From contig NZ_LT599032.1 of assembly GCF_900079725.1 (NCBI RefSeq), positions 3,480,856-3,544,855 on the forward strand: 64,000 nt of DNA, in the 5' to 3' direction. The notes under the pieces are model-generated. The model was not told the DNA's origin. It ran no database searches and was given only the letters and a program-made list of their open reading frames with translations. Below, piece by piece: positions 1-64,000 of the stretch. Numbering within the stretch: position 1 is the stretch's first letter; each line of letters starts with the position of its first letter. This DNA comes from an uncultured Dysgonomonas sp. GTDB lineage: Bacteria; Bacteroidota; Bacteroidia; Bacteroidales; Dysgonomonadaceae. Position numbers and translations under genes: made by a program.

Positions 1-843
1 CAACATAGGGGTTTTACTTAAGGCATGTGTCCAGTCTGTAAATTCTGCTTCGTCGTAATATTTCTCCATCGCTTCCACAGTCATGCCTCCATCCCAAGGG
101 AATGTCAGATATTTATTATCTTTTGTAAAATAATATTCAACATGGCATTGCGCGCAAACCAGCGACCGCATTTCCTGAGGTGTGGCCTGAGTGATATCTT
201 TTCCCTGACGTTGAAATGCTTCTATTAATGCCGGACGGGTAATTGTCAGATTCATCGTAACAGGGTCGTGACAGTCTGCACAGCCGATAGGGTTTACTAC
301 CTCCGCACCCCAATTACTCCATTTGGCTTTATAATAGTTCTCAATACCTTTTTCGTGCATCAGGCGTGGTACATCGGGGCTTTTGCATGTCCAGCAAGTA
401 CCCGGCTGCATATCGCCCTCTCCGTTTTCGGGACATCCTGTACGAAGCGTATTGCGTACGTCCTCGACGGCATGCATATGTCCGCGCGGTGCGGAATAGT
501 CACGCGAAAAAGCGTATCCGGCCCATAGGACTACCATTTCGGGACGCGATTCCAGTACATCTTCGGGCATATTGCCCAGATGCTTGCTTTTGAAATCCAT
601 ATCGGCAGTCTTTTTCCACGTATTATACTCTCTCGGGTAGTTTATGCCCCATTCTTCATTGTGAGGGTTTATCCCGGTTATCTCTATTTTTTTATTGTTG
701 TACAGTGTAGCTATTTCGGCACGGCGTTCTGTTATGGAGGCAGCCAGGATGCCTAATGCAAACACTCCTACCATGACAACGGCAAATATGCCCCATCCGA
801 TAATCGGTTTCCGTTTGATTGCTTCTGCTAATTTCTTGAACAT
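1..843 (-). CDS. nrfA: Cytochrome c552 (ammonia-forming nitrite reductase) NrfA, N-terminal 281 residues
   Basis: Periplasmic pentaheme enzyme that reduces nitrite to ammonium with six electrons. The reading frame starts at the ATG at 843 and is open to the left edge, so the C-terminal part (hemes 4 and 5) lies outside the window. Visible features are an N-terminal membrane/signal segment (about residues 14-35), the diagnostic CWTCK heme site at 150-154 in which lysine replaces histidine as the active-site heme ligand, CADCH at 188-192, and CAQCH at 230-234 followed by VEYYF, the family's active-site Tyr region. An arginine in FSRDY (about 114) matches the substrate-pocket Arg. It follows nrfH by 42 bases on the same strand, the usual nrfHA order. 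The CWTCK plus NrfH pairing makes the assignment firm. Confidence 0.97.
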   Translation of the reverse strand, partial: MFKKLAEAIKRKPIIGWGIFAVVMVGVFALGILAASITERRAEIATLYNNKKIEITGINPHNEEWGINYPREYNTWKKTADMDFKSKHLGNMPEDVLESRPEMVVLWAGYAFSRDYSAPRGHMHAVEDVRNTLRTGCPENGEGDMQPGTCWTCKSPDVPRLMHEKGIENYYKAKWSNWGAEVVNPIGCADCHDPVTMNLTITRPALIEAFQRQGKDITQATPQEMRSLVCAQCHVEYYFTKDNKYLTFPWDGGMTVEAMEKYYDEAEFTDWTHALSKTPML

Positions 844-885
844 AATTTATAGAGTTTTTAGTTGTTTATTTTTATAGGTTTAGAT

Positions 886-1470
886 TCAGTTTTTATTCAT
901 TCTCTTCTTCAGCCACTCCGGTACGGGTGAGGCGGGTAGGGGAACAATCGCGTTAGGCGAAGAGGACAAATTGCTTATCTTGGAATGGGGCACTTGTGTG
1001 TGGCAGTCCCAGCAAGCTTTGCCTTTGCCTTCCTGTACATCGCAGTAACTAATCATACCTGTATTTACAAATTCGGTATTGAGTTGCGTGTGGCAACGGA
1101 TGCAGTTGTCCATTATCACCCCATAGCTCTCGTCCCGTGGACGGATTACCTGTGGTTCTCCATTTATGGTAAATACGGCGGCATGGTAAAGCCCGTCTTT
1201 TGCTTTAAATGCATATTTACTGATTATGTTGTCCTGCGGTACGTGGCAGTCGTTGCAAGTAGCCCATTGCGCGTGCGAACTATGGTTCCATGACTGGTAG
1301 TATGGAGTCATAATGTGGCAGTTGATACATGCTGCGGGATCGTCCGAAAGGTAGGAGTGAGCCCTCGACATATAGACTGAGTATCCTCCCAATCCGACTA
1401 TAATACCTCCTACGACAAACAGAGGTACTATAAACTGGTTAGGTATATGGCTCAGGAATTTTTTTATCAT
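886..1470 (-). CDS. nrfH: Cytochrome c nitrite reductase small subunit NrfH (tetraheme quinol dehydrogenase)
   Basis: NapC/NirT-family membrane cytochrome that takes electrons from menaquinol and passes them to NrfA in the periplasm. The 194-residue protein has one N-terminal membrane segment (about 13-33) and four CxxCH heme sites: CINCH 48-52, CNDCH 72-76, CIRCH 123-127 and CWDCH 153-157. An M-containing stretch just after heme 1 (CHIMTP) fits the methionine ligand known for NrfH heme 1. Size and heme number are typical for NrfH. It lies 42 bases upstream of nrfA and 119 bases downstream of the porin gene; that spacer holds a copy of a dispersed repeat. Confidence 0.96.
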   Translation of the reverse strand: MIKKFLSHIPNQFIVPLFVVGGIIVGLGGYSVYMSRAHSYLSDDPAACINCHIMTPYYQSWNHSSHAQWATCNDCHVPQDNIISKYAFKAKDGLYHAAVFTINGEPQVIRPRDESYGVIMDNCIRCHTQLNTEFVNTGMISYCDVQEGKGKACWDCHTQVPHSKISNLSSSPNAIVPLPASPVPEWLKKRMNKN

Positions 1471-1480
1471 GGTATACTAA

Positions 1481-1580
1481 TTTAAGGTCACAGACCTATT
1501 TGTTACTTGTTGTGTAAAAGAACGACAGTGATTTATGATTTTATATTGTATCATTAAATCCTTTCTTTTACTTAGTATTT
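1481..1580. repeat. Dispersed intergenic repeat, copy A
   Basis: Spacer between the porin gene and nrfH. It begins with TTTAAGGTCACAGACCTATT, which contains a short palindrome (AGGTC-N3-GACCT), continues with TTGTTACTTG, and ends with ATCATTAAATCCTTTCTTTTACTTA. The same beginning and end recur at 48522 and 56152, and the middle/end part recurs at 31541. It lies between two genes on the minus strand, so it may carry a processing or regulatory hairpin. Function is not known. Confidence 0.6.
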
Positions 1581-1589
1581 AAATTTTCC

Positions 1590-2741
1590 TTAAAACGCAA
1601 TTTGCAGTTGTGCTATCACTACATTTGAATTTTGCGCATCCCATTTGTTCGAATAGTCCGAATAAGTATAGTTGAGTTGTACCCGGCACTGAGGATAAAA
1701 ATAATAATTTATTCCGACAGTATAATCAATTACCTCACTATTAATATCTTTATTCCTGTTATAGTAATCGGCTTTTAGTAAGGTGTTCAGTTTTTTTGGA
1801 ACAAGGTAATACAGCCCCATGGCATAAACTCCTTCCTTTTCTATTCCACCATCGTTGCCATTTATCCACTCGGCACGGGCATTGAAACGTTCCGATTTAT
1901 AATCCGCGCTCACATACCATCTGTCGCGTACGTGGTCGGATGTCACCGTTTCTCCGGCTCTGGCATACGAGGCCTGTCCAAAGTAGACTCCCCCTCCGAC
2001 CCTCAGCCCTTGTACGGGTTGGAGCAATAGCATTCCGGCAAAGTCTTTGGCATTGTTCGTTTCGCCCGTGGTAACACCTGTTCCCTGAAATACACCGGCG
2101 GAGTATTGCAACAGGTTATGCTTTTCCATAGGGAAAAGTTCTCCTGAAATCATTGCTCCGGCATCGCGGCCGAAATTGTTTTTATTGTTTTGTTTTTTCA
2201 ATACATCGTCCTCTCCGGCATATCCTACCAGATTGGATATGGTGCGGGAATAGGCCGCTGTTTCCAATGTGGCCGGTACATACTGACTTTCCAGTGTGAA
2301 CGGGCTCTTGAATTGTCCTACTTTGAAATTGAACTCTTTGGCTGCCGTCCATTCTCCCCAGAATTCCTGAACGGATGGATTTACCATCTCTAAAAGAAAA
2401 CCGTAGCGGAACGAATCGTTTAGTTTTCCACTTACCGATATAAACAGATTTTTAGCTTTGAAGTCGTTGTGTATTTTGTCTACATCGGAATATCTGTACA
2501 TGAATTGTCCGTTTCCTCCAAACTGCATATAAGGAGTATTGAAAGCTTGCCTTACTTTTTCTACTTTCTGAGGAAGGGTTGCTTTTTGTTCTTTATTTGC
2601 CGTTTCTTTTTTAATTTCATTGGCTTCAGACTGGGTAAGTACATTTTTTTCAACCAGTTTCTTCAGTAACTCGTCAGATTCCTGTGCATAGAAAGTGCTG
2701 AATGATAAGCAAAAGATTATAAAAACAAAAAATTTCTTCAT
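1590..2741 (-). CDS. Outer-membrane porin, phosphate-selective porin O/P-like
   Basis: A predicted 383-residue secreted beta-barrel. The ATG at 2741 gives MKKFFVFIIFCLSF...YAQ, a clean signal peptide; an upstream in-frame ATG at 2765 falls at the predicted transcription start, so I prefer 2741. After a short charged coiled segment (ELLKKLVEKNVLTQSEANEI, a feature seen at the front of many Bacteroidota OprO/P porins) the chain alternates aromatic and polar residues and ends in a terminal Phe (QLQIAF), the usual outer-membrane barrel end. It is first in a likely unit with nrfH and nrfA, suggesting it admits nitrite or another anion, but substrate is inference. Confidence 0.8.
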   Translation of the reverse strand: MKKFFVFIIFCLSFSTFYAQESDELLKKLVEKNVLTQSEANEIKKETANKEQKATLPQKVEKVRQAFNTPYMQFGGNGQFMYRYSDVDKIHNDFKAKNLFISVSGKLNDSFRYGFLLEMVNPSVQEFWGEWTAAKEFNFKVGQFKSPFTLESQYVPATLETAAYSRTISNLVGYAGEDDVLKKQNNKNNFGRDAGAMISGELFPMEKHNLLQYSAGVFQGTGVTTGETNNAKDFAGMLLLQPVQGLRVGGGVYFGQASYARAGETVTSDHVRDRWYVSADYKSERFNARAEWINGNDGGIEKEGVYAMGLYYLVPKKLNTLLKADYYNRNKDINSEVIDYTVGINYYFYPQCRVQLNYTYSDYSNKWDAQNSNVVIAQLQIAF

Positions 2742-2769
2742 TTTTACAAGTATTAGATATTTCATTATA

Positions 2770-2815
2770 CAAAATATGCGAATATTCTGCAAAAAATGTG
2801 TAATAAATATTACAC
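2770..2815 (-). promoter_or_regulatory. Promoter of porin-nrfHA with CRP/FNR-type palindrome
   Basis: At 2798-2815 there is a palindrome, GTGTAATA-AA-TATTACAC, with perfect 8-base arms; its core is TGTAA-N6-TTACA, the geometry of CRP/FNR-family sites. Read on the minus strand a TATTTTG box (CAAAATA at 2770-2776) follows it, which resembles the Bacteroidota -7 element with one base missing. With transcription starting near 2765 the palindrome centre is about 42 bases upstream, the usual class II activator position. The regulator is not identified. Confidence 0.5.
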
Positions 2816-2819
2816 CTTG

Positions 2820-3379
2820 AAAATGAATGTTTCTTAAAGAGCAGTTTTTGTAGCTGTAAGAATAGTATGTTTGTTGAGAAAGTTTATCTATGTAGTAAGC
2901 TGTTAGCTGATAGCTCTTTGAAATATTGAAATAAGTAGTAAGTTTTAAGTAATAAGTTGAAAAAGTGTAACCTTTGTTACTTTTTGGGGAACTGTTACCT
3001 TTTTGCGTCTTAGAGTCTTTGCGAGAAATTTTTAACCACGGAATAAAAGGAGTCCGCGGAGTTTTTAGAAGAAAAAGTGACAATAAAAATTGTGTAAAAA
3101 GTGTCAGGTTTGTCAGGTTTTGTACATAAGCTATTGGCTAACAGCTATCAGCTAAAAGCTGAAATATGTGTTACTTTTGTTACCTTTTAATAAAGAAGAT
3201 GCTTCGCTCTGCTCAACATAACAAGCCAATTATTAATTATTCATTCTTAATTATTAATTGCTTTCTGTTATTTTTTTCTTCTTTGTAATAGATGTTGCCT
3301 AAAACATATTTTGATAAGAAAAAAGAACAACGTAATTTTAGGGGAGTTTATAAATGTTAACAATAAAAAAACGAAGAGT
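2820..3379. repeat. Repeat-rich intergenic region without genes
   Basis: The 638-base gap between the porin and the peptidase has no convincing gene. It contains AGCTGTTAGCTGATAGCT (around 2890-2916) and its rearranged inverse (3126-3163), three AAAAGTGT-type short repeats (2961-2985, 3095-3119, 3168-3190), a block TTAACCACGGA...AGTCCGCGGAG (about 3031-3062) that looks like another dispersed repeat, and an ATTATTAATTATTCATTCTT block (3229-3262) resembling the one before the MATE gene at 33510-33550. It appears to be an accumulation site for small repeats. Confidence 0.5.
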
Positions 3380-5518
3380 ATGAAAAAAGTATTGTTTTCC
3401 ACTCTGATTCTATTCATTTTTATGTCGTGTACAACAACCAATAAAAACGCCTTCAAAGAGGCAAAAGCCCCGATAGCCGAAAAGAAAGAGCATCTCCGTA
3501 TTATACACGGGGATACCGTGAATGATGAATATTACTGGATGTATGACTTTTTTGGTAAAGGGCCGGACAGTACATTGGTAGTAGATTACCTGAAGGCGGA
3601 GAATGCCTATCTGGATACTGTAATGGGTGGTACAGCCGGTTTTCAGGAAGCATTGTTTAATGAGATGAAAGGCCGGATAAAAGAAACGGATGAAAGTGTG
3701 CCGACCTTCAAAAACGGTTACTATTATTATACGCGAACCGAAGAGGGAAAGCAATATTATAAATATTGCCGTAAAAAAGGGAGTCTTGAAGCCTCGGAAG
3801 AAATACTGCTCGATGTGGATAAAATGGCAGAAGGACATTCTTATTATGCTGTCGGCGGAGTTTCTGTCAGCGATGACAATAAACTGATGGCCTATGGTGT
3901 GGATGAGGTGAGCCGGAGACAATACACTATCTACTTCAAAAATCTGGAGACAGGTGAGGTTTATAAAGAAACGATTCCGAATACAAGCGGAGGGGCTACA
4001 TGGGCGGCGGATAATAAGACTGTATTTTATACATCGAAAAATCCGGTCACCTTATTGTCGGAAAAAATCAAACGCCACACTTTAGGCTCGAATGCATCTT
4101 CGGATGTGACTGTATATGAAGAAAAGGATAAAAGCAATTATATAGGAGTAGGTAAGACCAAGAACCGTAAGTATATCTTTATCCAGTCACAGGCAACCTT
4201 ATCGTCAGAGACATTCTTCATCGAAGCCGACAAGCCGGCTTCTGCCTTCAAATCATTCCAGCCAAGGATGAAAGATGTATTGTATGATATAATTCCTTTG
4301 GCCGACAGGTTCCTTATCCTTACCAATAAGGATGCGAAGAATTTCCGCGTAATGGAATGCTCACTGGATAAAACGGGTGTGGATAACTGGAAAGAATATA
4401 TTCCTCACCGTGCAGACGTATTGCTGGAAAGCATTGATGAATTTAAAGATTTTATCGTGCTCGAGGAACGGAAAGAAGGACTTGTAAAGCTTTGTGTACG
4501 CAGCCTGAAAGACGGGAAAGAACATTATATTGATTTCGGAGAGCCTACTTATATGGCTTATACGGCTTCGAATCCGGAATACGAAAGTAATATCGTCCGT
4601 TATGGGTATACATCTATGACTACGCCGAGCTCTACATTCGATTACAATATGGATACTCATGAGAAAACGCTTATGAAAGAACGCGAAGTAGTGGGAGGAT
4701 ACAACAAAGAAGATTATCAGACCGAAAGATTGTATGCTACGGCCAAAGATGGAACAAGAGTACCTATCTCGCTTGTGTACAAGAAGACGACAAAGAAAGA
4801 TAATAAAACTCCATTGTTGCTTTATGGCTATGGAAGTTATGGTGCCAGTATGGATGCTTCTTTCAGCAGCAATCGCCTGAGTCTTTTAGACAGAGGATTC
4901 ATATATGCGATAGCTCATATTCGCGGAGGTCAGGAAATGGGGCGCCAGTGGTACGAAGACGGTAAGCTGATGAAAAAGATAAATACATTCACTGATTTTA
5001 TCGACTGTGGCGAATTCCTAGTGAAAGAAAATTATACCGGCAAGGAGCATTTATATGCTCAGGGAGGTAGTGCCGGAGGGCTTCTTATAGGTGCGGTTAT
5101 AAATATGAATCCGGGCCTTTGGAATGGAGTGATTGCCGATGTGCCTTTTGTGGACGTGGTGAATACTATGTTGGATGAAAGTATTCCTTTGACAACGAAT
5201 GAGTTTGACGAATGGGGAAATCCTAAAGATAAAGATGCATATTTCTATATGAAAAGTTACAGCCCTTACGAAAATGTAGAAAAGAAAGACTATCCGAATA
5301 TACTTGTCACCACAGGTTTGCACGATAGCCAGGTGCAATATTTCGAGCCGGCCAAATGGGTGGCTAAGCTAAGGGATATGAAGACCGACAATAATGTGCT
5401 GTTGCTGAAAACGAATATGGAATTCGGGCACGGCGGGGCCAGTGGCCGGTTCGACTACTTGAAAGATATTGCTTTAGATTATGCTTTCTTATTCACATTG
5501 GAGGGAATAGACAAGTAG
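3380..5518 (+). CDS. Prolyl oligopeptidase family serine peptidase (S9A), lipoprotein
   Basis: A 712-residue secreted peptidase that would cleave short peptides after proline or basic residues (S9A covers both prolyl oligopeptidase and oligopeptidase B). The ATG at 3380 gives MKKVLFSTLILFIFMSCTTT, a signal peptide with a lipobox Cys, so it is likely membrane-anchored; a longer in-frame start lacks this signal. An N-terminal beta-propeller region is followed by the alpha/beta-hydrolase domain. The catalytic triad is visible: Ser564 in GGSAGG, Asp649 in LHDSQ and His684 in FGHGG. It is a single gene with its own terminator at 5532. Specificity cannot be fixed from sequence alone. Confidence 0.93.
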   Translation: MKKVLFSTLILFIFMSCTTTNKNAFKEAKAPIAEKKEHLRIIHGDTVNDEYYWMYDFFGKGPDSTLVVDYLKAENAYLDTVMGGTAGFQEALFNEMKGRIKETDESVPTFKNGYYYYTRTEEGKQYYKYCRKKGSLEASEEILLDVDKMAEGHSYYAVGGVSVSDDNKLMAYGVDEVSRRQYTIYFKNLETGEVYKETIPNTSGGATWAADNKTVFYTSKNPVTLLSEKIKRHTLGSNASSDVTVYEEKDKSNYIGVGKTKNRKYIFIQSQATLSSETFFIEADKPASAFKSFQPRMKDVLYDIIPLADRFLILTNKDAKNFRVMECSLDKTGVDNWKEYIPHRADVLLESIDEFKDFIVLEERKEGLVKLCVRSLKDGKEHYIDFGEPTYMAYTASNPEYESNIVRYGYTSMTTPSSTFDYNMDTHEKTLMKEREVVGGYNKEDYQTERLYATAKDGTRVPISLVYKKTTKKDNKTPLLLYGYGSYGASMDASFSSNRLSLLDRGFIYAIAHIRGGQEMGRQWYEDGKLMKKINTFTDFIDCGEFLVKENYTGKEHLYAQGGSAGGLLIGAVINMNPGLWNGVIADVPFVDVVNTMLDESIPLTTNEFDEWGNPKDKDAYFYMKSYSPYENVEKKDYPNILVTTGLHDSQVQYFEPAKWVAKLRDMKTDNNVLLLKTNMEFGHGGASGRFDYLKDIALDYAFLFTLEGIDK

Positions 5519-5531
5519 GATTATAAAAGAT

Positions 5532-5560
5532 AAGCCCTGCTATATGGCAGGGCTTTCTGT
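5532..5560 (+). terminator. Rho-independent terminator after the peptidase gene
   Basis: AAGCCCTGC and GCAGGGCTT form a perfect 9-base stem around a 6-base loop, followed by a short T-rich stretch (TTTCTGTTT). It starts 13 bases after the stop codon at 5518. Confidence 0.8.
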
Positions 5561-5633
5561 TTAAAGACAGTACGAAAATATACTATCAGTATTCTTCCGG
5601 CACATTTTGATGCTCTTGAAATTCTATATATAA

Positions 5634-5664
5634 CAAAAAAAGAGCAACCTTCCGGCTGCTCTTT
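5634..5664 (-). terminator. Rho-independent terminator after gapA
   Basis: Read on the minus strand, AAAGAGCA and TGCTCTTT pair around a loop and are followed by an uninterrupted T run (the AAAAAA at 5635-5640 on the plus strand). It lies 24 bases beyond the gapA stop. Confidence 0.85.
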
Positions 5665-5687
5665 CTTATATATTAAGCTATCGTATA

Positions 5688-6734
<1,047 letters not shown>

Positions 6735-6795
6735 TTAAACGCTTTAGTAGGAATAAAATATTTATGTTATAAAACATCCTTTTTGAAAAGCTGTA

Positions 6796-6803
6796 CAAAA
6801 ATA
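6796..6803 (-). promoter_or_regulatory. Probable gapA promoter -7 box
   Basis: CAAAAATA on the plus strand is TATTTTTG on the minus strand, matching Bacteroidota TAnnTTTG. It is 104 bases before the gapA ATG, leaving a long leader. No convincing -33 TTTG at 19-21 bases was found. Confidence 0.4.
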
Positions 6804-7111
6804 ACAAATTATTTGGCAAGAAAGAAATTTGTTAGTCATTTTTAATGACAAATTATTTGTTATTCTAAGTGATAATCACGTTTTTGTCTGTTTTGTAATG
6901 TCTACTTTACTATTTGATGTTTTTAGTTAAAAAGATCATAAAAATGCATAATCTTTATCTATATAAGAAACTCTTAGTATCTCGTTCTATGAAAAGTTGA
7001 TATCGGAAAGCAAATATGGACTGAATGAAGAAAAATATATGCAGAAGTTTGTTTGCAGTTTATTTTTTGGATAAATAAATACAATCTCCGGTGATTGTTA
7101 GCTGCAAACTA

Positions 7112-7143
7112 TTGACCATAAATTGAAATAGTTATTAACTTTG
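7112..7143 (+). promoter_or_regulatory. Promoter of the flippase-GT2-LicD unit
   Basis: TTG at 7112-7114 and TAACTTTG at 7136-7143, separated by 21 bases, fit the Bacteroidota housekeeping promoter. The ATG follows 26 bases after the -7 box. Confidence 0.5.
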
Positions 7144-7168
7144 TGCCCAATAATTGTATTACGTGTAA

Positions 7169-8626
7169 ATGGCAGATTCTCTTAAAAGGAAAACAGGTGT
7201 AGCTTTGTTCTGGAGCTTTATTGATAAAGGCGGACAGCAGATTATTACGCTGGTTTTCTTTTATATTCTCGTTCGTCTGATATCTAAAGAAGATATCGGG
7301 ACGGTAAATTTGCTGGCGATCTTTACCATTATTTCGGGCATGTTGCAGGAAAGTGGTTATTCATCGGCACTGATCCGCAAAAAGGAAGTGCATCCAGAAG
7401 AATATACCTCTGTTTTTTATTTCAATATAGTAATCAGCCTTAGCCTGTACACTATTCTATTCTTTTGTGCGCCTGTTATCAGCTGGTTTTATGAAAAACC
7501 TGTATTGACAGATTTGGCGCGTTTTGTATTCCTGGCCTTTGTCTTCAATGCATTTGCAATTATACAGAATGTAAATCTGGTGAGAGAAATGAATTTCAAA
7601 CTCAATACACGGATTACGCTTGTTGCATGGTGTGTATCGGGATTGATAGCAATATTGATGGCGTACAACGGATACGGAATATGGAGTATGGCAGCTCAGC
7701 AGGTTTTACAAAGTTTTATCAGAAGCTCATTGTTATGGATTTTTGTAAAATGGAGGCCAAGTGGGAAATTTGTCTTCCTGCATATAAAAAAAATGTCGTC
7801 TTATAGCATAAATCTTCTGATATCCGGACTGTTCGGACAAATATGTAACAATATATCACCCCTGATTATCGGTAAAAAGTTCTCTATACCCCAGGTGGCC
7901 TCATACAGTCAGGGGCTAAAGCTGACAAATATACCGCAGTCGGTTATCAGCGACGGGATGCGGAGTGTAGCTTATCCACTGTTGTCGAAGATAGGAGAAG
8001 ATGACGAAAGAAGCAAGAAGGCGTACCGGAAAGTTATGCGTATAACATCCTTTATCTCTTTTCCTGTGGCTATGCTGCTCATAGTAACGGCGAGCCCGAT
8101 AGTTTCTATCTATCTGCCTCCCGAATGGACGGATGTAATTCCTATATTGCAAGTATTGGCTATCGGAGGGGCTTTCTTACCGCACTTCGGACTTATTTCA
8201 TCACTGCTCCAATTCAAAGGGGAATCGAAATTGCTGCTAAAGATTGAAGCGTGTAAAAACGTGCTTATACTGGTTGCTATTGCCATTGGTGTACAATTTG
8301 GCATACAAGGACTGGTAACAGGATTAAGCCTTGTAAATGTACTGGCTTTTTTTGCAGGTATATATATAGCCGGGAAACGTATATCATACTCATTTATGGA
8401 AATACTGAAGGATACCATACCATACGTTATTATATCAGTGGTTTCATTCGCTCCTTTTGTTATGCTTTATATAAGCAGACTGGAAAATGTATTTTTATTA
8501 CTTATTATTCCTGCGATCATGGGAAGCTGTCTTTACCTTCTCATAATGAAGGTTTTTGGTTCGGTTATTATGCAGGAAACAATCGATTTTGTGAAACTCT
8601 CTTATAACAAAACCTTTAAACGATAA
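7169..8626 (+). CDS. Wzx-type polysaccharide flippase (PST/MATE-like exporter)
   Basis: Integral inner-membrane protein of 485 residues with about 12-14 hydrophobic segments along its whole length, starting with the charged SLKRKTG and the GxxWSFIDKGGQQ region typical of oligosaccharide flippases. These proteins move lipid-linked glycan units across the inner membrane. It is first in a unit with a GT2 glycosyltransferase (4 bases downstream) and a LicD protein, supporting a role in capsule, exopolysaccharide or lipopolysaccharide assembly. The exact glycan is not evident; no polymerase (Wzy) gene is adjacent. Confidence 0.88.
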   Translation: MADSLKRKTGVALFWSFIDKGGQQIITLVFFYILVRLISKEDIGTVNLLAIFTIISGMLQESGYSSALIRKKEVHPEEYTSVFYFNIVISLSLYTILFFCAPVISWFYEKPVLTDLARFVFLAFVFNAFAIIQNVNLVREMNFKLNTRITLVAWCVSGLIAILMAYNGYGIWSMAAQQVLQSFIRSSLLWIFVKWRPSGKFVFLHIKKMSSYSINLLISGLFGQICNNISPLIIGKKFSIPQVASYSQGLKLTNIPQSVISDGMRSVAYPLLSKIGEDDERSKKAYRKVMRITSFISFPVAMLLIVTASPIVSIYLPPEWTDVIPILQVLAIGGAFLPHFGLISSLLQFKGESKLLLKIEACKNVLILVAIAIGVQFGIQGLVTGLSLVNVLAFFAGIYIAGKRISYSFMEILKDTIPYVIISVVSFAPFVMLYISRLENVFLLLIIPAIMGSCLYLLIMKVFGSVIMQETIDFVKLSYNKTFKR

Positions 8627-8630
8627 TAAT

Positions 8631-9629
8631 ATGCCTAAAGTTTCCATCTTGATGCCTGTTTATAATGCCGGACAGTACTTGTCGCAGGCCATAGACAGCA
8701 TACGCTCCCAGAGCTTTAAGGATTGGGAACTGATACTTGTCAATGACGGCTCTACAGACGATAGTGAAGCGATTATATGCGGCTATAATGACAATAGGAT
8801 ATATTATGTAAAGAACCCTGTAAATCTGGGATTGATAAAGACGCTCAATAAGGGGATCGGCCTATGTGGAGGTGAATACATCGCCCGTATGGACGCGGAT
8901 GACATCTCTCTTACCGAACGACTGAGAATACAGGCTGACTTTCTGGATACTCATCCCGGTTATCTGATGTGTGGGACTAACGCCTCCGTTATCAACAATA
9001 AGGGTGAGAGAACCGGAAAAATAAGAAATCTCCAGGATAATGATTTTTTGCAAATCAATCTTTTATTCTCTCCGCCGTTTATTCATCCTACTGTAATGAT
9101 TCGCCGCGAAGTGTTGGAGAAGAACAGGTATGATGAAGCATATAAGCATGTGGAAGACTACGAACTCTGGTGCCGGATAGCAAAACAGGGGAAGATCGCT
9201 AATCTGAAAGACGAGTTGTTCGCTTATCGCTGGCATGACAGCAACGTATCTGTACTGAATAACGAGATACAGGATAGGCTGAAAGATAAGATTATCTCTG
9301 CTGAATTGGGAGCATTGGATATCGTCCCTACCGAACACGAATTGTATTGCCATAAAGTAACTTTCCGGCTATATAATATGGGAAACCGGCAAGAGGTGTC
9401 CGTTTCACAGTTCAATGACGTTTCCGCTTGGTTTTCGAAACTTATCCGGAAAAATGGAGAAACGGGCAGATACAACGGGGAGGATCTCATCGCATTTCTT
9501 TGGGCTCGTTGGATTGTTCTTTGTATATCCCAGAAGAAGTACATGAGAATGATACCTCCATTTGCTTCACTAAAACCATCTGTATTTATAAAATTATTGA
9601 AACTGATACTATTCTTAAAGAATAAATGA
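8631..9629 (+). CDS. Glycosyltransferase family 2
   Basis: A 332-residue GT-A fold enzyme, probably cytoplasmic, transferring a sugar from a nucleotide-sugar to a growing glycan. The N-terminus reads VSILMPVYNAG, then VNDGSTDDS (38-45) for nucleotide binding and MDADD (87-91) as the DxD metal site; EDYELWCRI later is the typical GT2 catalytic ED region. The C-terminal 100 residues end in a basic hydrophobic tail. Its stop overlaps the start of the next gene (ATGA at 9626), showing translational coupling to the LicD gene. Sugar specificity is unknown. Confidence 0.93.
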   Translation: MPKVSILMPVYNAGQYLSQAIDSIRSQSFKDWELILVNDGSTDDSEAIICGYNDNRIYYVKNPVNLGLIKTLNKGIGLCGGEYIARMDADDISLTERLRIQADFLDTHPGYLMCGTNASVINNKGERTGKIRNLQDNDFLQINLLFSPPFIHPTVMIRREVLEKNRYDEAYKHVEDYELWCRIAKQGKIANLKDELFAYRWHDSNVSVLNNEIQDRLKDKIISAELGALDIVPTEHELYCHKVTFRLYNMGNRQEVSVSQFNDVSAWFSKLIRKNGETGRYNGEDLIAFLWARWIVLCISQKKYMRMIPPFASLKPSVFIKLLKLILFLKNK

Positions 9630-10432
9630 ACGAAACCGAAGATTTAAAAGCAATATACAATCCTGAAGGTTCTGAATTAAGGACATTACAGTTAAAGATG
9701 CTCGATATACTTGTTGTAGTAACAGATGTCTGCGACAAACATAATCTGCCATATTGGGTTAGTGGGGGAACGTTACTGGGGGCTGTCCGTCACGGAGGAT
9801 TTATCCCGTGGGATGATGATATTGACATAGAATTGCTTCGTTCTGATTATCTGAAGCTGCTAAGGATTTTGCCCAAGGAACTGCCGGATAATCTCTATTT
9901 GCAAACACCAAAAGAGAAAAGCTACAGACTACTTTTTTCCAAAGTAAGGGACAGGTATTCTATTGTACATTCCGAAGAAGAGGATATGGCAAGATATAAG
10001 GAAAAGGGAATCTTTATTGATATTTTTTCTGAGGAGAGAAGCTACAGATGGATGAAGGATATTGTCGATTTCTTTTATGGCAGGGCATTCAGACGATTGA
10101 AAAGAGGAAGGCCGTTGCACTCATTACAGTTCTTCTATGAATATGCCACTTCGTTAGTCTTATATCCTCTAGGAGTCATGCTTATATGGATTGCCAGAGG
10201 AATCTGTACTATTACCAAACCGGATAATATATTACATAGCTATGGTATAGGGAACTCAACCAATCATAATGCCCGGTATATGTTCCCTGTGGGGAAAGTC
10301 ACGTTCGAAGGAAAGGAGTTTTCCGCCCCGAAAGAAGTAGATACATACTTGAGAAAACAATACGGAAATTATATGACCGTTCCCCCTAAGGAAAAGCGTG
10401 CCACACATTTCTTAAAGGTAGAATATATCTGA
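9626..10432 (+). CDS. LicD-family phosphotransferase
   Basis: A 268-residue nucleotidyltransferase-fold protein. LicD enzymes attach phosphocholine (or a related phospho-group) to surface glycans using CDP-linked donors. The family signature is clear: WVSGGTLLGAVRHGGFIPWD at about 44-63 followed by DDIDIEL with the metal-binding aspartates. A hydrophobic stretch around residues 175-193 may sit at the membrane. It is the last gene of the flippase-GT2-LicD unit, so it probably decorates the glycan that the unit makes. No licA/licC choline genes are next to it, so the donor may be something other than choline. Confidence 0.9.
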   Translation: MNETEDLKAIYNPEGSELRTLQLKMLDILVVVTDVCDKHNLPYWVSGGTLLGAVRHGGFIPWDDDIDIELLRSDYLKLLRILPKELPDNLYLQTPKEKSYRLLFSKVRDRYSIVHSEEEDMARYKEKGIFIDIFSEERSYRWMKDIVDFFYGRAFRRLKRGRPLHSLQFFYEYATSLVLYPLGVMLIWIARGICTITKPDNILHSYGIGNSTNHNARYMFPVGKVTFEGKEFSAPKEVDTYLRKQYGNYMTVPPKEKRATHFLKVEYI

Positions 10433-10444
10433 TATTATCAGATA
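10426..10444. terminator. Palindrome spanning two convergent stop codons
   Basis: TATCTGATA-T-TATCAGATA is a perfect 9-base inverted repeat. It contains the LicD stop (10430-10432) and the HU/LysM stop (10438-10440, minus strand), which are only 5 bases apart. No long T tract follows on either side, so it may be a weak shared terminator or a transcript-end stabilizer. Confidence 0.45.
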
Positions 10445-11700
10445 CCCATCTCTTTAAATAACTTCGCTTCGCGCTGTTTGGCCTTCTCTATTGATGCGGG
10501 ATTCTTCGAATCAATGCCGTATTTGGCTGGGGCAGGTATAATCAATTTTGTTCCGAGTGCGATATTATTTGCATTTTTGATGACAGCCTTATTTTCTTCA
10601 TAGATATATACCCAAAAAGATTTATGACCGTAGTGTTCCAAAGCTATGTTACGAAGGGTATGGCCACTTCGTATAGTTTCTGTAGCCAGAGGTTTGGCAG
10701 AATCTTTAACCGGCTGGGCAGCAACCTTTACGTCTTCATTCTTTGGCTCGGTTTTCGGTAATTTTGTTTCCTGCTGAGGCTCTTTCTTGGTTTCCTGAGC
10801 AACATCCTTTATCTGAGATGAATCTTGCCTCTGGGTAAGAGAATCGACCGGTGATTTTTTATCAAAAACAATTACCACTTTTTTACTCTTATCTACAGCA
10901 GGCTGTCCTGTTAAAAATGCTGCCAACTCTTGAAAATAGTATCCACCAATAGCAAACGCAGCTAAAATAAGTAGTATTACAAAGCCCAAAGAGATAAAGC
11001 GTCTGCGCTTAGACTTCTTTCTATGATTGTAAAACATAGATTCAATGTCAGTACTGGCAGAAGGTGTCTTGAATGTCTCAACTATCTCTTCCTGAATTGT
11101 TTCGGGAGCGTTTGTTACGGTGTTTTCTTTTTCGGTATCTATTTCAGCCTCTTCTTTAGCTTCTGTTATGGCAGACTCAGCTTCAGCTTCTGTTTGTATC
11201 TCTGGATCAGAAGTTTCTTCTACTATTTCATTTGCTTCGATAGCTTTTTCCTCCGATTTCTCAGAAACAGTGATGTATTCTGTAATTTCTTCTTCGATGG
11301 AGCTTGTCTCAGTACTATCGTCCTGTTCTTCGGTAATATCCTCTTCGGTTTCGTTTTCTACATTTTCGAAAGAAACCCCATCTTCGAGAACAACACTCTC
11401 GAAATGAGCGAAAGGCTTATTGATAGCTTCTTTTAGTGATTTGTCAGGCGTGAAGCTAAGTTTGTAATGAGCCGGAATCTCAATTGCTTCCCCTGTATTT
11501 ACATCCACACTTTTGCGTGCGTTTACCTTTACCAGTTTGAATACACCGAAGTCCTTTATCCGTACCGGATCATTGCTTTCTATACTCTCTGAGATAACAG
11601 CAATGAGTTCCCGTAAAAAGGTTTCTGCCTCCTTTTTCGCTATTCCCTGTTTTTTTGCCAGAAGGTCAATTAAATCCTGTAGACTAAGCCGTTCATTCAT
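10438..11700 (-). CDS. HU-domain protein with transmembrane segment and C-terminal LysM
   Basis: A 420-residue multidomain protein. Residues 1-95 are an HU/IHF-like DNA-binding fold (SLQDLIDLLA, RIKDFGVFKL, then an arm region with ARKSVDVNTGE). Residues 104-205 are a strongly acidic, low-complexity linker. A basic stretch KKSKRRR precedes one membrane segment at 235-256. The rest is a charged Pro/Lys linker and a LysM module at 343-391 (RSGHTLRNIALEHYG...LGTKLIIP). The predicted topology is HU inside and LysM in the periplasm, so it could link the nucleoid to peptidoglycan; that function is inference. It overlaps the upstream HU gene by 8 bases, so the two are probably co-translated. Confidence 0.88.
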   Translation of the reverse strand: MNERLSLQDLIDLLAKKQGIAKKEAETFLRELIAVISESIESNDPVRIKDFGVFKLVKVNARKSVDVNTGEAIEIPAHYKLSFTPDKSLKEAINKPFAHFESVVLEDGVSFENVENETEEDITEEQDDSTETSSIEEEITEYITVSEKSEEKAIEANEIVEETSDPEIQTEAEAESAITEAKEEAEIDTEKENTVTNAPETIQEEIVETFKTPSASTDIESMFYNHRKKSKRRRFISLGFVILLILAAFAIGGYYFQELAAFLTGQPAVDKSKKVVIVFDKKSPVDSLTQRQDSSQIKDVAQETKKEPQQETKLPKTEPKNEDVKVAAQPVKDSAKPLATETIRSGHTLRNIALEHYGHKSFWVYIYEENKAVIKNANNIALGTKLIIPAPAKYGIDSKNPASIEKAKQREAKLFKEMGI

Positions 11701-11983
11701 TTACTTCCAGATTTTTAAGGTTATCTTTTATTGTTTGTCCGGGACGAAATGCCAATGAGATTTTAGGAGGAACAAGGAAACGCTGTTTTGATACAGGGTT
11801 AACGGATATCCGTTCCCCTTTTTTCTTCGTTTCAAAAAGACCGAATCCCTGAATGTTGATGGAGTTCCCATCTTCAAGATTGCTATTAATTATGGAAACA
11901 GTAGCTTCCAATACTTCGGAAGTCTGTCGTTGCGTCCACCCTAACCGTTTAGCCAATGCAGCTATTAATTCCTGGTTTGTCAT
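11693..11983 (-). CDS. HU/IHF-family DNA-binding protein
   Basis: A 96-residue nucleoid-type protein. It has the helical dimerisation half (NQELIAALAKRLGWTQRQTSEVLEA) and the beta-arm half (NSINIQGFGLFETKKKGERISVNP, FRPGQTIKDNL). It would bind and bend DNA as a homo- or heterodimer, possibly with the HU domain of the overlapping downstream gene. It lies 17 bases after rimO on the same strand. Confidence 0.93.
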   Translation of the reverse strand: MTNQELIAALAKRLGWTQRQTSEVLEATVSIINSNLEDGNSINIQGFGLFETKKKGERISVNPVSKQRFLVPPKISLAFRPGQTIKDNLKNLEVNE

Positions 11984-12000
11984 AGCATTTGTATTTAGAT

Positions 12001-13296
12001 TTAAATCACTTCTCCATATAGATCGAATGGCTGGGCACCCGTTATACTGACATTGTAAAAGTCCCCAATATTAAGCATTTTATTTTTCTTAATCAATACT
12101 TCAGGGTCTACTTCGGGTGAATCATACTGAGTACGGCCGATATAATAGTCTGATTCTTCCCTGTCTACAATCACTTTAAGGGTATTGCCTATCTTCTGCT
12201 CATTAATATCGAGAGCTATCCGTTCTTGCAGAGCCATCAGGACATCCATCCGTTCCTGTTTTACTGCATCTGATATTTCATCCCTGTAGTGGGCATAGGC
12301 ATATGTCCCATCTTCATGTGAATAAGGGAATGCACCCATCCTATCGAAGCGTACATCCTTTACAAATTGGAGCAGTTCCTCAAAGTCTTTATGCGATTCT
12401 CCGGGATGTCCCACCATAAGGGTGGTACGGATATGAATGCCGGGGACTTCTTCCCTGATACGCCTTATCAGGTCATATGTCTGCTCTTTCGTAATATTGC
12501 GGCGCATCTTTTTCAGCATATTGTCGCTGATATGTTGCAGCGCGATATCTAAATATTTACACACATTATCGTTCTCGCGCATCACCCGTAACAGATCGTA
12601 AGGGAAGTTCGCCGGATATGCATAATGTAAGCGTATCCATTCCACGCCTTCAATTTTTGCTATGCGATCAATCAATTCCGGTAACTTCGCCTGCTTGTAA
12701 TTGTCCAAACCGTAATATGACAGATCCTGTGCGATAACCTGAAACTCTTTTACACCGGAAGCAACCAGATGCCTGACCTCTTCCTCTACTTCTTCTATCT
12801 GCCTGGACTGATGCTTTCCTGTCATAATCGGGATAGAGCAATAAGAACAGGCACGGTTACAGCCTTCCGAAATTTTCAGATAAGCGTAATGTGAAGGAGT
12901 GGTTATGTTGCGTTCCAGTGCCAACTCCTTATGATATGATTTACCCAGATCGGAGATGAGGGCTTTCCATCCAAATTTTCCGTAAAAGCTGTCTACTTCG
13001 GGTATTTCCGTCTTTAATTCCTCCATATACCTGTCGGTAAGGCAGCCCATTACAAACAACTTATTCAGTTTTCGCTCTTTTTTAGCCTCTGCAAACTCAA
13101 GAATCATATTGATAGATTCTTCCTTTGCATCACCTATAAAGCCGCATGTATTTATAACTACGATTTCTCCTTCCGACTTATCCGGATCATGTTTTACGGT
13201 GTAGCCGTTTGCCAACAATTGTTTCATCAATAACTCGGAGTCTACCAGATTTTTAGAACAACCAAGCGTGATGACATCTATTCTGTTTTTCTTCAT
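12001..13296 (-). CDS. rimO: Ribosomal protein S12 methylthiotransferase RimO
   Basis: Radical SAM enzyme that adds a methylthio group to an aspartate of ribosomal protein S12. The 431 residues hold an N-terminal MTTase domain with three cluster cysteines (Cys13 in LGCSKN, Cys51 in NTCGFIG, Cys85 in GCLTDRY), a radical SAM core with CNRACSYC (Cys146, Cys150, Cys153), and a C-terminal TRAM-like domain. The GCSKNLVDSE start and SIPIMTGKHQSR stretch separate RimO from MiaB. It starts 3 bases after ftsY ends, within the rpmB-ftsY-rimO-HU run. Confidence 0.96.
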   Translation of the reverse strand: MKKNRIDVITLGCSKNLVDSELLMKQLLANGYTVKHDPDKSEGEIVVINTCGFIGDAKEESINMILEFAEAKKERKLNKLFVMGCLTDRYMEELKTEIPEVDSFYGKFGWKALISDLGKSYHKELALERNITTPSHYAYLKISEGCNRACSYCSIPIMTGKHQSRQIEEVEEEVRHLVASGVKEFQVIAQDLSYYGLDNYKQAKLPELIDRIAKIEGVEWIRLHYAYPANFPYDLLRVMRENDNVCKYLDIALQHISDNMLKKMRRNITKEQTYDLIRRIREEVPGIHIRTTLMVGHPGESHKDFEELLQFVKDVRFDRMGAFPYSHEDGTYAYAHYRDEISDAVKQERMDVLMALQERIALDINEQKIGNTLKVIVDREESDYYIGRTQYDSPEVDPEVLIKKNKMLNIGDFYNVSITGAQPFDLYGEVI

Positions 13297-13299
13297 TTC

Positions 13300-14253
13300 T
13301 TATTCTCCAAAGAGACTGTTGACAAACTCGCGACGGCGAAATACCTGAAGATCGTCAATACCCTCTCCTAAACCTATATATTTTACCGGTATCTTGAATT
13401 GATCGGAAATACCAATTACGACACCTCCTTTTGCAGTACCGTCCAGTTTTGTGATAGCCAAAGCTGTAACGTCGGTAGCAGCAGTAAACTGTGTAGCTTG
13501 TTCGAACGCGTTCTGTCCGGTAGAGCCGTCGAGTACAAGTAATACTTCATGCGGTGCTCCCGGAACTATTTTATCCATTACTTTTTTTATTTTCGAAAGC
13601 TCGTTCATCAAACCGATTTTGTTATGGAGCCGTCCTGCCGTATCTATTATTACAACATCGGCATTGTTCGATTTTGCAGAGCTTAATGTATCAAAAGCCA
13701 CAGAAGCCGGATCGGAACCCATTGCCTGTTTTATGACCGGAACACCTACGCGCTCGCCCCAGATAACCAGTTGCTCAACGGCTGCGGCCCGGAATGTGTC
13801 GGCTGCACCAAGATAGACGGACTTGCCTGCTTTCTTGAACTGATTTGCCAGCTTGCCGATAGTAGTTGTTTTACCAACACCGTTAACTCCAACAACCATG
13901 ATTACATATGGTTTTGCTGTTTCCGGAACAGAGAAATCATCATTGTCTACTGCATTATTTTCAGTCAATAAATCAGCGATTTCTTCCCGTAGTATATTTT
14001 TCAACTCTTTGTCGTCTACATACTTATCCTTTGCTGCCCGTTTTTCGATACGTTCGATAATCTTCAATGTAGTGTTTACCCCTACATCGGACATGATCAA
14101 CACTTCTTCGAGTTGATCGAGTACATCATCGTCTACTTTCGATTTTCCGGCAATAACACGTGATAGTTTGGAAAACATTGACTCTTTAGTCTTTTCCAAT
14201 CCTTTATCAAGCGTTTCCTTCTTTTGTTTCGAAAAGAAATCAAATAATCCCAT
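13300..14253 (-). CDS. ftsY: Signal recognition particle receptor FtsY
   Basis: SRP GTPase that docks ribosome-nascent chain complexes at the inner membrane. It has 317 residues: an N domain (about 20-100), then the G domain with P-loop GVNGVGKTT (122-130), DTAGR, and TKLDGTAKGG. The acidic A domain of E. coli FtsY is absent, as is usual for Bacteroidota, and the N-terminus MGLFDFFSKQKKET is a short amphipathic lead. It sits between the DUF4295 gene (155 bases upstream) and rimO. Confidence 0.97.
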   Translation of the reverse strand: MGLFDFFSKQKKETLDKGLEKTKESMFSKLSRVIAGKSKVDDDVLDQLEEVLIMSDVGVNTTLKIIERIEKRAAKDKYVDDKELKNILREEIADLLTENNAVDNDDFSVPETAKPYVIMVVGVNGVGKTTTIGKLANQFKKAGKSVYLGAADTFRAAAVEQLVIWGERVGVPVIKQAMGSDPASVAFDTLSSAKSNNADVVIIDTAGRLHNKIGLMNELSKIKKVMDKIVPGAPHEVLLVLDGSTGQNAFEQATQFTAATDVTALAITKLDGTAKGGVVIGISDQFKIPVKYIGLGEGIDDLQVFRRREFVNSLFGE

Positions 14254-14352
14254 AGATTTTATTCTTCTGATTATATAGATAAAAATAAATCAATCTCTTA
14301 AGCCTTGCGGCTGTTCGGCATTTTTACCTTCTGCAAAGCTACGAAATGGATA

Positions 14353-14391
14353 ATAAAAAACCTCCCTGCATAAGAATGAAGGAGGTGTTTT
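14353..14391 (-). terminator. Rho-independent terminator after rpmB-rpmG-DUF4295
   Basis: On the minus strand ACACCTCC and GGAGGT pair around a roughly 15-base loop and are followed by TTTTTTATT. It lies 18 bases beyond the DUF4295 stop and before ftsY, so ftsY may depend on read-through or its own promoter. Confidence 0.75.
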
Positions 14392-14408
14392 AAATATTTT
14401 TAACAAGA

Positions 14409-14570
14409 CTATTTTGCGAAATAATCTTTTACTGATTCGTTTGGAACCATTTCTTCTTTAAATGTGTAAGCGCCTGTTTTAGGAGACTTTACCATTTTGA
14501 TTACTTTAGCATAGTTACGACCGTCTTTTGCTGATGGGTCACGATAACCTGCGACTGTTTTCTTTGCCAT
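14409..14570 (-). CDS. DUF4295 small basic protein, ribosome-associated by context
   Basis: A 53-residue protein starting MAKKTVAGYRDPSAKDGRN and ending KDYFAK. It is the DUF4295 family, found in Bacteroidota directly after rpmG. It is lysine-rich. Fourteen-base spacing to rpmG and the shared terminator downstream place it in the ribosomal-protein operon. Function unknown; a ribosomal accessory role is inference. Confidence 0.9.
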   Translation of the reverse strand: MAKKTVAGYRDPSAKDGRNYAKVIKMVKSPKTGAYTFKEEMVPNESVKDYFAK

Positions 14571-14583
14571 GGTTTATCTTGTT

Positions 14584-14772
14584 TTACTTGATTTCTTTAT
14601 GTACAGTTACTCTTTTCAATATAGGATTGTACTTTTTCAGTTCCAATCTCTCTGTAGTATTTTTTCTGTTCTTGGTAGTAATATAACGGGATGTGCCCGG
14701 CATACCACTGGCTTTGTGCTCTGTGCACTCCATTATTACCTGGATTCTGTTTCCTTTTGCTTTCTTAGCCAT
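14584..14772 (-). CDS. rpmG: 50S ribosomal protein L33
   Basis: A 62-residue L33 ([54 protein letters not shown]). The CxxC zinc pairs are not complete (only one Cys, C16), so this is the zinc-independent type. It is 17 bases after rpmB. Confidence 0.97.
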
Positions 14773-14789
14773 TTCCTGTTCCTCCTAAA

Positions 14790-15029
14790 TTAAGCGTTTA
14801 AATAACCATCTGCGGCCGCTCTTTTGATTGCAGCGTCCAATCCAATTTTATTGATTGTACGAAGGCCTGCAGCTGAAACATTCAGGCTAACCCAACAATC
14901 TTCTTCTACCCAGTAGAATTTCTTTTTAAAAAGATTGACATTAAATTTTCTCTTTGTCTTTCTGTTAGAGTGAGAAACATTATTGCCAACCATAGCTTTT
15001 TTTCCTGTAATTTGACAAATCTTGGACAT
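14790..15029 (-). CDS. rpmB: 50S ribosomal protein L28
   Basis: A 79-residue L28 with [23 protein letters not shown] and [17 protein letters not shown]. It is the first gene of the rpmB-rpmG-DUF4295 operon; a textbook promoter lies upstream at 15085-15115. Confidence 0.97.
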
Positions 15030-15084
15030 CGCTATTGTGTTTTATATGTTTATTTTTATATTATATCCTATCCAAATCGGGATG

Positions 15085-15115
15085 CAAATTTAGTCATATT
15101 TTTCAAACCTACAAA
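15085..15115 (-). promoter_or_regulatory. Promoter of rpmB operon
   Basis: On the minus strand TTTG (15112-15115) and TAAATTTG (15085-15092) are separated by exactly 19 bases, a perfect match to the Bacteroidota consensus. Confidence 0.8.
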
Positions 15116-15198
15116 TATTTATATCGTTAAAGTTCTTTTTATTTCCAGTTTCTGCTGAACTAATCCTCTTAATGTGATTACTATAAACTATTTTTAAT

Positions 15199-15206
15199 TA
15201 ATTTTG
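15199..15206 (+). promoter_or_regulatory. Probable -7 box of the MBOAT gene
   Basis: TAATTTTG matches TAnnTTTG, 55 bases before the ATG at 15262. I see no clear -33 element at the right distance. Confidence 0.35.
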
Positions 15207-15261
15207 CGGGGAGATTTACAAAACGCATCTGACTATCTTAGTCATAACAGAATACCAACAC

Positions 15262-16668
15262 ATGCTTTTCAATAGTTTTATATTCATTATATTATTAGCC
15301 ATCACTTTCGGCTTATATTATATACCCAGACTAGGCAGATACCAGATACTTATTCTTATAGCCGCCAGTCTGATTTTCTATTCATATGACCAGCCGGCTT
15401 TTGTCCTGCTATTATTGCTTTCAGCCGGAATAAATATCATCACCAGCTATTATGTAGTTTACGGAAATCCGAAGAAACGAAAAGCTCTCGCTCTGGGTGG
15501 GGTTATTATCAACCTCTGTATCCTTGCTTTTTTTAAGTACAGCCCGCTTATATCCTATACGCTGTTGGATCCGTCCACATCTTTAGGCAATTTCTTGTTA
15601 CATATACCTTTACCCATCGGAATATCTTTTTTTACATTCGAGGGTATCAGCCTGTTGATAGATGTATGGAAAGAGAAGTATGTAGATAATAAACAAATCG
15701 TAAACAAATCGCTGGCCAAGCATGCCCAACATACTTTATTCTTTATATCGTTCTTTCCTCATCTTGTCTCAGGGCCGATATTAAAGGCGCATGACTTTTT
15801 TCCGCAAATGGAACAAAAATTCCTGCGTGGAATAGACTGGGAAGCTGCTGTCAAAGCGCTTATTTTGGGATACTTCTTAAAGATGGTAGTCGCCGATAAT
15901 CTGAAAGACTTTACCGACTGGATGGGGATACCTACTGCTCTATCGTCTGTTACACTCCTTTATCTTGTGTTTGCATATTCCTGTCAGATATTTGCTGATT
16001 TTGCGGGGTACTCACTCATTGCTATCGGGCTGGCTAAACTGTTTTGTTATAACTTCAATATTAACTTTAATTTTCCTTATATAGCCACTTCTTTTAAAGA
16101 ATTCTGGAAGCGTTGGCATATCTCGTTATCCACCTTCCTTATGGAGTATCTTTATTTTCCTCTGGGTGGAAACAGGAAAGGTAAGGCCCGGACATATATC
16201 AACCTTATGATAACAATGACCCTCGGCGGACTCTGGCATGGAGCCTCATGGGCTTTTGCGTTGTGGGGATTTACTCACGGGGCTTTGCTAGCAGTGGAAC
16301 GTTTTATTGTAGATAAAACAAAGTCGGAAGGAAATAAAGCGGTTCGCTTTATGCGGGGAGTCGTCGTATTTATAGTTGTGTCTTTCCTTTGGTTGTTTTT
16401 CAAGCTGTCATACAAAATGACAGTAGTTTTCCTAACTACGATGAAGGACAATATATCGAACGATATCAGCCCTTACGACATACATCTCATTACATTTATT
16501 TCTCTCTATTCGCTGCCCGTAGTTCTTTATCACATAGCATATCTGTGTAAAGGCTCACGTATATGGCAGCCGATAAAGAAATATGAATATATATTTTATG
16601 GTATTATGCTGTTTCTGATTACCACAAATAGTGGAACAACATCTTCTTTTATTTATTTCCAATTCTAA
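15262..16668 (+). CDS. MBOAT-family membrane O-acyltransferase (AlgI/DltB-like)
   Basis: A 468-residue multi-pass inner-membrane enzyme that would pass an acyl group, often acetyl, to a surface polysaccharide or other exported acceptor. Many hydrophobic helices are visible, with the MBOAT core: FAGYSLIAIG, FKEFWKRWHISLS, then GGLWHGASWAF with the conserved His326 and a second His339 in GFTHG. The length matches the AlgI group. The next gene (12 bases downstream) encodes a secreted SGNH-like protein, the usual partner that completes acyl transfer outside the membrane. The acceptor is unknown. Confidence 0.93.
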   Translation: MLFNSFIFIILLAITFGLYYIPRLGRYQILILIAASLIFYSYDQPAFVLLLLLSAGINIITSYYVVYGNPKKRKALALGGVIINLCILAFFKYSPLISYTLLDPSTSLGNFLLHIPLPIGISFFTFEGISLLIDVWKEKYVDNKQIVNKSLAKHAQHTLFFISFFPHLVSGPILKAHDFFPQMEQKFLRGIDWEAAVKALILGYFLKMVVADNLKDFTDWMGIPTALSSVTLLYLVFAYSCQIFADFAGYSLIAIGLAKLFCYNFNINFNFPYIATSFKEFWKRWHISLSTFLMEYLYFPLGGNRKGKARTYINLMITMTLGGLWHGASWAFALWGFTHGALLAVERFIVDKTKSEGNKAVRFMRGVVVFIVVSFLWLFFKLSYKMTVVFLTTMKDNISNDISPYDIHLITFISLYSLPVVLYHIAYLCKGSRIWQPIKKYEYIFYGIMLFLITTNSGTTSSFIYFQF

Positions 16669-16680
16669 AAGAGCAGAGCC

Positions 16681-17568
16681 ATGATAAAGAAAACATTCAT
16701 TACATTCCTTATTATATTCATGCTATACAGCATCTTTTGGATATTACATACCCCTAAGACTATTATAGCACAGGAGCATTGGCAGGAGAACCAGATCACA
16801 GCTCAGAATTATCTGTATGGAGATTTGGATTCTGTAGAAAATCTGATTATAGGTACATCTTTGTCGCGTGCTTTAATAATGGATAGTCTTCCCGGATTTT
16901 TCAATCTTTCACTCAATGGTGAATTGCCTTTTCAGGGTCTGGACGTAATGGAAAAGAAAGGTATATATCCCAAGCGGGTATTTATTGAGACTAACCGAAT
17001 TTTCTCATGGTTCAACAAGGGACTATTCAATGAAATATTATATAGTCCTGTACTATATACTCTAAGAACTCCATTTCCTGTTCTGCGTGATGGGAGGCAA
17101 CCAATATTAATTGCCGCGACAAGTGTCGAATCTATGTTTGTCGATAGAAGGATATTTTACACGGCTCTGTACGACAGAGCTATCCTCTATGGGGGCCGGA
17201 TAGATATGAATAACGAAGCTGATGTAAGGTTTACATTCCGTGAATATATGGAAAAGCCCAACGCTAAACAGCTGGAAACAGCCATCTCTCTATTGAATCA
17301 TTACTTCGAAATATTGAAACGGCATAATACCGAAATTATTATTTACGAAATGCCTATAAGCAAGATACTGTGTAATACGCCTAAAATGACAGGGACCCGG
17401 GAGCAGATGAGAAAATATTTTCCTCCGGCAGAATATATTTATCTACCCCAGCCTGAATGCCTCGACTACAAGACCTATGACGGAACACATATGGTGAGAG
17501 ACGAAGCCATAAAATATACTCATCTATTCAAGACACAAGTAGACAGCCTTGTTCGTATGGGTAAATAA
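16681..17568 (+). CDS. Secreted SGNH-like protein, probable partner of the MBOAT acyltransferase
   Basis: A 295-residue protein with an N-terminal signal anchor (about 5-24) and a predicted periplasmic domain. GTSLSRAL at 58-65 resembles the block I serine region of SGNH hydrolases, and DGTHM near the C-terminus (about 264-268) resembles the block V D-x-x-H, so Ser60 or Ser62, Asp and His could form the catalytic set. I do not recognise a named family. In alginate, PIA and related systems an SGNH protein next to an MBOAT protein transfers or accepts the acyl group; this context is the main support. Confidence 0.7.
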   Translation: MIKKTFITFLIIFMLYSIFWILHTPKTIIAQEHWQENQITAQNYLYGDLDSVENLIIGTSLSRALIMDSLPGFFNLSLNGELPFQGLDVMEKKGIYPKRVFIETNRIFSWFNKGLFNEILYSPVLYTLRTPFPVLRDGRQPILIAATSVESMFVDRRIFYTALYDRAILYGGRIDMNNEADVRFTFREYMEKPNAKQLETAISLLNHYFEILKRHNTEIIIYEMPISKILCNTPKMTGTREQMRKYFPPAEYIYLPQPECLDYKTYDGTHMVRDEAIKYTHLFKTQVDSLVRMGK

Positions 17569-17586
17569 TATTCGTATCTTTGGCAT

Positions 17587-18600
17587 ATGAATAATAAACG
17601 TATACTCATCACAGGGGCCAGTGGCTTTATAGGTAGCTTTCTGGTCGAAAAGGCTTTGGAAAAAGGTTATGAAACCTGGGCCGGGATCCGCAAAAGCAGC
17701 AATCGCGAATATTTGCAGGATAAGCGTATTCAGTTTATAGCCCTCCCCTTTCAAGATAAAGATAAATTGACAGAGGACTTGCGCCGCTTTGTGTCCGAAC
17801 ACGGGAAATTTGATTATATCATTCATAATGCCGGAGTCACAAAATGTTTAAATCCCAATGATTTCGACAAGGTTAATTTTCAATATACGGCTAACTTTAT
17901 AGATGCACTCAAAGATGCGGATGCTGTTCCCGAGAAATTTATATTAATGAGCAGCCTCAGTGCATACGGACTTGGAGATGAAATTAATTATATTCCGTTA
18001 AGGATAACTGATGTCCCCAATCCCAATACGGCATACGGAAAAAGCAAGCTTAAGGCCGAGATGTATTTGCAATCGACCAGTGATTTTCCATACATCATTT
18101 TGCGTCCAACAGGGGTGTACGGCCCGCGCGAAAAGGATTATTTTTTGATGGTAAAGACTGTAAAATCAGGATTGGATGTAGGTGCGGGATTCAGACCTCA
18201 GCATTTGACTTTCATATATGTGAAAGATTTGGTCGACGCTGCGTTTCTTGGTTTAGAAAGTGATATTCGCAACGGGGCTTATTTTGTTGCCGATGGAGAT
18301 GTATATACCGATAAAGAATATACCCGGTTGGTAAAAGAAGCTATAGGCAAAAAACATGTACTTAGCCTGAAGGTTCCTTTATGGCTGTTAAGGGTAATCT
18401 CTGCCATAGCTGAAAATGTATCCAGATTGACCAAGAAGCCATCAACCTTAAATAGGGATAAATATAAAATAATGAGGCAGCGTAACTGGGAATGCGACAT
18501 AACCCCGCTTTCCAACGACCTCCGGTTTTCTCCCAAATACAATTTAAAGAAAGGGTTGGAAGAATCCATAAAATGGTATAAAGAAAACGGCTGGTTATAA
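17587..18600 (+). CDS. NAD(P)-dependent epimerase/dehydratase (extended SDR)
   Basis: A 337-residue Rossmann enzyme starting RILITGASGFIGSFLVEKA (nucleotide binding, about 5-23). YGKSK (around Tyr139) is the YxxxK catalytic pair, and RPTGVYGPREKD follows, typical of the sugar epimerase and sterol-dehydrogenase-like group. It may act on a nucleotide-sugar or on another alcohol or ketone; specificity is unclear. It follows the SGNH-like gene by 18 bases, so may belong to the same surface-modification unit. Confidence 0.88.
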   Translation: MNNKRILITGASGFIGSFLVEKALEKGYETWAGIRKSSNREYLQDKRIQFIALPFQDKDKLTEDLRRFVSEHGKFDYIIHNAGVTKCLNPNDFDKVNFQYTANFIDALKDADAVPEKFILMSSLSAYGLGDEINYIPLRITDVPNPNTAYGKSKLKAEMYLQSTSDFPYIILRPTGVYGPREKDYFLMVKTVKSGLDVGAGFRPQHLTFIYVKDLVDAAFLGLESDIRNGAYFVADGDVYTDKEYTRLVKEAIGKKHVLSLKVPLWLLRVISAIAENVSRLTKKPSTLNRDKYKIMRQRNWECDITPLSNDLRFSPKYNLKKGLEESIKWYKENGWL

Positions 18601-18750
18601 GCTGGTTGCAAAATGACACAGGAACAGGATGTTGCACAGCGATAATTAAGTTTAAATTTGACTATATGATACTTATTGTGTATATTTAAAGAATTCTTTG
18701 GAGGGAGAACCGATAGTATTTAATTCTTTAAACCTTTAAATAGTAGATAT

Positions 18751-19515
18751 ATGTCATTATTTAATTTAAAAGGAAGAGTTGCTGTGATAACAGGAGCATC
18801 TTCTGGTTTGGGAAAAAGATTTGCCTGTGCTCTGGCTGAGCAAGGCGCAAATGTGGCAATAATTGCCCGGAGGATTGAACGTCTGGAAGAGAATGCAAAG
18901 GAACTGGAAAGATTAGGAGTGGAATGCCTCCCTATCCAATGTGATGCTACCCAAGAGAAAGAAGTAATATCATCCATAAACCAAGCTATCCGGCATTTTG
19001 GTAAAATAGATATACTGGTGAACAATGCCGGTATTGCACTTGGAGGTAAAGCTGAGGATGTATCAGGTGAAGACTTTAAGAAAGTGATGGATGTAAATGT
19101 CAACGGAGTATTCTATTTTGCGCGCGAAGCAGGTAAGAATATGATAGACAATAAATATGGACGTATAATCAATGTGTCGTCCATGTATGGGAAGGTAGGC
19201 AACAAGTTTAGCGCATGCCTTAGTTACCACACATCGAAAGGAGCTGTAGAGAACTTCTCAAGAGCCTTGGCTGCGGAATGGGCAAAGTATAATATCACTG
19301 TGAATAATCTGGCTCCGGGCTTCTTCGACTCTGAAATGACAGGAGGATTTATCCATAACGATCATTTTGTGAATTTTGTGAAAAACAGCACTTGTATGGA
19401 ACGTACAGGCAGAACTGAAGAACTGGATAGTGCCCTGCTATTTTTAGCTGCCGATGAATCAAGTTATATTACCGGACAATCCATTTTCGTAGATGGTGGC
19501 TGGACGGCAATCTAA
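18751..19515 (+). CDS. Short-chain dehydrogenase/reductase (classical SDR)
   Basis: A 254-residue classical SDR. GASSGLGKRFACAL near the N-terminus binds the cofactor, NNAGIALGG is the NNAG motif, and YHTSKGA gives the catalytic Tyr and Lys; the C-terminal DGGWTAI is typical of FabG/gluconate-5-dehydrogenase-like enzymes. It is 150 bases after the epimerase gene, so it may have its own promoter. The substrate is not evident. Confidence 0.92.
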   Translation: MSLFNLKGRVAVITGASSGLGKRFACALAEQGANVAIIARRIERLEENAKELERLGVECLPIQCDATQEKEVISSINQAIRHFGKIDILVNNAGIALGGKAEDVSGEDFKKVMDVNVNGVFYFAREAGKNMIDNKYGRIINVSSMYGKVGNKFSACLSYHTSKGAVENFSRALAAEWAKYNITVNNLAPGFFDSEMTGGFIHNDHFVNFVKNSTCMERTGRTEELDSALLFLAADESSYITGQSIFVDGGWTAI

Positions 19516-19560
19516 AGCATGAGTCGGATATTGGTAAATTTAATATATATTCGTTTTGTA

Positions 19561-19588
19561 AGTGGTCGGCTAATAGAAGCTGACCACT
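19561..19588 (+). terminator. Probable terminator after the SDR gene
   Basis: AGTGGTCGGCT and AGCTGACCACT form an 11-base stem with one mismatch around a 6-base loop, 45 bases after the stop codon. The following TTGGTGTTTATT is only moderately T-rich. Confidence 0.5.
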
Positions 19589-19755
19589 TGGTGTTTATTG
19601 GTATTTCGTTTACTAATAAATATTTCGAAAAGAAGGATAAATTGACAATATTGAGAGCTGGTACTCCGTTATATATAGATAAATCCATTGGAATATGATT
19701 ACATACCAATTATCAACTAATGGGCTTTGATAACTCTCTGTCCGAAGTATTTGGT

Positions 19756-19763
19756 TATCTTTG
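19756..19763 (+). promoter_or_regulatory. -7 box upstream of the first TlpA-like gene
   Basis: TATCTTTG matches TAnnTTTG, 43 bases before the ATG at 19807. The nearest TTTG upstream (19726-19729) is 26 bases away, longer than the usual spacer. Confidence 0.45.
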
Positions 19764-19806
19764 CACATAAATAAAATTTATAGAAATAAATAATACTTTT
19801 CTTTTA

Positions 19807-20901
19807 ATGAAAAAAATCACATTAATCCTAGCTATTCTGACAGTGGTATTAGCTTCTTGTCAGGATAAGAATGCGTATACTATTGAGGGTAATTTCACTG
19901 AAAATACATTTGATGGTAAAATGATCTATCTTCAAAAGATAGATAGCATGAGAGCCGAATCATCTTCAGTGATAGATTCAGTAGTATTGAAAGACGGGAA
20001 ATTCAAGTTCAAAGGAACTACGGATGGTGATCCTATTATGGGTTTTATCTCTGTAGGTAAACTGGAGTCGCCTGAGGCTGAATCTCCGGTAGGAACGCTT
20101 ATTCTGGAGCCGGGAGCAATAAAGATAACATTAGAAAAAAATGCAGTGAGTACAAGCGGAACCCCAAGGAATGATGAGTTTAATAAGGTTCAGACCGCAA
20201 TGAATAAGATGGCTGCTTTATATAAGGAAGTAAATGATGCCGGAGGTATACAGGGTGTGGCGGATGCTAATTCGAGAATGCAGGCATTACAGGAAGAAAT
20301 GCAAAAGGCTAATTTTGAATTTACAAAAGCAAATATGTCGAATAAGGCTGGTGAATTTTTGTTTTATTCTTCTGCTTCGATGTTTACAATGGAACAACTG
20401 AAAGAATTATTGCCTTTGGCAGACAGTACTTTCCGTAATACTCCGGAGATGAAAGCTCTGGAAAAAGAGTTGAACAGGGTAGTGCCTGAAGTAGGCCAAC
20501 CGTTTGCTGATGTACAGTTGGTAGATATGACCGGTAAGGCTGTTGCCTTGTCCGAATATGCAGGCAAAAGCAAATGTGTTGTTATCGATTTCTGGGCTTC
20601 GTGGTGTGGTCCGTGTATTCAGGAAATGCCGGGTCTGATAAAAACCTATAATGCATATAAAGCCAAAGGTCTTGAGATTGTTGGGATATCTGTCGATGAA
20701 GACAGGCAAGCATGGCTCAATGCCGTGAAGACTCACAAAATGACATGGATACAGTTAGCTGATGATACAAAATCTGCCTCAGAACTATATGGTGTAAACA
20801 CTATACCGCATACTGTTTTGTTAGACGGAAATGGTGTGATCGTAGCTAAAGACCTGCGAGGAGCTGCACTGGAAGCTAAGATTGCAGAAATACTCAATTA
20901 A
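19807..20901 (+). CDS. TlpA-family thiol-disulfide lipoprotein with DUF4369 domain (CGPC)
   Basis: A 364-residue periplasmic protein. The signal peptide ends at a lipobox (VLASC), so it is lipid-anchored. An N-terminal DUF4369-type beta domain (IEGNFT..., about 25-115) precedes a charged helical linker, then a thioredoxin fold with WASWCGPC; the active-site pair is Cys267 and Cys270. It probably reduces or isomerises disulfides in the cell envelope. A paralog with the same layout follows 89 bases downstream. Confidence 0.92.
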   Translation: MKKITLILAILTVVLASCQDKNAYTIEGNFTENTFDGKMIYLQKIDSMRAESSSVIDSVVLKDGKFKFKGTTDGDPIMGFISVGKLESPEAESPVGTLILEPGAIKITLEKNAVSTSGTPRNDEFNKVQTAMNKMAALYKEVNDAGGIQGVADANSRMQALQEEMQKANFEFTKANMSNKAGEFLFYSSASMFTMEQLKELLPLADSTFRNTPEMKALEKELNRVVPEVGQPFADVQLVDMTGKAVALSEYAGKSKCVVIDFWASWCGPCIQEMPGLIKTYNAYKAKGLEIVGISVDEDRQAWLNAVKTHKMTWIQLADDTKSASELYGVNTIPHTVLLDGNGVIVAKDLRGAALEAKIAEILN

Positions 20902-20990
20902 ACAATATAATTGCATTCCTTGTTCTAATATTAATGGTTTGAGTAATTTATTCGAGAACTTATATATTAACTGTCTTATTTATTAATAAA

Positions 20991-22094
20991 ATGAAGAAAA
21001 TTATATTATCACTATCAGCTGTACTGATATTGGCTACATCTTGTGGGGAAAAAGACCAGTTCACTATCCATGGTACAATAGCTGGAGCATCTGATAGCAC
21101 AAAGGTGTATTTACAAACACTGGAGGATAATTGGAGAGATCAGGTTGCAATCGATTCTGCTTATGTAACTAATGGTAAATTTGAGTTTAAAGGGCTGGCA
21201 AAGGAAGGTGCGAAAGTTCATTTCATAGCATTGGCTAAACCTACGGATATAGTGAAAAGACCGGTTTTGTTGGTTGTGGAACCCGGACAGATAGAAGTTG
21301 CACTGGATAGTGTTTCTACTATTAAAGGAACGGCTTCAAATGATGCTTACCAGGGTTTGAATACCAAACTAAGCGGATTTGACACGGAACTAAAAGCAGT
21401 ATTTGAAAAATCGAAACTGGATACGTCTAAGGTTGTAAAGGCAGAACTCGAAAAACAATATGAAGAAATCGATGGTCAGAAGACTAAAGAGATATATAAT
21501 TATGTGAAAGCTAATATACAAAGCCAGATAGGTGCCTATATATTTGCATCCAGATCATATCTGTTTACTTTAGATCAGATGAAAGAGTTATTTGCATCTG
21601 TAAAACCTGAATATAAAACGAACGAAAGGATGGCAAAACTGGAGGCACGTATACAGGCGCTGGATGCAACTTCGGAAGGTAAAGTGTTCACAGACCTAAA
21701 AGGGAAGACCCCTGACGGGAAAGATGCAGCGCTGTCTGATTATGCAGGTAAGGGTAAATATGTGCTTGTTGACTTTTGGGCATCATGGTGTCCTCCATGC
21801 CGTGCCGAAATGCCAAAACTGGTAGAGGCATACAAGCAATTTGGAACAAAGGATTTTGAGATTGTAGGTATTTCGTTAGATAGAACCAATGAGGACTGGG
21901 TAAAAGGAATTAAAGACCTTGGTATTACATGGCCTCAGATATCCGACCTGAAATTCTGGGATAGCGAGCTGGCCGGAGCTTACGGGGTGAATTCTATACC
22001 TCACCTTGTACTGCTCGACAAAGACGGTAAGATTATCGCTCGCGGAATAAGCGCGGATGAAGCTGTTGCTAAACTGACTGAATTGCTTAAATAA
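20991..22094 (+). CDS. TlpA-family thiol-disulfide lipoprotein with DUF4369 domain (CPPC)
   Basis: A 367-residue paralog of the preceding gene, with lipobox ILATSC, DUF4369-type N-domain and thioredoxin C-domain. The active site is WASWCPPC, again at residues 267-270, but with Pro in place of Gly. That change is known in this superfamily to alter redox potential, so the two proteins may have distinct roles. The gene ends before a strong bidirectional terminator at 22112. Confidence 0.92.
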   Translation: MKKIILSLSAVLILATSCGEKDQFTIHGTIAGASDSTKVYLQTLEDNWRDQVAIDSAYVTNGKFEFKGLAKEGAKVHFIALAKPTDIVKRPVLLVVEPGQIEVALDSVSTIKGTASNDAYQGLNTKLSGFDTELKAVFEKSKLDTSKVVKAELEKQYEEIDGQKTKEIYNYVKANIQSQIGAYIFASRSYLFTLDQMKELFASVKPEYKTNERMAKLEARIQALDATSEGKVFTDLKGKTPDGKDAALSDYAGKGKYVLVDFWASWCPPCRAEMPKLVEAYKQFGTKDFEIVGISLDRTNEDWVKGIKDLGITWPQISDLKFWDSELAGAYGVNSIPHLVLLDKDGKIIARGISADEAVAKLTELLK

Positions 22095-22111
22095 TAAAGC
22101 TATAAAATAAG

Positions 22112-22144
22112 AAAAGAGCTTATCGGTAATGATAAGCTCTTTTT
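22112..22144. terminator. Bidirectional terminator between tlpA-like and gldH genes
   Basis: AAAAGAGCTTATC and GATAAGCTCTTTT form a perfect 13-base stem with a 6-base loop. The A/T flanks give a T tract in both directions, serving the convergent genes. Confidence 0.9.
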
Positions 22145-22165
22145 GTATTCATATACTTGTAAGTT

Positions 22166-22645
22166 TTACTCTTTCCTTGCTATCCTAACTCCGATTTTCT
22201 CAATACCTTTCAGTTGTTGATCGCGCATACCATGTCCTATTATTATCTGATGGTTACGTTTTTTCTTAAAGATAATATTATCATCAAAAATAAAAGACGC
22301 TTGATATAACGTGCCAAACCCTGAACCTGTCCACTTCCCGAATTTATCAGCCAACATAAACTCTTTTTCCAGTTTTGTAAATACAGAGTCGTTATAAATG
22401 TCTGATTGTACAAAGAACCAGATGTTTTGATACGGGTAGTTCACATTGTTGGTCACCTCAAAATGTATGGTATATGGAACGTTCAATTCGAAAACAGTGG
22501 AATCTATATCAAATATGAGCTTATCATTTTGTGCCCATTCCGCATCTTTTATTTCATGGAAACGATAATATACCTCCTGCTTATTGCAGGAGATAGCTAT
22601 GATAGTTAACAGTATGCCGCATAAGACAGATAAAGGCTTATGCAT
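22166..22645 (-). CDS. gldH: Gliding motility lipoprotein GldH
   Basis: A 159-residue lipoprotein starting MHKPLSVLCG with a lipobox at Cys20 (AISC). GldH is needed for gliding and type IX secretion in Flavobacterium and is retained in non-gliding Bacteroidota. I chose the ATG at 22645 because the signal peptide follows it directly; a longer frame upstream is only the RicT tail in another frame. It overlaps the 3' end of ricT by 8 bases, so translation is probably coupled. Confidence 0.85.
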   Translation of the reverse strand: MHKPLSVLCGILLTIIAISCNKQEVYYRFHEIKDAEWAQNDKLIFDIDSTVFELNVPYTIHFEVTNNVNYPYQNIWFFVQSDIYNDSVFTKLEKEFMLADKFGKWTGSGFGTLYQASFIFDDNIIFKKKRNHQIIIGHGMRDQQLKGIEKIGVRIARKE

Positions 22646-24209
22646 CAGGCTTTTTCTGGTCAGGCTTCCCATTTCTGTTATGTCTGTTTCTGTCGTTCCT
22701 GTTATTCTTATGATTATTGTTTTTATTCTGGTTTTGGTTTTGGTTCTGATTCTGTTGATTATTGTTTTCAGTCCTGTTGTTATTGTTTGGCCTGGCATTC
22801 GGGTTTGCATTTGCCTGCTTGTTGTTATTAGCTTGTTTGTTGCTATTATCCGGCCGGTTATTTCCTCCCTGGTTGTTTGGAGAGCCTTGTCCGCTATTTT
22901 CAGACCTGTTCTTTACAAACTTCTTCTTTTTATTATTCCGGTTATTGTTGCCACTGTTATTGTCGAAGCGATTGATGTTTTCCTGCAATATATCGTGCGA
23001 AGTAACTTTTTCTGCCTGTTCCTGAGGCTCTGTGGTAAGATGTGTCGGCTTGCCTCCCTGTTTATTGATTCTGATTATTTCATACACCCGGTCTTTAGGC
23101 AGTGTAACAAGATTTGCCGCAAAATGCTTGTCGGTAGAGTATGTCATTTCACCCGAAAGGATATCAGTCTTGAAATGGTAGAATGAAGCATCTTTCGTTT
23201 CCAGAACCACTTCTCTTGAAGGCAATTTCCGTTGAGCCTCCACATAAGTATCTACTTCGAAATTGAGGCAGCATTTCAATTTACCACACTGTCCGGCAAG
23301 CTTTTGAGGGTTTAGCGGAATATCCTGCAAGCGTGCTGCCGATGTAGAGACCGAAACGAAATTAGACATGGAACTGGAGCAGCACAATTCGCGGCCGCAT
23401 GGGCCAATACCACCTACACGTCCGGCTTCCTGACGCGCACCGATCTGCTTCATTTCTATTTTTACACGGAATTCCGATGCATATACTTTTATCAATTGGC
23501 GGAAGTCTACCCGCTCATCGGCTATATAGTAGAAAATAGCTTTGTTGCCATCTCCCTGAAATTCCACATCACTGATTTTCATGGCCAGGTTCAATTCTTC
23601 GGCTATTTCCCGCGCACGGAGCATCGTTTTGTGCTCTTTGGCTCTGGCCTCATTCCATTTGTCTATATCAGTTTGCTTTGCAATGCGATAGATACGTTTG
23701 GTTTCGCCACGATAATTATTTTTAAGCATTTGCAGCTGAACCAGCTTTCCTGTCAGGGTTACTTCACCTATATCGTGTCCCGGAGATGCCTCCACTGCTA
23801 CAATATCGCCCCTGTATATCTCTACATTGTTGCTGTTCAGGTAATAACCTTTTCGTGTATTCTTGAACTGTACTTCTACCATTTGTGATTCTCCGGCAAC
23901 TTCAGGTAAATCCTGTAGCCAGTTGTAAACTTCCAGCTTATTTGTTCCCGAGCAGCAAGAACCGCCCTTCTTGGAGCAGCCGCCTCCTGATTTACATGAA
24001 CAACCGCCACCCGACTTGCACGAGCAGCTTCCTCCGGAACTACAGCCCCCACCTGAGCCGCATCCGCAACTCTTAGAGGCTACAGCATATTCTGTTTCAG
24101 TACCCATTGTTTCCAAAGCTTTTTTGTTCGCTCTGGCACAGGTACATCCCACGGGCGTTTTGCAGGTACCCTGGCAATCGTGTGGGACAAATGTATTTTG
24201 ATTTTCCAT
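22638..24209 (-). CDS. ricT: RicT-like PSP1-domain protein with Cys-rich N-region and Asn-rich tail
   Basis: A 523-residue cytosolic protein. The core (about 95-385) is a PSP1/RicT (YaaT) domain with cysteine clusters CGRELCC (271-277) and CGKLKCC (308-314); in Bacillus RicT joins an Fe-S complex affecting RNA processing. The N-terminal 90 residues carry 14 cysteines, many in Gly/Ser-rich repeats such as SCKSGGGC at 63-70 and again at 71-78. From about 412 on the chain is Asn/Gln/Lys-rich, including a QNQNQNQNQNK run. The core assignment is good; the two flanking regions are unusual and could bind metal and RNA respectively. Confidence 0.85.
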   Translation of the reverse strand: MENQNTFVPHDCQGTCKTPVGCTCARANKKALETMGTETEYAVASKSCGCGSGGGCSSGGSCSCKSGGGCSCKSGGGCSKKGGSCCSGTNKLEVYNWLQDLPEVAGESQMVEVQFKNTRKGYYLNSNNVEIYRGDIVAVEASPGHDIGEVTLTGKLVQLQMLKNNYRGETKRIYRIAKQTDIDKWNEARAKEHKTMLRAREIAEELNLAMKISDVEFQGDGNKAIFYYIADERVDFRQLIKVYASEFRVKIEMKQIGARQEAGRVGGIGPCGRELCCSSSMSNFVSVSTSAARLQDIPLNPQKLAGQCGKLKCCLNFEVDTYVEAQRKLPSREVVLETKDASFYHFKTDILSGEMTYSTDKHFAANLVTLPKDRVYEIIRINKQGGKPTHLTTEPQEQAEKVTSHDILQENINRFDNNSGNNNRNNKKKKFVKNRSENSGQGSPNNQGGNNRPDNSNKQANNNKQANANPNARPNNNNRTENNNQQNQNQNQNQNKNNNHKNNRNDRNRHNRNGKPDQKKPDA

Positions 24210-24336
24210 TATATATTTATTTTAATTGATTAAGACAAAGCCCCTTTTATGGCTTTATGGGTTTATGTTTAAGTATATTCAATCTAACTATCTGTTGCAT
24301 TCTGATTTATATAAAGTAATAAATAGGTTTGCAACC

Positions 24337-25461
24337 TTATTGTTTTATAAGCATGGTTATTTTCAGGCAAAGATCGAAAAATACCATCTTTGCATTCACA
24401 TTTTGCTCTATGTGCCTTTCTGCTAAGGCCAGTTCGTTCATAAATCCGATAATATTACGTTCGTTGATGAACGGGGCGAAGCGGGTTCCAAAGTTTGCTT
24501 CGTCCTGAGCCAGATATATCATTTCAGGCTGACTCATGTTACTGACAAAATACTCGCGGACCATTCGCTGACAGTATTTCAGGAAACCTTTCTGGTTTTC
24601 GCGTCCTACTCCGGCTATTTCGTTACCGATTGCTTTTATTTCTTTTATATTGCGGGCATATGAAGCTCGCATCATCTGGATGAAGAGATTAAAAAAGAAT
24701 TTATGTTCCTCATTCAGGCTGATTGTTTCTATTGCCTTCAGGTAGTTTCCGTTTGCCAGATGGGCTACGTTTGCAGCATCTTCGGGACTGATATTATAGG
24801 CAGATTCCAAAGCCTCGGTTATGTCCGTCTCTTTTACACCATGTATGTTGACACGCTGACAACGCGATTGTATGGTGGTGATGATATTGTCCGGAATATC
24901 AGAAACCAATAGGAATATCGTATTATCTGTCGGTTCCTCTATTATTTTCAGCAGTTTGTTGGCGCACGACTCGTGCATCTTCTCGGGAAGCCAGATAATC
25001 ATTACTTTATATTTGGCCTCATATATCCTTAAGCTCAGCTTGCGGATAATTTCCTCGCTTTCTTTGGCATAGATCAGTCCCTGAGAATTTTCTGCATCGA
25101 TATGATCGAGCCACTGGCTGAGATTGAAATAGCTGCTCTGTTTGATAAATTCGCGCCATTCGGTAATATAATCATCACAAACCTCTTTTTTCTTTGCCGC
25201 CTTTTTTATAATTGGGAAAACAAAGTGTAAATCAGGGTGCGCCAGATGGTTATATTTTACACAAGACGGACATTTACCACACGAATCTGTTTCCGAAGGA
25301 TTTTCACAATTCAGATATTGGGCATACGCAAGTGCCAGAGGGAATTTACCAACTCCTTCTTGTCCGCAAAAAAGCTGAGCATGAGGGATGATTCCCTTTC
25401 CTGCCGAACTTATCAGCCGCTCTTTTACTTCTTTCTGCCCTATTATATCTTTAAAAAACAA
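24337..25461 (-). CDS. holB: DNA polymerase III delta-prime subunit-like ATPase
   Basis: A 374-residue AAA+ clamp-loader subunit. It has the P-loop GQEGVGKF (33-40), a zinc site with Cys52, Cys61, Cys64 and Cys67, and a lid/collar C-terminal half. The start is a TTG at 25461: it gives MFFKDIIGQ, exactly where family members begin, a stop lies 4 codons upstream, and there is no suitable ATG. It is 60 bases after metF and 127 before ricT on the same strand. Confidence 0.92.
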   Translation of the reverse strand: MFFKDIIGQKEVKERLISSAGKGIIPHAQLFCGQEGVGKFPLALAYAQYLNCENPSETDSCGKCPSCVKYNHLAHPDLHFVFPIIKKAAKKKEVCDDYITEWREFIKQSSYFNLSQWLDHIDAENSQGLIYAKESEEIIRKLSLRIYEAKYKVMIIWLPEKMHESCANKLLKIIEEPTDNTIFLLVSDIPDNIITTIQSRCQRVNIHGVKETDITEALESAYNISPEDAANVAHLANGNYLKAIETISLNEEHKFFFNLFIQMMRASYARNIKEIKAIGNEIAGVGRENQKGFLKYCQRMVREYFVSNMSQPEMIYLAQDEANFGTRFAPFINERNIIGFMNELALAERHIEQNVNAKMVFFDLCLKITMLIKQ

Positions 25462-25521
25462 GTTTTTTTCTAATTATAAGTTATAAAGTTAAGAATTACT
25501 TTTTTATTAGTAATCCAATAT

Positions 25522-26472
25522 TTAGTATATCTCTTTAGCTATCCGCCTTACGCTTTCGGTCGCCAACAACGAATAAAAATGCAGGCTGGGTACTCCGTGC
25601 GCAATCAGTTCTTTGCATTGTTTTATGCCCCATTCTACGCCTACTTCCTTAGATTCGTCATCTGTTTTACACTTGCGAAGCTCAATGGCCAGTTCTTCAG
25701 GAATGCTTGAACGGAATATCCGTGGAAGTACTTCCAGTTGGCTCATCAGTACAATTGGTTTTACACCCGGAATAATCGGCTGAGTGATTCCTGCCTTACG
25801 GCATTTATCAACAAATGAGAAATATTTTTCGTTGTCGAAAAACATCTGTGTAACAAAATATTCAGCGCCATTGTCGGCCTTCTGTTTCATATAATGTATA
25901 TCCGATTCCATACTTGGAGCGTCCTCATGTATTTCGGGATAACATGCCATACCGTAAGCGAACGGGGTGGCATTTTTTTCAAAAGTGGTACCGTCGGCTG
26001 CAATGCCTTCGTTGAACTTGTTTACCTGAACTTGCAGATCGGTAGCGTATTCATTCCTGTTCGGATATATCTGCTCCGGAGCAAGGCGTTTGGTATCACC
26101 TCTTAGTAACAGGAGGTTATGTACATGCAGAAAGTTCAGGTCTATCAATGCATACTCGGTTTCTTCCTGAGAGAATCCTTTGCATATCATGTGCGGGACA
26201 GCCGTTACATTATATTTATGCTGGATAGATGCGGCAATCGCGACCGAGCCGGGACGTTTACGGATGTTAACCCTCTTTACTGACCCGTCAGTCATTTCCT
26301 GATCGAGATATTCGCTATGATGTGTCGTTATATTAATATATTGAGGATCGAATTCAATCAGTTTATCAATGATATTATACACTTTTTCGATATTATTTCC
26401 TTTTAACGGAGGAAGTATTTCAAAAGAAAAAGCGGTTTTGTCATTTTTGTTTATTAATTCACTTACAGTCAT
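25522..26472 (-). CDS. metF: Methylenetetrahydrofolate reductase
   Basis: FAD enzyme that reduces 5,10-methylene-THF to 5-methyl-THF for methionine synthesis. The 316-residue protein has SFEILPP with the catalytic Glu near the N-terminus, ITTHHS, LLLRGDT and EYFVTQMFFDN, all typical of MetF barrels. No SAM riboswitch or MetR-like motif is obvious in the 87-base gap upstream. It lies in the dxr-rseP-metF-holB-ricT-gldH run. Confidence 0.96.
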   Translation of the reverse strand: MTVSELINKNDKTAFSFEILPPLKGNNIEKVYNIIDKLIEFDPQYINITTHHSEYLDQEMTDGSVKRVNIRKRPGSVAIAASIQHKYNVTAVPHMICKGFSQEETEYALIDLNFLHVHNLLLLRGDTKRLAPEQIYPNRNEYATDLQVQVNKFNEGIAADGTTFEKNATPFAYGMACYPEIHEDAPSMESDIHYMKQKADNGAEYFVTQMFFDNEKYFSFVDKCRKAGITQPIIPGVKPIVLMSQLEVLPRIFRSSIPEELAIELRKCKTDDESKEVGVEWGIKQCKELIAHGVPSLHFYSLLATESVRRIAKEIY

Positions 26473-26559
26473 ATCTTAATATCTTTTTTATTTACTAATA
26501 AATATGGTATCCTTAGATCCATTTGCTTATTGTTATATTACCTGATTCGGTATTTTCTC

Positions 26560-27930
26560 CTATTTAAAGAAGATTCTCATTATGTCGTTTCCATTGGCCA
26601 CTAGCAGCAGGAGGAGTAAAAACAGCATACCGCCCACTTGTGCATATTCCATGAACTTCTCATTCGGTTGCCGCTTGGTAATAGCTTCGTATAACAGGAA
26701 CATAATGTGGCCTCCATCCAGCGCCGGAATAGGGAGTATATTCATAAAGGCAAGTACGATGGACAGGAATGCAGTCATAGACCAGAATGCATACCAGTTC
26801 CATTGAGCCGGGAACATATTTCCGATGCCGGCAAACCCACTCAGGTTTTTCACTCCTTCTTTAGAAAATACAAAGCGTATCTGTGCCACATATCCTTTAA
26901 GTGTTGCTACACCATTGTTTATGCCAGCCGGGAACGATTCGAAGAAGCCGTAATGGTCGGTGTGCATATTCTTTTTAGAGAAAATATCGGTCATCTTTGT
27001 CGGAGATGTGAAGCCTATGACGCCCGATGTGTCTATTGCTGCTGAAACTGTCTGTACTTCACCATTTCTGTAAAAAGTAATAGCCAGTGTATGTTTTTCA
27101 TTATCCTCCAGTTTATTACTGATCCTTGTAATATATTTCTGGACACCCAATAGAGAGGTGATAGGTTGTGAATCAAGGGCGGTTATGCTGTCGCCGCGCA
27201 TGAGGCCAATCCTTTTAGCCTCGGAGTTTTCGCTTACGCTATCCACAACAGGTGCAGACCAGTAATCGTAGGCTACTTGTTTCGATGCAATTACACTGTC
27301 AGCAAAGCTCTCAGGGAGAGTTAGCTCCATTTGGTTGCCATTGCGTACGATGGTTACAGTTTTGGCATCGATGAAATGCATAAATGTATTCATATCCAGG
27401 ACCCCGCGCCCCAAAACAAGGTCTTTGCCGTCGGCGCTTACCAGTATATCTTTATCCTGAAATCCTCCATTTCTTTTTACGGTTTCGGAGAAGACCATCC
27501 CATCTTTCACATTCTTGAGAGGCAGGTATTCATCACCCCATACAAACAGCATCATGGAGAAGATGATGATAGCCAGTATGAAATTGAATAAAACACCGCC
27601 TACCATTACGAGCAGGCGTTGCCATGCCGGTTTGGAGCGGAACTCCCACGGCTGGGGAGGAAGAGCCATTTGTTCCTTATCCATCGACTCGTCTATCATT
27701 CCCGATATTTTCACATAGCCGCCTAATGGCAACCAGCCTATTCCGTATTCTGTATCGCTGTTCTTTGGTTTATATTTAAACAGGGAGAACCACGGATTGA
27801 AGAATAAATAGAACTTCTCAACTCTTATCTTGAAGAGGCGGGCGAATAAGAAATGCCCGAACTCGTGTATAACAACCAGTATCGATAAACTAAGGATTAA
27901 TTGTAACGCTTTAATTAAAATTGTTTCCAT
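26560..27930 (-). CDS. rseP: RIP zinc metalloprotease RseP (site-2 protease)
   Basis: Inner-membrane intramembrane protease of 456 residues that cuts anti-sigma factors and leftover signal peptides. HEFGH at 22-26 is the zinc site and LDGGH near residue 400 supplies the third ligand. Hydrophobic segments lie at the N-terminus, around 105-130 and at the C-terminus, with two PDZ-like regions between. It starts 15 bases after dxr. In this genome it is a candidate protease for FecR-type anti-sigma factors, including the one at 59883. Confidence 0.96.
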   Translation of the reverse strand: METILIKALQLILSLSILVVIHEFGHFLFARLFKIRVEKFYLFFNPWFSLFKYKPKNSDTEYGIGWLPLGGYVKISGMIDESMDKEQMALPPQPWEFRSKPAWQRLLVMVGGVLFNFILAIIIFSMMLFVWGDEYLPLKNVKDGMVFSETVKRNGGFQDKDILVSADGKDLVLGRGVLDMNTFMHFIDAKTVTIVRNGNQMELTLPESFADSVIASKQVAYDYWSAPVVDSVSENSEAKRIGLMRGDSITALDSQPITSLLGVQKYITRISNKLEDNEKHTLAITFYRNGEVQTVSAAIDTSGVIGFTSPTKMTDIFSKKNMHTDHYGFFESFPAGINNGVATLKGYVAQIRFVFSKEGVKNLSGFAGIGNMFPAQWNWYAFWSMTAFLSIVLAFMNILPIPALDGGHIMFLLYEAITKRQPNEKFMEYAQVGGMLFLLLLLLVANGNDIMRIFFK

Positions 27931-27945
27931 TAAAAATTCAGAGTG

Positions 27946-29094
27946 TTATTTGATAAATTCTTTTGCTATGTGACGGGCTTCCGTATCGGTCTGCACATAA
28001 TCTTCATACGACGGAGCCTGAATAAAACTTGTTTTGTGCATTGTCTTTTCTATGACCTCGCTCATTTCCAGAAATCCGACTTTGTCTTTCAGGAAAGCAG
28101 CTACCGCTATTTCGTTTGCCGCATTCATTATGCAGGCCATATTTCCTTTTACCCGCGCGGCCTCGAAAGCAAATGCCAGATTGCGGAATCGCTCCATGTC
28201 GGGTTTTTCGAATGTCATTGTTTTCAGTTTGAAGAAGTCGAGACGTTCGAAATTCGATTTCAATCTGTTGGGGTAAGCCAACGCGTATTGTATCGGCAGA
28301 TGCATGTCGGGTAGTCCCAATTGTGCGATGATGGACGAATCCTCGAATTGTACCATCGAGTGTATGATGGATTGCGGATGCACAACGACCTCAATCTGGT
28401 CGGGGGTGACATCAAACAGCCATTTGGCTTCTATCATTTCCAGTCCTTTATTCATCAGGGACGCCGAATCGATCGTAACTTTTGCTCCCATGTCCCAGTT
28501 GGGATGTTTCAGGGCTTCGGCCTTTGTAACTTTTGCCAGTTGTTGTGCAGAATGGTTTCTGAACGGGCCTCCGGACGCTGTAAGAATAATCTTTTCGATA
28601 GGAGAGCGTTCGCCGTTGAGACATTGGAATATGGCAGAGTGCTCCGAATCGACAGGTAATATCGGTACTTTATGTTCAATGGCCAGACTGGTAATCAGTT
28701 CGCCTGCAACAACCAGTGTCTCTTTGTTTGCCAGCGCAATTACTTTCCCGGCTTTTATTGCGTTTATAGTGGGCTTCAAACCCGAGTAACCAACCATAGC
28801 GGTTAGTACCATGTCGATAGGCTGGCTTTGTACTACCTGTGCTATCGATTCGCTTCCGGCCCATACTTTGACAGGTAAATGCTGTAAGGCTTCTTTGAGT
28901 TGGGTATATTTATTCTCGTTGGCAATGACTACGACCTCAGGAGAGAATTCTTCTGCCTGCTTGATTAGTAAATCTATATTTTCGTTGGCTGTCAGTGCGT
29001 ATATTTCAAAATGGTCAGGATTTTCTCTGACTATATCGAGCGCTTGTGTTCCGATTGATCCTGTAGAGCCTAGTATTGCAATATTCCTTTTCAT
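27946..29094 (-). CDS. dxr: 1-deoxy-D-xylulose 5-phosphate reductoisomerase
   Basis: NADPH enzyme that makes 2-C-methyl-D-erythritol 4-phosphate in the non-mevalonate isoprenoid route. The 382 residues include NIAILGSTGSIGTQALDI (cofactor fold), LPVDSEHSAIFQ (metal and substrate site), LTASGGPF and MGAKVTIDSASLMNKGLE. It lies 8 bases after the LytM-like gene and directly before rseP, a common Bacteroidales order. Confidence 0.97.
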   Translation of the reverse strand: MKRNIAILGSTGSIGTQALDIVRENPDHFEIYALTANENIDLLIKQAEEFSPEVVVIANENKYTQLKEALQHLPVKVWAGSESIAQVVQSQPIDMVLTAMVGYSGLKPTINAIKAGKVIALANKETLVVAGELITSLAIEHKVPILPVDSEHSAIFQCLNGERSPIEKIILTASGGPFRNHSAQQLAKVTKAEALKHPNWDMGAKVTIDSASLMNKGLEMIEAKWLFDVTPDQIEVVVHPQSIIHSMVQFEDSSIIAQLGLPDMHLPIQYALAYPNRLKSNFERLDFFKLKTMTFEKPDMERFRNLAFAFEAARVKGNMACIMNAANEIAVAAFLKDKVGFLEMSEVIEKTMHKTSFIQAPSYEDYVQTDTEARHIAKEFIK

Positions 29095-29102
29095 ATGCGG
29101 TT

Positions 29103-29987
29103 TTAGAAAGATATATAGTTTTCAGGATTTACGGCATTGCCTCTATACCAAAGTTCAAATTCGAGCGTTGGAGTTGTTTTGCTTTCTCCTTTTTCATCAT
29201 CTTCTTTGGTTTCTATTATAGCTATAGCCTCTCCTGTACGCACCTTATCTCCTGTTTTCTTTAGTAGTAGCGTGTTGTACCTGTATACTGAAATAAATCC
29301 GTTTTTATGCTGGATTTGTATTGTATGTCCTGTCTTTAGATCATATCCGGCAAAAATGACTACACCCTCCAGTGTTGCCAGTATGGTCTCTTTAGGCGAG
29401 GTTTTAATCGCTACTCCGAAGTGTCCGCCGGAAGGATCGAATTTGCTCGTTATAATTCCTCTGGCAGGTCTGAAGAATACAACACCTTCCATTGGATTGG
29501 TGGTATTGGATGATAATACAGAGAGGTTGTACCGCTCTTCGTCTTCGTATCGTTTGGTATATTCTTTCTCCAGATCTGTTTTCTTGAGTAACGGATCGTT
29601 TTCGGATACAGATATCGTATCGAGAATCTTTACCGAATCGATCTGACGGGTGCCGTCGAATATACTGCGGAGGTTGCTTATATAAGCCTCCTGGTATTTC
29701 AGTTGCTGTTCGAGAGAGTCTGTTTTAATTGCCGACCGGATTGCTTTTTCCCTTACCTCGGCATCGAGATACCCCGGCAGGTAGTAGCGGATCGGTGTTG
29801 CTATGATGATAGCAGATGTGATCGCAATGAGAAAAAAAGCGAATACAAGAACCAAAACTGCACCTGAAAACATGGAAGCCTTAATCTTCCAAATCTCCTC
29901 AAGTGTATTTTCATTCATTACGGAAAGGCGGTATTTGAAGTGCAACCGCTTCCATAGATTATGTTTGTTTTTTTTCTTTTTTATCAT
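29103..29987 (-). CDS. Degenerate LytM (M23-like) envelope protein
   Basis: A 294-residue protein with one N-terminal membrane segment (about 42-64), a coiled-coil (about 80-150) and a C-terminal M23/LytM fold. The usual zinc and catalytic residues are changed: the HxGxDxA position reads HFGVAIKT (Asp to Ala), the YxHL region reads VYRYNTLL (no His), and the HxHFE position reads TLEFELW (no HxH). It therefore probably works as an activator or scaffold, as EnvC and NlpD do, not as an endopeptidase. It is the first gene of the dxr-rseP run. Confidence 0.85.
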   Translation of the reverse strand: MIKKKKNKHNLWKRLHFKYRLSVMNENTLEEIWKIKASMFSGAVLVLVFAFFLIAITSAIIIATPIRYYLPGYLDAEVREKAIRSAIKTDSLEQQLKYQEAYISNLRSIFDGTRQIDSVKILDTISVSENDPLLKKTDLEKEYTKRYEDEERYNLSVLSSNTTNPMEGVVFFRPARGIITSKFDPSGGHFGVAIKTSPKETILATLEGVVIFAGYDLKTGHTIQIQHKNGFISVYRYNTLLLKKTGDKVRTGEAIAIIETKEDDEKGESKTTPTLEFELWYRGNAVNPENYISF

Positions 29988-30061
29988 TCAGTTCTATGGC
30001 TTTTCTAACCATCAAAAGGCTTTCAAATTCTAATTATTTGACATATGTAGCCACTAATCTG

Positions 30062-30069
30062 CAAATTTA
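30062..30069 (-). promoter_or_regulatory. -7 box upstream of the LytM-like/dxr run
   Basis: CAAATTTA reads TAAATTTG on the minus strand, matching TAnnTTTG, 75 bases before the ATG at 29987. No clear -33 motif. Confidence 0.4.
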
Positions 30070-30173
30070 AGAAAAAAGCGATATATTACGGGAAGAAGTG
30101 GCAGAAGATTGTATTAAAATATCCTTTTTTTAAATATTTATTCCAAAAGGGACGCATTCTTATTTTTTTTAGC

Positions 30174-30181
30174 TATTTTTG
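30174..30181 (+). promoter_or_regulatory. -7 box upstream of the serine-palmitoyltransferase-like gene
   Basis: TATTTTTG matches TAnnTTTG, 76 bases before the chosen ATG at 30257. No TTTG is present at 19-21 bases upstream. Confidence 0.4.
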
Positions 30182-30256
30182 CAGCCTGTAATTCGTGGAA
30201 TATTAAATTGTTCCAAAGATGCAGTTATAATAATCTACATTTGTTGTAATTTGAGT

Positions 30257-31465
30257 ATGAGTTTATTAACTGATAAGTTATATCGGTACGACGCGGCCAG
30301 AAATACACGGGCTGCAGGAATTTACCCTTATTTTAGACAAATCCAGAGCGATCAGGACACCGAAGTCGTTATAAATGGGAAAAAGGTGTTAATGTTCGGA
30401 TCGAATGCCTATCTGGGATTAACCAATCACCCGAAAGTAAAAGAAGCAGCCATAGAAGCTACCCGTAAGTATGGGACAGGTATGGCCGGCTCCCGTTTCC
30501 TGAATGGTACTCTTGATATCCATATCGAACTGGAAAAAAAGCTTGCAAAATTTGTAGGCAAAGAAGATGCTATCGTTTATTCGACAGGCTTTAATGTAAA
30601 TCAAGGAGTAATATCTTGTATTACAGGGCGTGAAGATTACATATTGTGGGATGAGCTGGACCATGCTTCTATTATTGAAGGAGCAAGGGTTTCTTATTCG
30701 ACAAAGCTGAAATTCCGTCACAATGATATGGAATCTCTCGAGAAACAACTGCAAAGATGTGAGCCTGACAAGGTGAAGCTTATTGTGGTTGACGGGGTAT
30801 TCAGTATGGAGGGCGATATCGCAAACCTTCCTGAAATAGTGAAACTCGCAAAACAATATAATGCCAGTGTAATGGTTGACGAGGCTCATAGTTTAGGGGT
30901 TCTCGGTAAAGATTTCAGTGGAAAAGGGCTTGTAGAGCAAACCGGCTTAGTCGACGATGTGGAACTTATAATGGGAACATTCAGTAAATCTTTAGCTTCG
31001 CTTGGCGGATTTATCGCCGGAAGCGAGACTATTCTCGACTATCTGCGTCACAATTCCCGCGCTTATATATTTACAGCCAGTGCTACGCCTGCAGCTACAG
31101 CGGCAGCCAGTGCAGCATTAGATATCATTATTTCGGAACCTGAGCGTATCAAGCATTTGTGGGATATTACTCATTATGCATTAGATGGTTTCCGTAGCCG
31201 TGGTTTTGAAATAGGCCATACTGCTACTCCTATCATTCCGCTATTTATCCGTGATAATGAAAAAACATTTATGATAACAAAATGGCTTTTCGAAGAAGGC
31301 GTATTTGTTAATCCGGTAGTGTCTCCGGCAGTTGCTCCGGCAGATACATTGATTCGTTTCTCACTGATGGCTACACACACCAAAGAACAGGTTGATATAG
31401 CTTTTGAGAAAATAGAAAAAGTATTCAAAAAAGCAGGAGTATCTCTGGAAGCTAATGCCCGATAG
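30257..31465 (+). CDS. spt: Serine palmitoyltransferase-like alpha-oxoamine synthase
   Basis: PLP-dependent enzyme of 402 residues that condenses an amino acid with an acyl-CoA, most likely serine with palmitoyl-CoA to start sphingolipid synthesis, as in Bacteroidales. Motifs are SNAYLGLTNHP, GTGMAGSRFLNGT, DELDHASIIEGAR, VDEAHSLGVLG and MGTFSKSLASLGGF with the PLP Lys at 244. The ATG at 30257 (MSLLTDKLYRYD) fits the family; an upstream TTG would add a non-homologous lead. Other members of the family make 8-amino-7-oxononanoate or 2-amino-3-ketobutyrate; no bio or kbl genes are adjacent. Confidence 0.9.
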   Translation: MSLLTDKLYRYDAARNTRAAGIYPYFRQIQSDQDTEVVINGKKVLMFGSNAYLGLTNHPKVKEAAIEATRKYGTGMAGSRFLNGTLDIHIELEKKLAKFVGKEDAIVYSTGFNVNQGVISCITGREDYILWDELDHASIIEGARVSYSTKLKFRHNDMESLEKQLQRCEPDKVKLIVVDGVFSMEGDIANLPEIVKLAKQYNASVMVDEAHSLGVLGKDFSGKGLVEQTGLVDDVELIMGTFSKSLASLGGFIAGSETILDYLRHNSRAYIFTASATPAATAAASAALDIIISEPERIKHLWDITHYALDGFRSRGFEIGHTATPIIPLFIRDNEKTFMITKWLFEEGVFVNPVVSPAVAPADTLIRFSLMATHTKEQVDIAFEKIEKVFKKAGVSLEANAR

Positions 31466-31505
31466 GCAGAGCGACATTATATAACTGTATTACAAAATAA
31501 GATAG

Positions 31506-31536
31506 CCCTCTGTCCGTTAAAAGATAGAGGGTTTAT
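31506..31536 (+). terminator. Terminator after spt
   Basis: CCCTCT and AGAGGG pair around a 14-base loop and are followed by TTTATTGTTT, 40 bases after the spt stop. Confidence 0.6.
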
Positions 31537-31565
31537 TGTTTAAGGCCGCAAGCTTATTATCTTTG
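31536..31565 (+). promoter_or_regulatory. Promoter of the CHU_C protein gene, inside the repeat
   Basis: TTG (31536-31538), a 19-base spacer and TATCTTTG (31558-31565) match the Bacteroidota consensus. The -7 box is part of the dispersed repeat. The ATG lies 75 bases further. Confidence 0.55.
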
Positions 31566-31621
31566 TATCAGCAATATCAATAGCCGGTTACGATGGAGTG
31601 ATGTCGCATTTAATACTTTCT
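31541..31621. repeat. Dispersed intergenic repeat, copy D
   Basis: TTATTATCTTTGTATC, AATAGCCGGTTA and GCATTTAATACTTTC align with copy B at 56152-56250 (TTATTACTTTTGTATC, AATAGCCGGTTA, GCATTAAATACTTCC). The palindrome end seen in the other copies is replaced by TAAGGCCGCAAGC. A good promoter overlaps it. Confidence 0.55.
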
Positions 31622-31639
31622 TGACTCAAGCAGTTGCTT

Positions 31640-32311
31640 ATGAAAAAAATAACTCTATTATTGTTTATACTTGTCGTATCATTGCGATTGGCAGCCCAGA
31701 GTGCGGAAGAGAAGCTTGAAGCGCATATAGACTATGAAGTGGAACGGCGGGATGCGGCAAATGAAACAATAACCGAAGAGGAGATGAAAAATAAAATATT
31801 TTCGGCTCCGGCAACGTTCAGCTTTTATGGATCGGGGGGGAGTGAGGCTGTTTACTATACATGGTTTTTATACAAGAAGGGAGATCTGGAGAATCCTATT
31901 GCGCGCTATCCGGATAAAGATATAACCAGATATACTTTCGAAGAATTCGGAGAGTATGTTATAAAGCTGGAGGTTGCGGATAATGATTCCAATACATCTG
32001 AAGATACATTCTCATTTACTATTTCAGAGTCAAAGCTTGAAGTTCCTAATTATTTCTCTCCGGGAGACTCTCCAGGGGTAAATGATGAGTTTAGGGTTGC
32101 ATATAGGTCTATCGTGAAATTTAAGTGTACTATTTTCAACCGTTGGGGGCAAAAACTTTTTGAATTTACCGACCCGGCTAAGGGGTGGGACGGGACATAT
32201 AAAGGAAAATATGTGAATACCGGAGTTTATTACTATGTAATAGACGCTTTGGGTTCTGATGGAATCAGATATAAAAGGGGAGGGGATATAAATATTCTTC
32301 GTTCCCGTTAA
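31640..32311 (+). CDS. Small secreted protein with PKD-like and T9SS type B (CHU_C) C-terminal domain
   Basis: A 223-residue protein. The ATG at 31640 gives MKKITLLLFILVVSLRLAAQ, a clear signal peptide. The middle (about 55-125) is a PKD-like beta domain (APATFSFYGSGG, YTFEEFGEYVIKLEVADND). The last 90 residues match the gliding-motility-associated C-terminal domain used as a type B sorting signal by the type IX secretion system: NYFSPGDSPGVNDEFRV, IFNRWGQKLFE, GWDGTYKGK, GVYYYVI. The protein is short for such substrates, with no enzyme domain, so it may be a structural or adhesive surface component. Single gene with its own promoter. Confidence 0.85.
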   Translation: MKKITLLLFILVVSLRLAAQSAEEKLEAHIDYEVERRDAANETITEEEMKNKIFSAPATFSFYGSGGSEAVYYTWFLYKKGDLENPIARYPDKDITRYTFEEFGEYVIKLEVADNDSNTSEDTFSFTISESKLEVPNYFSPGDSPGVNDEFRVAYRSIVKFKCTIFNRWGQKLFEFTDPAKGWDGTYKGKYVNTGVYYYVIDALGSDGIRYKRGGDINILRSR

Positions 32312-32601
32312 AATATTTTTTATACCTCTGATTTGTCGTCTTATCATTATAATTTTACCTATAGTTGTTTGCGCCGGCCTTTAGTCGATACTCATCGCAG
32401 AAGGTTGGACGTGGAAAATTCTTATTTACTTCGCTCCGCTAACATAACATAAAGGAGAAATACTTTTTGGACAGCCTCGTCTGATTTGCATAAATTGTTG
32501 TGTTGATTTTTATAAAACCTAAATATATTTATCTATACTGAAAAAGCAGATAATGAATAAATAATCATTCTCTGCTCCACACTCATAATTATCTAAAAAG
32601 T
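32312..32601. other. 290-base intergenic region with a repeat remnant
   Basis: No gene seen. The block TTACTTCGCTCCGCTAACATAA at about 32425-32446 resembles GCTTCGCTCTGCTCAACATAA at 3200-3220, and TACTTTTTGGACAGCCTCGTC (32461-32481) resembles the right end of the MITE-like element at 48692-48713, suggesting a decayed copy. Confidence 0.35.
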
Positions 32602-33267
32602 ATGGCAAAGTATAGTGAAGAATTAGTAGATAAAGTAGTTTTTCTTATCGAAGAAGAGTTTTATACCACTACTCAGGTGTGTAAGGCCTTGGGTTTTAGC
32701 AGGCAGGCTTATTATGGCTGGCTGGATACTAAACCCGGATTCAGGAAAGAGGTGGATATGGCGGTCAGTCGCCGTAGCGAAGCGATGCAGACAATGATGC
32801 AGGCCGCGCTGAAGAAGAAACTGGAGGGATATATAACAACAGTGGAAAAGGATATATATGTACCTGATGAAAGGAATCCTGATGAACTGGTTTTCAAATC
32901 GAAAGTGATAATAAAGAAAGAATGCCCTCCCGATCTGCGGACAATAAAGATGTTGCTGGATAGGGAGGATAAACGCCCCTCCCGACCTCCCCTAGGGGAG
33001 GAGGTGTATACTTCGAGAGATAACCGGGTGATTGAGGAAGAGACCGTTATAGATAACATAGAAAAGGATGTTGTTGAAGATGAAGAAAAAGAGGTTTTGG
33101 AAGTGATTGAGGAGAATGAAGATACAGAGGCTGCGGAGATGATAGAAAAACCGGATAAGGCCTGTGCCGGGCAGCGGCAAGGAACAGGCACGGCCGTGAT
33201 AGTGAGTAACAGAAGGCCGGTATATAATAAGGGAAAGAAAAGAAAGAAAAAGCGAAGAGGTAATTAA
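32602..33267 (+). CDS. HTH protein resembling phage terminase small subunits, orphan
   Basis: A 221-residue protein. The first 60 residues form a helix-turn-helix (ELVDKVVFLIEEEFYTTTQV, ALGFSRQAYYGWLDTKPGFR), with the middle part (KKECPPDLRTIKMLLDRE) as in terminase small subunits and phBC6A51-type proteins. After a Pro-rich stretch (RPSRPPLGEE) the tail is strongly acidic (about 140-185) and ends in a Lys/Arg-rich run (KGKKRKKKRRGN). There are no terminase large subunit, portal or other phage genes around, so it is an orphan or domesticated protein. DNA binding is likely; function unknown. A dispersed repeat lies inside the coding region. Confidence 0.65.
   Translation: MAKYSEELVDKVVFLIEEEFYTTTQVCKALGFSRQAYYGWLDTKPGFRKEVDMAVSRRSEAMQTMMQAALKKKLEGYITTVEKDIYVPDERNPDELVFKSKVIIKKECPPDLRTIKMLLDREDKRPSRPPLGEEVYTSRDNRVIEEETVIDNIEKDVVEDEEKEVLEVIEENEDTEAAEMIEKPDKACAGQRQGTGTAVIVSNRRPVYNKGKKRKKKRRGN
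32974..33004. repeat. Palindromic GGGGAGG repeat inside the HTH gene
   Basis: CCCCTCCCGACCTCCCCT and AGGGGAGGAGG form a palindrome of the type found between genes in Bacteroidota. Here it is in frame and encodes RPSRPPLGEE. A related copy (CCCCTCC...GGAGGG) at 36211-36239 lies between genes. Confidence 0.5.
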
Positions 33268-33304
33268 GTATTCTATAAATATTAATGATATACTTTTCTT
33301 TCTC

Positions 33305-33385
33305 TTGTCATGCTGACGAAGGAAACATCCCGACCCATTTGTCAGGGAAAGAAGGAAAGAGATCCTTCGTTCCTCAGGATGACAA
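33305..33385. repeat. TGTCAT/ATGACA imperfect palindromic repeat
   Basis: CTTGTCATGCTGA at the left and TCAGGATGACAAG at the right form inverted ends, with CGAAGGA and TCCTTCG further in. The internal GAGATCCTT and TCAGGATGACA are shared with the core of the element at 48606-48676. Confidence 0.55.
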
Positions 33386-33432
33386 GGATATATTAATAAA
33401 TTCTTTTTACTACTTAATGATGAAATATATTG

Positions 33433-33460
33433 AAAAAAGTGTCAAGTTTGTCAACTTTTT
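33433..33460. repeat. AAAAGTGTCA/TGTCAACTTTTT short repeat
   Basis: AAAAAAGT and ACTTTTT flank two direct copies of TGTCAA. Related motifs are at 2961-2985, 3095-3119, 3168-3190 and 46325-46350. It lies in the leader region of the MATE gene. Confidence 0.45.
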
Positions 33461-33554
33461 AATGAGCTGAAATTAGACGATAAAATAAAGAATGCCTGAT
33501 TATCAATTTTTCATTCTTTATTATTAACCGATTCCTGTTATTTTTGTAACCATT

Positions 33555-34850
33555 ATGAATAAAAGCATCCTGCGTCTGGCAATTCCGAATATTATATCCA
33601 ATATTACAGTGCCGCTTTTGGGTATGGTGGATATGTATATAGTAGGCCATCTCGATTCGGAGGATTATATCGGGGCAATTGCGCTTGCGACAATGATTTT
33701 CAATTTTATTTATTGGAGTTTCTCTTTTCTGCGTATGGGTACAAGCGGATTTACTGCCCAGTCATACGGGGCCGGTGACCAGCAAGAGCAAACCAATATC
33801 CTGCTTCGTTCACTCGCTGTAGCAATGGGGGCAGGCGTAGTTATTATCCTGCTGCAATATTTTATTGCCCATGTGGGCTTTTATCTGCTGAATGGAGAGC
33901 CTACGGTAAAAGGATATGCTCTCGACTATTTCTATATATACATCTGGGCTGCTCCGGCTATTCTGGGTATGTACACTTTTAACGGTTGGTATGTGGGGAT
34001 GCAGAATGCCAAAATGCCTATGGTTGTAGCCATTGGGGTTAATATAGTCAATATCGGATTGAGCTTTGCCTTTGTCTATGGTTTTGGGATGAAGATAGAA
34101 GGGGTGGCTTTAGCTTCCGTATGCGCGCAATATACGGGCTTTCTTTCGTTCCTTCTTATCTGGAATATAAAATATGGCTGGCTGAAACAATATATCAATC
34201 TGAAAGTGCTGAAAGATTTATCGTCTTATATTCCCTTTTTTAAGGTCAATAGCGATATTTTTATCCGTACGATGGCTCTTGTGGCCGTTACTACCTTCTT
34301 TATGTCTGCCTCTGCTAAGTCGGGGAAAGATGTGTTGGCAGCCAATGCTTTACTGATGCAGTTGTTTATTCTGTTCTCATATATGATGGATGGGTTTGCC
34401 TATGCCGCTGAAGCGTTGACAGGCAGATTTATAGGAGCAAAAGACAGATTCAAACTAAAATTCCTTGTCAGACGGCTGTTTGTCTGGGGAATTGTTATCG
34501 CTTCGTTCTTTACGCTTATCTATGTCCTCTTCCTGGATCAGATATTGGGTATTTTGACCGATAAGCAGAATATTGTCGAATTCAGTAGGCAATTTCATAT
34601 CTGGGTGTATATGATTCCCTTTGCGGGCTTCTCAGCTTTTCTTTGGGACGGGGTGTTTGTGGGGGCAACTGCTTCTCACCAGATGCGCAATTCCATGCTG
34701 ATAGCAGTTGCCGGATTTTTTATGTTGTATTTTGCTTTTTCAAATATTTGTGCGAACAATATCCTGTGGATTGCGTTTATTGTGTATCTGGCTTTGAGAG
34801 GGATAGTGCAGAGTTTTATGGCTCCCGCTATTTTGAATGATTCCAGATAG
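33555..34850 (+). CDS. MATE-family efflux transporter (DinF-like)
   Basis: A 431-residue inner-membrane protein with about 12 hydrophobic segments, beginning MNKSILRLAIPNIISNITVP and LGMVDMYIVGHL, the typical MATE start. These proteins export cationic drugs or metabolites using a Na or H gradient. A TATTTTTG box (33539-33546) is only 8 bases before the ATG, so the transcript may have almost no leader. It is followed by flavodoxin on the same strand, 34 bases away. Confidence 0.93.
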   Translation: MNKSILRLAIPNIISNITVPLLGMVDMYIVGHLDSEDYIGAIALATMIFNFIYWSFSFLRMGTSGFTAQSYGAGDQQEQTNILLRSLAVAMGAGVVIILLQYFIAHVGFYLLNGEPTVKGYALDYFYIYIWAAPAILGMYTFNGWYVGMQNAKMPMVVAIGVNIVNIGLSFAFVYGFGMKIEGVALASVCAQYTGFLSFLLIWNIKYGWLKQYINLKVLKDLSSYIPFFKVNSDIFIRTMALVAVTTFFMSASAKSGKDVLAANALLMQLFILFSYMMDGFAYAAEALTGRFIGAKDRFKLKFLVRRLFVWGIVIASFFTLIYVLFLDQILGILTDKQNIVEFSRQFHIWVYMIPFAGFSAFLWDGVFVGATASHQMRNSMLIAVAGFFMLYFAFSNICANNILWIAFIVYLALRGIVQSFMAPAILNDSR

Positions 34851-34884
34851 TTGATAATCAATTTAATAAATTACTTAACTTGTT

Positions 34885-35382
34885 ATGAGCAAAATTGCAA
34901 TAGTTTACGGGTCATCTACCGGGGCCACAGAAGCGGTAGCAGAAAAAATACAGGCGTTGTTCGACGATGCTGCACTCTTCAATGCTGAGAGTGTGAGTGT
35001 TGATGATTTGAAACCATATGACTTTTTGATTTTCGGGGCATCTACGACAGGGGTAGGCGATTTACAGGACGATTGGGAAGTTCTTCTGCCTAAGGTTGAA
35101 AAGATGGATTTTGCCGGAAAAAAAGTTGCTCTGTTCTCACTGGGAGACAGTGCTTCATTCTCCACAAGTTTTGCGGGAGCAATGTATTACATTTATAAAG
35201 CACTGAAAGGGAAAGTCGAAATTGTAGGTTCGGTATCTACCGACGGATATACATTCGACGAATCTGATGCCGTTATCGACGGCCGCTTTATCGGCTTGGC
35301 ATTAGATGAAGATAACGAATACAACGAAACTGATGCACGTCTTACTGCATGGGTGGAAGATTTGAAGAAGTATCTGAACTGA
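34885..35382 (+). CDS. fldA: Flavodoxin
   Basis: A 165-residue FMN electron carrier. IVYGSSTGATEAVAEKI is the FMN phosphate loop, IFGASTTGVGDLQDDW and SLGDSASFSTSFAG are the two isoalloxazine loops. The length fits long-chain flavodoxins. It would replace ferredoxin in low-iron conditions or serve radical-enzyme activation. It ends before a shared terminator at 35411. Confidence 0.95.
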   Translation: MSKIAIVYGSSTGATEAVAEKIQALFDDAALFNAESVSVDDLKPYDFLIFGASTTGVGDLQDDWEVLLPKVEKMDFAGKKVALFSLGDSASFSTSFAGAMYYIYKALKGKVEIVGSVSTDGYTFDESDAVIDGRFIGLALDEDNEYNETDARLTAWVEDLKKYLN

Positions 35383-35410
35383 TATATTATCTAGTTAGTG
35401 TATATAGTAA

Positions 35411-35447
35411 GAAGCCGGATAATATTCAATATCCGGTTTCTGTTTTT
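35411..35447. terminator. Terminator between flavodoxin and HAD genes
   Basis: GAAGCCGGATA and TATCCGGTTTC form an 11-base stem with one G-T pair around a 8-base loop, followed by TGTTTTT on the plus strand. The genes converge here. Confidence 0.75.
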
Positions 35448-36138
35448 ATAGAATATCCCTGATTTCCTCGAGCCTGGTGACTGTGTGGGTTGGCTTGAAG
35501 TCTTCGAAGGGCTTGTTTTTGGGATTGTACCATATCTGGTCCAGTCCGCTGTTATAGGCTCCACCAATATCAGTAAACAGGTTGTCTCCAACCATTATAA
35601 TGTTTGCGGGTTTAACTCCGATTTCGTTCAGGGCATAAGTGAATATATCCGGATGCGGCTTGTTCACCCCGACTTTGTCGGACAGGATAACTTTATCGAA
35701 GTATGATGAAATACCGGCGCTTTCCATCTTAATGTATTGCATTTCGGTGAATCCATTGGATAGGATGTGTATCTTGTAGCGCGGGTTGAGGTAGTCCAGT
35801 AGTTCTTTAGCTCCTTCTACCAATACGCCTTTTTTCATTATGCGGGCTATGAAGTCGTCGTTGATAGCCAGCGCCTGCTCTTCGGAGACTTCTTCTACGT
35901 TGTTTAGAGGGCCTATAAAGCGTTCGCGTTGTAGCGTCTGCTTGGTAATCTGTCCTCTGCCGTAGAGTTCCCACAGGTGGCTTACATTTGCGTAATAGAT
36001 GGCATAGAAGTCTTGGAAGGATGGGAAGTAGCGGACGAAGTTGTAGTCATTATATATCTCGATCAGAGTGAGACGGGTATTTTCTATAGTATCTATCAGT
36101 GTGTCATCTAAGTCGAGGAGTATATCGCTGTATTTCAT
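35446..36138 (-). CDS. HAD-superfamily hydrolase (YjjG-like nucleotidase)
   Basis: A 230-residue phosphatase with DLDDTLIDT (motif I, nucleophile Asp near the N-terminus), LSNGFTEMQ (motif II), and VGDNLFTDIGGA (motif IV); the Lys of motif III is in KVGVNKPHPDIF. The YjjG/PynA-like group removes phosphate from damaged or normal nucleotides. The substrate is inferred from similarity only. Confidence 0.88.
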   Translation of the reverse strand: MKYSDILLDLDDTLIDTIENTRLTLIEIYNDYNFVRYFPSFQDFYAIYYANVSHLWELYGRGQITKQTLQRERFIGPLNNVEEVSEEQALAINDDFIARIMKKGVLVEGAKELLDYLNPRYKIHILSNGFTEMQYIKMESAGISSYFDKVILSDKVGVNKPHPDIFTYALNEIGVKPANIIMVGDNLFTDIGGAYNSGLDQIWYNPKNKPFEDFKPTHTVTRLEEIRDIL

Positions 36139-36210
36139 ATAGGGATTATCTTTTACGCAAAGATAGGTATTTTAGCCGTAAGTTGCAGGTCTATAAATAT
36201 AAAAGAGAAG

Positions 36211-36239
36211 CCCCTCCGATCCGGTTAAGAAGGGAGGGA
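36211..36239 (-). terminator. Terminator after the NCS2 permease gene
   Basis: On the minus strand CCCTCC pairs with GGAGGG around a 15-base loop, and CTTCTCTTTTATA follows. It belongs to the GGGGAGG palindrome family also seen inside the HTH gene at 32974. Confidence 0.5.
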
Positions 36240-36267
36240 CTAAAGGTTATATCGTTATTTCATAAAC

Positions 36268-37602
36268 TTAACCTGCAGCATTGGTCATTACATGAGATGC
36301 ATCCAGTATTATCTTTAATAAGAATAATATGGCGATTACATATACTGTAGCTGATACATCCTTATATTTGCCGGAGCATACTTTGATGAAAGCAAAGCTT
36401 AACATACCAAATACGATACCTTCGGCAATACTATAAGTGAATGGCATAAATACGATGGTAAGGAATGCAGGAAGTCCCTCGCTCATGTCGCTGAAATTGA
36501 TCTTGGCAACAGAAGATATCATAAACAGCCCAACGATAATAAGTGCCGGAGATGTAGCTGCTGCGGGAACCATCAGGAATAATGGAGCAAAGAACAGGGC
36601 AAGTACAAACATCATAGCGGTACTAACAGAGGTTAGTCCGGTACGTCCGCCGGATGCTACTCCCGATGCACTTTCCACATATGCGGTAATAGTGCTTGTT
36701 CCTAAGATAGAGCCTACTGTAGTTCCTAATGCATCGGAGAACAGAGCTTTTTTCATTTGAGGGAAGTTGCCGTCTTCGTCAGCCAGTCCGGCTTTGGATA
36801 CCACACCGATCAATGTACCCACAGTGTCGAAGAGGTTTACGAAGAGAAGGGTGAATACCACAACAAGCATATTGAATGATAGGATATGATCCCATTCGAA
36901 TTGAGCAAAGATAGGAGCGATAGATGGCGGTGCACTGATGATACTGGTATCCGGTAATGTAACATCACCCAAAATGATACCGAAGATAGTTGCTGCGACA
37001 ATCCCTATCAGTATGGAGCCGTTCACATTTCTTACAAATAGTACGGCTGTAATGATCAAGCCTAAGAAAGCAATCCATACGCTATGCTGAGAGAAATCTC
37101 CTAGTGCTACCAGTGTGGCAGGGCTTGAAGTTACTATTCCGGCGTTCTTTAGTCCGATCAGTGTGATGAATAGCCCGATCCCGACAGGTATGGCGTCTTT
37201 CAGTACCTTAGGTATGCTTTTTACGATCAGTTCCCGTACATTGAAGAATGTAAGGAGTATAAAGATAATACCTTCAATGAATACAGCAGTCAAAGCAAAC
37301 TGCCAGGAATATCCCATTACTCCGCAGATGGTAAACGCAAAGAAAGCGTTTAAGCCCATACCCGGAGCTTGTGCTATCGGAAGTTTGGCATAGAGAGCCA
37401 TCATCAGGGTAGCGAAGATTGTAGCCAGAGCTGTTGCAGTGAACAGGGCGTCTTTGTCCATACCGGTAGTCGATAGTATACTAGGATTTACTATCAGTAT
37501 GTATGACATGGTTAAAAAAGTAATAAGCCCGGCAAGAAGTTCTTTGCGGATGGTGGTCTTATTCTCTGTTAGTTTAAATGTTTTTTCGAGGAAATTTTTC
37601 AT
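36268..37602 (-). CDS. NCS2-family permease, probable purine base transporter
   Basis: A 444-residue inner-membrane protein of the AzgA/GhxP-PbuG-like branch of NCS2, with about 12-14 hydrophobic segments. Signature stretches are TFLTMSYILIVNPSIL, APGMGLNAFFAF, LFDTVGTLIGV and SESASG-like YVESASGVASGGRTGL. This branch takes up adenine, guanine or hypoxanthine with protons. The gene follows 13 bases after a DUF5020 outer-membrane protein gene, together a likely route for purines across both membranes. The direction and base are inference. Confidence 0.92.
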   Translation of the reverse strand: MKNFLEKTFKLTENKTTIRKELLAGLITFLTMSYILIVNPSILSTTGMDKDALFTATALATIFATLMMALYAKLPIAQAPGMGLNAFFAFTICGVMGYSWQFALTAVFIEGIIFILLTFFNVRELIVKSIPKVLKDAIPVGIGLFITLIGLKNAGIVTSSPATLVALGDFSQHSVWIAFLGLIITAVLFVRNVNGSILIGIVAATIFGIILGDVTLPDTSIISAPPSIAPIFAQFEWDHILSFNMLVVVFTLLFVNLFDTVGTLIGVVSKAGLADEDGNFPQMKKALFSDALGTTVGSILGTSTITAYVESASGVASGGRTGLTSVSTAMMFVLALFFAPLFLMVPAAATSPALIIVGLFMISSVAKINFSDMSEGLPAFLTIVFMPFTYSIAEGIVFGMLSFAFIKVCSGKYKDVSATVYVIAILFLLKIILDASHVMTNAAG

Positions 37603-37615
37603 TGTTTATCAAATC

Positions 37616-38329
37616 TTAGAAGTTCCACTTAGCGGCTATTGTAGGGTTGATGTATGCCTTGTCTTTGTTAGTGAGGAAATTATTGCTGATTTCTATTTCA
37701 CTACCTAAAGCCAGATTAGGGCTGACATTATACCAGAATTGAGGTTCGGTCAGGAATACGATTTCTTTACCGCTTGTGGGATCTGCATGGGTTTTAGCCT
37801 TGTTTTGTGTCCAGACATCCATGAATCCGCAAACTCTGAATTTGTTATTGCATAAGTCGACACCCCACGTAACGGTCCATTGCACGTCGTTACTCACTTT
37901 CTCGAAGGCGTTGTACTTATATACAACATATGTTCCTAAAATGGCTTTGCCTACCATTGTGGAGTATGATGCACCGGCCATGTACGCATTTGCTATTGAG
38001 AACCCGAAATTTTCGGCTTTTCCTACGCCACCATTAAACTCGACGTGAGCCATAACAGGGCTTTTGCCTAATTTAATGTCGCGGGCAATTTCGAGATACA
38101 TAGTACCAATGTTTCCCCGGCTTTGGTTAAAATCTAAATCCACAAACATAAATGTCGAACCCCATTTATCCGGTTTGAACATTTCAAATGTTGCTGTGAA
38201 ATAGTTTTTATCTGACACTTTGTCTCCATGTAATGCATGACGCGGATCGAAATGCAACTGAAGATTTTGCGCGTACGCTGAAAATGAAAGCATTAATAGC
38301 CCTAAAGAGAAGAATACCTTTTTAACCAT
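37616..38329 (-). CDS. DUF5020 outer-membrane protein, Tsx-like channel
   Basis: A 237-residue protein with signal peptide (KVFFSLGLLMLSFSAYAQ) and a beta-barrel pattern ending in a C-terminal Phe (AAKWNF). LQLHFDPRHAL and GSTFMFVDLDF are typical of DUF5020, which resembles the nucleoside channel Tsx. It precedes the NCS2 permease on the same strand by 13 bases and probably supplies nucleosides or bases to it. Confidence 0.8.
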   Translation of the reverse strand: MVKKVFFSLGLLMLSFSAYAQNLQLHFDPRHALHGDKVSDKNYFTATFEMFKPDKWGSTFMFVDLDFNQSRGNIGTMYLEIARDIKLGKSPVMAHVEFNGGVGKAENFGFSIANAYMAGASYSTMVGKAILGTYVVYKYNAFEKVSNDVQWTVTWGVDLCNNKFRVCGFMDVWTQNKAKTHADPTSGKEIVFLTEPQFWYNVSPNLALGSEIEISNNFLTNKDKAYINPTIAAKWNF

Positions 38330-38506
38330 AATTATAAGATTTGAGATTTAGATGCAAAAATAAACAAAAAAAGCACCTGTTGATATTTCCTTTACTATTT
38401 AACAGAATAAATTTATCTATACTATTTTATATGGTGTTAAAATGCTTATTTATAAAAGGATTAAAAAGTGTCGAAAAATATGTTTTGTAATTTTTTCTTT
38501 ATTTGT

Positions 38507-38536
38507 TTTGAAATATAAAAAAATGTCATACCTTTG
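38507..38536 (+). promoter_or_regulatory. Promoter of tRNA-Pro
   Basis: TTTG (38507-38510), an 18-base spacer and TACCTTTG (38529-38536). The tRNA begins 20 bases after the -7 box. Confidence 0.65.
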
Positions 38537-38555
38537 CACCGCTATACGCAAAAAA

Positions 38556-38630
38556 CGGGATGTAGCGCAGTCCGGTTAGCGCACCTGCTTTGGGAGCAGG
38601 GGGTCCCAGGTTCGAATCCTGGTATCCCGA
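38556..38630 (+). tRNA. tRNA-Pro, anticodon TGG
   Basis: A 75-base cloverleaf can be drawn. The acceptor arms CGGGATG and TATCCCG pair with one G-T; the D arm is GCGC/GCGC; the anticodon arm CCTGC/GCAGG has loop TTTGGGA with TGG at 34-36; the T arm CCAGG-TTCGAAT-CCTGG is perfect. The discriminator is A; CCA is not encoded. Confidence 0.97.
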
Positions 38631-38760
38631 CGGTTGAAAATCAAAGAGTTAGACAAAGAATCTAACTCTTTTTGTTTTTATATGTACATGCAATTTGCAT
38701 GCAACTATTAAAAAATAGGGGTCGAAATGGCTCACCGTAAAAGTTGAGGGTTTTTGAATT

Positions 38761-39601
38761 TTATGCATACAATTTTGTTAATCTGAACAAGAAAAAGAAA
38801 AAGGCTTTATCTCTTACCCCTCTGAATTGAGATCGGAATGCTTTAATCTTTGCATTGAAAGATTCACTTGCAGCATTGGTAGAACGCCTGTCAAAAAAGT
38901 TAATGATATTCAGATAATGTGTTTGTATGGTTCTGGTAATTGTCCCAAAGGATAAGAATCCAGACCTATCTACCTGGTCGTACCATCTGGCTAATCTTGT
39001 TAAAGCCACATCCTTTGTTTTAGCCTGATGATAGATTAACCCAAGCTGCATAGCCAGATAATAAGCCTTTTTAATATCGGGATATTCCCGGAAAAGTATC
39101 TCAGCCCTTTGTTTCTGTGTTTGTGTCCACAAGGATTCTTTCTTGAACAAGAGGTATCTGCTACGGACTAACAGTTGTTTCAGGGAATCACCGTTTTCAA
39201 AGGTTGGGGCAATGTACCCCTCGCCTTTTGCTTTGGCTACCGCCATATCTACCGCTTCTCTGTCCAGAGCTTGCCATCGGGCTTTAATACGCATCTCTTG
39301 CACAGCATCAAAAGCTAGCTTTTGTACATGAAAGCGATCAGTTACTCTTTTAGCGGCAGGAAAGCAGGTTCTGGCTATCAGCTCCATATTGGGAGCCATA
39401 TCCAGTGTTATCTCCCGTACCTGAAACCTGCGACGGCGAGACATCTGCAAAAGTACATTACAAACAGTTTTTACATCAGTTCCTTTTATGATGCCTATAA
39501 TGGAACCTTTCCTGCCTTTGGCTTCTTTGTTTATGAGTATTGTATAGAGTTCTCCCCGACAAAGGGGTTACTTCATGGATAATCGATTGATAACGCTTCA
39601 T
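38761..39601 (-). pseudogene. ISAon1/ISL3-type transposase, frameshifted remnant
   Basis: The minus-strand ATG at 39601 begins MKRYQSIIHEVTPLSG, then the frame breaks near 39558 (GGGGAGAACTC) and homologous sequence goes on in another frame (ELYTILINKEAKG..., then QMSRRRRFQVREITLDMAPN). The downstream part keeps DDE-transposase features: ITLDMAPNM, VTDRFHVQKLA, and the C-terminal SNAASESFNAKIKAFR with a catalytic Glu. The separate upstream ORF that ISAon1-type elements carry is missing. One possible terminal sequence (GGGGTCGAAATGGCTCACCG, 38717-38736) is present on the left but I find no partner on the right. It lies 130 bases after the tRNA-Pro gene. Confidence 0.75.
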
Positions 39602-39944
39602 TTTGATAAAAAAGTATAAGTATTATGCAAAAATAAGAAAGATGCTAATAAACAACTCCAATTTTATCATGATTTTTTATAAAATCCGGTCGATATAAAT
39701 ACGATAAGGATAATCCAAATTCACTATCTGATTTTTTTCCGCTTATAAAAGAATAGACAGAACAATCCGCCATGCTATAAATCATTCATGGGCATAAAAT
39801 TTAATGTGAATATTAATAATCAGACCGAAGCGCTATTTTATGCTGTATGATATATATTAGCCTTCTTCTTCATATATTGTTTTATTCATATATATGTAGC
39901 CAGTCTTCGGAAGACTTGTTCCATATGATCTGTCTAAAATAATA
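39602..39944. other. 343-base intergenic region
   Basis: Between the transposase remnant and the end of the PUL. AT-rich, no gene seen. A small hairpin AGTCTT-CGG-AAGACT is at 39902-39916 just past the last PUL gene; without a T tract it is at best a weak transcript end. Confidence 0.4.
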
Positions 39945-41726
39945 CTATTTTAAAGATTTCTTTACTACTTCAATTTCATCAGGGGCTTCAATTTCTGATT
40001 TGATTTTACCATCAGTCTGTTTTACATGTTTAATATTGATTGTTCCGTATGGTGTAGGAAAACTGCCTTCTGCCCATTCCAGATCTCCCAGATTAGGAGA
40101 TATTCTTACTTTTTTACAGCCTGGCTCCAGAGGTTCTACCCCTAACACATAACGACTAAGCCATGCCGTAGGACCTGAAGCCCACCCGTGACAAAAACTA
40201 TGACGGTAACCCGAATAGCAGTACCCTCCATAGGAAGCATGCACATCAGTTTTTCCGGCAGGAACTACTTCATCGATACGGGCGGCATTTTCCATCCATT
40301 TTATATCGAAATCTTCCCAGAATGTTGTAGCTCCCAAATCTAACATAGCCCCCCAGTATTCACGGATATTATTCAAAGCCCCGGTAAAATCATTTGCACT
40401 TGCTCTGGCATTGAGCATATAGTATCCGTAGAAAGTAGACATTTTATGTACGCCGTTTTGAGACAATATATCTGCATTGGCTTTTTGAGCAGGTATCAAT
40501 CCCGACAGTGCTAATAGTGCAGCTGCCTGTTTGGATTGGGTAAGCTCCGGCATGTGTTTTTTTAACTTTTTCAGGGAGGATTGGCAAAGCCTTACTGTTT
40601 CTTCATCTTTCAGAATTTTACATATTTCTTCTCCGGCCTCAAATGCCATAATCATCATAGACTGCAATCCTGCATGTATTGCTTCCGGGTCTTCACTTGA
40701 AGGCCAGTCGAGGAAACGAGTACCATCCAAAATCTCTTTTCCGTTTACATCTATTTTTTCGCTCAAGAGTTTTAATAATTGTGCTATATAAGCTTCTTGT
40801 TCGGAAAGATATTTTATATCTCCATGATAACGATACCAGTCGCGATGAATTATAATCCACCACATTGAATATGAACTGATGCCATTCATCCAGTTTGGAA
40901 GCGGGGTAAGATCGCGAGCCAGGTCGAGGCTCTTGGGTACAACCTCATTATACCCGAACACCGAATTTATTGTCATCACTTCAGGGTGAAGGTCTCCTAC
41001 CCATACCAGACGGTCGCGTTTTATTGCGTCCCATAGATAGTCTTGCATATTCAGATGTACAGTGTATGCCCCTGTGAGCCATATTTGGTTCAGACGATCG
41101 TCGTTGCATCTGAAAGAGCCCTGATAGGAGATGTCCCTGTAAGAAAATGCTGCACTTAATTCCTTTATTTCGAGGACTACACCCGGATCAACAACGTCGA
41201 TGCGAACGAAGCGGAATCCTGAATCGCCAACGATCAATTTTCCCAACCAGGGTAGTGTAACAATAAAATCGCGCATTGCATGATCGTTGGTTGCCCCACC
41301 TAGTTCTCCTATATTACTCATTGTCTCCGATACCGATTCACCAAAACGAATACGCACCCTGCCTGCCGGATTTTTATTACTCATAGAAGTAATAATTTCT
41401 ATCCCTCCCTGAATTTCACGGCCGAAATCAAGTATTATACCTCCTTTGTTGTTCTCATCGCTTTTCAATCGTAAGTAATTTCCCGCATTCAGATCAGCCT
41501 GTCCAGTTCCCTGTTTGAGAATAGCTCCGGAATTCAACACATAGGCTTCGCTGTTGTTGTCAGATGTCCAGACTACACGTGTTGGGGTCAGGTATTTGTA
41601 TACCAATGCTGTTGACCTTGCCTTTGTGTCCGCAGCTTGTTGAAATGGCAAGGGTAGTTCTTGCCCTATTATGTTTCCGCTGAATATAAATACAATACTG
41701 AATAATAGATTCCTTATTAATTGCAT
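39945..41726 (-). CDS. GH78-like alpha-L-rhamnosidase, short form
   Basis: A 593-residue secreted protein (signal peptide ending GNIIGQ) with a small beta domain and an (alpha/alpha)6 barrel of the GH78 type. The catalytic-site stretch D-x4-D-x6-D is present as Asp233, Asp238 and Asp245 in WDAIKRDRLVWVGD. In characterised GH78 enzymes the middle position is a Glu, so this enzyme has a conservative change there. The catalytic-base Glu is in TTFWEDFD. A C-terminal beta-sandwich (LGDLEWAEGSFPTPYG) follows. It lacks the N-terminal beta domains of the larger neighbour, which ends 5 bases upstream, so the two probably act together on rhamnose-containing glycans. Confidence 0.85.
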   Translation of the reverse strand: MQLIRNLLFSIVFIFSGNIIGQELPLPFQQAADTKARSTALVYKYLTPTRVVWTSDNNSEAYVLNSGAILKQGTGQADLNAGNYLRLKSDENNKGGIILDFGREIQGGIEIITSMSNKNPAGRVRIRFGESVSETMSNIGELGGATNDHAMRDFIVTLPWLGKLIVGDSGFRFVRIDVVDPGVVLEIKELSAAFSYRDISYQGSFRCNDDRLNQIWLTGAYTVHLNMQDYLWDAIKRDRLVWVGDLHPEVMTINSVFGYNEVVPKSLDLARDLTPLPNWMNGISSYSMWWIIIHRDWYRYHGDIKYLSEQEAYIAQLLKLLSEKIDVNGKEILDGTRFLDWPSSEDPEAIHAGLQSMMIMAFEAGEEICKILKDEETVRLCQSSLKKLKKHMPELTQSKQAAALLALSGLIPAQKANADILSQNGVHKMSTFYGYYMLNARASANDFTGALNNIREYWGAMLDLGATTFWEDFDIKWMENAARIDEVVPAGKTDVHASYGGYCYSGYRHSFCHGWASGPTAWLSRYVLGVEPLEPGCKKVRISPNLGDLEWAEGSFPTPYGTINIKHVKQTDGKIKSEIEAPDEIEVVKKSLK

Positions 41727-41731
41727 CTTCT

Positions 41732-44464
41732 TTAGTTTTTAATTACATAATTGCCTGAAGGAACTTCCAATATGGTATATTCTCCCACTACATCCACAAT
41801 TTTTGAATATCCCGATCCCTCATTAATTTTTGATGAATCTTTCTCAGGGAAATAAACGAATGCTTTACTGTTGACCGGAACAGTTACCCGTAAGCTAAAA
41901 TGTCCGTTTTCTCTTTTCCATGCCGATTCGATTTTTCCTACCGGTGAATCGAAAGAGGCATTAGCCCTATTCATCTGTGATTCTTCTAATAATGGAGGGC
42001 GTATTATAAAACTTTTAAACCCGACATCTTCCGGATTTCTGCGTATACCTGCAATTCCATCAATATACCATGCACCCGGGAAAAGGTACGAACTATGCAA
42101 TAAAGAATGGCCCGGCAAATCTTTTTCCCACATCTCCCATATCGTGGTGGCATCATTAGCTTTCATATACCCCCAGCTAGGATAAGCTGTCTGAGAAGTC
42201 ATGGAGTATATCAGATCATCACGTCCTTCTTCTCTAAGCAATTTAAAAAGAAGAGCTCCTCCCGTTATCCCTGCATGAATATGCCCCTTGCGGACATTCA
42301 GAATTTCGTGTTCCAAACGTTTCATCACCTTCTCTCTCACTTCGGCAGGAGGTACATCTGCAAGTAAAGCTGCAGCCATATAGCTCATTGAACCATTTGC
42401 ATATATATTATTTGCCCGGTCAAAATAGGCTGCATGAATGATACGGCTGGAAGCTCCAGCTTGTTTTTCCCACTGCTCCGCGTCTTGATATTTTCCTAAA
42501 ACACGCGCTATTTTAGCCGCAGTGCGAAGATTGAATACACGGTAACAATTATTGAAACAAACAGTCTCAGGCTTATCATTATTCATCCCTTCCGCAGTAG
42601 CATTGGGCCATAACCAATCACCCAAATAATCCCATGTACCTCCAAAACGTTTCAATAAATTACATTCAGTATGGGTATCCAGAAATGCCAACCATTTCTT
42701 CATCATTTCAAAATTCTGCTCCAGTATGCGCACATCTCCTTCATGCTGATATACGAACCAGGGAAGGATTATGCAAATGCCACCCCATGACGGCCCTCCG
42801 CCACCTTCATTTGTCGGTGCTGTATGTGGCAATATACCACCACCTACATATTTCCCGTTCATTGATTCCCAACCTTGTGCATCGCGCCAGTCTTCAAGCC
42901 ATTTTGTGTAGAAGGAACCCAGTTGATAATTAAACAAGCCTGTCTCTGATGTCGCATGGGCGTCTCCTCCGTACCCTAAACGTTCACGTTGAGGGCAATC
43001 AACAATATATCCGCCAATAGATAGGTTTTCGAATGTCCATAAAACGCGGTTATATATCCAGTTCTGCAATTCGTCGGAACATTCAAATGTCGTGGCACGT
43101 TTGTAATTGGTGCGTACCAGCCAACCTTTTATATCAGAAAGTTGCGGTTTATCTTTTAACCCCCGGATTGTAATCCAACGACCTGAGCTATAATTAAATC
43201 TGTTACGAAACACTCCTTTACCCGCAGCACCTATTATATAAGCATTTCGGATACCGTATGTCATTTCATCCTGTTGCCGTTCCGAAAATATAAAATCAAT
43301 GCGATCATTTTTATTCCCCTTCACTTTTATCTCTGTCCATCCTGCAAAGTTCACTCCCATATCTATGCGGAATCCGCCATCCGGAAGTTCTTCTATTGCC
43401 ACAGGTTTTATCTCATCAAGTACACGATTCCCTTCGGTATTCTGGGCAGACAATGTCAAGTGGGGAGTATATGTTATGGCACTTCTCCATTTGGAGTCAT
43501 CAAAAGATGGTAAATTCCAATCGGGAATCTCCTTATTTGCATCCCATATTTCGCCTCCCATATGATGAGGTTTCCATATGCCTAACAATTTGTTTGGACT
43601 GGGATGCATTTTCCATGAAGCATCTGTTTGTATACGAAGAGATTCATTTCCTGAACGGATATCAGCTTGCCCGATTACCATTGGAGTCTGCGGCTTATCA
43701 GATGTTATATAGGGAGTATGTAATACCCAGCCCGTACCAAGCCATAACGCAATTGTGTTCTTTCCTTTCTTTAGTTTATCTGCTATATTGTATGTCACAT
43801 AGCGAGCCCGGGTGGTATGATTGCTTACTACAGGAGCAAGAACTTCGTTTCCTATTTTTTCTCCATTAACATATAATTCGTGATAGCCCACTGAGGCAAT
43901 AAACATTACTGCCCGGTCAGGGCTTCTTTCTAATTGAAACGTTTTCCTAAACCATGGATCCGAGATATTACAGTCCTTCAATTCCGGATTAAATATCTCA
44001 TCAGACCCAATCCATTGGGCTGTCCAATCAGATACATCGAATAGTCCTGTTGTCCAATCAGCCGGCTTGCTCCATCCCGATTCTTTCCCTGATGCATCTT
44101 TTACATTTACTTTCCAATAATACGTCTTATCAGACTGCAAAGGCTTCCCTTTATAAACTATTAGTTGAGTATGATCACTATCTATCCAGCCTGTATCCCA
44201 CATACTTCCCGTATGTTTATTCAGGTCTTTCAAATTTTGCGATACTAAAATCCTGTATGCTGTCTGTTTTTGGCCAAAAGAATTAGGCTTTCGGGCTGTT
44301 AAAATCCAGCTAAAACGAGGTTCCTTTTCCTGAAGTCCCAACGGATTATCCAGATATTCGCATTGGGTATTTTTTATATCTATACCCTGCGCAAGGGTAT
44401 AGGGGCTTTGTAAGAGAAAGAAAATCAATAATATGAGGATTGAATTAATCTTAGTATTTTTCAT
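41732..44464 (-). CDS. GH78 alpha-L-rhamnosidase
   Basis: A 910-residue secreted inverting glycoside hydrolase that removes terminal alpha-L-rhamnose. The ATG at 44464 gives MKNTKINSILILLIFFLLQS with cleavage after TLAQ; a longer start would overlap the previous gene. Domains are N-terminal beta-sandwiches (FN3-like, then KTFQLERSPDRAVMFIASVG...LYVNGEKIG), a central beta domain, the (alpha/alpha)6 barrel and a C-terminal beta-sandwich. The three acidic residues of the GH78 catalytic motif are all present: Asp489, Glu494 and Asp501 in VDCPQRERLGYGGD; the base Glu is in TTIWEMWEKD. It follows the lipoprotein gene by 20 bases in the PUL operon. Confidence 0.95.
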   Translation of the reverse strand: MKNTKINSILILLIFFLLQSPYTLAQGIDIKNTQCEYLDNPLGLQEKEPRFSWILTARKPNSFGQKQTAYRILVSQNLKDLNKHTGSMWDTGWIDSDHTQLIVYKGKPLQSDKTYYWKVNVKDASGKESGWSKPADWTTGLFDVSDWTAQWIGSDEIFNPELKDCNISDPWFRKTFQLERSPDRAVMFIASVGYHELYVNGEKIGNEVLAPVVSNHTTRARYVTYNIADKLKKGKNTIALWLGTGWVLHTPYITSDKPQTPMVIGQADIRSGNESLRIQTDASWKMHPSPNKLLGIWKPHHMGGEIWDANKEIPDWNLPSFDDSKWRSAITYTPHLTLSAQNTEGNRVLDEIKPVAIEELPDGGFRIDMGVNFAGWTEIKVKGNKNDRIDFIFSERQQDEMTYGIRNAYIIGAAGKGVFRNRFNYSSGRWITIRGLKDKPQLSDIKGWLVRTNYKRATTFECSDELQNWIYNRVLWTFENLSIGGYIVDCPQRERLGYGGDAHATSETGLFNYQLGSFYTKWLEDWRDAQGWESMNGKYVGGGILPHTAPTNEGGGGPSWGGICIILPWFVYQHEGDVRILEQNFEMMKKWLAFLDTHTECNLLKRFGGTWDYLGDWLWPNATAEGMNNDKPETVCFNNCYRVFNLRTAAKIARVLGKYQDAEQWEKQAGASSRIIHAAYFDRANNIYANGSMSYMAAALLADVPPAEVREKVMKRLEHEILNVRKGHIHAGITGGALLFKLLREEGRDDLIYSMTSQTAYPSWGYMKANDATTIWEMWEKDLPGHSLLHSSYLFPGAWYIDGIAGIRRNPEDVGFKSFIIRPPLLEESQMNRANASFDSPVGKIESAWKRENGHFSLRVTVPVNSKAFVYFPEKDSSKINEGSGYSKIVDVVGEYTILEVPSGNYVIKN

Positions 44465-44484
44465 TTGATTATTTTTTTTGATTG

Positions 44485-46164
44485 TTATCGAAGCGAACAA
44501 TCGATTGTTATTTGATTATTCTGTGGTAAAATTCTAAAGACAAAAAGGTCTTTTTCCTTGGGAACTATAATTTTTCCAACAGCACAGCCCAATTCGTATT
44601 CAAAGTTTTCTATTTCAGCCTTTATCCCACTCTCATTTATGATATGAAAAGGTAATTGCATCCCATCTGCGACTGTAAACTCCAGTGCCCATGGACGATT
44701 GGTAGCAGAGGCACTTAATTCTATATTTTTCTCAGTAAATGTTAACTTATACTCCGAAACGGTTCCCTCTTCCAACCATTTGACTATCATCGTATTCGTG
44801 TCTGGTGTTATGATCGATGGTATACCACATAATATCTCCGCAGAAGTTCCGTCTTCCAATATCCTTACCAAACGAATCCCGGCTCTTTCTTTGTCTGTAC
44901 TCCAAAGAAACCCGTCTAATATTGGCAACGTGGTATATGTGCAATGCGGCGTTTCCTCAACCTGCCCTAAATATTTTGATGCCATCCTCTCATCAAATAA
45001 ATGTAAATCGCGAAATCGAAAATGTGTGTCTTTCCACAAAATATTAGCCCGGTAAAACCTACTGTTATACCAAACGGTTTTATGCCCTTCATTCTTGAAG
45101 TCTGACAAGGAAGATGTTGCTGTAGGAGGAGTTACCGGATATTTGCTTTTGAACCATTCAGCACTTTCCGATAATGTTTCTATTCGTATAAGGCCTTGTT
45201 TTTGCAATGAATCAAGTATAGGGATCTGAATTTCGGACAATCCCTTTCTCATTTTATCCCAGGTAAACGAGTTCTCCTGTCCTACCTGAGCATAAGTAAA
45301 GTTAAGGGCAGGATCTTCAAATGTAGATTTGAAGAAATACCTTACCCAGTTAAGGTTACTACCCCCTAAGCCCTCACCTTGAAAAACCGGCTCCAATGTT
45401 ACAACCGATTGCTCCCTTGTTCCTAAGCTTGCATCATATTGATATATAGGATCGCTGCCCAACATTCTGAATATAGGAACCGGTATCTGGTTCTCTGCGT
45501 TCTGTGCCGGCATATATGCATTATTCCGGCTGGGATAATATGCATTATTCCAATAACCACCCCACATAGAATAACCATCTGTACCCACTTGGTCTTTCAT
45601 ATTGCACGAGGCTTTGACCTGATATTTCTCATGCATATAGCTTAGAGTATGAGCATCTATAAACCAGCATCCGACTGACGCCGGGTATTTATTGAAGATA
45701 GATTTAAACTTGGTCATATACACATCAACTAGTTTTTCCCTTTCTGCAGGTGTATACCCTATCGAAAACCCGACATTTGCATGCCAGTCCCAAGAGTAAC
45801 GCCCTCTCCATTTCAGCCCGGCGGCTTCAACTTGTGGCTGTGTTATTTCCCACCATCCTCCAATCTCCGATGATCCGTTCAGGCTATCTTTCATCAGCGT
45901 CTGATACACGGGGTCTATCAGAGCATCATATTGCAATAAGAATGTGCCGGGCAGATCATACTTTCTCAGCATCAAAATTTGTTGATAAACTGTTTCGAAA
46001 AGTACCTTATCGGTAATCTCATCAATTCGCGGCTCGGTCTGGCGAATAAAATTTATGATATTTACGATATGGACAGGCTCTTTTTCTGCAACTCTCTCCG
46101 TATGAGAACAGGAAAGAATAAAGAATGCAGAAAACAAGAGAAAAGTACAAAATATAGATTTCAT
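44485..46164 (-). CDS. Secreted lipoprotein, possible deacetylase- or hydrolase-like barrel, PUL-associated
   Basis: A 559-residue lipoprotein (lipobox ILSCSHTE), taken from the ATG at 46164 because a longer frame begins with TTG inside a repeat. The N-terminal half has (beta/alpha)-barrel features seen in polysaccharide-deacetylase/GH57-like proteins: VNIINFIR, GTFLLQYDALID, GGWWEITQP, SIGYTPAEREKLVDVYMTKF, SVGCWFIDAHTLSYM. The C-terminal half is beta-rich. I do not recognise a named family and cannot point to a certain catalytic residue. It is the gene between the GH71/GH99-like and GH78 enzymes, so it likely acts on the same glycan. Confidence 0.6.
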   Translation of the reverse strand: MKSIFCTFLLFSAFFILSCSHTERVAEKEPVHIVNIINFIRQTEPRIDEITDKVLFETVYQQILMLRKYDLPGTFLLQYDALIDPVYQTLMKDSLNGSSEIGGWWEITQPQVEAAGLKWRGRYSWDWHANVGFSIGYTPAEREKLVDVYMTKFKSIFNKYPASVGCWFIDAHTLSYMHEKYQVKASCNMKDQVGTDGYSMWGGYWNNAYYPSRNNAYMPAQNAENQIPVPIFRMLGSDPIYQYDASLGTREQSVVTLEPVFQGEGLGGSNLNWVRYFFKSTFEDPALNFTYAQVGQENSFTWDKMRKGLSEIQIPILDSLQKQGLIRIETLSESAEWFKSKYPVTPPTATSSLSDFKNEGHKTVWYNSRFYRANILWKDTHFRFRDLHLFDERMASKYLGQVEETPHCTYTTLPILDGFLWSTDKERAGIRLVRILEDGTSAEILCGIPSIITPDTNTMIVKWLEEGTVSEYKLTFTEKNIELSASATNRPWALEFTVADGMQLPFHIINESGIKAEIENFEYELGCAVGKIIVPKEKDLFVFRILPQNNQITIDCSLR

Positions 46165-46189
46165 TTTATAATAATATTTATTGTTGTAT

Positions 46190-46313
46190 TGTTGATGTAG
46201 GGGCAAATTGAATTACTAATCGCCGATGCGTGGGCAAGGCAAAATCAGTAGAGCAAATAATATTTCGCCCGTTAATTATATCAGGCGTAAAGTTTCACGC
46301 CCCTACATCAATA
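46190..46313. repeat. MITE-like element with GTAGGGGC ends
   Basis: TTGATGTAGGGGC (46192-46204) and GCCCCTACATCAA (46299-46311) are perfect 13-base inverted ends, and the interior has further GCCCGTT/GGCGT-type pairing. It is about 120 bases long, has no gene, and sits in the 314-base gap between two PUL genes. GTAGGGGC-type inverted repeats are widespread in bacterial genomes. Confidence 0.6.
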
Positions 46314-46324
46314 CTGTATTTAAC

Positions 46325-46350
46325 AAAAAAGTAACAAAAGTAACACCTTT
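46325..46350. repeat. Short AAAAAGTAACAAAAGTAACACCTTTT-type repeat
   Basis: Reverse complement of the motif at 3168-3190 (GTGTTACTTTTGTTACCTTTT). Lies next to the MITE-like element. It may be a hairpin or an operator; function unknown. Confidence 0.45.
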
Positions 46351-46478
46351 TCGAAGTTTTTTATATTGTAACTGTTTCATCCGATAATTCGCTTATTATC
46401 TGTACTGTATAGATAAAATTACATAAATAAAGTTACAACTATTTTTAACTGCTGGTTCACATAACTAAAGAGAAGTAT

Positions 46479-48509
46479 TTATTGCGTCCAAATATACCTG
46501 TAATTAAAGCGCCGGTTCGGTGCTGTATCTCCATTCAGACAGAGGGATATCGGATCTTCCAGATTGGCAGGATTATCGCTCCATTTAAAATCGAATGTGA
46601 ATTTCCTCCCCTCTAAATTAAGTGCTTTTCGGGCAACCGATATTTCCAGTTTGTTATCTCTTACCTGATAATCCAGATTACAGACCTTAACCCACTGCCC
46701 GTTATCATACTTCATGAGCGTTGTGGTGTTGCTATCAAGTATATCTTTGTTGATAATATAATCATAACCATACCATCCTGTCGAAGAATCATTATCGGCA
46801 TCAATAAAAAGTAACATCCAGTTATGCCCGGTGTAATCAGTTAAAGCATTATCCGTTTCGGCATAAAAATATATGTTCTTCTTATCTACTGATACTTTAC
46901 TTGTAATAATATCATTGCGCCCTGAATTGTTTGTATAATGTAATCCCCGGTAACCTTGATGATCGCGGTGAGCAACATCGCCTCTTGTATCACGGAATTC
47001 TGTAACTACAGATTCCCAATCATTAAATCTTCCATCAATCTTGATTTTACAGAAACCTTTATTTTCGGGAATAGGATTAACTCCCTTATAACGACGGATA
47101 TTTTGAGCCATCTGCATATAAAAGTTATCTGTATATCCACCTTTCATTGGTTGAATTGTTCTATTAAATTCGGAATTGTATTGGTCAACAAATAGATAAT
47201 TGCTTTTACGTCCCATAAAATCGCAACTCTCGCGGGGAAATTTTCCGGCAGTCCATTCATTCCAGTCATTGATATAAATAAACTGAGGATCAGCAGTCAG
47301 AGTCTCATCCCATCTCTCCTGAAAATAAATTCCATAACCGGTTGGATTCTCCACTGTTTTTCCCAGCCATGGGACATATGTAGAAACAGGCATATCGTAT
47401 TCATCCAATTTGGGTTGGCCATGATTTCTCGACCATGATTTTCCTATCATTGTGCAAGCATGCTGACCTGCGGTAACAGCCGCTTGTTCTCTCACTCCAT
47501 TATGTAAAGAAACAAGGTCCTTCGGGTCCATTTTTCGTACCATTGCATCCTGTTCGTCCCCCAGTTCATAACCGAAACTCCAATTATCCTCAGTACCAAC
47601 AAAACGCTGATCTCCCCATTCATAACGCCCCCACCACATCGTCCGCTTTGTAAAGAAATCTTTCACTTCTTTTGTATAGTCTTTATAAAATTCTTCACAG
47701 TAATCAGGATCTTTGTAATGAGGATGCCCAGGATCGGTCTTAGCTTTAGGATCATAATTGAAATTCCTGCTTGGAGGAGTTAAGCCATTGGCATCGAATT
47801 CAGGGCGTCCATTATATAGTAGTAAAGGCCGGTCATCCCAGTAAAACCATAGATCTTTATATTTCCCGGTTTTATATATTTTTTCATACAGATCCTGAAC
47901 TACCTCAAATACAGGTCCGTTGTATGACCAAAAGCAAATTTCAGGAACTTTATTCCCCTCAGCTTTCATTTTCTGCATGAGAGGGAATAATATCTCCCAT
48001 TCATCCCAGTACCTTTGAGCATTTGTAACATCCATTATCAATACATCTACTCCTGCATCTGATAACATGGATATATCTTTTCTCATGACATATTCATCTT
48101 TACTCAAAAAATATCCCATCTCCGGTTCACCCGAATGGAACGAAAACTGGGAGGCCGCCCATAGAGGATGATTTACGTCGAGTCTTGCCGATGGGTCTTG
48201 CTCCAGAATCTTTGTCACATCTGCCATATAAGGAGGTGTTCCTGCAGCTAAATCTGCTGTATGCCACGTAATATAAAACATTCCGACCACACGCCTATGG
48301 TCTTTTTTTACCGGACCGACCTCTTTACTATCCGGCATTTTTCGCCCCAATGCATCTGTAGCAACCCATGTATCGGGATACAAATCCCTATAGTATTTTT
48401 TGCTTATTGAATCTTTTGGTACTGGTAAATAATCTTCGTTTGCCCGAATGTTTTGTGATATCAAGCAGATGCACATCAATATAAAAACAAGTATATTTCT
48501 TTTTTTCAT
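46479..48509 (-). CDS. GH71/GH99-like secreted glycosidase with C-terminal carbohydrate-binding-type domain
   Basis: A 676-residue secreted protein (signal peptide to about 23). Residues about 70-480 form a TIM-barrel like the GH71/GH99-like (WbsX) group: VVGMFYITWH, ISMLSDAGVDVLIMDVTNA, ICFWSYNG, DLWFYWDDRPLLLYN and the YINDWNEWTAGKF stretch, which matches the family's WNEW block. The last 180 residues (IDGRFNDWESVVTEFRDTRGD ... WMLLFIDADNDSSTGWYGYD) are a CBM9/DOMON-type beta-sandwich. GH99 enzymes cleave alpha-mannan-type bonds, but WbsX-like members act on other glycans, so activity is uncertain. It follows susD by 248 bases, which contain repeats. Confidence 0.8.
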   Translation of the reverse strand: MKKRNILVFILMCICLISQNIRANEDYLPVPKDSISKKYYRDLYPDTWVATDALGRKMPDSKEVGPVKKDHRRVVGMFYITWHTADLAAGTPPYMADVTKILEQDPSARLDVNHPLWAASQFSFHSGEPEMGYFLSKDEYVMRKDISMLSDAGVDVLIMDVTNAQRYWDEWEILFPLMQKMKAEGNKVPEICFWSYNGPVFEVVQDLYEKIYKTGKYKDLWFYWDDRPLLLYNGRPEFDANGLTPPSRNFNYDPKAKTDPGHPHYKDPDYCEEFYKDYTKEVKDFFTKRTMWWGRYEWGDQRFVGTEDNWSFGYELGDEQDAMVRKMDPKDLVSLHNGVREQAAVTAGQHACTMIGKSWSRNHGQPKLDEYDMPVSTYVPWLGKTVENPTGYGIYFQERWDETLTADPQFIYINDWNEWTAGKFPRESCDFMGRKSNYLFVDQYNSEFNRTIQPMKGGYTDNFYMQMAQNIRRYKGVNPIPENKGFCKIKIDGRFNDWESVVTEFRDTRGDVAHRDHQGYRGLHYTNNSGRNDIITSKVSVDKKNIYFYAETDNALTDYTGHNWMLLFIDADNDSSTGWYGYDYIINKDILDSNTTTLMKYDNGQWVKVCNLDYQVRDNKLEISVARKALNLEGRKFTFDFKWSDNPANLEDPISLCLNGDTAPNRRFNYRYIWTQ

Positions 48510-48521
48510 TATATATCTGGT

Positions 48522-48740
48522 ATTAAGGTCTCAGACCCTTTTGTTCATTTGTATTTGATGAGGCTGTCTCATAAGTAAATTTGTGCGATCATTTTGATAC
48601 TTTCTCTGTCACGTTGAACGATTAGTGAGACATCTCTTCTTTCAAGGGAGATCCTTTTCTTCGATCAGGATGACAAAGAGACAGCATAAAATACTTATGT
48701 GACAACCTCATCATTAAATGCTTTCGGTTACTTATAACTT
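48522..48740. repeat. Dispersed intergenic repeat, copy C, split by a MITE-like insertion
   Basis: ATTAAGGTCTCAGACCCTTTTGTTCATTTGTAT (left part) and CATTAAATGCTTTCGGTTACTTA (right part, after 48712) correspond to the two ends of copies A and B. They are interrupted by the inverted-repeat element at 48555-48714. Confidence 0.55.
48555..48714. mobile_element. MITE-like element with 22-base imperfect inverted ends
   Basis: TGATGAGGCTGTCTCATAAG at the left (48556) and CTTATGTGACAACCTCATCA at the right (48694-48713) are inverted repeats with 3-4 mismatches. Inside is a TGTCACGTTGA...TCAGGATGACA palindrome related to 33305-33385. It has no gene and is about 160 bases long, so it would need a transposase supplied from elsewhere. 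Confidence 0.6.
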
Positions 48741-48757
48741 GTTGAGTATGGTTTTAT

Positions 48758-50962
48758 TTAATAATCCCATCCCGGATTTTGCCAATTCTGGCCTGTTTGC
48801 TTCATTATTTTGTATAATTCACCTCTATTTATCGGGAACATTAAGAACTTGTCGGTGTTGCACTTCCGCTCTTCAAAGGCAAAGCGGTTATATGTAAATC
48901 CTCCATTCTGTTTCTCTATTTTCATCCCTGAAATAGTTTTGTCCGTTTCATCCAATATTTTCCATCGGCGTACGTCAAACGGACGATGTCCTTCGAAAGC
49001 CAATTCTATATATCTTTCATTCCTGTATTTCTTCTCAAATTCATCAACAGGCATACCTTTAGGGAAAGGCGGCATGCCAGCCCGTTCTCTTACCGCATTC
49101 ACTGCATCACATGCACTCATTGAGACACCCGGGCCTATCTGTACTTTTACATCCGGGCCATGTGATTGATATGCCGTTTCAGCAAAATTCAAATAAAGTT
49201 CGGCCAGACGGAACATCCTCATTGCTCCATCTTTATTGGCTCCTTGTTTTGAATCGTAATGGGCATATTTGCGAATATAATAACCCGTAGGGGTAAACTG
49301 CCTGTTTCCTTCAACAACGATGCCATCTGCCCCACCTACAAATGTTTCGACTTTTGAGCTTAGAGTAATACTTTTCACATTAATACGGATATTCTTGATA
49401 TACAATTTATAGCCACCTTCAGAGCCAAGGTCGATACGAAGGCGGTGCCCTTTATATCCCCAGCCATGAGTAAAGACAGCTTCATTCAGATTATATTCAA
49501 ATGTTTTCCAATCATCTGCGGCTTCAATATATACATCTTCACCTGTGGAAACACCTCCGGCTGCATGCGGTCTGCCATAGAAAAACTGCGCATTCGGGAT
49601 TGTCCGGTTAAGCTTATATTCAAATGTGATTGTAGTAGATGGAGGGCTATCCAGATCGTTTAATAATCCCGAAGTGTAAACATAAGGGTCTCCGCCATTT
49701 GTCTCAAGGATAAAATGATCGTCTTCCTTGCTTACAGACAACTCGTTTGTGTCAAAGCCCCCGTCAATAGTCAAATCATGATGTTCATCCCTATTTTCAC
49801 CCTGCTGACCTAAACTGCGCAAGGCCCCATTATAATATATTGAAGCTTCGAAGCGAGGATCTCTCCCTTCATATGGATTTTGTTCGTCATAGCCAGATGT
49901 AGGATTTATTATCGGAACTAATTTACGGTTATCTTCATACCCAATGATGGGTAATAACCCGGTAGCCTGCATCTCGTAAGAGTCTACGATATTCTGACTG
50001 GGACAATACCCGGCGTTAGTCTGTCCCGGAGTGGAGGGTAGTCCGCATCCGTTCCATAAGTTCATTTGACTTCCAACCCGATAGATGGTTTCTTTATCGA
50101 CAGTCCTTCTGTTATCTAATGTTAAAAAATAGAGAGCATAAGCATTTTGGGCTTCTTCCGATGTTGATGTAAATAATTCATATCCGTGGGCAAGGCACTC
50201 ATATAATGCTCTTCCGGTAATTTCGGTTGCATATTCTTTAGAGATTGTTCCATCATACCACAACGGACTGATAGCATAAGTTACTGCCTGCGACATTACG
50301 GCGTGCACTCCGGCTCGTGTTAAATGCCCGGCCAGCCTATCCTGAAATCCCCAGGGATATCCGATCGAAGTATCCGGCCCGGCCAAAGCTTTTTCACTAT
50401 CAGCTATAACATATTTAACCACTTCACTAAAGGATGCTTTTCTGTCCTGAGTAAAATCATGCTCTGGCTGGATCACATCTAAAAAGACAGGAACACCTCC
50501 ATACCTTTTTGCTAACAACCAATAATAATAACCACGCATTGCATATATTTCCGATTTCCAGCCTTCCTTCTGATCGGGAACAAGACCTGCGGTCTCATTA
50601 TCTATATAATTTAGAAAAATATTACACCTGCGTATCTGACTATAGGCACTGCCCCAAGGATCTCCTCCATAAGGATTGATCGTATGGTTGTCGGTATTTA
50701 TCTGACCGCTATACCATAAAATGGTTCCATTGTCTTCATAGAAAGAGGCATGTTGTCCCTCATCACAAAAAGCCATGCTTTTCAGATCCGGTTCGACTAA
50801 TGAATTAAGACAACTATTATAATATTCACTGATCTTAGTTTGGTTCTTAAATATTTCTTCAAAATTGATACGACCGTCGGCCTCTGCGTCAAGCACATCT
50901 GTACACGACATATATAGTACAGATGGGACTATCATCAATAATATAATTATATATTTTCTCAT
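48758..50962 (-). CDS. SusD/RagB-family glycan-binding lipoprotein with an inserted domain
   Basis: A 734-residue outer-membrane lipoprotein (lipobox LYMSC, Cys20). The TPR-rich SusD fold is clear at both ends: NSCLNSLVEPD, WKSEIYAMRGYYYWLLAKRYGGVPV, and C-terminally RLAELYLNFAETAYQSHG, AVNAVRERAGMP, YIELAFEGHRPFDVRRW. Between about residues 378 and 535 there is an extra beta-rich segment (TTITFEYKLNR, DVYIEAADDWKTFEYNL, RLRIDLGSEGGYKLYIKNIRI) that is absent from the other SusD here and looks like a carbohydrate-binding beta-sandwich. It pairs with the SusC that ends 21 bases upstream. Confidence 0.93.
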   Translation of the reverse strand: MRKYIIILLMIVPSVLYMSCTDVLDAEADGRINFEEIFKNQTKISEYYNSCLNSLVEPDLKSMAFCDEGQHASFYEDNGTILWYSGQINTDNHTINPYGGDPWGSAYSQIRRCNIFLNYIDNETAGLVPDQKEGWKSEIYAMRGYYYWLLAKRYGGVPVFLDVIQPEHDFTQDRKASFSEVVKYVIADSEKALAGPDTSIGYPWGFQDRLAGHLTRAGVHAVMSQAVTYAISPLWYDGTISKEYATEITGRALYECLAHGYELFTSTSEEAQNAYALYFLTLDNRRTVDKETIYRVGSQMNLWNGCGLPSTPGQTNAGYCPSQNIVDSYEMQATGLLPIIGYEDNRKLVPIINPTSGYDEQNPYEGRDPRFEASIYYNGALRSLGQQGENRDEHHDLTIDGGFDTNELSVSKEDDHFILETNGGDPYVYTSGLLNDLDSPPSTTITFEYKLNRTIPNAQFFYGRPHAAGGVSTGEDVYIEAADDWKTFEYNLNEAVFTHGWGYKGHRLRIDLGSEGGYKLYIKNIRINVKSITLSSKVETFVGGADGIVVEGNRQFTPTGYYIRKYAHYDSKQGANKDGAMRMFRLAELYLNFAETAYQSHGPDVKVQIGPGVSMSACDAVNAVRERAGMPPFPKGMPVDEFEKKYRNERYIELAFEGHRPFDVRRWKILDETDKTISGMKIEKQNGGFTYNRFAFEERKCNTDKFLMFPINRGELYKIMKQTGQNWQNPGWDY

Positions 50963-50983
50963 ATTATTTATTTTATTAATTAA

Positions 50984-53900
50984 TCAGAATTGAACACTCA
51001 AACCTAAATTGTATACTCTGAATGCCGGCAGATGATTATAATCCCCTGCTTCAGGTCCAAAATCATAATCGGAGAGATGATCCCATGTTATGAGATTCTG
51101 TGCACTGAGTGATACCCGTATATTTCTTGCTTTAATGGCCCGCGACATTTTCATAGGTAATGTATAGCCTATCTCAAGGTTCTTTAATCTCACATAAGAT
51201 CTATCTACCATGAAATATTCACTGGTCTGAGTATTTGCACTTGTATTCTTGAGTGTGAGTGCGGGATGAGAAATAGTCTCTCCTGCATCGTACCGCTCTT
51301 TTGTCCAAGCCTGAAGATGACGGGAAGAGTACAAGCCATCGGAAAGTGCACCCTCATTTATACCTATACTTCCGGCCGAAGAGGTTTTATAATTTTCTAC
51401 ACCTTGAAACAAAGCACTGAAATCGAAATTCTTATACTTAGCTCCTACGGTTAGTCCAAAGTAATAGTTCGGGATAGCCCCGTACCCGAGAGGTGCGTGA
51501 TCCTTTTCATCAATTATACCATCATTGTTTAAGTCCTGATATTTAATATCACCTAACCTTGGCTTATTGAATGAATATTGTGTGTGGGAAAGGTAATCAT
51601 TAAGCTCCTGTTCGGTATTGAACAAACCATTCCCATTCGAATAATCGACCAGATATCCCCATGTTTGTCCTGTCGGATACCCCGTTACACGCTCCTTATG
51701 AAAATAATCATCACTCCTTATAGTCTCTATCACATGAGTGAATTTATTCTTATTATATGCTAAAAAGCCATCCATATTAATAGAGAAATCCTTCATTATG
51801 TTTTTAGTATAAGCAATTTCCAGTTCATAACCTTTATTTCTCATACCTCCGGCATTAATATTCGGGAAAATTCCCGTATTGCCATGATAAGACGGAATAT
51901 CGGGGATAACATTCATGTACATGTTATCCAGATTATGCCTGTAAATATCGAAAGACAGGTGCAGGCCATTTAACAGCCCCACTTCAATACCATAATTTTG
52001 TTTTTTGACCATCTCCGGACTATACGAAGGATTACTTATAAAAAGCTCGTCTACACCCTGAATATTATTCAGGTAAGGATAGCGTGACGCTCCGGTATCA
52101 TCATTTCCGTTTCTGCCATAAGAGGCTTTCAACTTTAGTAAAGACAGCCATTTAATGTCCTTCATAAATGCTTCGCTCGAAGCTATCCATGCGCCGGCAA
52201 TAGCCGGTGTAGTATGAAATCTGTTTTTCGGTGCATAATTATCAGAACCAGAATATCCGGTCCCAATAGTCAGCACATACCTGTCATCATAATCGTACGT
52301 CGCCTGCAGACCGGAATAAACATACTTGAAAGGAAGGTTTTCGGCTCTTACCAACTCTAAGTACATGGAGTAAGCATAAGCCGACACAGTGTGTTTCCCA
52401 AAGCTTCTTGTATAATTCAGTGCTCCCTTATAGTTTATATTATGATAATCATCTTCGCCTTTGCTATGCGATAAAGGAGTATCTTCGTCTGTCCCTTTTT
52501 TCTCAAATTTAAGTTCGTCCCAATCCGAAAAAGTATTCGTTACCCGTATCCAGCGCTCATAATTACGGCTTGTTGCAAGGCTTTTCCTATTATTAGATAA
52601 GAAGCCGACAGTTCCTGTCGCTTTTAAACCTTGTGCAAGGAAAGACATATCCAGTTCCAATCCAAAATTGGAATAAATGTTGGTGATTGTATGCTGAGTA
52701 AATCCTTGCCTGTTTATGCGTCCGTAGACATTATTTCCGATGCTGGGGGTAATCATCACTTTACCACCTTCGCGTATTATCTCTCCGGTTTGGGGATCTC
52801 TCTCTTCTGGGGTCAGGTTACTGTAAAGAGTCGGTGGTAAATCAAACATCCCCTGGTATACATTTGTCATGTTTCCTTCGGTTGTTTTTTCTCTCTTCAG
52901 ATTTCCTGCAATATTCATAAAAGCCTTGAGATGCTGACCTATATTTACATCTATGTTTGTACGCATATTGGCCCAGAAATAATTGGGAGTGGGGTTAAAC
53001 TTCTCCTTTTCCGATATTTTGAAGTTTGTATTCTGATTCATTATGTTCACATTAGAAAAAAATCTGGCTTTATCAGATCCTCCGCTCAAATTGAGTCCGA
53101 CCCGTTGCATAAAAGCAAAATTTTTCATGAATTCGGAATACCAGTCATGACTTGGATAATGTATAGGATCTTCACCTGAAGCAAATTTACCGACTTGTTC
53201 TTCTGTAAACATCTGAAACTGCCCTCCTGCCGGATTATCATTATAAGCCGCCTGATTTCTCAGTTGAGAGTATACCCCCGAGTTTACCCTGTAGGGCTTG
53301 ACCGTTACATTCTGAAGACTACCATCGATGCGCAAGTCTACTTTCAGCTCTCCCGGTTTACCTCTCTTTGTGGTAACAATTATAGCTCCACTGGCTCCTG
53401 TAATTCCATAAAGAGCTAAAAGGGATGCATCCTTTAATATAGAGATTGATTCTATCTCCGCCGGAGTTATAAAGTCCATGCATGCCTGGGCCTCGGTGGG
53501 TATCATAAATCCATCGATAATAATAAGCGGAGTATGTGCGCCATTAAGACTGGCTCCTCTTATCCATAGACTATTTGAAGTACGCGCCCATTCAGACGAA
53601 TTTTCCCGCGTGGTAAGACCCGATAGCCGGCCGGCGAGAGTAGAACTAAGAACCGATACGGGAGACTTGTTCAACTCATATCCTGTAACGACAGAGGCTG
53701 AACCCGCCATCATCTTTTTAGACACAGAATTGAATCCATCATAGACAATTTCATTCGTATTATATATATCACGTTTTAGAGTTATTTCCAGATTATCATT
53801 ATCCTTCACTTCAACTTTCTCCGGCAAATAATAATCTTTTGACAGAGTAATATGTCTGCTTTTGTCGGTTATATATATCAAAAACGAACCGCTTTCGTCA

Positions 53901-54073
53901 GACATTACCGCATTCTTGCCAAATTCAGACACGACAGATACTCCCCGAAAGAGATTCCCATATTCATCTTTTACGATGCCACGAACCTCTATATTCTGAA
54001 AATTTTCCTGTGCTGCTATATCTCCTATAAGAAGAAATAACAGTACTATTTGAATCATTTTTTTATATTTCAT
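50984..54073 (-). CDS. SusC/RagA-family TonB-dependent transporter (second of the PUL)
   Basis: A 1029-residue outer-membrane glycan importer. Signal peptide to about 21, then a carboxypeptidase-regulatory-like domain (VRGIVKDEYGNLFRGVSVVS, about 28-95), a plug with LAGRLSGL, LIIIDGFMIP, IESISILKDASLLALYGITG, and the barrel. The last residue is Phe (LGLSVQF). It has no STN domain, so it should not signal to FecR itself. The plug reads ALYGITGASGAIIVTTKRG where most SusC have AxYGxRGANGVIxVTTKRG. It pairs with the following SusD. Confidence 0.95.
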   Translation of the reverse strand: MKYKKMIQIVLLFLLIGDIAAQENFQNIEVRGIVKDEYGNLFRGVSVVSEFGKNAVMSDESGSFLIYITDKSRHITLSKDYYLPEKVEVKDNDNLEITLKRDIYNTNEIVYDGFNSVSKKMMAGSASVVTGYELNKSPVSVLSSTLAGRLSGLTTRENSSEWARTSNSLWIRGASLNGAHTPLIIIDGFMIPTEAQACMDFITPAEIESISILKDASLLALYGITGASGAIIVTTKRGKPGELKVDLRIDGSLQNVTVKPYRVNSGVYSQLRNQAAYNDNPAGGQFQMFTEEQVGKFASGEDPIHYPSHDWYSEFMKNFAFMQRVGLNLSGGSDKARFFSNVNIMNQNTNFKISEKEKFNPTPNYFWANMRTNIDVNIGQHLKAFMNIAGNLKREKTTEGNMTNVYQGMFDLPPTLYSNLTPEERDPQTGEIIREGGKVMITPSIGNNVYGRINRQGFTQHTITNIYSNFGLELDMSFLAQGLKATGTVGFLSNNRKSLATSRNYERWIRVTNTFSDWDELKFEKKGTDEDTPLSHSKGEDDYHNINYKGALNYTRSFGKHTVSAYAYSMYLELVRAENLPFKYVYSGLQATYDYDDRYVLTIGTGYSGSDNYAPKNRFHTTPAIAGAWIASSEAFMKDIKWLSLLKLKASYGRNGNDDTGASRYPYLNNIQGVDELFISNPSYSPEMVKKQNYGIEVGLLNGLHLSFDIYRHNLDNMYMNVIPDIPSYHGNTGIFPNINAGGMRNKGYELEIAYTKNIMKDFSINMDGFLAYNKNKFTHVIETIRSDDYFHKERVTGYPTGQTWGYLVDYSNGNGLFNTEQELNDYLSHTQYSFNKPRLGDIKYQDLNNDGIIDEKDHAPLGYGAIPNYYFGLTVGAKYKNFDFSALFQGVENYKTSSAGSIGINEGALSDGLYSSRHLQAWTKERYDAGETISHPALTLKNTSANTQTSEYFMVDRSYVRLKNLEIGYTLPMKMSRAIKARNIRVSLSAQNLITWDHLSDYDFGPEAGDYNHLPAFRVYNLGLSVQF

Positions 54074-54196
54074 ACTATAATTCAGTTTTTAATGGATGTA
54101 TAAAAACCTGCACGTCCAAATTATCATATCCTTTGCAGAATAGTTGTTCGTGCTCGTTTTCATAATTACACCTTTATAGGAATAATAAAATATTTA

Positions 54197-56143
54197 TTAC
54201 CATCCCGGATTTTGCCAATCGTCTCCGGTAAGACTATACATTCTTGCTGCTTCAGCCATTGGTATCGGGGCTTTCAGATATTTGTTAGTATAACACAAAC
54301 GTTCTGATGAGCGCACAGTCTTTCTTTTATATGTATAATGAGAAAATGAACCATCTTTTTCGTGCCTCGTTATTTCCATAGCTGTAAGCCATTTATCTGT
54401 ATCCTTGAGGTCTCCTTCAGGTTTTTGCCATCTGCGGACATCAAAAAAACGATGAGGCTCCAGGGCCAGTTCAATACGCCTTTCATGCCTTATTCTCCGA
54501 ATTAATTCTTCTTTATTATTTATCAAACCGGCAGGCAATGGAGGCATATTCACCCTGTCTCTTATTTCGTTTACCAATTGGTAAGCTTCTTGCAAATGAC
54601 CTGCCTCTGCTGCGGTTTCGGCGCAATTCAGTATAATTTCACCAAGTCGGTACAGTTTTTCGGCAGGCCCTTCGATAGGTTGGTTTTCTCCGGCATTAGG
54701 ATGAAGATATTTACGATTATAGTACCCTGTCCGCGTTCTTGTGCGGGAGGTTTCATGAATTCCAGTCATTGGTTCCCCTACCCATGTGGAAATAATACGA
54801 GTGCGATATACAGGCCCGTTTCCATTGGGGTCTAAATTGTAATTATCCTTACATTCCGGTGTTTCTGTATGATTCCATTTGCAAGTTCTTTTTGACCCAT
54901 TATAATGGATCGATGAGTAAAAACGGGGATCTCGGTTTGCATACGGATTCTCAGGATTGTACATCGTATTATTCGTATTATAGTTAGGCTGAAGATGTTT
55001 TTCATCCAGGTAAGGTTTTTCCAGTTTCAGAACAGTTTCTCCATCCGTCGTTTCATAGGCATCTACCAATTCCTGAGTAGGCACAGAACCGGCTTTCCTA
55101 TCAGCTTGGCAGCCAATGCCATCATACTCAAACGCCTTACCTGTAGTAGCCCAACTCGAGTATATGGTTTCTTTATCTACCGGATTTGTCGTATATCCAT
55201 AATCCTGAGTAAAATATTCATTCATCAGCGCCGAATACTTGTTCGGTAAATGTGCCTGATTCTGAGGGTTATCGTCATCGTTCGCATATATATCGGGATA
55301 ATTTATTTTCTTATATAATTCATATCCGTTATCCCTCAAGTTTTTGAGTGCCGTTTTATTTATCTGATATGCTTTTTCCCATAAGTCTTGCCCGTCGTTA
55401 TATAATGGACTGGCTGCGTACAACATTATCCGTGACTTGATGGCCTCTGCTGTGGCTTTGGTTAGCCGGGCTTTTTCGGTCGGGCTGGTTATGCGCCAAG
55501 GCAGTTCTGCCGTGTTAAGAGCAAAATCACAGTCTTCCAAGATAAAATCTACAACTTCGTGATAAGATGGTTTCTGTACTTGCGTAAAGTCATCTTCATA
55601 ATTGAAAGGTTCTCTCATTATAGGTAAGCCTGTGCCAAACCATTTCAATAATTCTGCATAATAGTATGCCCTAATCAGGTGAGCTTCAGCTCTCCATCTA
55701 TTTCTTTCGGCCTCAGTTTTCACATTTGCACTACCTATTCGCTGAATGAATACACTACAGTAGTAAATACATTCATAAAAACGCGAATACTGCTGATTAT
55801 CCCTGAAGTCATATTTATGACTTGTCATAGGATAGCTTTCGGCACTTGCATCACCATTTGCCATAGATGCCGAAACACCGTAATGATATGCTATATCATC
55901 ATTATCCCAGGCGTCGTCGCAAGTAGATACCGGTCCTCTGGATTGCCACGGCCAGTTCATCCCTCCTATTGGAATATATAAATAACAGCTATTCAGATAA
56001 GCGCTCGTCTTGAAGTGATCGGAGAATATTTCATCCAGGCTTATTTTCCCATCCGGAGCCTGATCCAATGTATCATTGCATGATATCTGAAGGAAGAGAA
56101 CTACGGTGATTATAACCAATATTGATTTATTTAAAAGTTTCAT
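54197..56143 (-). CDS. SusD/RagB-family glycan-binding lipoprotein (first of the PUL)
   Basis: A 648-residue lipoprotein with lipobox LQISC. SusD features are SLDEIFSDHFKTSAYLNSCY, RWRAEAHLIRAYYYAELLKWFG, YRLGEIILNCAETAAEAG, LVNEIRDRVNMPPLP and RIELALEPHRFFDVRRW. It binds glycan at the surface and feeds the SusC upstream. The gene ends in GDDWQNPGW, close to the NWQNPGWDY end of the second SusD, so the pair probably arose by duplication. It is separated from susC1 by a 102-base gap holding repeat copy B. Confidence 0.95.
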   Translation of the reverse strand: MKLLNKSILVIITVVLFLQISCNDTLDQAPDGKISLDEIFSDHFKTSAYLNSCYLYIPIGGMNWPWQSRGPVSTCDDAWDNDDIAYHYGVSASMANGDASAESYPMTSHKYDFRDNQQYSRFYECIYYCSVFIQRIGSANVKTEAERNRWRAEAHLIRAYYYAELLKWFGTGLPIMREPFNYEDDFTQVQKPSYHEVVDFILEDCDFALNTAELPWRITSPTEKARLTKATAEAIKSRIMLYAASPLYNDGQDLWEKAYQINKTALKNLRDNGYELYKKINYPDIYANDDDNPQNQAHLPNKYSALMNEYFTQDYGYTTNPVDKETIYSSWATTGKAFEYDGIGCQADRKAGSVPTQELVDAYETTDGETVLKLEKPYLDEKHLQPNYNTNNTMYNPENPYANRDPRFYSSIHYNGSKRTCKWNHTETPECKDNYNLDPNGNGPVYRTRIISTWVGEPMTGIHETSRTRTRTGYYNRKYLHPNAGENQPIEGPAEKLYRLGEIILNCAETAAEAGHLQEAYQLVNEIRDRVNMPPLPAGLINNKEELIRRIRHERRIELALEPHRFFDVRRWQKPEGDLKDTDKWLTAMEITRHEKDGSFSHYTYKRKTVRSSERLCYTNKYLKAPIPMAEAARMYSLTGDDWQNPGW

Positions 56144-56151
56144 ATCTTATC

Positions 56152-56250
56152 AATTTAAGGTCTCTGACCTATTTATTACTTTTGTATCTGCAACAGGAAT
56201 AGCCGGTTATGGTTAAACAATGTTGCATTAAATACTTCCTTTTACCTAAA
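56152..56250. repeat. Dispersed intergenic repeat, copy B (overlaps end of susC1)
   Basis: AATTTAAGGTCTCTGACCTA, then TTATTACTTTTGTATC, AATAGCCGGTTA and TTGCATTAAATACTTCCTTTT. It is the most complete copy and links the palindrome-bearing copies (A and C) with copy D. It fills the spacer between susC1 and susD1. Confidence 0.6.
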
Positions 56251-59200
56251 ATGTAACATTAAGTCCGAAGCCCATCAATTTCGTTATAGGGTATCTTGTC
56301 GGATTTGTTTTCTCCGGATCCTGATGTTCCAGATTCAGCTTATCCCAGAGAAATAAATTTTGTCCTGTCACATAAATCCTAAGATTGTTTATTCCCACTT
56401 TTTTTAATGATCCTTTTGGAAGTGTATAGCCAAATTCAAGGTTCTTAAGGCGGATAAACGACCTGTTCTGTAAAAAGAATTCATTCGGTACATGGTTTGC
56501 ATTCGGTGTTGTACTCAGAGTAGGATAAGTAATCTTCTCTCCATTATTGAAACGTTCCTGTGTCCATGCATTTTTATGATAGGTATAATAAGAACCCTCG
56601 CCATCATATTCATAAATACCAAGACCATCCCAAATAGTAGAGTATTTTCCTATACCGGAAAAGAAAACAGATAAGTCGAATCCTTTATAACTTAGATTAA
56701 TTCCTAAGCCGTAAGTAAGTCCCGGAATACTGGAGTCACCTATTGGTGCATAATCCTTATCATCTATATTATTATCTCCATTCATATCTATATATTTCAA
56801 ATCGCCCGGACGGGGAGATGCTCCAACATTATACGACAAACCACTATTGTCTATCTCATCCTGAGATGTCCAAAATCCCTTTCCCGGAGAATCCCAATCT
56901 ACCTTAAGCCCCCATGACTGCCCGATAGGGTAGCCGGTTTGCCTGTATTTGTAGGCATAAGCTTCGCCCAATCCAGCTTCGTCTATAAAGGTTATCGTAT
57001 TCTTGTTTGTAGCAATATTCCCTTGCAACCTGATACGGAAATCCGGGGTTATTTGCTTATTATAAGTCAGCTCCAGCTCCAGGCCTTTATTCTTTATTAC
57101 ACCCATATTCACTTTAGGTAATACACCTAATGGCAAGCCTTGAAATATAGGAACAGTGCCTCTGGTTATTAGTATCTTGTCTCTTTTCTCATGGAAATAA
57201 TCAAAAGATCCATTCAAATCTTTAAATAATTGAAAATCCATACCAATATTAAATTTATCCGCGACCTCCCATTGTAGTTTAGAATTACCGAGCAATACCA
57301 TATTTACTTTCTGCCCAAGTCCCAATCCTTCTATATTCGTTTCCCGGCCTCCTAGTATAATATTATCCTGATATAGGAAACGCGAGCCTCCCAGTTTGTC
57401 ATTTCCTACCCGTCCATATGACCCCCTGAACTTCAGATATGTCAAGTATTTTTCATCGCTTAAGAAACTTTCGTTTGTAACAACCCATCCGGCTGAAAAT
57501 GCAGGAAATGTGCCATAGCGGTTTGATGGGGCAAACTGTTCCGAACCATTGTATCCTATATTGAATTCGGCAAAATAGCGGCTTTTATAATTATATGTTG
57601 CACGGGCAGCAAACCCCAAAACATTATATGGTATCTCAGCACCTTCACTTTCCCAATAGTCTCGTTGGACATTGAATAAACCTCCTACGCTGTGATCTCC
57701 AAAGCGCCTGTTATAATTTATAGAAGCCTGAGCATTGATCTGATATCTGGTCGACTTCCATCTGGACAATGCCATGGCTCTTTCATAGGAGTCTTTTTTA
57801 GAGAACATAATACGATCGTTCTCATAATCAGCTACTGCTGTATATTGGATTTCGTCAACTTGGCCCAACAATGAATTTGTAGGATATGAGTCAAAGGAGA
57901 CCATTCCTTTTGCAACCAACCCCTTGGTTATTATTTCACTCAGATCCATTTCCAGTTCAAATGAGGTATTCAGATTTGTGCGTGTGTAGACATAATATCC
58001 TTTCCTGTTTATATCTGCAAATCCAGACCGATCTCCTACCGATGGATGAATAACGGCATCGCCGGGCACATCAGGGTTAACACCACTAATTGTAGTAGGT
58101 CCCATCATCGTAGGATTGAGCCGGAATGTTTCTTGCATCATACCTCGCAATAAAGTTTCGGTATTGGGATATGGATAAAAATTAGGAGAGTTTTGTTTTT
58201 CTATATAGGTTCCTATATTAAATCGGGCTTTCAACCAACTCGACATTTTGTAATCCATATTTGCCCTGAAACTCCATCTATCAAGTTTCAATGACGGGTC
58301 GTATCCCAATTTCGACTTGGGCTCTGTATTAAAATGCCCTCCCTGTTTAAGATACCCGATATTAATAAAATACAGCACGTTATCTGTACCTCCCTGTGCA
58401 TTTGCATTTATACGTGTTTCCGGAGCCGTATCTTTAAAATATTCGCCATAATAATAATGATTCGGATACAGATAATTCCGATAAGCAGCCTGTTGTGCAT
58501 AGTCAGGATCATTAGAGTCTAGTCCGAACAAGGGGTTTTCAAACTTCGCTCTTATCTCGGGAGAAAAGGCTGCAGGCTGTCCATCGTTGGTTAATGCCTC
58601 GTTTCTCATATCTATATATTCCAAATTGGATATTCGTGCAGGCTTACGAGTAAATGAGGTATATACCTGTGAAGCAGAGACTGACAATTGGGCTTTGCCA
58701 GCCACACCCCTTTTCGTAGTGACAATGATCACTCCATTAGCCCCTCTCACTCCAAATACAGCTGTTGCGGAAGCATCTTTCAAAACACTCACGCTTTCAA
58801 CTTCGGTTACATCAAGGGTACGAAGATCGCGTGGAACTCCGTCAACTAAGATTAATGGGGATGAACCGTTGACTGTAGCTGCCCCACGCAGATAAATCTC
58901 AGCATCATCCAGACCAGGCATTCCGCCTCCCGATTGGGTAGAACTTAAACCTGTGATACGCCCCTGTAATGCGTTACCAAAGCTTGTTACCGAGCTTTTG
59001 GTCAGATCTTCGGAGGTTACAGTAGATATAGCGCCTGTAATAGATACCTTTGTCTGGGTTCCGTAAGCCACCGTAACAACTACATCATCAAGAGACGATA
59101 TATCTTCTTCTAAGGAAAGTATAATTTCAGTTTTTCCTTCGATACTTATTCTCCGGGTCTTAAAGCCAATATAAGAGAATACGAGTTCAGTGTCGGGCTT

Positions 59201-59743
59201 ACCGGCATAAATAACAAAACGCCCGTCTTCATCAGTAAATGTTCCGTTCTGCGTATTATTTTCCTTAATAGTCACTCCAATCAAGGGTTCTTTCTGCTTA
59301 TTTGTAACTCTTCCGACAACTTTTGTCTTCGATTGTTGCTCTTCTTCCGAAGCAGCAGACTTTGTTTTTTCTTCTTTTTTTCTGTAGACAGTAATCTGCC
59401 TTCCTATAACTGTATAAGACAGTTGCCTATCTTTCATGGCTATTTCTAAGATCTCGAAAATGTTCCCATTTTCGAGATTAACCGAAATTTTTTCAGATAA
59501 TTCTGGTCTTACATTGTCAACTATAAGAAAAACATAATCGCTCTTGTTTTCTATTTCCGAGAAAAGCCGAGCAAGTGTCACATTCTTTAAGTCGACAGAT
59601 AACTTCACTTGTTGAGAGTATGAGTCATTTGCATACAATGAAAACACACAAGTGAAAAATAAAAATAGCGTGATTTTCATAATTTTTACAATTCGATCGC
59701 AATTTAATTGGGTAATTCGATCAAAGACATTACTTTGTTTCAT
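56246..59743 (-). CDS. SusC/RagA TonB-dependent transporter with STN signalling domain
   Basis: A 1165-residue outer-membrane transporter. After the signal segment (MKITLFLFFTCVFSLYANDSYSQ, about 22-45) comes an STN domain (VKLSVDLKNVTLARLFSEIE, about 46-120), then a carboxypeptidase-regulatory-like domain (VVGRVTNKQKEPLIGVTIKE, about 140-215), a plug with VVVTVAYGTQTK, LILVDGVPR, VESVSVLKDASATAVFGVRG and ANGVIIVTTKRG, and the beta-barrel with a terminal Phe (FGLNVTF). STN domains of FecA-type proteins touch FecR in the periplasm, so this protein probably both imports glycan and reports its presence to the FecR/sigma pair upstream. Confidence 0.96.
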   Translation of the reverse strand: MKQSNVFDRITQLNCDRIVKIMKITLFLFFTCVFSLYANDSYSQQVKLSVDLKNVTLARLFSEIENKSDYVFLIVDNVRPELSEKISVNLENGNIFEILEIAMKDRQLSYTVIGRQITVYRKKEEKTKSAASEEEQQSKTKVVGRVTNKQKEPLIGVTIKENNTQNGTFTDEDGRFVIYAGKPDTELVFSYIGFKTRRISIEGKTEIILSLEEDISSLDDVVVTVAYGTQTKVSITGAISTVTSEDLTKSSVTSFGNALQGRITGLSSTQSGGGMPGLDDAEIYLRGAATVNGSSPLILVDGVPRDLRTLDVTEVESVSVLKDASATAVFGVRGANGVIIVTTKRGVAGKAQLSVSASQVYTSFTRKPARISNLEYIDMRNEALTNDGQPAAFSPEIRAKFENPLFGLDSNDPDYAQQAAYRNYLYPNHYYYGEYFKDTAPETRINANAQGGTDNVLYFINIGYLKQGGHFNTEPKSKLGYDPSLKLDRWSFRANMDYKMSSWLKARFNIGTYIEKQNSPNFYPYPNTETLLRGMMQETFRLNPTMMGPTTISGVNPDVPGDAVIHPSVGDRSGFADINRKGYYVYTRTNLNTSFELEMDLSEIITKGLVAKGMVSFDSYPTNSLLGQVDEIQYTAVADYENDRIMFSKKDSYERAMALSRWKSTRYQINAQASINYNRRFGDHSVGGLFNVQRDYWESEGAEIPYNVLGFAARATYNYKSRYFAEFNIGYNGSEQFAPSNRYGTFPAFSAGWVVTNESFLSDEKYLTYLKFRGSYGRVGNDKLGGSRFLYQDNIILGGRETNIEGLGLGQKVNMVLLGNSKLQWEVADKFNIGMDFQLFKDLNGSFDYFHEKRDKILITRGTVPIFQGLPLGVLPKVNMGVIKNKGLELELTYNKQITPDFRIRLQGNIATNKNTITFIDEAGLGEAYAYKYRQTGYPIGQSWGLKVDWDSPGKGFWTSQDEIDNSGLSYNVGASPRPGDLKYIDMNGDNNIDDKDYAPIGDSSIPGLTYGLGINLSYKGFDLSVFFSGIGKYSTIWDGLGIYEYDGEGSYYTYHKNAWTQERFNNGEKITYPTLSTTPNANHVPNEFFLQNRSFIRLKNLEFGYTLPKGSLKKVGINNLRIYVTGQNLFLWDKLNLEHQDPEKTNPTRYPITKLMGFGLNVTF

Positions 59744-59799
59744 AAATTTGTAAATGATTTTGGTTTACAATATTCTTTGAATGTGTAAATTAGACTTAT

Positions 59800-59830
59800 A
59801 ATCGGATGGTACTGGACCTACCGTCCGATT
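59800..59830. terminator. Hairpin between fecR and susC1
   Basis: AATCGGATGGTA and TACCGTCCGATT pair over 12 bases with one G-T, around a 7-base loop. The long T tract follows only on the plus strand; on the minus strand (direction of the genes) it is followed by ATTATAAG. It could act as a processing or attenuation site that separates regulatory from structural genes. Confidence 0.5.
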
Positions 59831-59882
59831 ATTTTTTTCATCGTAGTTAGTTTTTCATTATTAGATATTCTTCATAGGCACT

Positions 59883-61067
59883 TTATTTTATATTATTTAT
59901 ATGAATTATATTCTCATCTCTGCTATACGTAATTGGGACTAATACAGAGATAGCAGTCATTACACTATCTATATTCTGATCTAAAATAAACTTTCCGGTA
60001 CAAGTTGTTTCGGATAAATCCAATGACCCAATATTGGTGAACTTTATGTTATAATATTTCCCTATTTTATTCAAAATATCAGCTAAAGAAGCATTCTTGA
60101 GGTTCAATATTCCATCTTTCCAACTGATATATTCTGAGGCATTTACATGATACTTGTCTATATTCCCCGTTTCCAGAACAATCATATCATTGGGTTTCAT
60201 CTCTAAGGATTTGTGACCGGGAACATCTACTTTGACAATCCCGTCAACAAGGACAACCGATTTGACAGGCTCGTCGTCATACGCCGAAATATTAAATTTA
60301 GTTCCAACCACTTGTACATCAAACTGTGATGTATGCACATAGAAAGGCTTCTTCGGATTTTTTGCAACATCAATATATATTTCGCCCCGTACGCTTATAT
60401 CTCTTGTCTTCCCTTCAAATGTAGATGGGAATTCCAATTCTGTTCCCGAATTCAGCCAGACTTTGGTTCCGTCTGCCAAAATTATAGAAGAACGCTTTCC
60501 GTATGGTACAACAATTTTATTTATAGCTTTAGGCAGTAGGGATATATCATCAATGCTATGTCCATCTTTATCAAGAATTGTGGCTTTACCGCTCTCATCT
60601 AATTTTATTTCAACATCTTCTGATAATGCCCTTGATACACTAGCATTAATAAACTGAATATCTTTGCTGTCCTGGGCTTCACCTATAATTGATGTTTCAA
60701 TAATGGGATTTATATTATGCTTTTTATTGTAAATAAATAGGCTTGACGTAATCAATATAAGAAGGCACGCAGCAGAGGCAGCATAATATTGCAATCTTTT
60801 TATTTTGTGTTTTCGTAGTACAGTATCTTTTCTAATATTTCTTAATAGTGCTTCACTTTGTATATCTGATAGAATATAATTATTAAACCGTACAGACCTA
60901 AAGACTTCTACGGCCTTAGCTAAAGCATCTTCGTCTTCCGGTTTTTTTATTTTGTAATCATCCCAGAAATGGTTCAATTCTTCAGTTTGCAGGACTTGCC
61001 ACTTTATGAACTTATCATCATTCAGAAAATCTTTATAGGTAGATTTACGATTATTTAGGTTTGTCAT
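59883..61067 (-). CDS. FecR-family anti-sigma factor
   Basis: A 394-residue inner-membrane protein. A cytoplasmic N-terminal part (1-88) precedes one membrane segment (about 90-108); the periplasmic part holds the FecR domain (VPYGKRSSIILADGTKVWLN, ELEFPSTFEGKTRDISVRGE, PFYVHTSQFDVQVVGTKFNI) and a C-terminal DUF4974-type domain (LKNASLADILNKIGKYYNI), which resembles STN. It would hold the sigma factor inactive and receive the signal from SusC1. It lies 94 bases after the sigma gene. Confidence 0.95.
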   Translation of the reverse strand: MTNLNNRKSTYKDFLNDDKFIKWQVLQTEELNHFWDDYKIKKPEDEDALAKAVEVFRSVRFNNYILSDIQSEALLRNIRKDTVLRKHKIKRLQYYAASAACLLILITSSLFIYNKKHNINPIIETSIIGEAQDSKDIQFINASVSRALSEDVEIKLDESGKATILDKDGHSIDDISLLPKAINKIVVPYGKRSSIILADGTKVWLNSGTELEFPSTFEGKTRDISVRGEIYIDVAKNPKKPFYVHTSQFDVQVVGTKFNISAYDDEPVKSVVLVDGIVKVDVPGHKSLEMKPNDMIVLETGNIDKYHVNASEYISWKDGILNLKNASLADILNKIGKYYNIKFTNIGSLDLSETTCTGKFILDQNIDSVMTAISVLVPITYSRDENIIHINNIK

Positions 61068-61161
61068 TTATGATATAATTTAAGGCATTATACACAGTTT
61101 ATATCATTATGACGATTGGATGGAAGAATTGTCTACACGTTTTGTGATTTTTTTTGAAATT

Positions 61162-61752
61162 CTACAAACTTTTGAGAAAAGATGCAGATAAAAGGATGAA
61201 AAAAATCTTTTTCTCATCTCCATTTAAGTTCCGCAATCTTTCCATTGCTCTGAATACGAGCATTCTCGCCGACTTAGGTGTCATATTTAAAAGAAGTGCG
61301 ATTTCGTCATAATTCATTTCCTGTATATAACGCAAGTAAATGCCCTCTTTTTGCCGATCGGTTAAACAGCTCATCAAAGATTCGACCTTCTCTGTTATTA
61401 TTTTCTTATCTTCTTCATCAATAATAGGATCGACGACAGATACTTCAATATCGAACGGAATTGAAGTTATGGATACGTTTTCTATAAACTTATTTTTCTT
61501 GTATATATCAAATAACCGATGCTTTAGACTTTTAAAAAGATAATATTTTACATTTTCTATCTTGATTATATTCTCTTTGCTAAGATTATATAGCTTGCAA
61601 AATACATCGTGTATAGCATCCATACATATATCTTCGGCAAACCCAAGACTTATCCCGTATCTATACAAGCTATTTACATAGCTCTGATATAAAAGGCCGG
61701 AGTCCGGATCGGTTCCATCAATAAATTTTTTAAGCGAAGATATGTCTGACAT
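61162..61752 (-). CDS. ECF RNA polymerase sigma factor (FecI-like)
   Basis: A 196-residue sigma-70 family protein of the ECF type found with FecR in Bacteroidota. Region 2 is in LLYQSYVNSLYRYGISLGFA to SLKHRLFDIYKK, and region 4 is CLTDRQKEGIYLRYIQEM, NYDEIALLLNMTPKSARMLV with the helix-turn-helix. Regions 1 and 3 are absent. It is the first gene of the PUL order and would direct transcription of the susCD genes. Confidence 0.95.
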   Translation of the reverse strand: MSDISSLKKFIDGTDPDSGLLYQSYVNSLYRYGISLGFAEDICMDAIHDVFCKLYNLSKENIIKIENVKYYLFKSLKHRLFDIYKKNKFIENVSITSIPFDIEVSVVDPIIDEEDKKIITEKVESLMSCLTDRQKEGIYLRYIQEMNYDEIALLLNMTPKSARMLVFRAMERLRNLNGDEKKIFFILLSASFLKSL

Positions 61753-61887
61753 AGATCAGATAGAAGGTGTTAACGTTAAGTATATTGTTTTAGCTAAAAT
61801 TACAAGTGCAATGTAATAAATATTTAATCAATTGAATATTATTATTAGGATAAAAGTTGGAAAGTTATGGTTAATTGCTTTTTATCT

Positions 61888-62234
61888 CTACCATGTACCA
61901 CATTTCCAGTAAAATGAGAAAATCGAAGGTATTTCGTCCGTACCAACGAGCATTGTTTTGTGCTTATTTTTATAGAGCTTTGAGATATGCATTATGAGCA
62001 CTTTTCCATATTCTTGTCTATGAAATTGTGGATAAACAGCTATGTTTTTCAACTCGCATGTATTATTATCTACGTGAGCAACAACACAAACAGCCTTTAG
62101 GTCTTCATTATATAAGGCAAACAAATCGCCCTGCTCCAAATAATGCTCAATCATATTTTCCTGTTCATCGCCCAAGAGTAATAAACCAAAAACTCTTTCT
62201 TATTTTCCGAGATTTGTTTAATAGTCATTTTCAT
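61888..62234 (-). pseudogene. GNAT-family N-acetyltransferase, broken
   Basis: From the ATG at 62234 the frame reads MKMTIKQISENKKEFLV, then shifts near 62195 and continues in another frame with LLLLGDEQENMIEHYLEQGDLFALYNEDLKAVCVVAH and KNIAVYPQFHRQEYGKVLIM (acetyl-CoA site: Q-x-x-E-Y-G-K, where RxxGxG is the usual form). The last part (FYWKCGTW) stops short of the usual family end. Both an early frameshift and a truncated C-terminus point to a pseudogene. It lies between the PUL and mobile genes. Confidence 0.7.
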
Positions 62235-62355
62235 TGCTGTCCCATTAAAATCTAAAATCGCTCTTTGATATATTTGAAATTTAGTTAGTTACATCGGTTT
62301 TTTCGAGCACGACGATTTCAATTTATACGTTCGTAGCTGATAATAATCGGCTGCG

Positions 62356-62616
62356 ATGAATAAAGATAAATATGTGTTTGCTCAATTAATCTCATTTCTG
62401 AATGAAGATAAATTTAGGCGTATAGTCAACAAGTATCAGGGTAATCGTTATGTAAAACACTTCACTTGTTGGAATCAACTGCTTGCCTTGATGTTTGGTC
62501 AACTATCCAATCGTGTAAGTCTTCGAGATTTGATTGTCGCTCTTACTGCTCACCATTCCAAGTGTTATCATTTAGAAATGGGTAATGGCGGTACAGGCAA
62601 TGGTACAGCTAAGTAA
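62356..62616 (+). pseudogene. IS4-family (DUF4372-type) transposase, N-terminal fragment
   Basis: The first 75 or so residues match the DUF4372 N-terminal domain of Bacteroidota IS4-type transposases: MNKDKYVFAQLISFLNEDKF, RYVKHFTCWNQLLALMFGQL, RDLIVALTAHHSKCYHLEMG. It then ends in an unrelated GNGGTGNGTAK and a stop. The catalytic DDE part is absent, so it is a remnant left by deletion or by a later insertion. Confidence 0.75.
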
Positions 62617-62701
62617 GGAGAATTATTCAATTAATTATTAATCACTAATATAAACGACAATCGTTATCAACTACTGAGATGTAATTTCTAACTTGTATCA
62701 A

Positions 62702-62757
62702 TAAAAACGACGGCTTTACCTGCTGAATACATTGGTAATTAGCCGTCGTTTTTTATT
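62702..62757. terminator. Terminator after the mob gene
   Basis: ACGACGGCT and AGCCGTCGT form a perfect 9-base stem extended inward by TTACC/GGTAA, with A and T runs outside on both sides. It is 62 bases past the relaxase stop on the minus strand. Confidence 0.85.
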
Positions 62758-62818
62758 ATTTTACACAAACTGCTTTCAGCTTCAGATAATTATAAAGTTA
62801 TTGAGGATGTGCTTGTGT

Positions 62819-64000
62819 TTAGTTTAACTTGCGGGTATTAGTTTTCTGATTGATATTAATTCCGATACTCTGCTGAAACTCCCTGTACTTCTGTCTGAAC
62901 CAGTTGGTATCACTCACCTCGTCAATGGTAAGTTGCAGACGGTCTTTTTCTGTCGGGTGCGGCTTTATTTCCGCTATGGATCGCTCCGTTTCAAAATTCC
63001 GTTTGTATTCGGCAGAATATAGTTTTCCTTTAAATCCTACCGGCTTCATATCCAGTATCATTTTTGTTAGTTCATCTGAAAATCCTAAATGGTTGCAGAG
63101 ATTTTCGATACGCAGCAATTCTTTGACTTTTGGGAATAAGTCATGGATTTTAGCCAGTTCATCCTTTAGTTTGTCAACAATGGTTTGATGCTCCTTTTGT
63201 ATGGTCTGCATGTCATGCGTTAGCTTGTTGACTTCCTTTGTCAAGTGGTCTTTATCGGTTTTCAGTGCTTCTATCTCCTGTTGCTGCCGTTTGACTTTGG
63301 ATGTACCCACCAATGAGCCTATTCCCTCCATGATAGTAGAACCTACATCGGCGGCTTTACTTTTCAGTTCCTCGGTTTTGAGCTGCCCTTTTACCTGATT
63401 AAGGGTATCTTCGGTATCTTTCAGGTCCAATTCCTTTTGCACTTTGAGTTTATCGGCTTGTTCGTATTGCTCTTTTGCCTCCTGCTCCTGCTGTTTAAGT
63501 TGTTCAATACTTAATCTTTTGGCATCTTCCATAGCAAGAAGTAAACCTATGTTTTCCTGTATATTCTCACATTTAAGGGATTGCTCGCGATAAAATTCTG
63601 TTAAGGTTATATGCCGCGCATCCGAACCTTTTATTCCGCGCTGCAAATCGTACTTTGCCATCGCTTCGGCGTAACCGTCCTGATAGGCTGTCAGTTTATC
63701 CCGCGCCATCACATCATCAGCGCAAAGGCGTGGCTGGTTTGCGTCTTTCTTCCTATACTTCTTTTTTGTTGGTTGCTCGGGCCGCTCCTTATTGGTTTTC
63801 TTTTTTCGCCGTTCTCCCTGAACAATAGGAACAACAGAAGCATGAATGTGGGGCGTAGTTTCATCCATGTGTAGGGTGGCGGCTACCAGATTCTCTTCAC
63901 CGTATGTCTTTTTTAGCCAGTCGATATTATCTCTGCACCATTCATCCAATCGTCCTTCCGATTCAATCCGTTGCATATCTTCCTGACTGCCGGAAAGCAT
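62819..64000 (-). CDS. MobV/Pre-family relaxase (plasmid/transposon mobilization), 5' end outside the window
   Basis: The last 393 residues of a relaxase that would nick the origin of transfer of a mobilizable element; the frame is open at the right edge, so the N-terminal part is missing. The metal-binding motif HMDETTPHIHASVVP (HxDExxPHxH) is visible about 45 residues in, followed by basic stretches (RRKKKTNKERPEQPTKKKYR) and a long coiled-coil (about 155-280). Family members occur on Bacteroides mobilizable units such as Tn4555 and NBU. It indicates an integrated mobilizable element extending to the right. Confidence 0.9.
   Translation of the reverse strand: MLSGSQEDMQRIESEGRLDEWCRDNIDWLKKTYGEENLVAATLHMDETTPHIHASVVPIVQGERRKKKTNKERPEQPTKKKYRKKDANQPRLCADDVMARDKLTAYQDGYAEAMAKYDLQRGIKGSDARHITLTEFYREQSLKCENIQENIGLLLAMEDAKRLSIEQLKQQEQEAKEQYEQADKLKVQKELDLKDTEDTLNQVKGQLKTEELKSKAADVGSTIMEGIGSLVGTSKVKRQQQEIEALKTDKDHLTKEVNKLTHDMQTIQKEHQTIVDKLKDELAKIHDLFPKVKELLRIENLCNHLGFSDELTKMILDMKPVGFKGKLYSAEYKRNFETERSIAEIKPHPTEKDRLQLTIDEVSDTNWFRQKYREFQQSIGININQKTNTRKLN

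Follow-up and report, generated by a model that had tools for sequence, protein, structure and literature searches.

A probable rhamnose-glycan utilization locus as cargo of a 32.2-kb integrative and mobilizable element in a tRNA-Pro gene of Dysgonomonas

Complete sugar-utilization loci have been described on mobile DNA of gut Bacteroidetes, and the portion of the ImmeDB survey considered here reports 47 loci with both SusC and SusD on mobile elements (PMC6907783). Most integrative and mobilizable elements measure 5-15 kb according to the sections of a review that we draw on, which also place MobV relaxases among the canonical elements, including Tn5520 of Bacteroides fragilis, and assign NBU1 and NBU2 to MobP (PMC5704250). 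The element described below resembles NBU1, NBU2, Tn4555 and Tn5520, as they appear in the same sections (PMC5704250), in having an integrase and a relaxase of its own, and it shows no conjugation genes among those scanned. It differs from the 5-15 kb elements of these sections (PMC5704250) in its size of 32.2 kb, which is due to a cargo of 22 kb. With the ImmeDB loci, as far as the portion considered describes them (PMC6907783), it has in common a complete SusCD locus as mobile-element cargo; for the Dysgonomonas element, carrier, tRNA-Pro site and enzyme set are resolved to the single base. Within these parts of the two sources, SusCD loci on mobile elements (PMC6907783) and integrative mobilizable elements of Bacteroides (PMC5704250) are thus already known. 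New, as far as the openly licensed literature shows, are the tRNA-Pro carrier in the genus, the enzyme set, and two families for which there is no Pfam or NCBIfam model.

The window analyzed here, a stretch of 64,000 nucleotides, covers positions 3480856-3544855 of contig NZ_LT599032.1 in the 5.2-Mb single-contig genome of an uncultured Dysgonomonas sp. (GCF_900079725.1; G000:C1 in our numbering). ORF and family scans show a ten-gene polysaccharide utilization locus at 39945-61752 with all genes on the minus strand, in the order sigma factor, FecR, SusC1, SusD1, SusC2, SusD2, GH99-like enzyme, lipoprotein, GH78 enzyme (922 aa) and GH78-type enzyme (593 aa), which agrees with the original prediction in number, direction and order of the genes. 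The natural unit is larger than these ten genes and extends from 38586 to beyond the window. Its features are as follows (L175 is a stretch that continues past the window).

38556..38631, plus strand: tRNA-Pro (anticodon tgg), the insertion site, pointing at the locus (ARAGORN; Rfam tRNA)
38586..38631, plus strand: attL, a 46-bp repeat consisting of the last 46 bases of tRNA-Pro (exact repeat)
38683..38704, plus strand: 22-bp repeat near the left end, present again at L175:6640-6661 near the right end (repeat search; also a 32-base match at 94%)
38761..39450, minus strand: remnant of an ISL3-type transposase, lying between attL and the ten genes (DDE_Tnp_ISL3, E 1.1e-43; single copy in the genome)
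39945..41726, minus strand: GH78-type alpha-L-rhamnosidase, 593 aa (Pfam E 4.4e-20; PDB 3cih, E 5.6e-48)
41732..44500, minus strand: GH78 alpha-L-rhamnosidase, 922 aa, full domain set (Pfam E 9e-75; PDB 6i60, E 2.8e-118)
44485..46206, minus strand: lipoprotein of an unnamed family, 573 aa (predicted barrel and beta-rich C-terminal part; lipobox by eye)
46479..48509, minus strand: GH99-like enzyme, 676 aa (profile match; lacks the second motif Glu of GH99)
48758..50962, minus strand: SusD2; insert of about 150 aa (SusD match, E 3.1e-44)
50984..54073, minus strand: SusC2 without STN match (family scans)
54197..56143, minus strand: SusD1 (SusD match, E 7.5e-45)
56246..59743, minus strand: SusC1, N-terminal extension with a weak STN match (family scans)
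59883..61067, minus strand: FecR-type anti-sigma factor (FecR, E 2.8e-16)
61162..61752, minus strand: ECF-type sigma factor (sigma-70 region 4, E 2e-11)
62819..64000, continuing beyond the window to L175:243, minus strand: Mob/Pre-type relaxase (intact open frame of 474 codons)
L175:5378-6688, outside the window: tyrosine integrase, 436 aa, 97 bp from attR
C1:3551640-3551685 (L175:6785-6830), outside the window: attR, the second 46-bp copy (exact repeat)

With two SusC-SusD pairs and two GH78 genes in one operon-like run on a single strand, the ten genes form a SusCD-type polysaccharide utilization locus. Since the genome gives 60 SusD matches (some genes yield two), one SusCD locus is in itself ordinary. 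SusC1 and SusC2 both pass TIGR04056, at 853.6 and 652.4 bits, respectively. The match to the STN domain predicted for SusC1 lies at the expected N-terminal position, although at 21.6 bits it stays below the Pfam cut-off of 28.4, and SusC2 shows no STN match, as had been claimed for the second pair. The single ECF/FecR switch holds as gene anatomy, in that one sigma/FecR pair comes first in the order, and its control of the whole locus is putative. The intergenic gaps measured are 21-272 bp. As the two longest precede the lipoprotein gene (272 bp) and the GH99-like gene (248 bp), internal promoters are possible. The lipoprotein frame overlaps the first GH78 frame by 16 bp, and 5 bp separate the two GH78 frames.

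The ten genes are the cargo of a 32,199-bp element in tRNA-Pro(tgg), inserted within the tRNA gene. The two 46-bp copies lie 32,199 bp apart, and their identity is perfect and stops at once on both sides. The 22-bp repeat found near both ends is possibly an arm site of the integrase. Beyond the relaxase the element encodes a toprim primase, a DUF5906 protein, two HTH proteins, an AlbA-type protein and the integrase, followed by attR. The scan of the part between locus and attR covered seven genes (frames of at least 80 aa), and none of them is a conjugation gene. By gene content this corresponds to an integrative and mobilizable element, with an integrase and end repeats, its own relaxase, and no conjugation gene among those scanned; because of the last of these the element would appear to be mobilizable rather than conjugative. 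Its Mob/Pre relaxase is presumably of the MobV type.

The use of this tRNA gene by related DNA was followed through the genomes of the genus. The 36-base core of the att repeat occurs in 20 of 25, and twice in four of them. In one relative (G010) tRNA-Pro is intact, and the 70-base stretch behind it agrees with the sequence beyond attR of our genome at 66 of 69 aligned bases, compared with at most 46 of 66 matching bases in the other 22 rows of the comparison; because of this agreement of flanks G010 represents the empty site. The left-end signature that stands beside attL here recurs in the genus: 9 of its 20 intact tRNA-Pro sites, the present one included, carry it. Half-tRNA copies, devoid of the 5' part of the tRNA, are present in G000 (the present genome), G008, G015 and G019, and the same type of integrase lies within approximately 150 bp of the copy in G000, G008 and G019 but not in G015, where the best integrase match is 35%. 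G017 has an 81%-identical integrase on its tRNA-Pro contig, approximately 17 kb away with type I restriction genes in between, and a second exact repeat was not found in that contig. G014 carries a 75%-identical integrase without the exact 36-base core, and integrase relatives of 66-77% occur outside the genus too. It seems from these observations that the tRNA-Pro site takes a family of elements with exchangeable cargo.

A counterpart of the locus is present in another genome, G011 (G011:C228; stretches L211, L073 and L212), with the same order of sigma factor, FecR, SusC1, SusD1, SusC2, SusD2, GH99-like enzyme and two GH78 enzymes at 62-89% identity, but unlike our locus it has no lipoprotein gene. 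Downstream follow GH43, a GH127-family frame (37.5 bits, above the cut-off, and cut by the end of the stretch), a minus-strand gene, GH106, an FGGY kinase, RhaA, an iron alcohol dehydrogenase and RhaT. The 62-89% identity of the locus, compared with 81-95% for the rha proteins of the same two genomes, does not decide on transfer. A third genome (G025) holds the SusCD1-SusCD2-GH99-like part with no sigma/FecR match beside it, and since the stretch read contains no GH78, the GH78 enzymes would seem not to be a fixed partner of that part.

An alternative to the cargo model is that the locus is resident chromosomal DNA, and that repeat, integrase and relaxase belong to a smaller neighbouring element whose repeats came to enclose the locus by chance or rearrangement. 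The base composition would agree with this, because the G+C content of the locus is like that of the chromosome (39.4% compared with 40.1% in the surroundings, showing no sign of foreign origin), and so would the G011 counterpart, which lies elsewhere and not at tRNA-Pro, the two being on different contigs of G011. However, the whole locus lies between two exact 46-bp copies, the left-end signature beside attL is common to nearly half of the intact tRNA-Pro sites in the genus, and the flank beyond attR is the flank that follows the intact tRNA in G010, so that everything between the repeats must be inserted. We therefore regard a resident locus as highly improbable and consider it probable, as judged from the DNA sequence, that a 32.2-kb integrative mobilizable element in the tRNA-Pro(tgg) of Dysgonomonas has a rhamnose-glycan utilization locus for its cargo. 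What can be read directly in the sequence are the two ends with the integrase beside one of them, the relaxase frame, the ten-gene cargo and, in a relative, the empty site. Together with the counterpart elsewhere in another genome and the use of the same tRNA by related elements, the ends and the empty site provide a precise example, open to experiment, of a small mobilizable element that carries an entire sugar-utilization locus.

The gene content suggests how such an element might work. The integrase would excise it as a circle, the relaxase would nick the circle while a conjugative element elsewhere supplied the pore, and in the recipient the circle would reinsert in tRNA-Pro and restore the tRNA. 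Sensing by a SusC/FecR/sigma trio is an established scheme, in which substrate at SusC1 would here act through the N-terminal extension on FecR, free the sigma factor and turn the locus on. The lipoprotein and the GH99-like enzyme may then open the chain, the two SusCD pairs would import the fragments, and the two GH78 enzymes would release L-rhamnose to be broken down by the host rha genes approximately 117 kb away. An encoded diet can probably pass between bacteria in this way.

The two GH78-type enzymes of the original prediction were recovered by Pfam, and both combine the six-hairpin catalytic domain with the acidic motif residues of GH78; the motif stretches R-E-R-L/R-D-R-L with G-D and a later W-E stretch are found in each. 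Each also has a signal peptide by eye, and free rhamnose would probably come from these two. Of 14 loci that hold an orthologue of the GH99-like gene (each spanning 5 to 20 kb), 12 contain GH78 or GH106, compared with 4 of 20 control SusD loci, the controls being SusD-centred stretches of our genome of 17 to 20 kb with a SusD match in 19 of the 20, and the p value of 3e-4 is generous because the control comes from one genome, the test loci are mutually related and some of the queries were drawn from the test loci. Outside that count, GH106 or GH78 was seen in four of seven further GH99-like loci (L252, L253, L255 and L257; not in L254, L256 and L258). The rhaA gene of our genome, a 95% orthologue of the G011 gene, lies approximately 117 kb from the locus; of the 16 frames contained in the surrounding 19.9 kb, those with a match in the G011 stretches are rhaB, rhaA and rhaT alone. 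The fact that the same locus in G011 adjoins GH106 and rhamnose catabolic genes supports L-rhamnose as the probable product. A rhamnose-containing target outside the standard pectin loci had been predicted, and it gains support from the two GH78 enzymes, from the 12 of 14 against 4 of 20 loci and from the surroundings of the G011 counterpart. In accordance with the prediction, Pfam matched no polysaccharide lyase, GH105 or GH28 in the ten proteins, in contrast to pectin rhamnogalacturonan loci, which are defined by these enzymes.

Taken as a single sequence, the 676-aa GH99-like protein gave no match to Pfam at E-values up to 5 or to NCBIfam at 0.001, nor a meaningful one to a solved chain. 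When 23 relatives were combined in a profile, GH99 structures were reached at E 4e-7 over two stretches, with the N-E-W motif in one of them, so the predicted GH71/GH99 likeness stands with respect to GH99 structures at the profile level, but not for the single sequence even at E 5. Fifteen orthologues read N-E-W-T-A-G where the GH99 structures read N-E-W-H-E-G, and the Ala in place of the second Glu is invariant in all 23 aligned relatives. The second Glu of this motif is catalytic in GH99. Overall similarity to GH99 structures is thus found at the profile level without the full Glu pair of N-E-W-x-E-G, and because Ala replaces the second of them, the enzyme would be a relative of GH99 that cannot use the same acid pair. 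Compared with the GH99 endo-alpha-1,2-mannosidases (4ad1, 5lyr, 6zdc and others) it shares the two profile stretches, including N-E-W, and differs in this Ala, in the remote E-values and in an extra C-terminal domain. Against one WbsX protein the alignment of the profile was confined to 23 columns (probability 33%). The structure predicted from three sequences had a pLDDT of 39.5 and was unusable for fold comparison. Orthologues of at least 64% identity occur in 3 of 25 genomes of the genus and 17 of 101 of the family (own genome included, two partial), and at E 1e-150 in 11 of 393 genomes of the order (own included); no relatives were found in the viral contigs or plasmids scanned. One genome has a relative that combines the enzyme with CBM6 and PA14 domains plus a secretion tail in a single protein, an architecture that points to work on a polymer outside the cell. 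Other loci of the family hold GH127 or GH2.

These data bear on the nature of the target. A GH99-type alpha-mannosidase could be argued from the profile match at E 4e-7 and the retained N-E-W, but we reject this candidate as improbable because the second motif Glu is missing in all aligned relatives, and the alpha-mannose links that had been suggested for the target are left without support. It is possible, though we lean against it, that the target is a plant gum or a pectin side chain (arabinogalactan protein or rhamnogalacturonan I), with the mobile version as a reduced copy that caps off rhamnose only. The GH43 and GH127-family genes after the G011 version and the GH127 or GH2 in other GH99-like loci point in this direction, while the absence of lyase, GH105 and GH28 from the ten genes does not, nor do the Bacteroides arabinogalactan loci, in which, according to the part of that source considered here, GH145 acts on rhamnose (PMC8406133); our Pfam scan, which held no GH145-specific model, gave no match of that kind. 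We are rather doubtful about another target, a rhamnose-rich glycan of bacteria (an O-antigen, cell-wall rhamnan or exopolysaccharide) in whose breakdown the GH99-like enzyme would be the endo-acting partner. The lack of pectin enzymes in the ten proteins, the fused relative with CBM6, PA14 and secretion tail, which suits an extracellular polymer, and the proximity of the GH99-like family to GH106 or GH78 in many loci speak for such a target; against it stand the GH127 and GH43 genes close to relatives, which are more in keeping with plant glycans.

The 573-aa lipoprotein, for which the original prediction offered no family, indeed matches no Pfam model at E-values up to 5 (DUF3863 included) and no NCBIfam at 0.001, and as a single sequence it matched no meaningful solved chain. 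Relatives occur in 15 of 101 genomes of the family (own included), and a scan of genome contigs matched 455 stretches, of which 407 were verified as relatives; the best 80 of these come from Bacteroidota, Verrucomicrobia, Planctomycetes and others. A structure predicted from 57 sequences (pLDDT 91.9) has as its nearest solved fold 3lm3, a DUF3863/DUF3864 protein from Parabacteroides distasonis (Z 33.6, rmsd 2.9 over 365 residues; Foldseek E 4.3e-14), yet the two are only 13% identical and the profile comparison with DUF3863 is weak (probability 7.8%), leaving the link visible by fold only. A DUF3863 gene is the direct neighbour of a lipoprotein-family gene at 9 of 79 loci in one set and at 5 of 16 in another. 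The next matches, from Z 19.5 downwards, are polysaccharide deacetylases, an allantoinase and GH57 enzymes, in lists where families that are missing are not thereby excluded. In CE4 enzymes the metal is held by an Asp and two closely spaced His. Asp or Glu is kept at 16 positions in at least 95% of the relatives and His at none, and among the 57 sequences H142 is retained in 52, H186 in 51 and H402 in 53. As there is no invariant His and these three are wrongly spaced, a CE4-type metal deacetylase was rejected, and because conserved closely spaced His are lacking, a metal site of that type is not expected. The model falls in the barrel class of GH57/GH38, a likeness at the level of the overall fold, and the protein has the 16 conserved Asp/Glu; it would most likely be a glycoside hydrolase. 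A strict tie of the family to rhamnosidases is not supported, as GH78 or GH106 was found in 26 of the best 80 of the 407 relatives' loci, many of which sit on short contigs, and in 8 of 16 loci from the family, compared with the 4 of 20 controls (p 0.41 and 0.08). The 54 direct same-strand neighbours of lipoprotein-family genes that matched none of our queries are diverse, with no Pfam family in more than four.

These are thus two widespread enzyme families without Pfam or NCBIfam model, and the GH99-like one occurs alongside alpha-rhamnosidases in 12 of the 14 loci examined. As a tentative joint reading, which we would sooner doubt than trust, the GH99-like protein could found a new glycosidase family with an acid unlike that of GH99, cutting inside rhamnose-rich chains as the partner of GH78/GH106 exo-rhamnosidases, the lipoprotein could found a second new glycosidase family in the DUF3863 fold class, and tRNA-Pro elements with exchangeable cargo could spread such kits among Dysgonomonas. 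The presence of two SusCD pairs suggests that two sizes or kinds of fragment are imported. The insert of about 150 aa in SusD2 matches no solved structure, and its sole Pfam match, to DUF3601 (E 0.069, below the cut-off), is at chance level; the insert is present in the SusD2 proteins of the window, L073 and L075 and missing from those of L074 and L082, and may be an added binding domain.

On comparison of sequences, the tRNA-Pro gene (38556-38631 in the window; loci L177-L200) is a common insertion site within the genus, and the same left-end signature was found at 9 of the 20 intact tRNA-Pro sites in the genus genomes. In one of these genomes, G017, the putative cargo at tRNA-Pro consists of type I restriction genes.

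The following features lie around the polysaccharide utilization locus, the last of them just past attR and outside the element (L175 is the stretch beyond the right edge of the window):

38761-39450, ISL3 remnant
61860-62240, disrupted remnant resembling an N-acetyltransferase, located between the sigma and relaxase genes (judged from reading the sequence alone)
62359-62617, short open frame whose translation looks like the N-terminal part of a transposase of IS4 type (DUF4372-like), likewise judged from reading alone
L175:7064-8926, alpha-L-fucosidase gene with two F5/F8-type stretches

The IS4-type-like frame and the ISL3 remnant bracket the locus inside the element, which may be a trace of the route by which the cargo was captured.

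Within the locus, SusD2 carries an insert of roughly 150 aa (49328-49810), which is present in only part of the relatives and gave neither a solved-structure match nor a Pfam model above cut-off.

In relatives, the GH99-like family is present in 2-4 copies per locus (L079, L075, and L082), often together with SusCD2-type pairs, and the several copies per locus hint that several linkages within one glycan may be involved. A relative of the GH99-like enzyme (L252:2476-6576) is fused with CBM6, PA14, and a secretion tail, and has a GH106 nearby. In other genomes of the same genus the lipoprotein-family gene is directly adjoined by DUF3863 genes (L058 and L065) or by a GH106 gene (L059).
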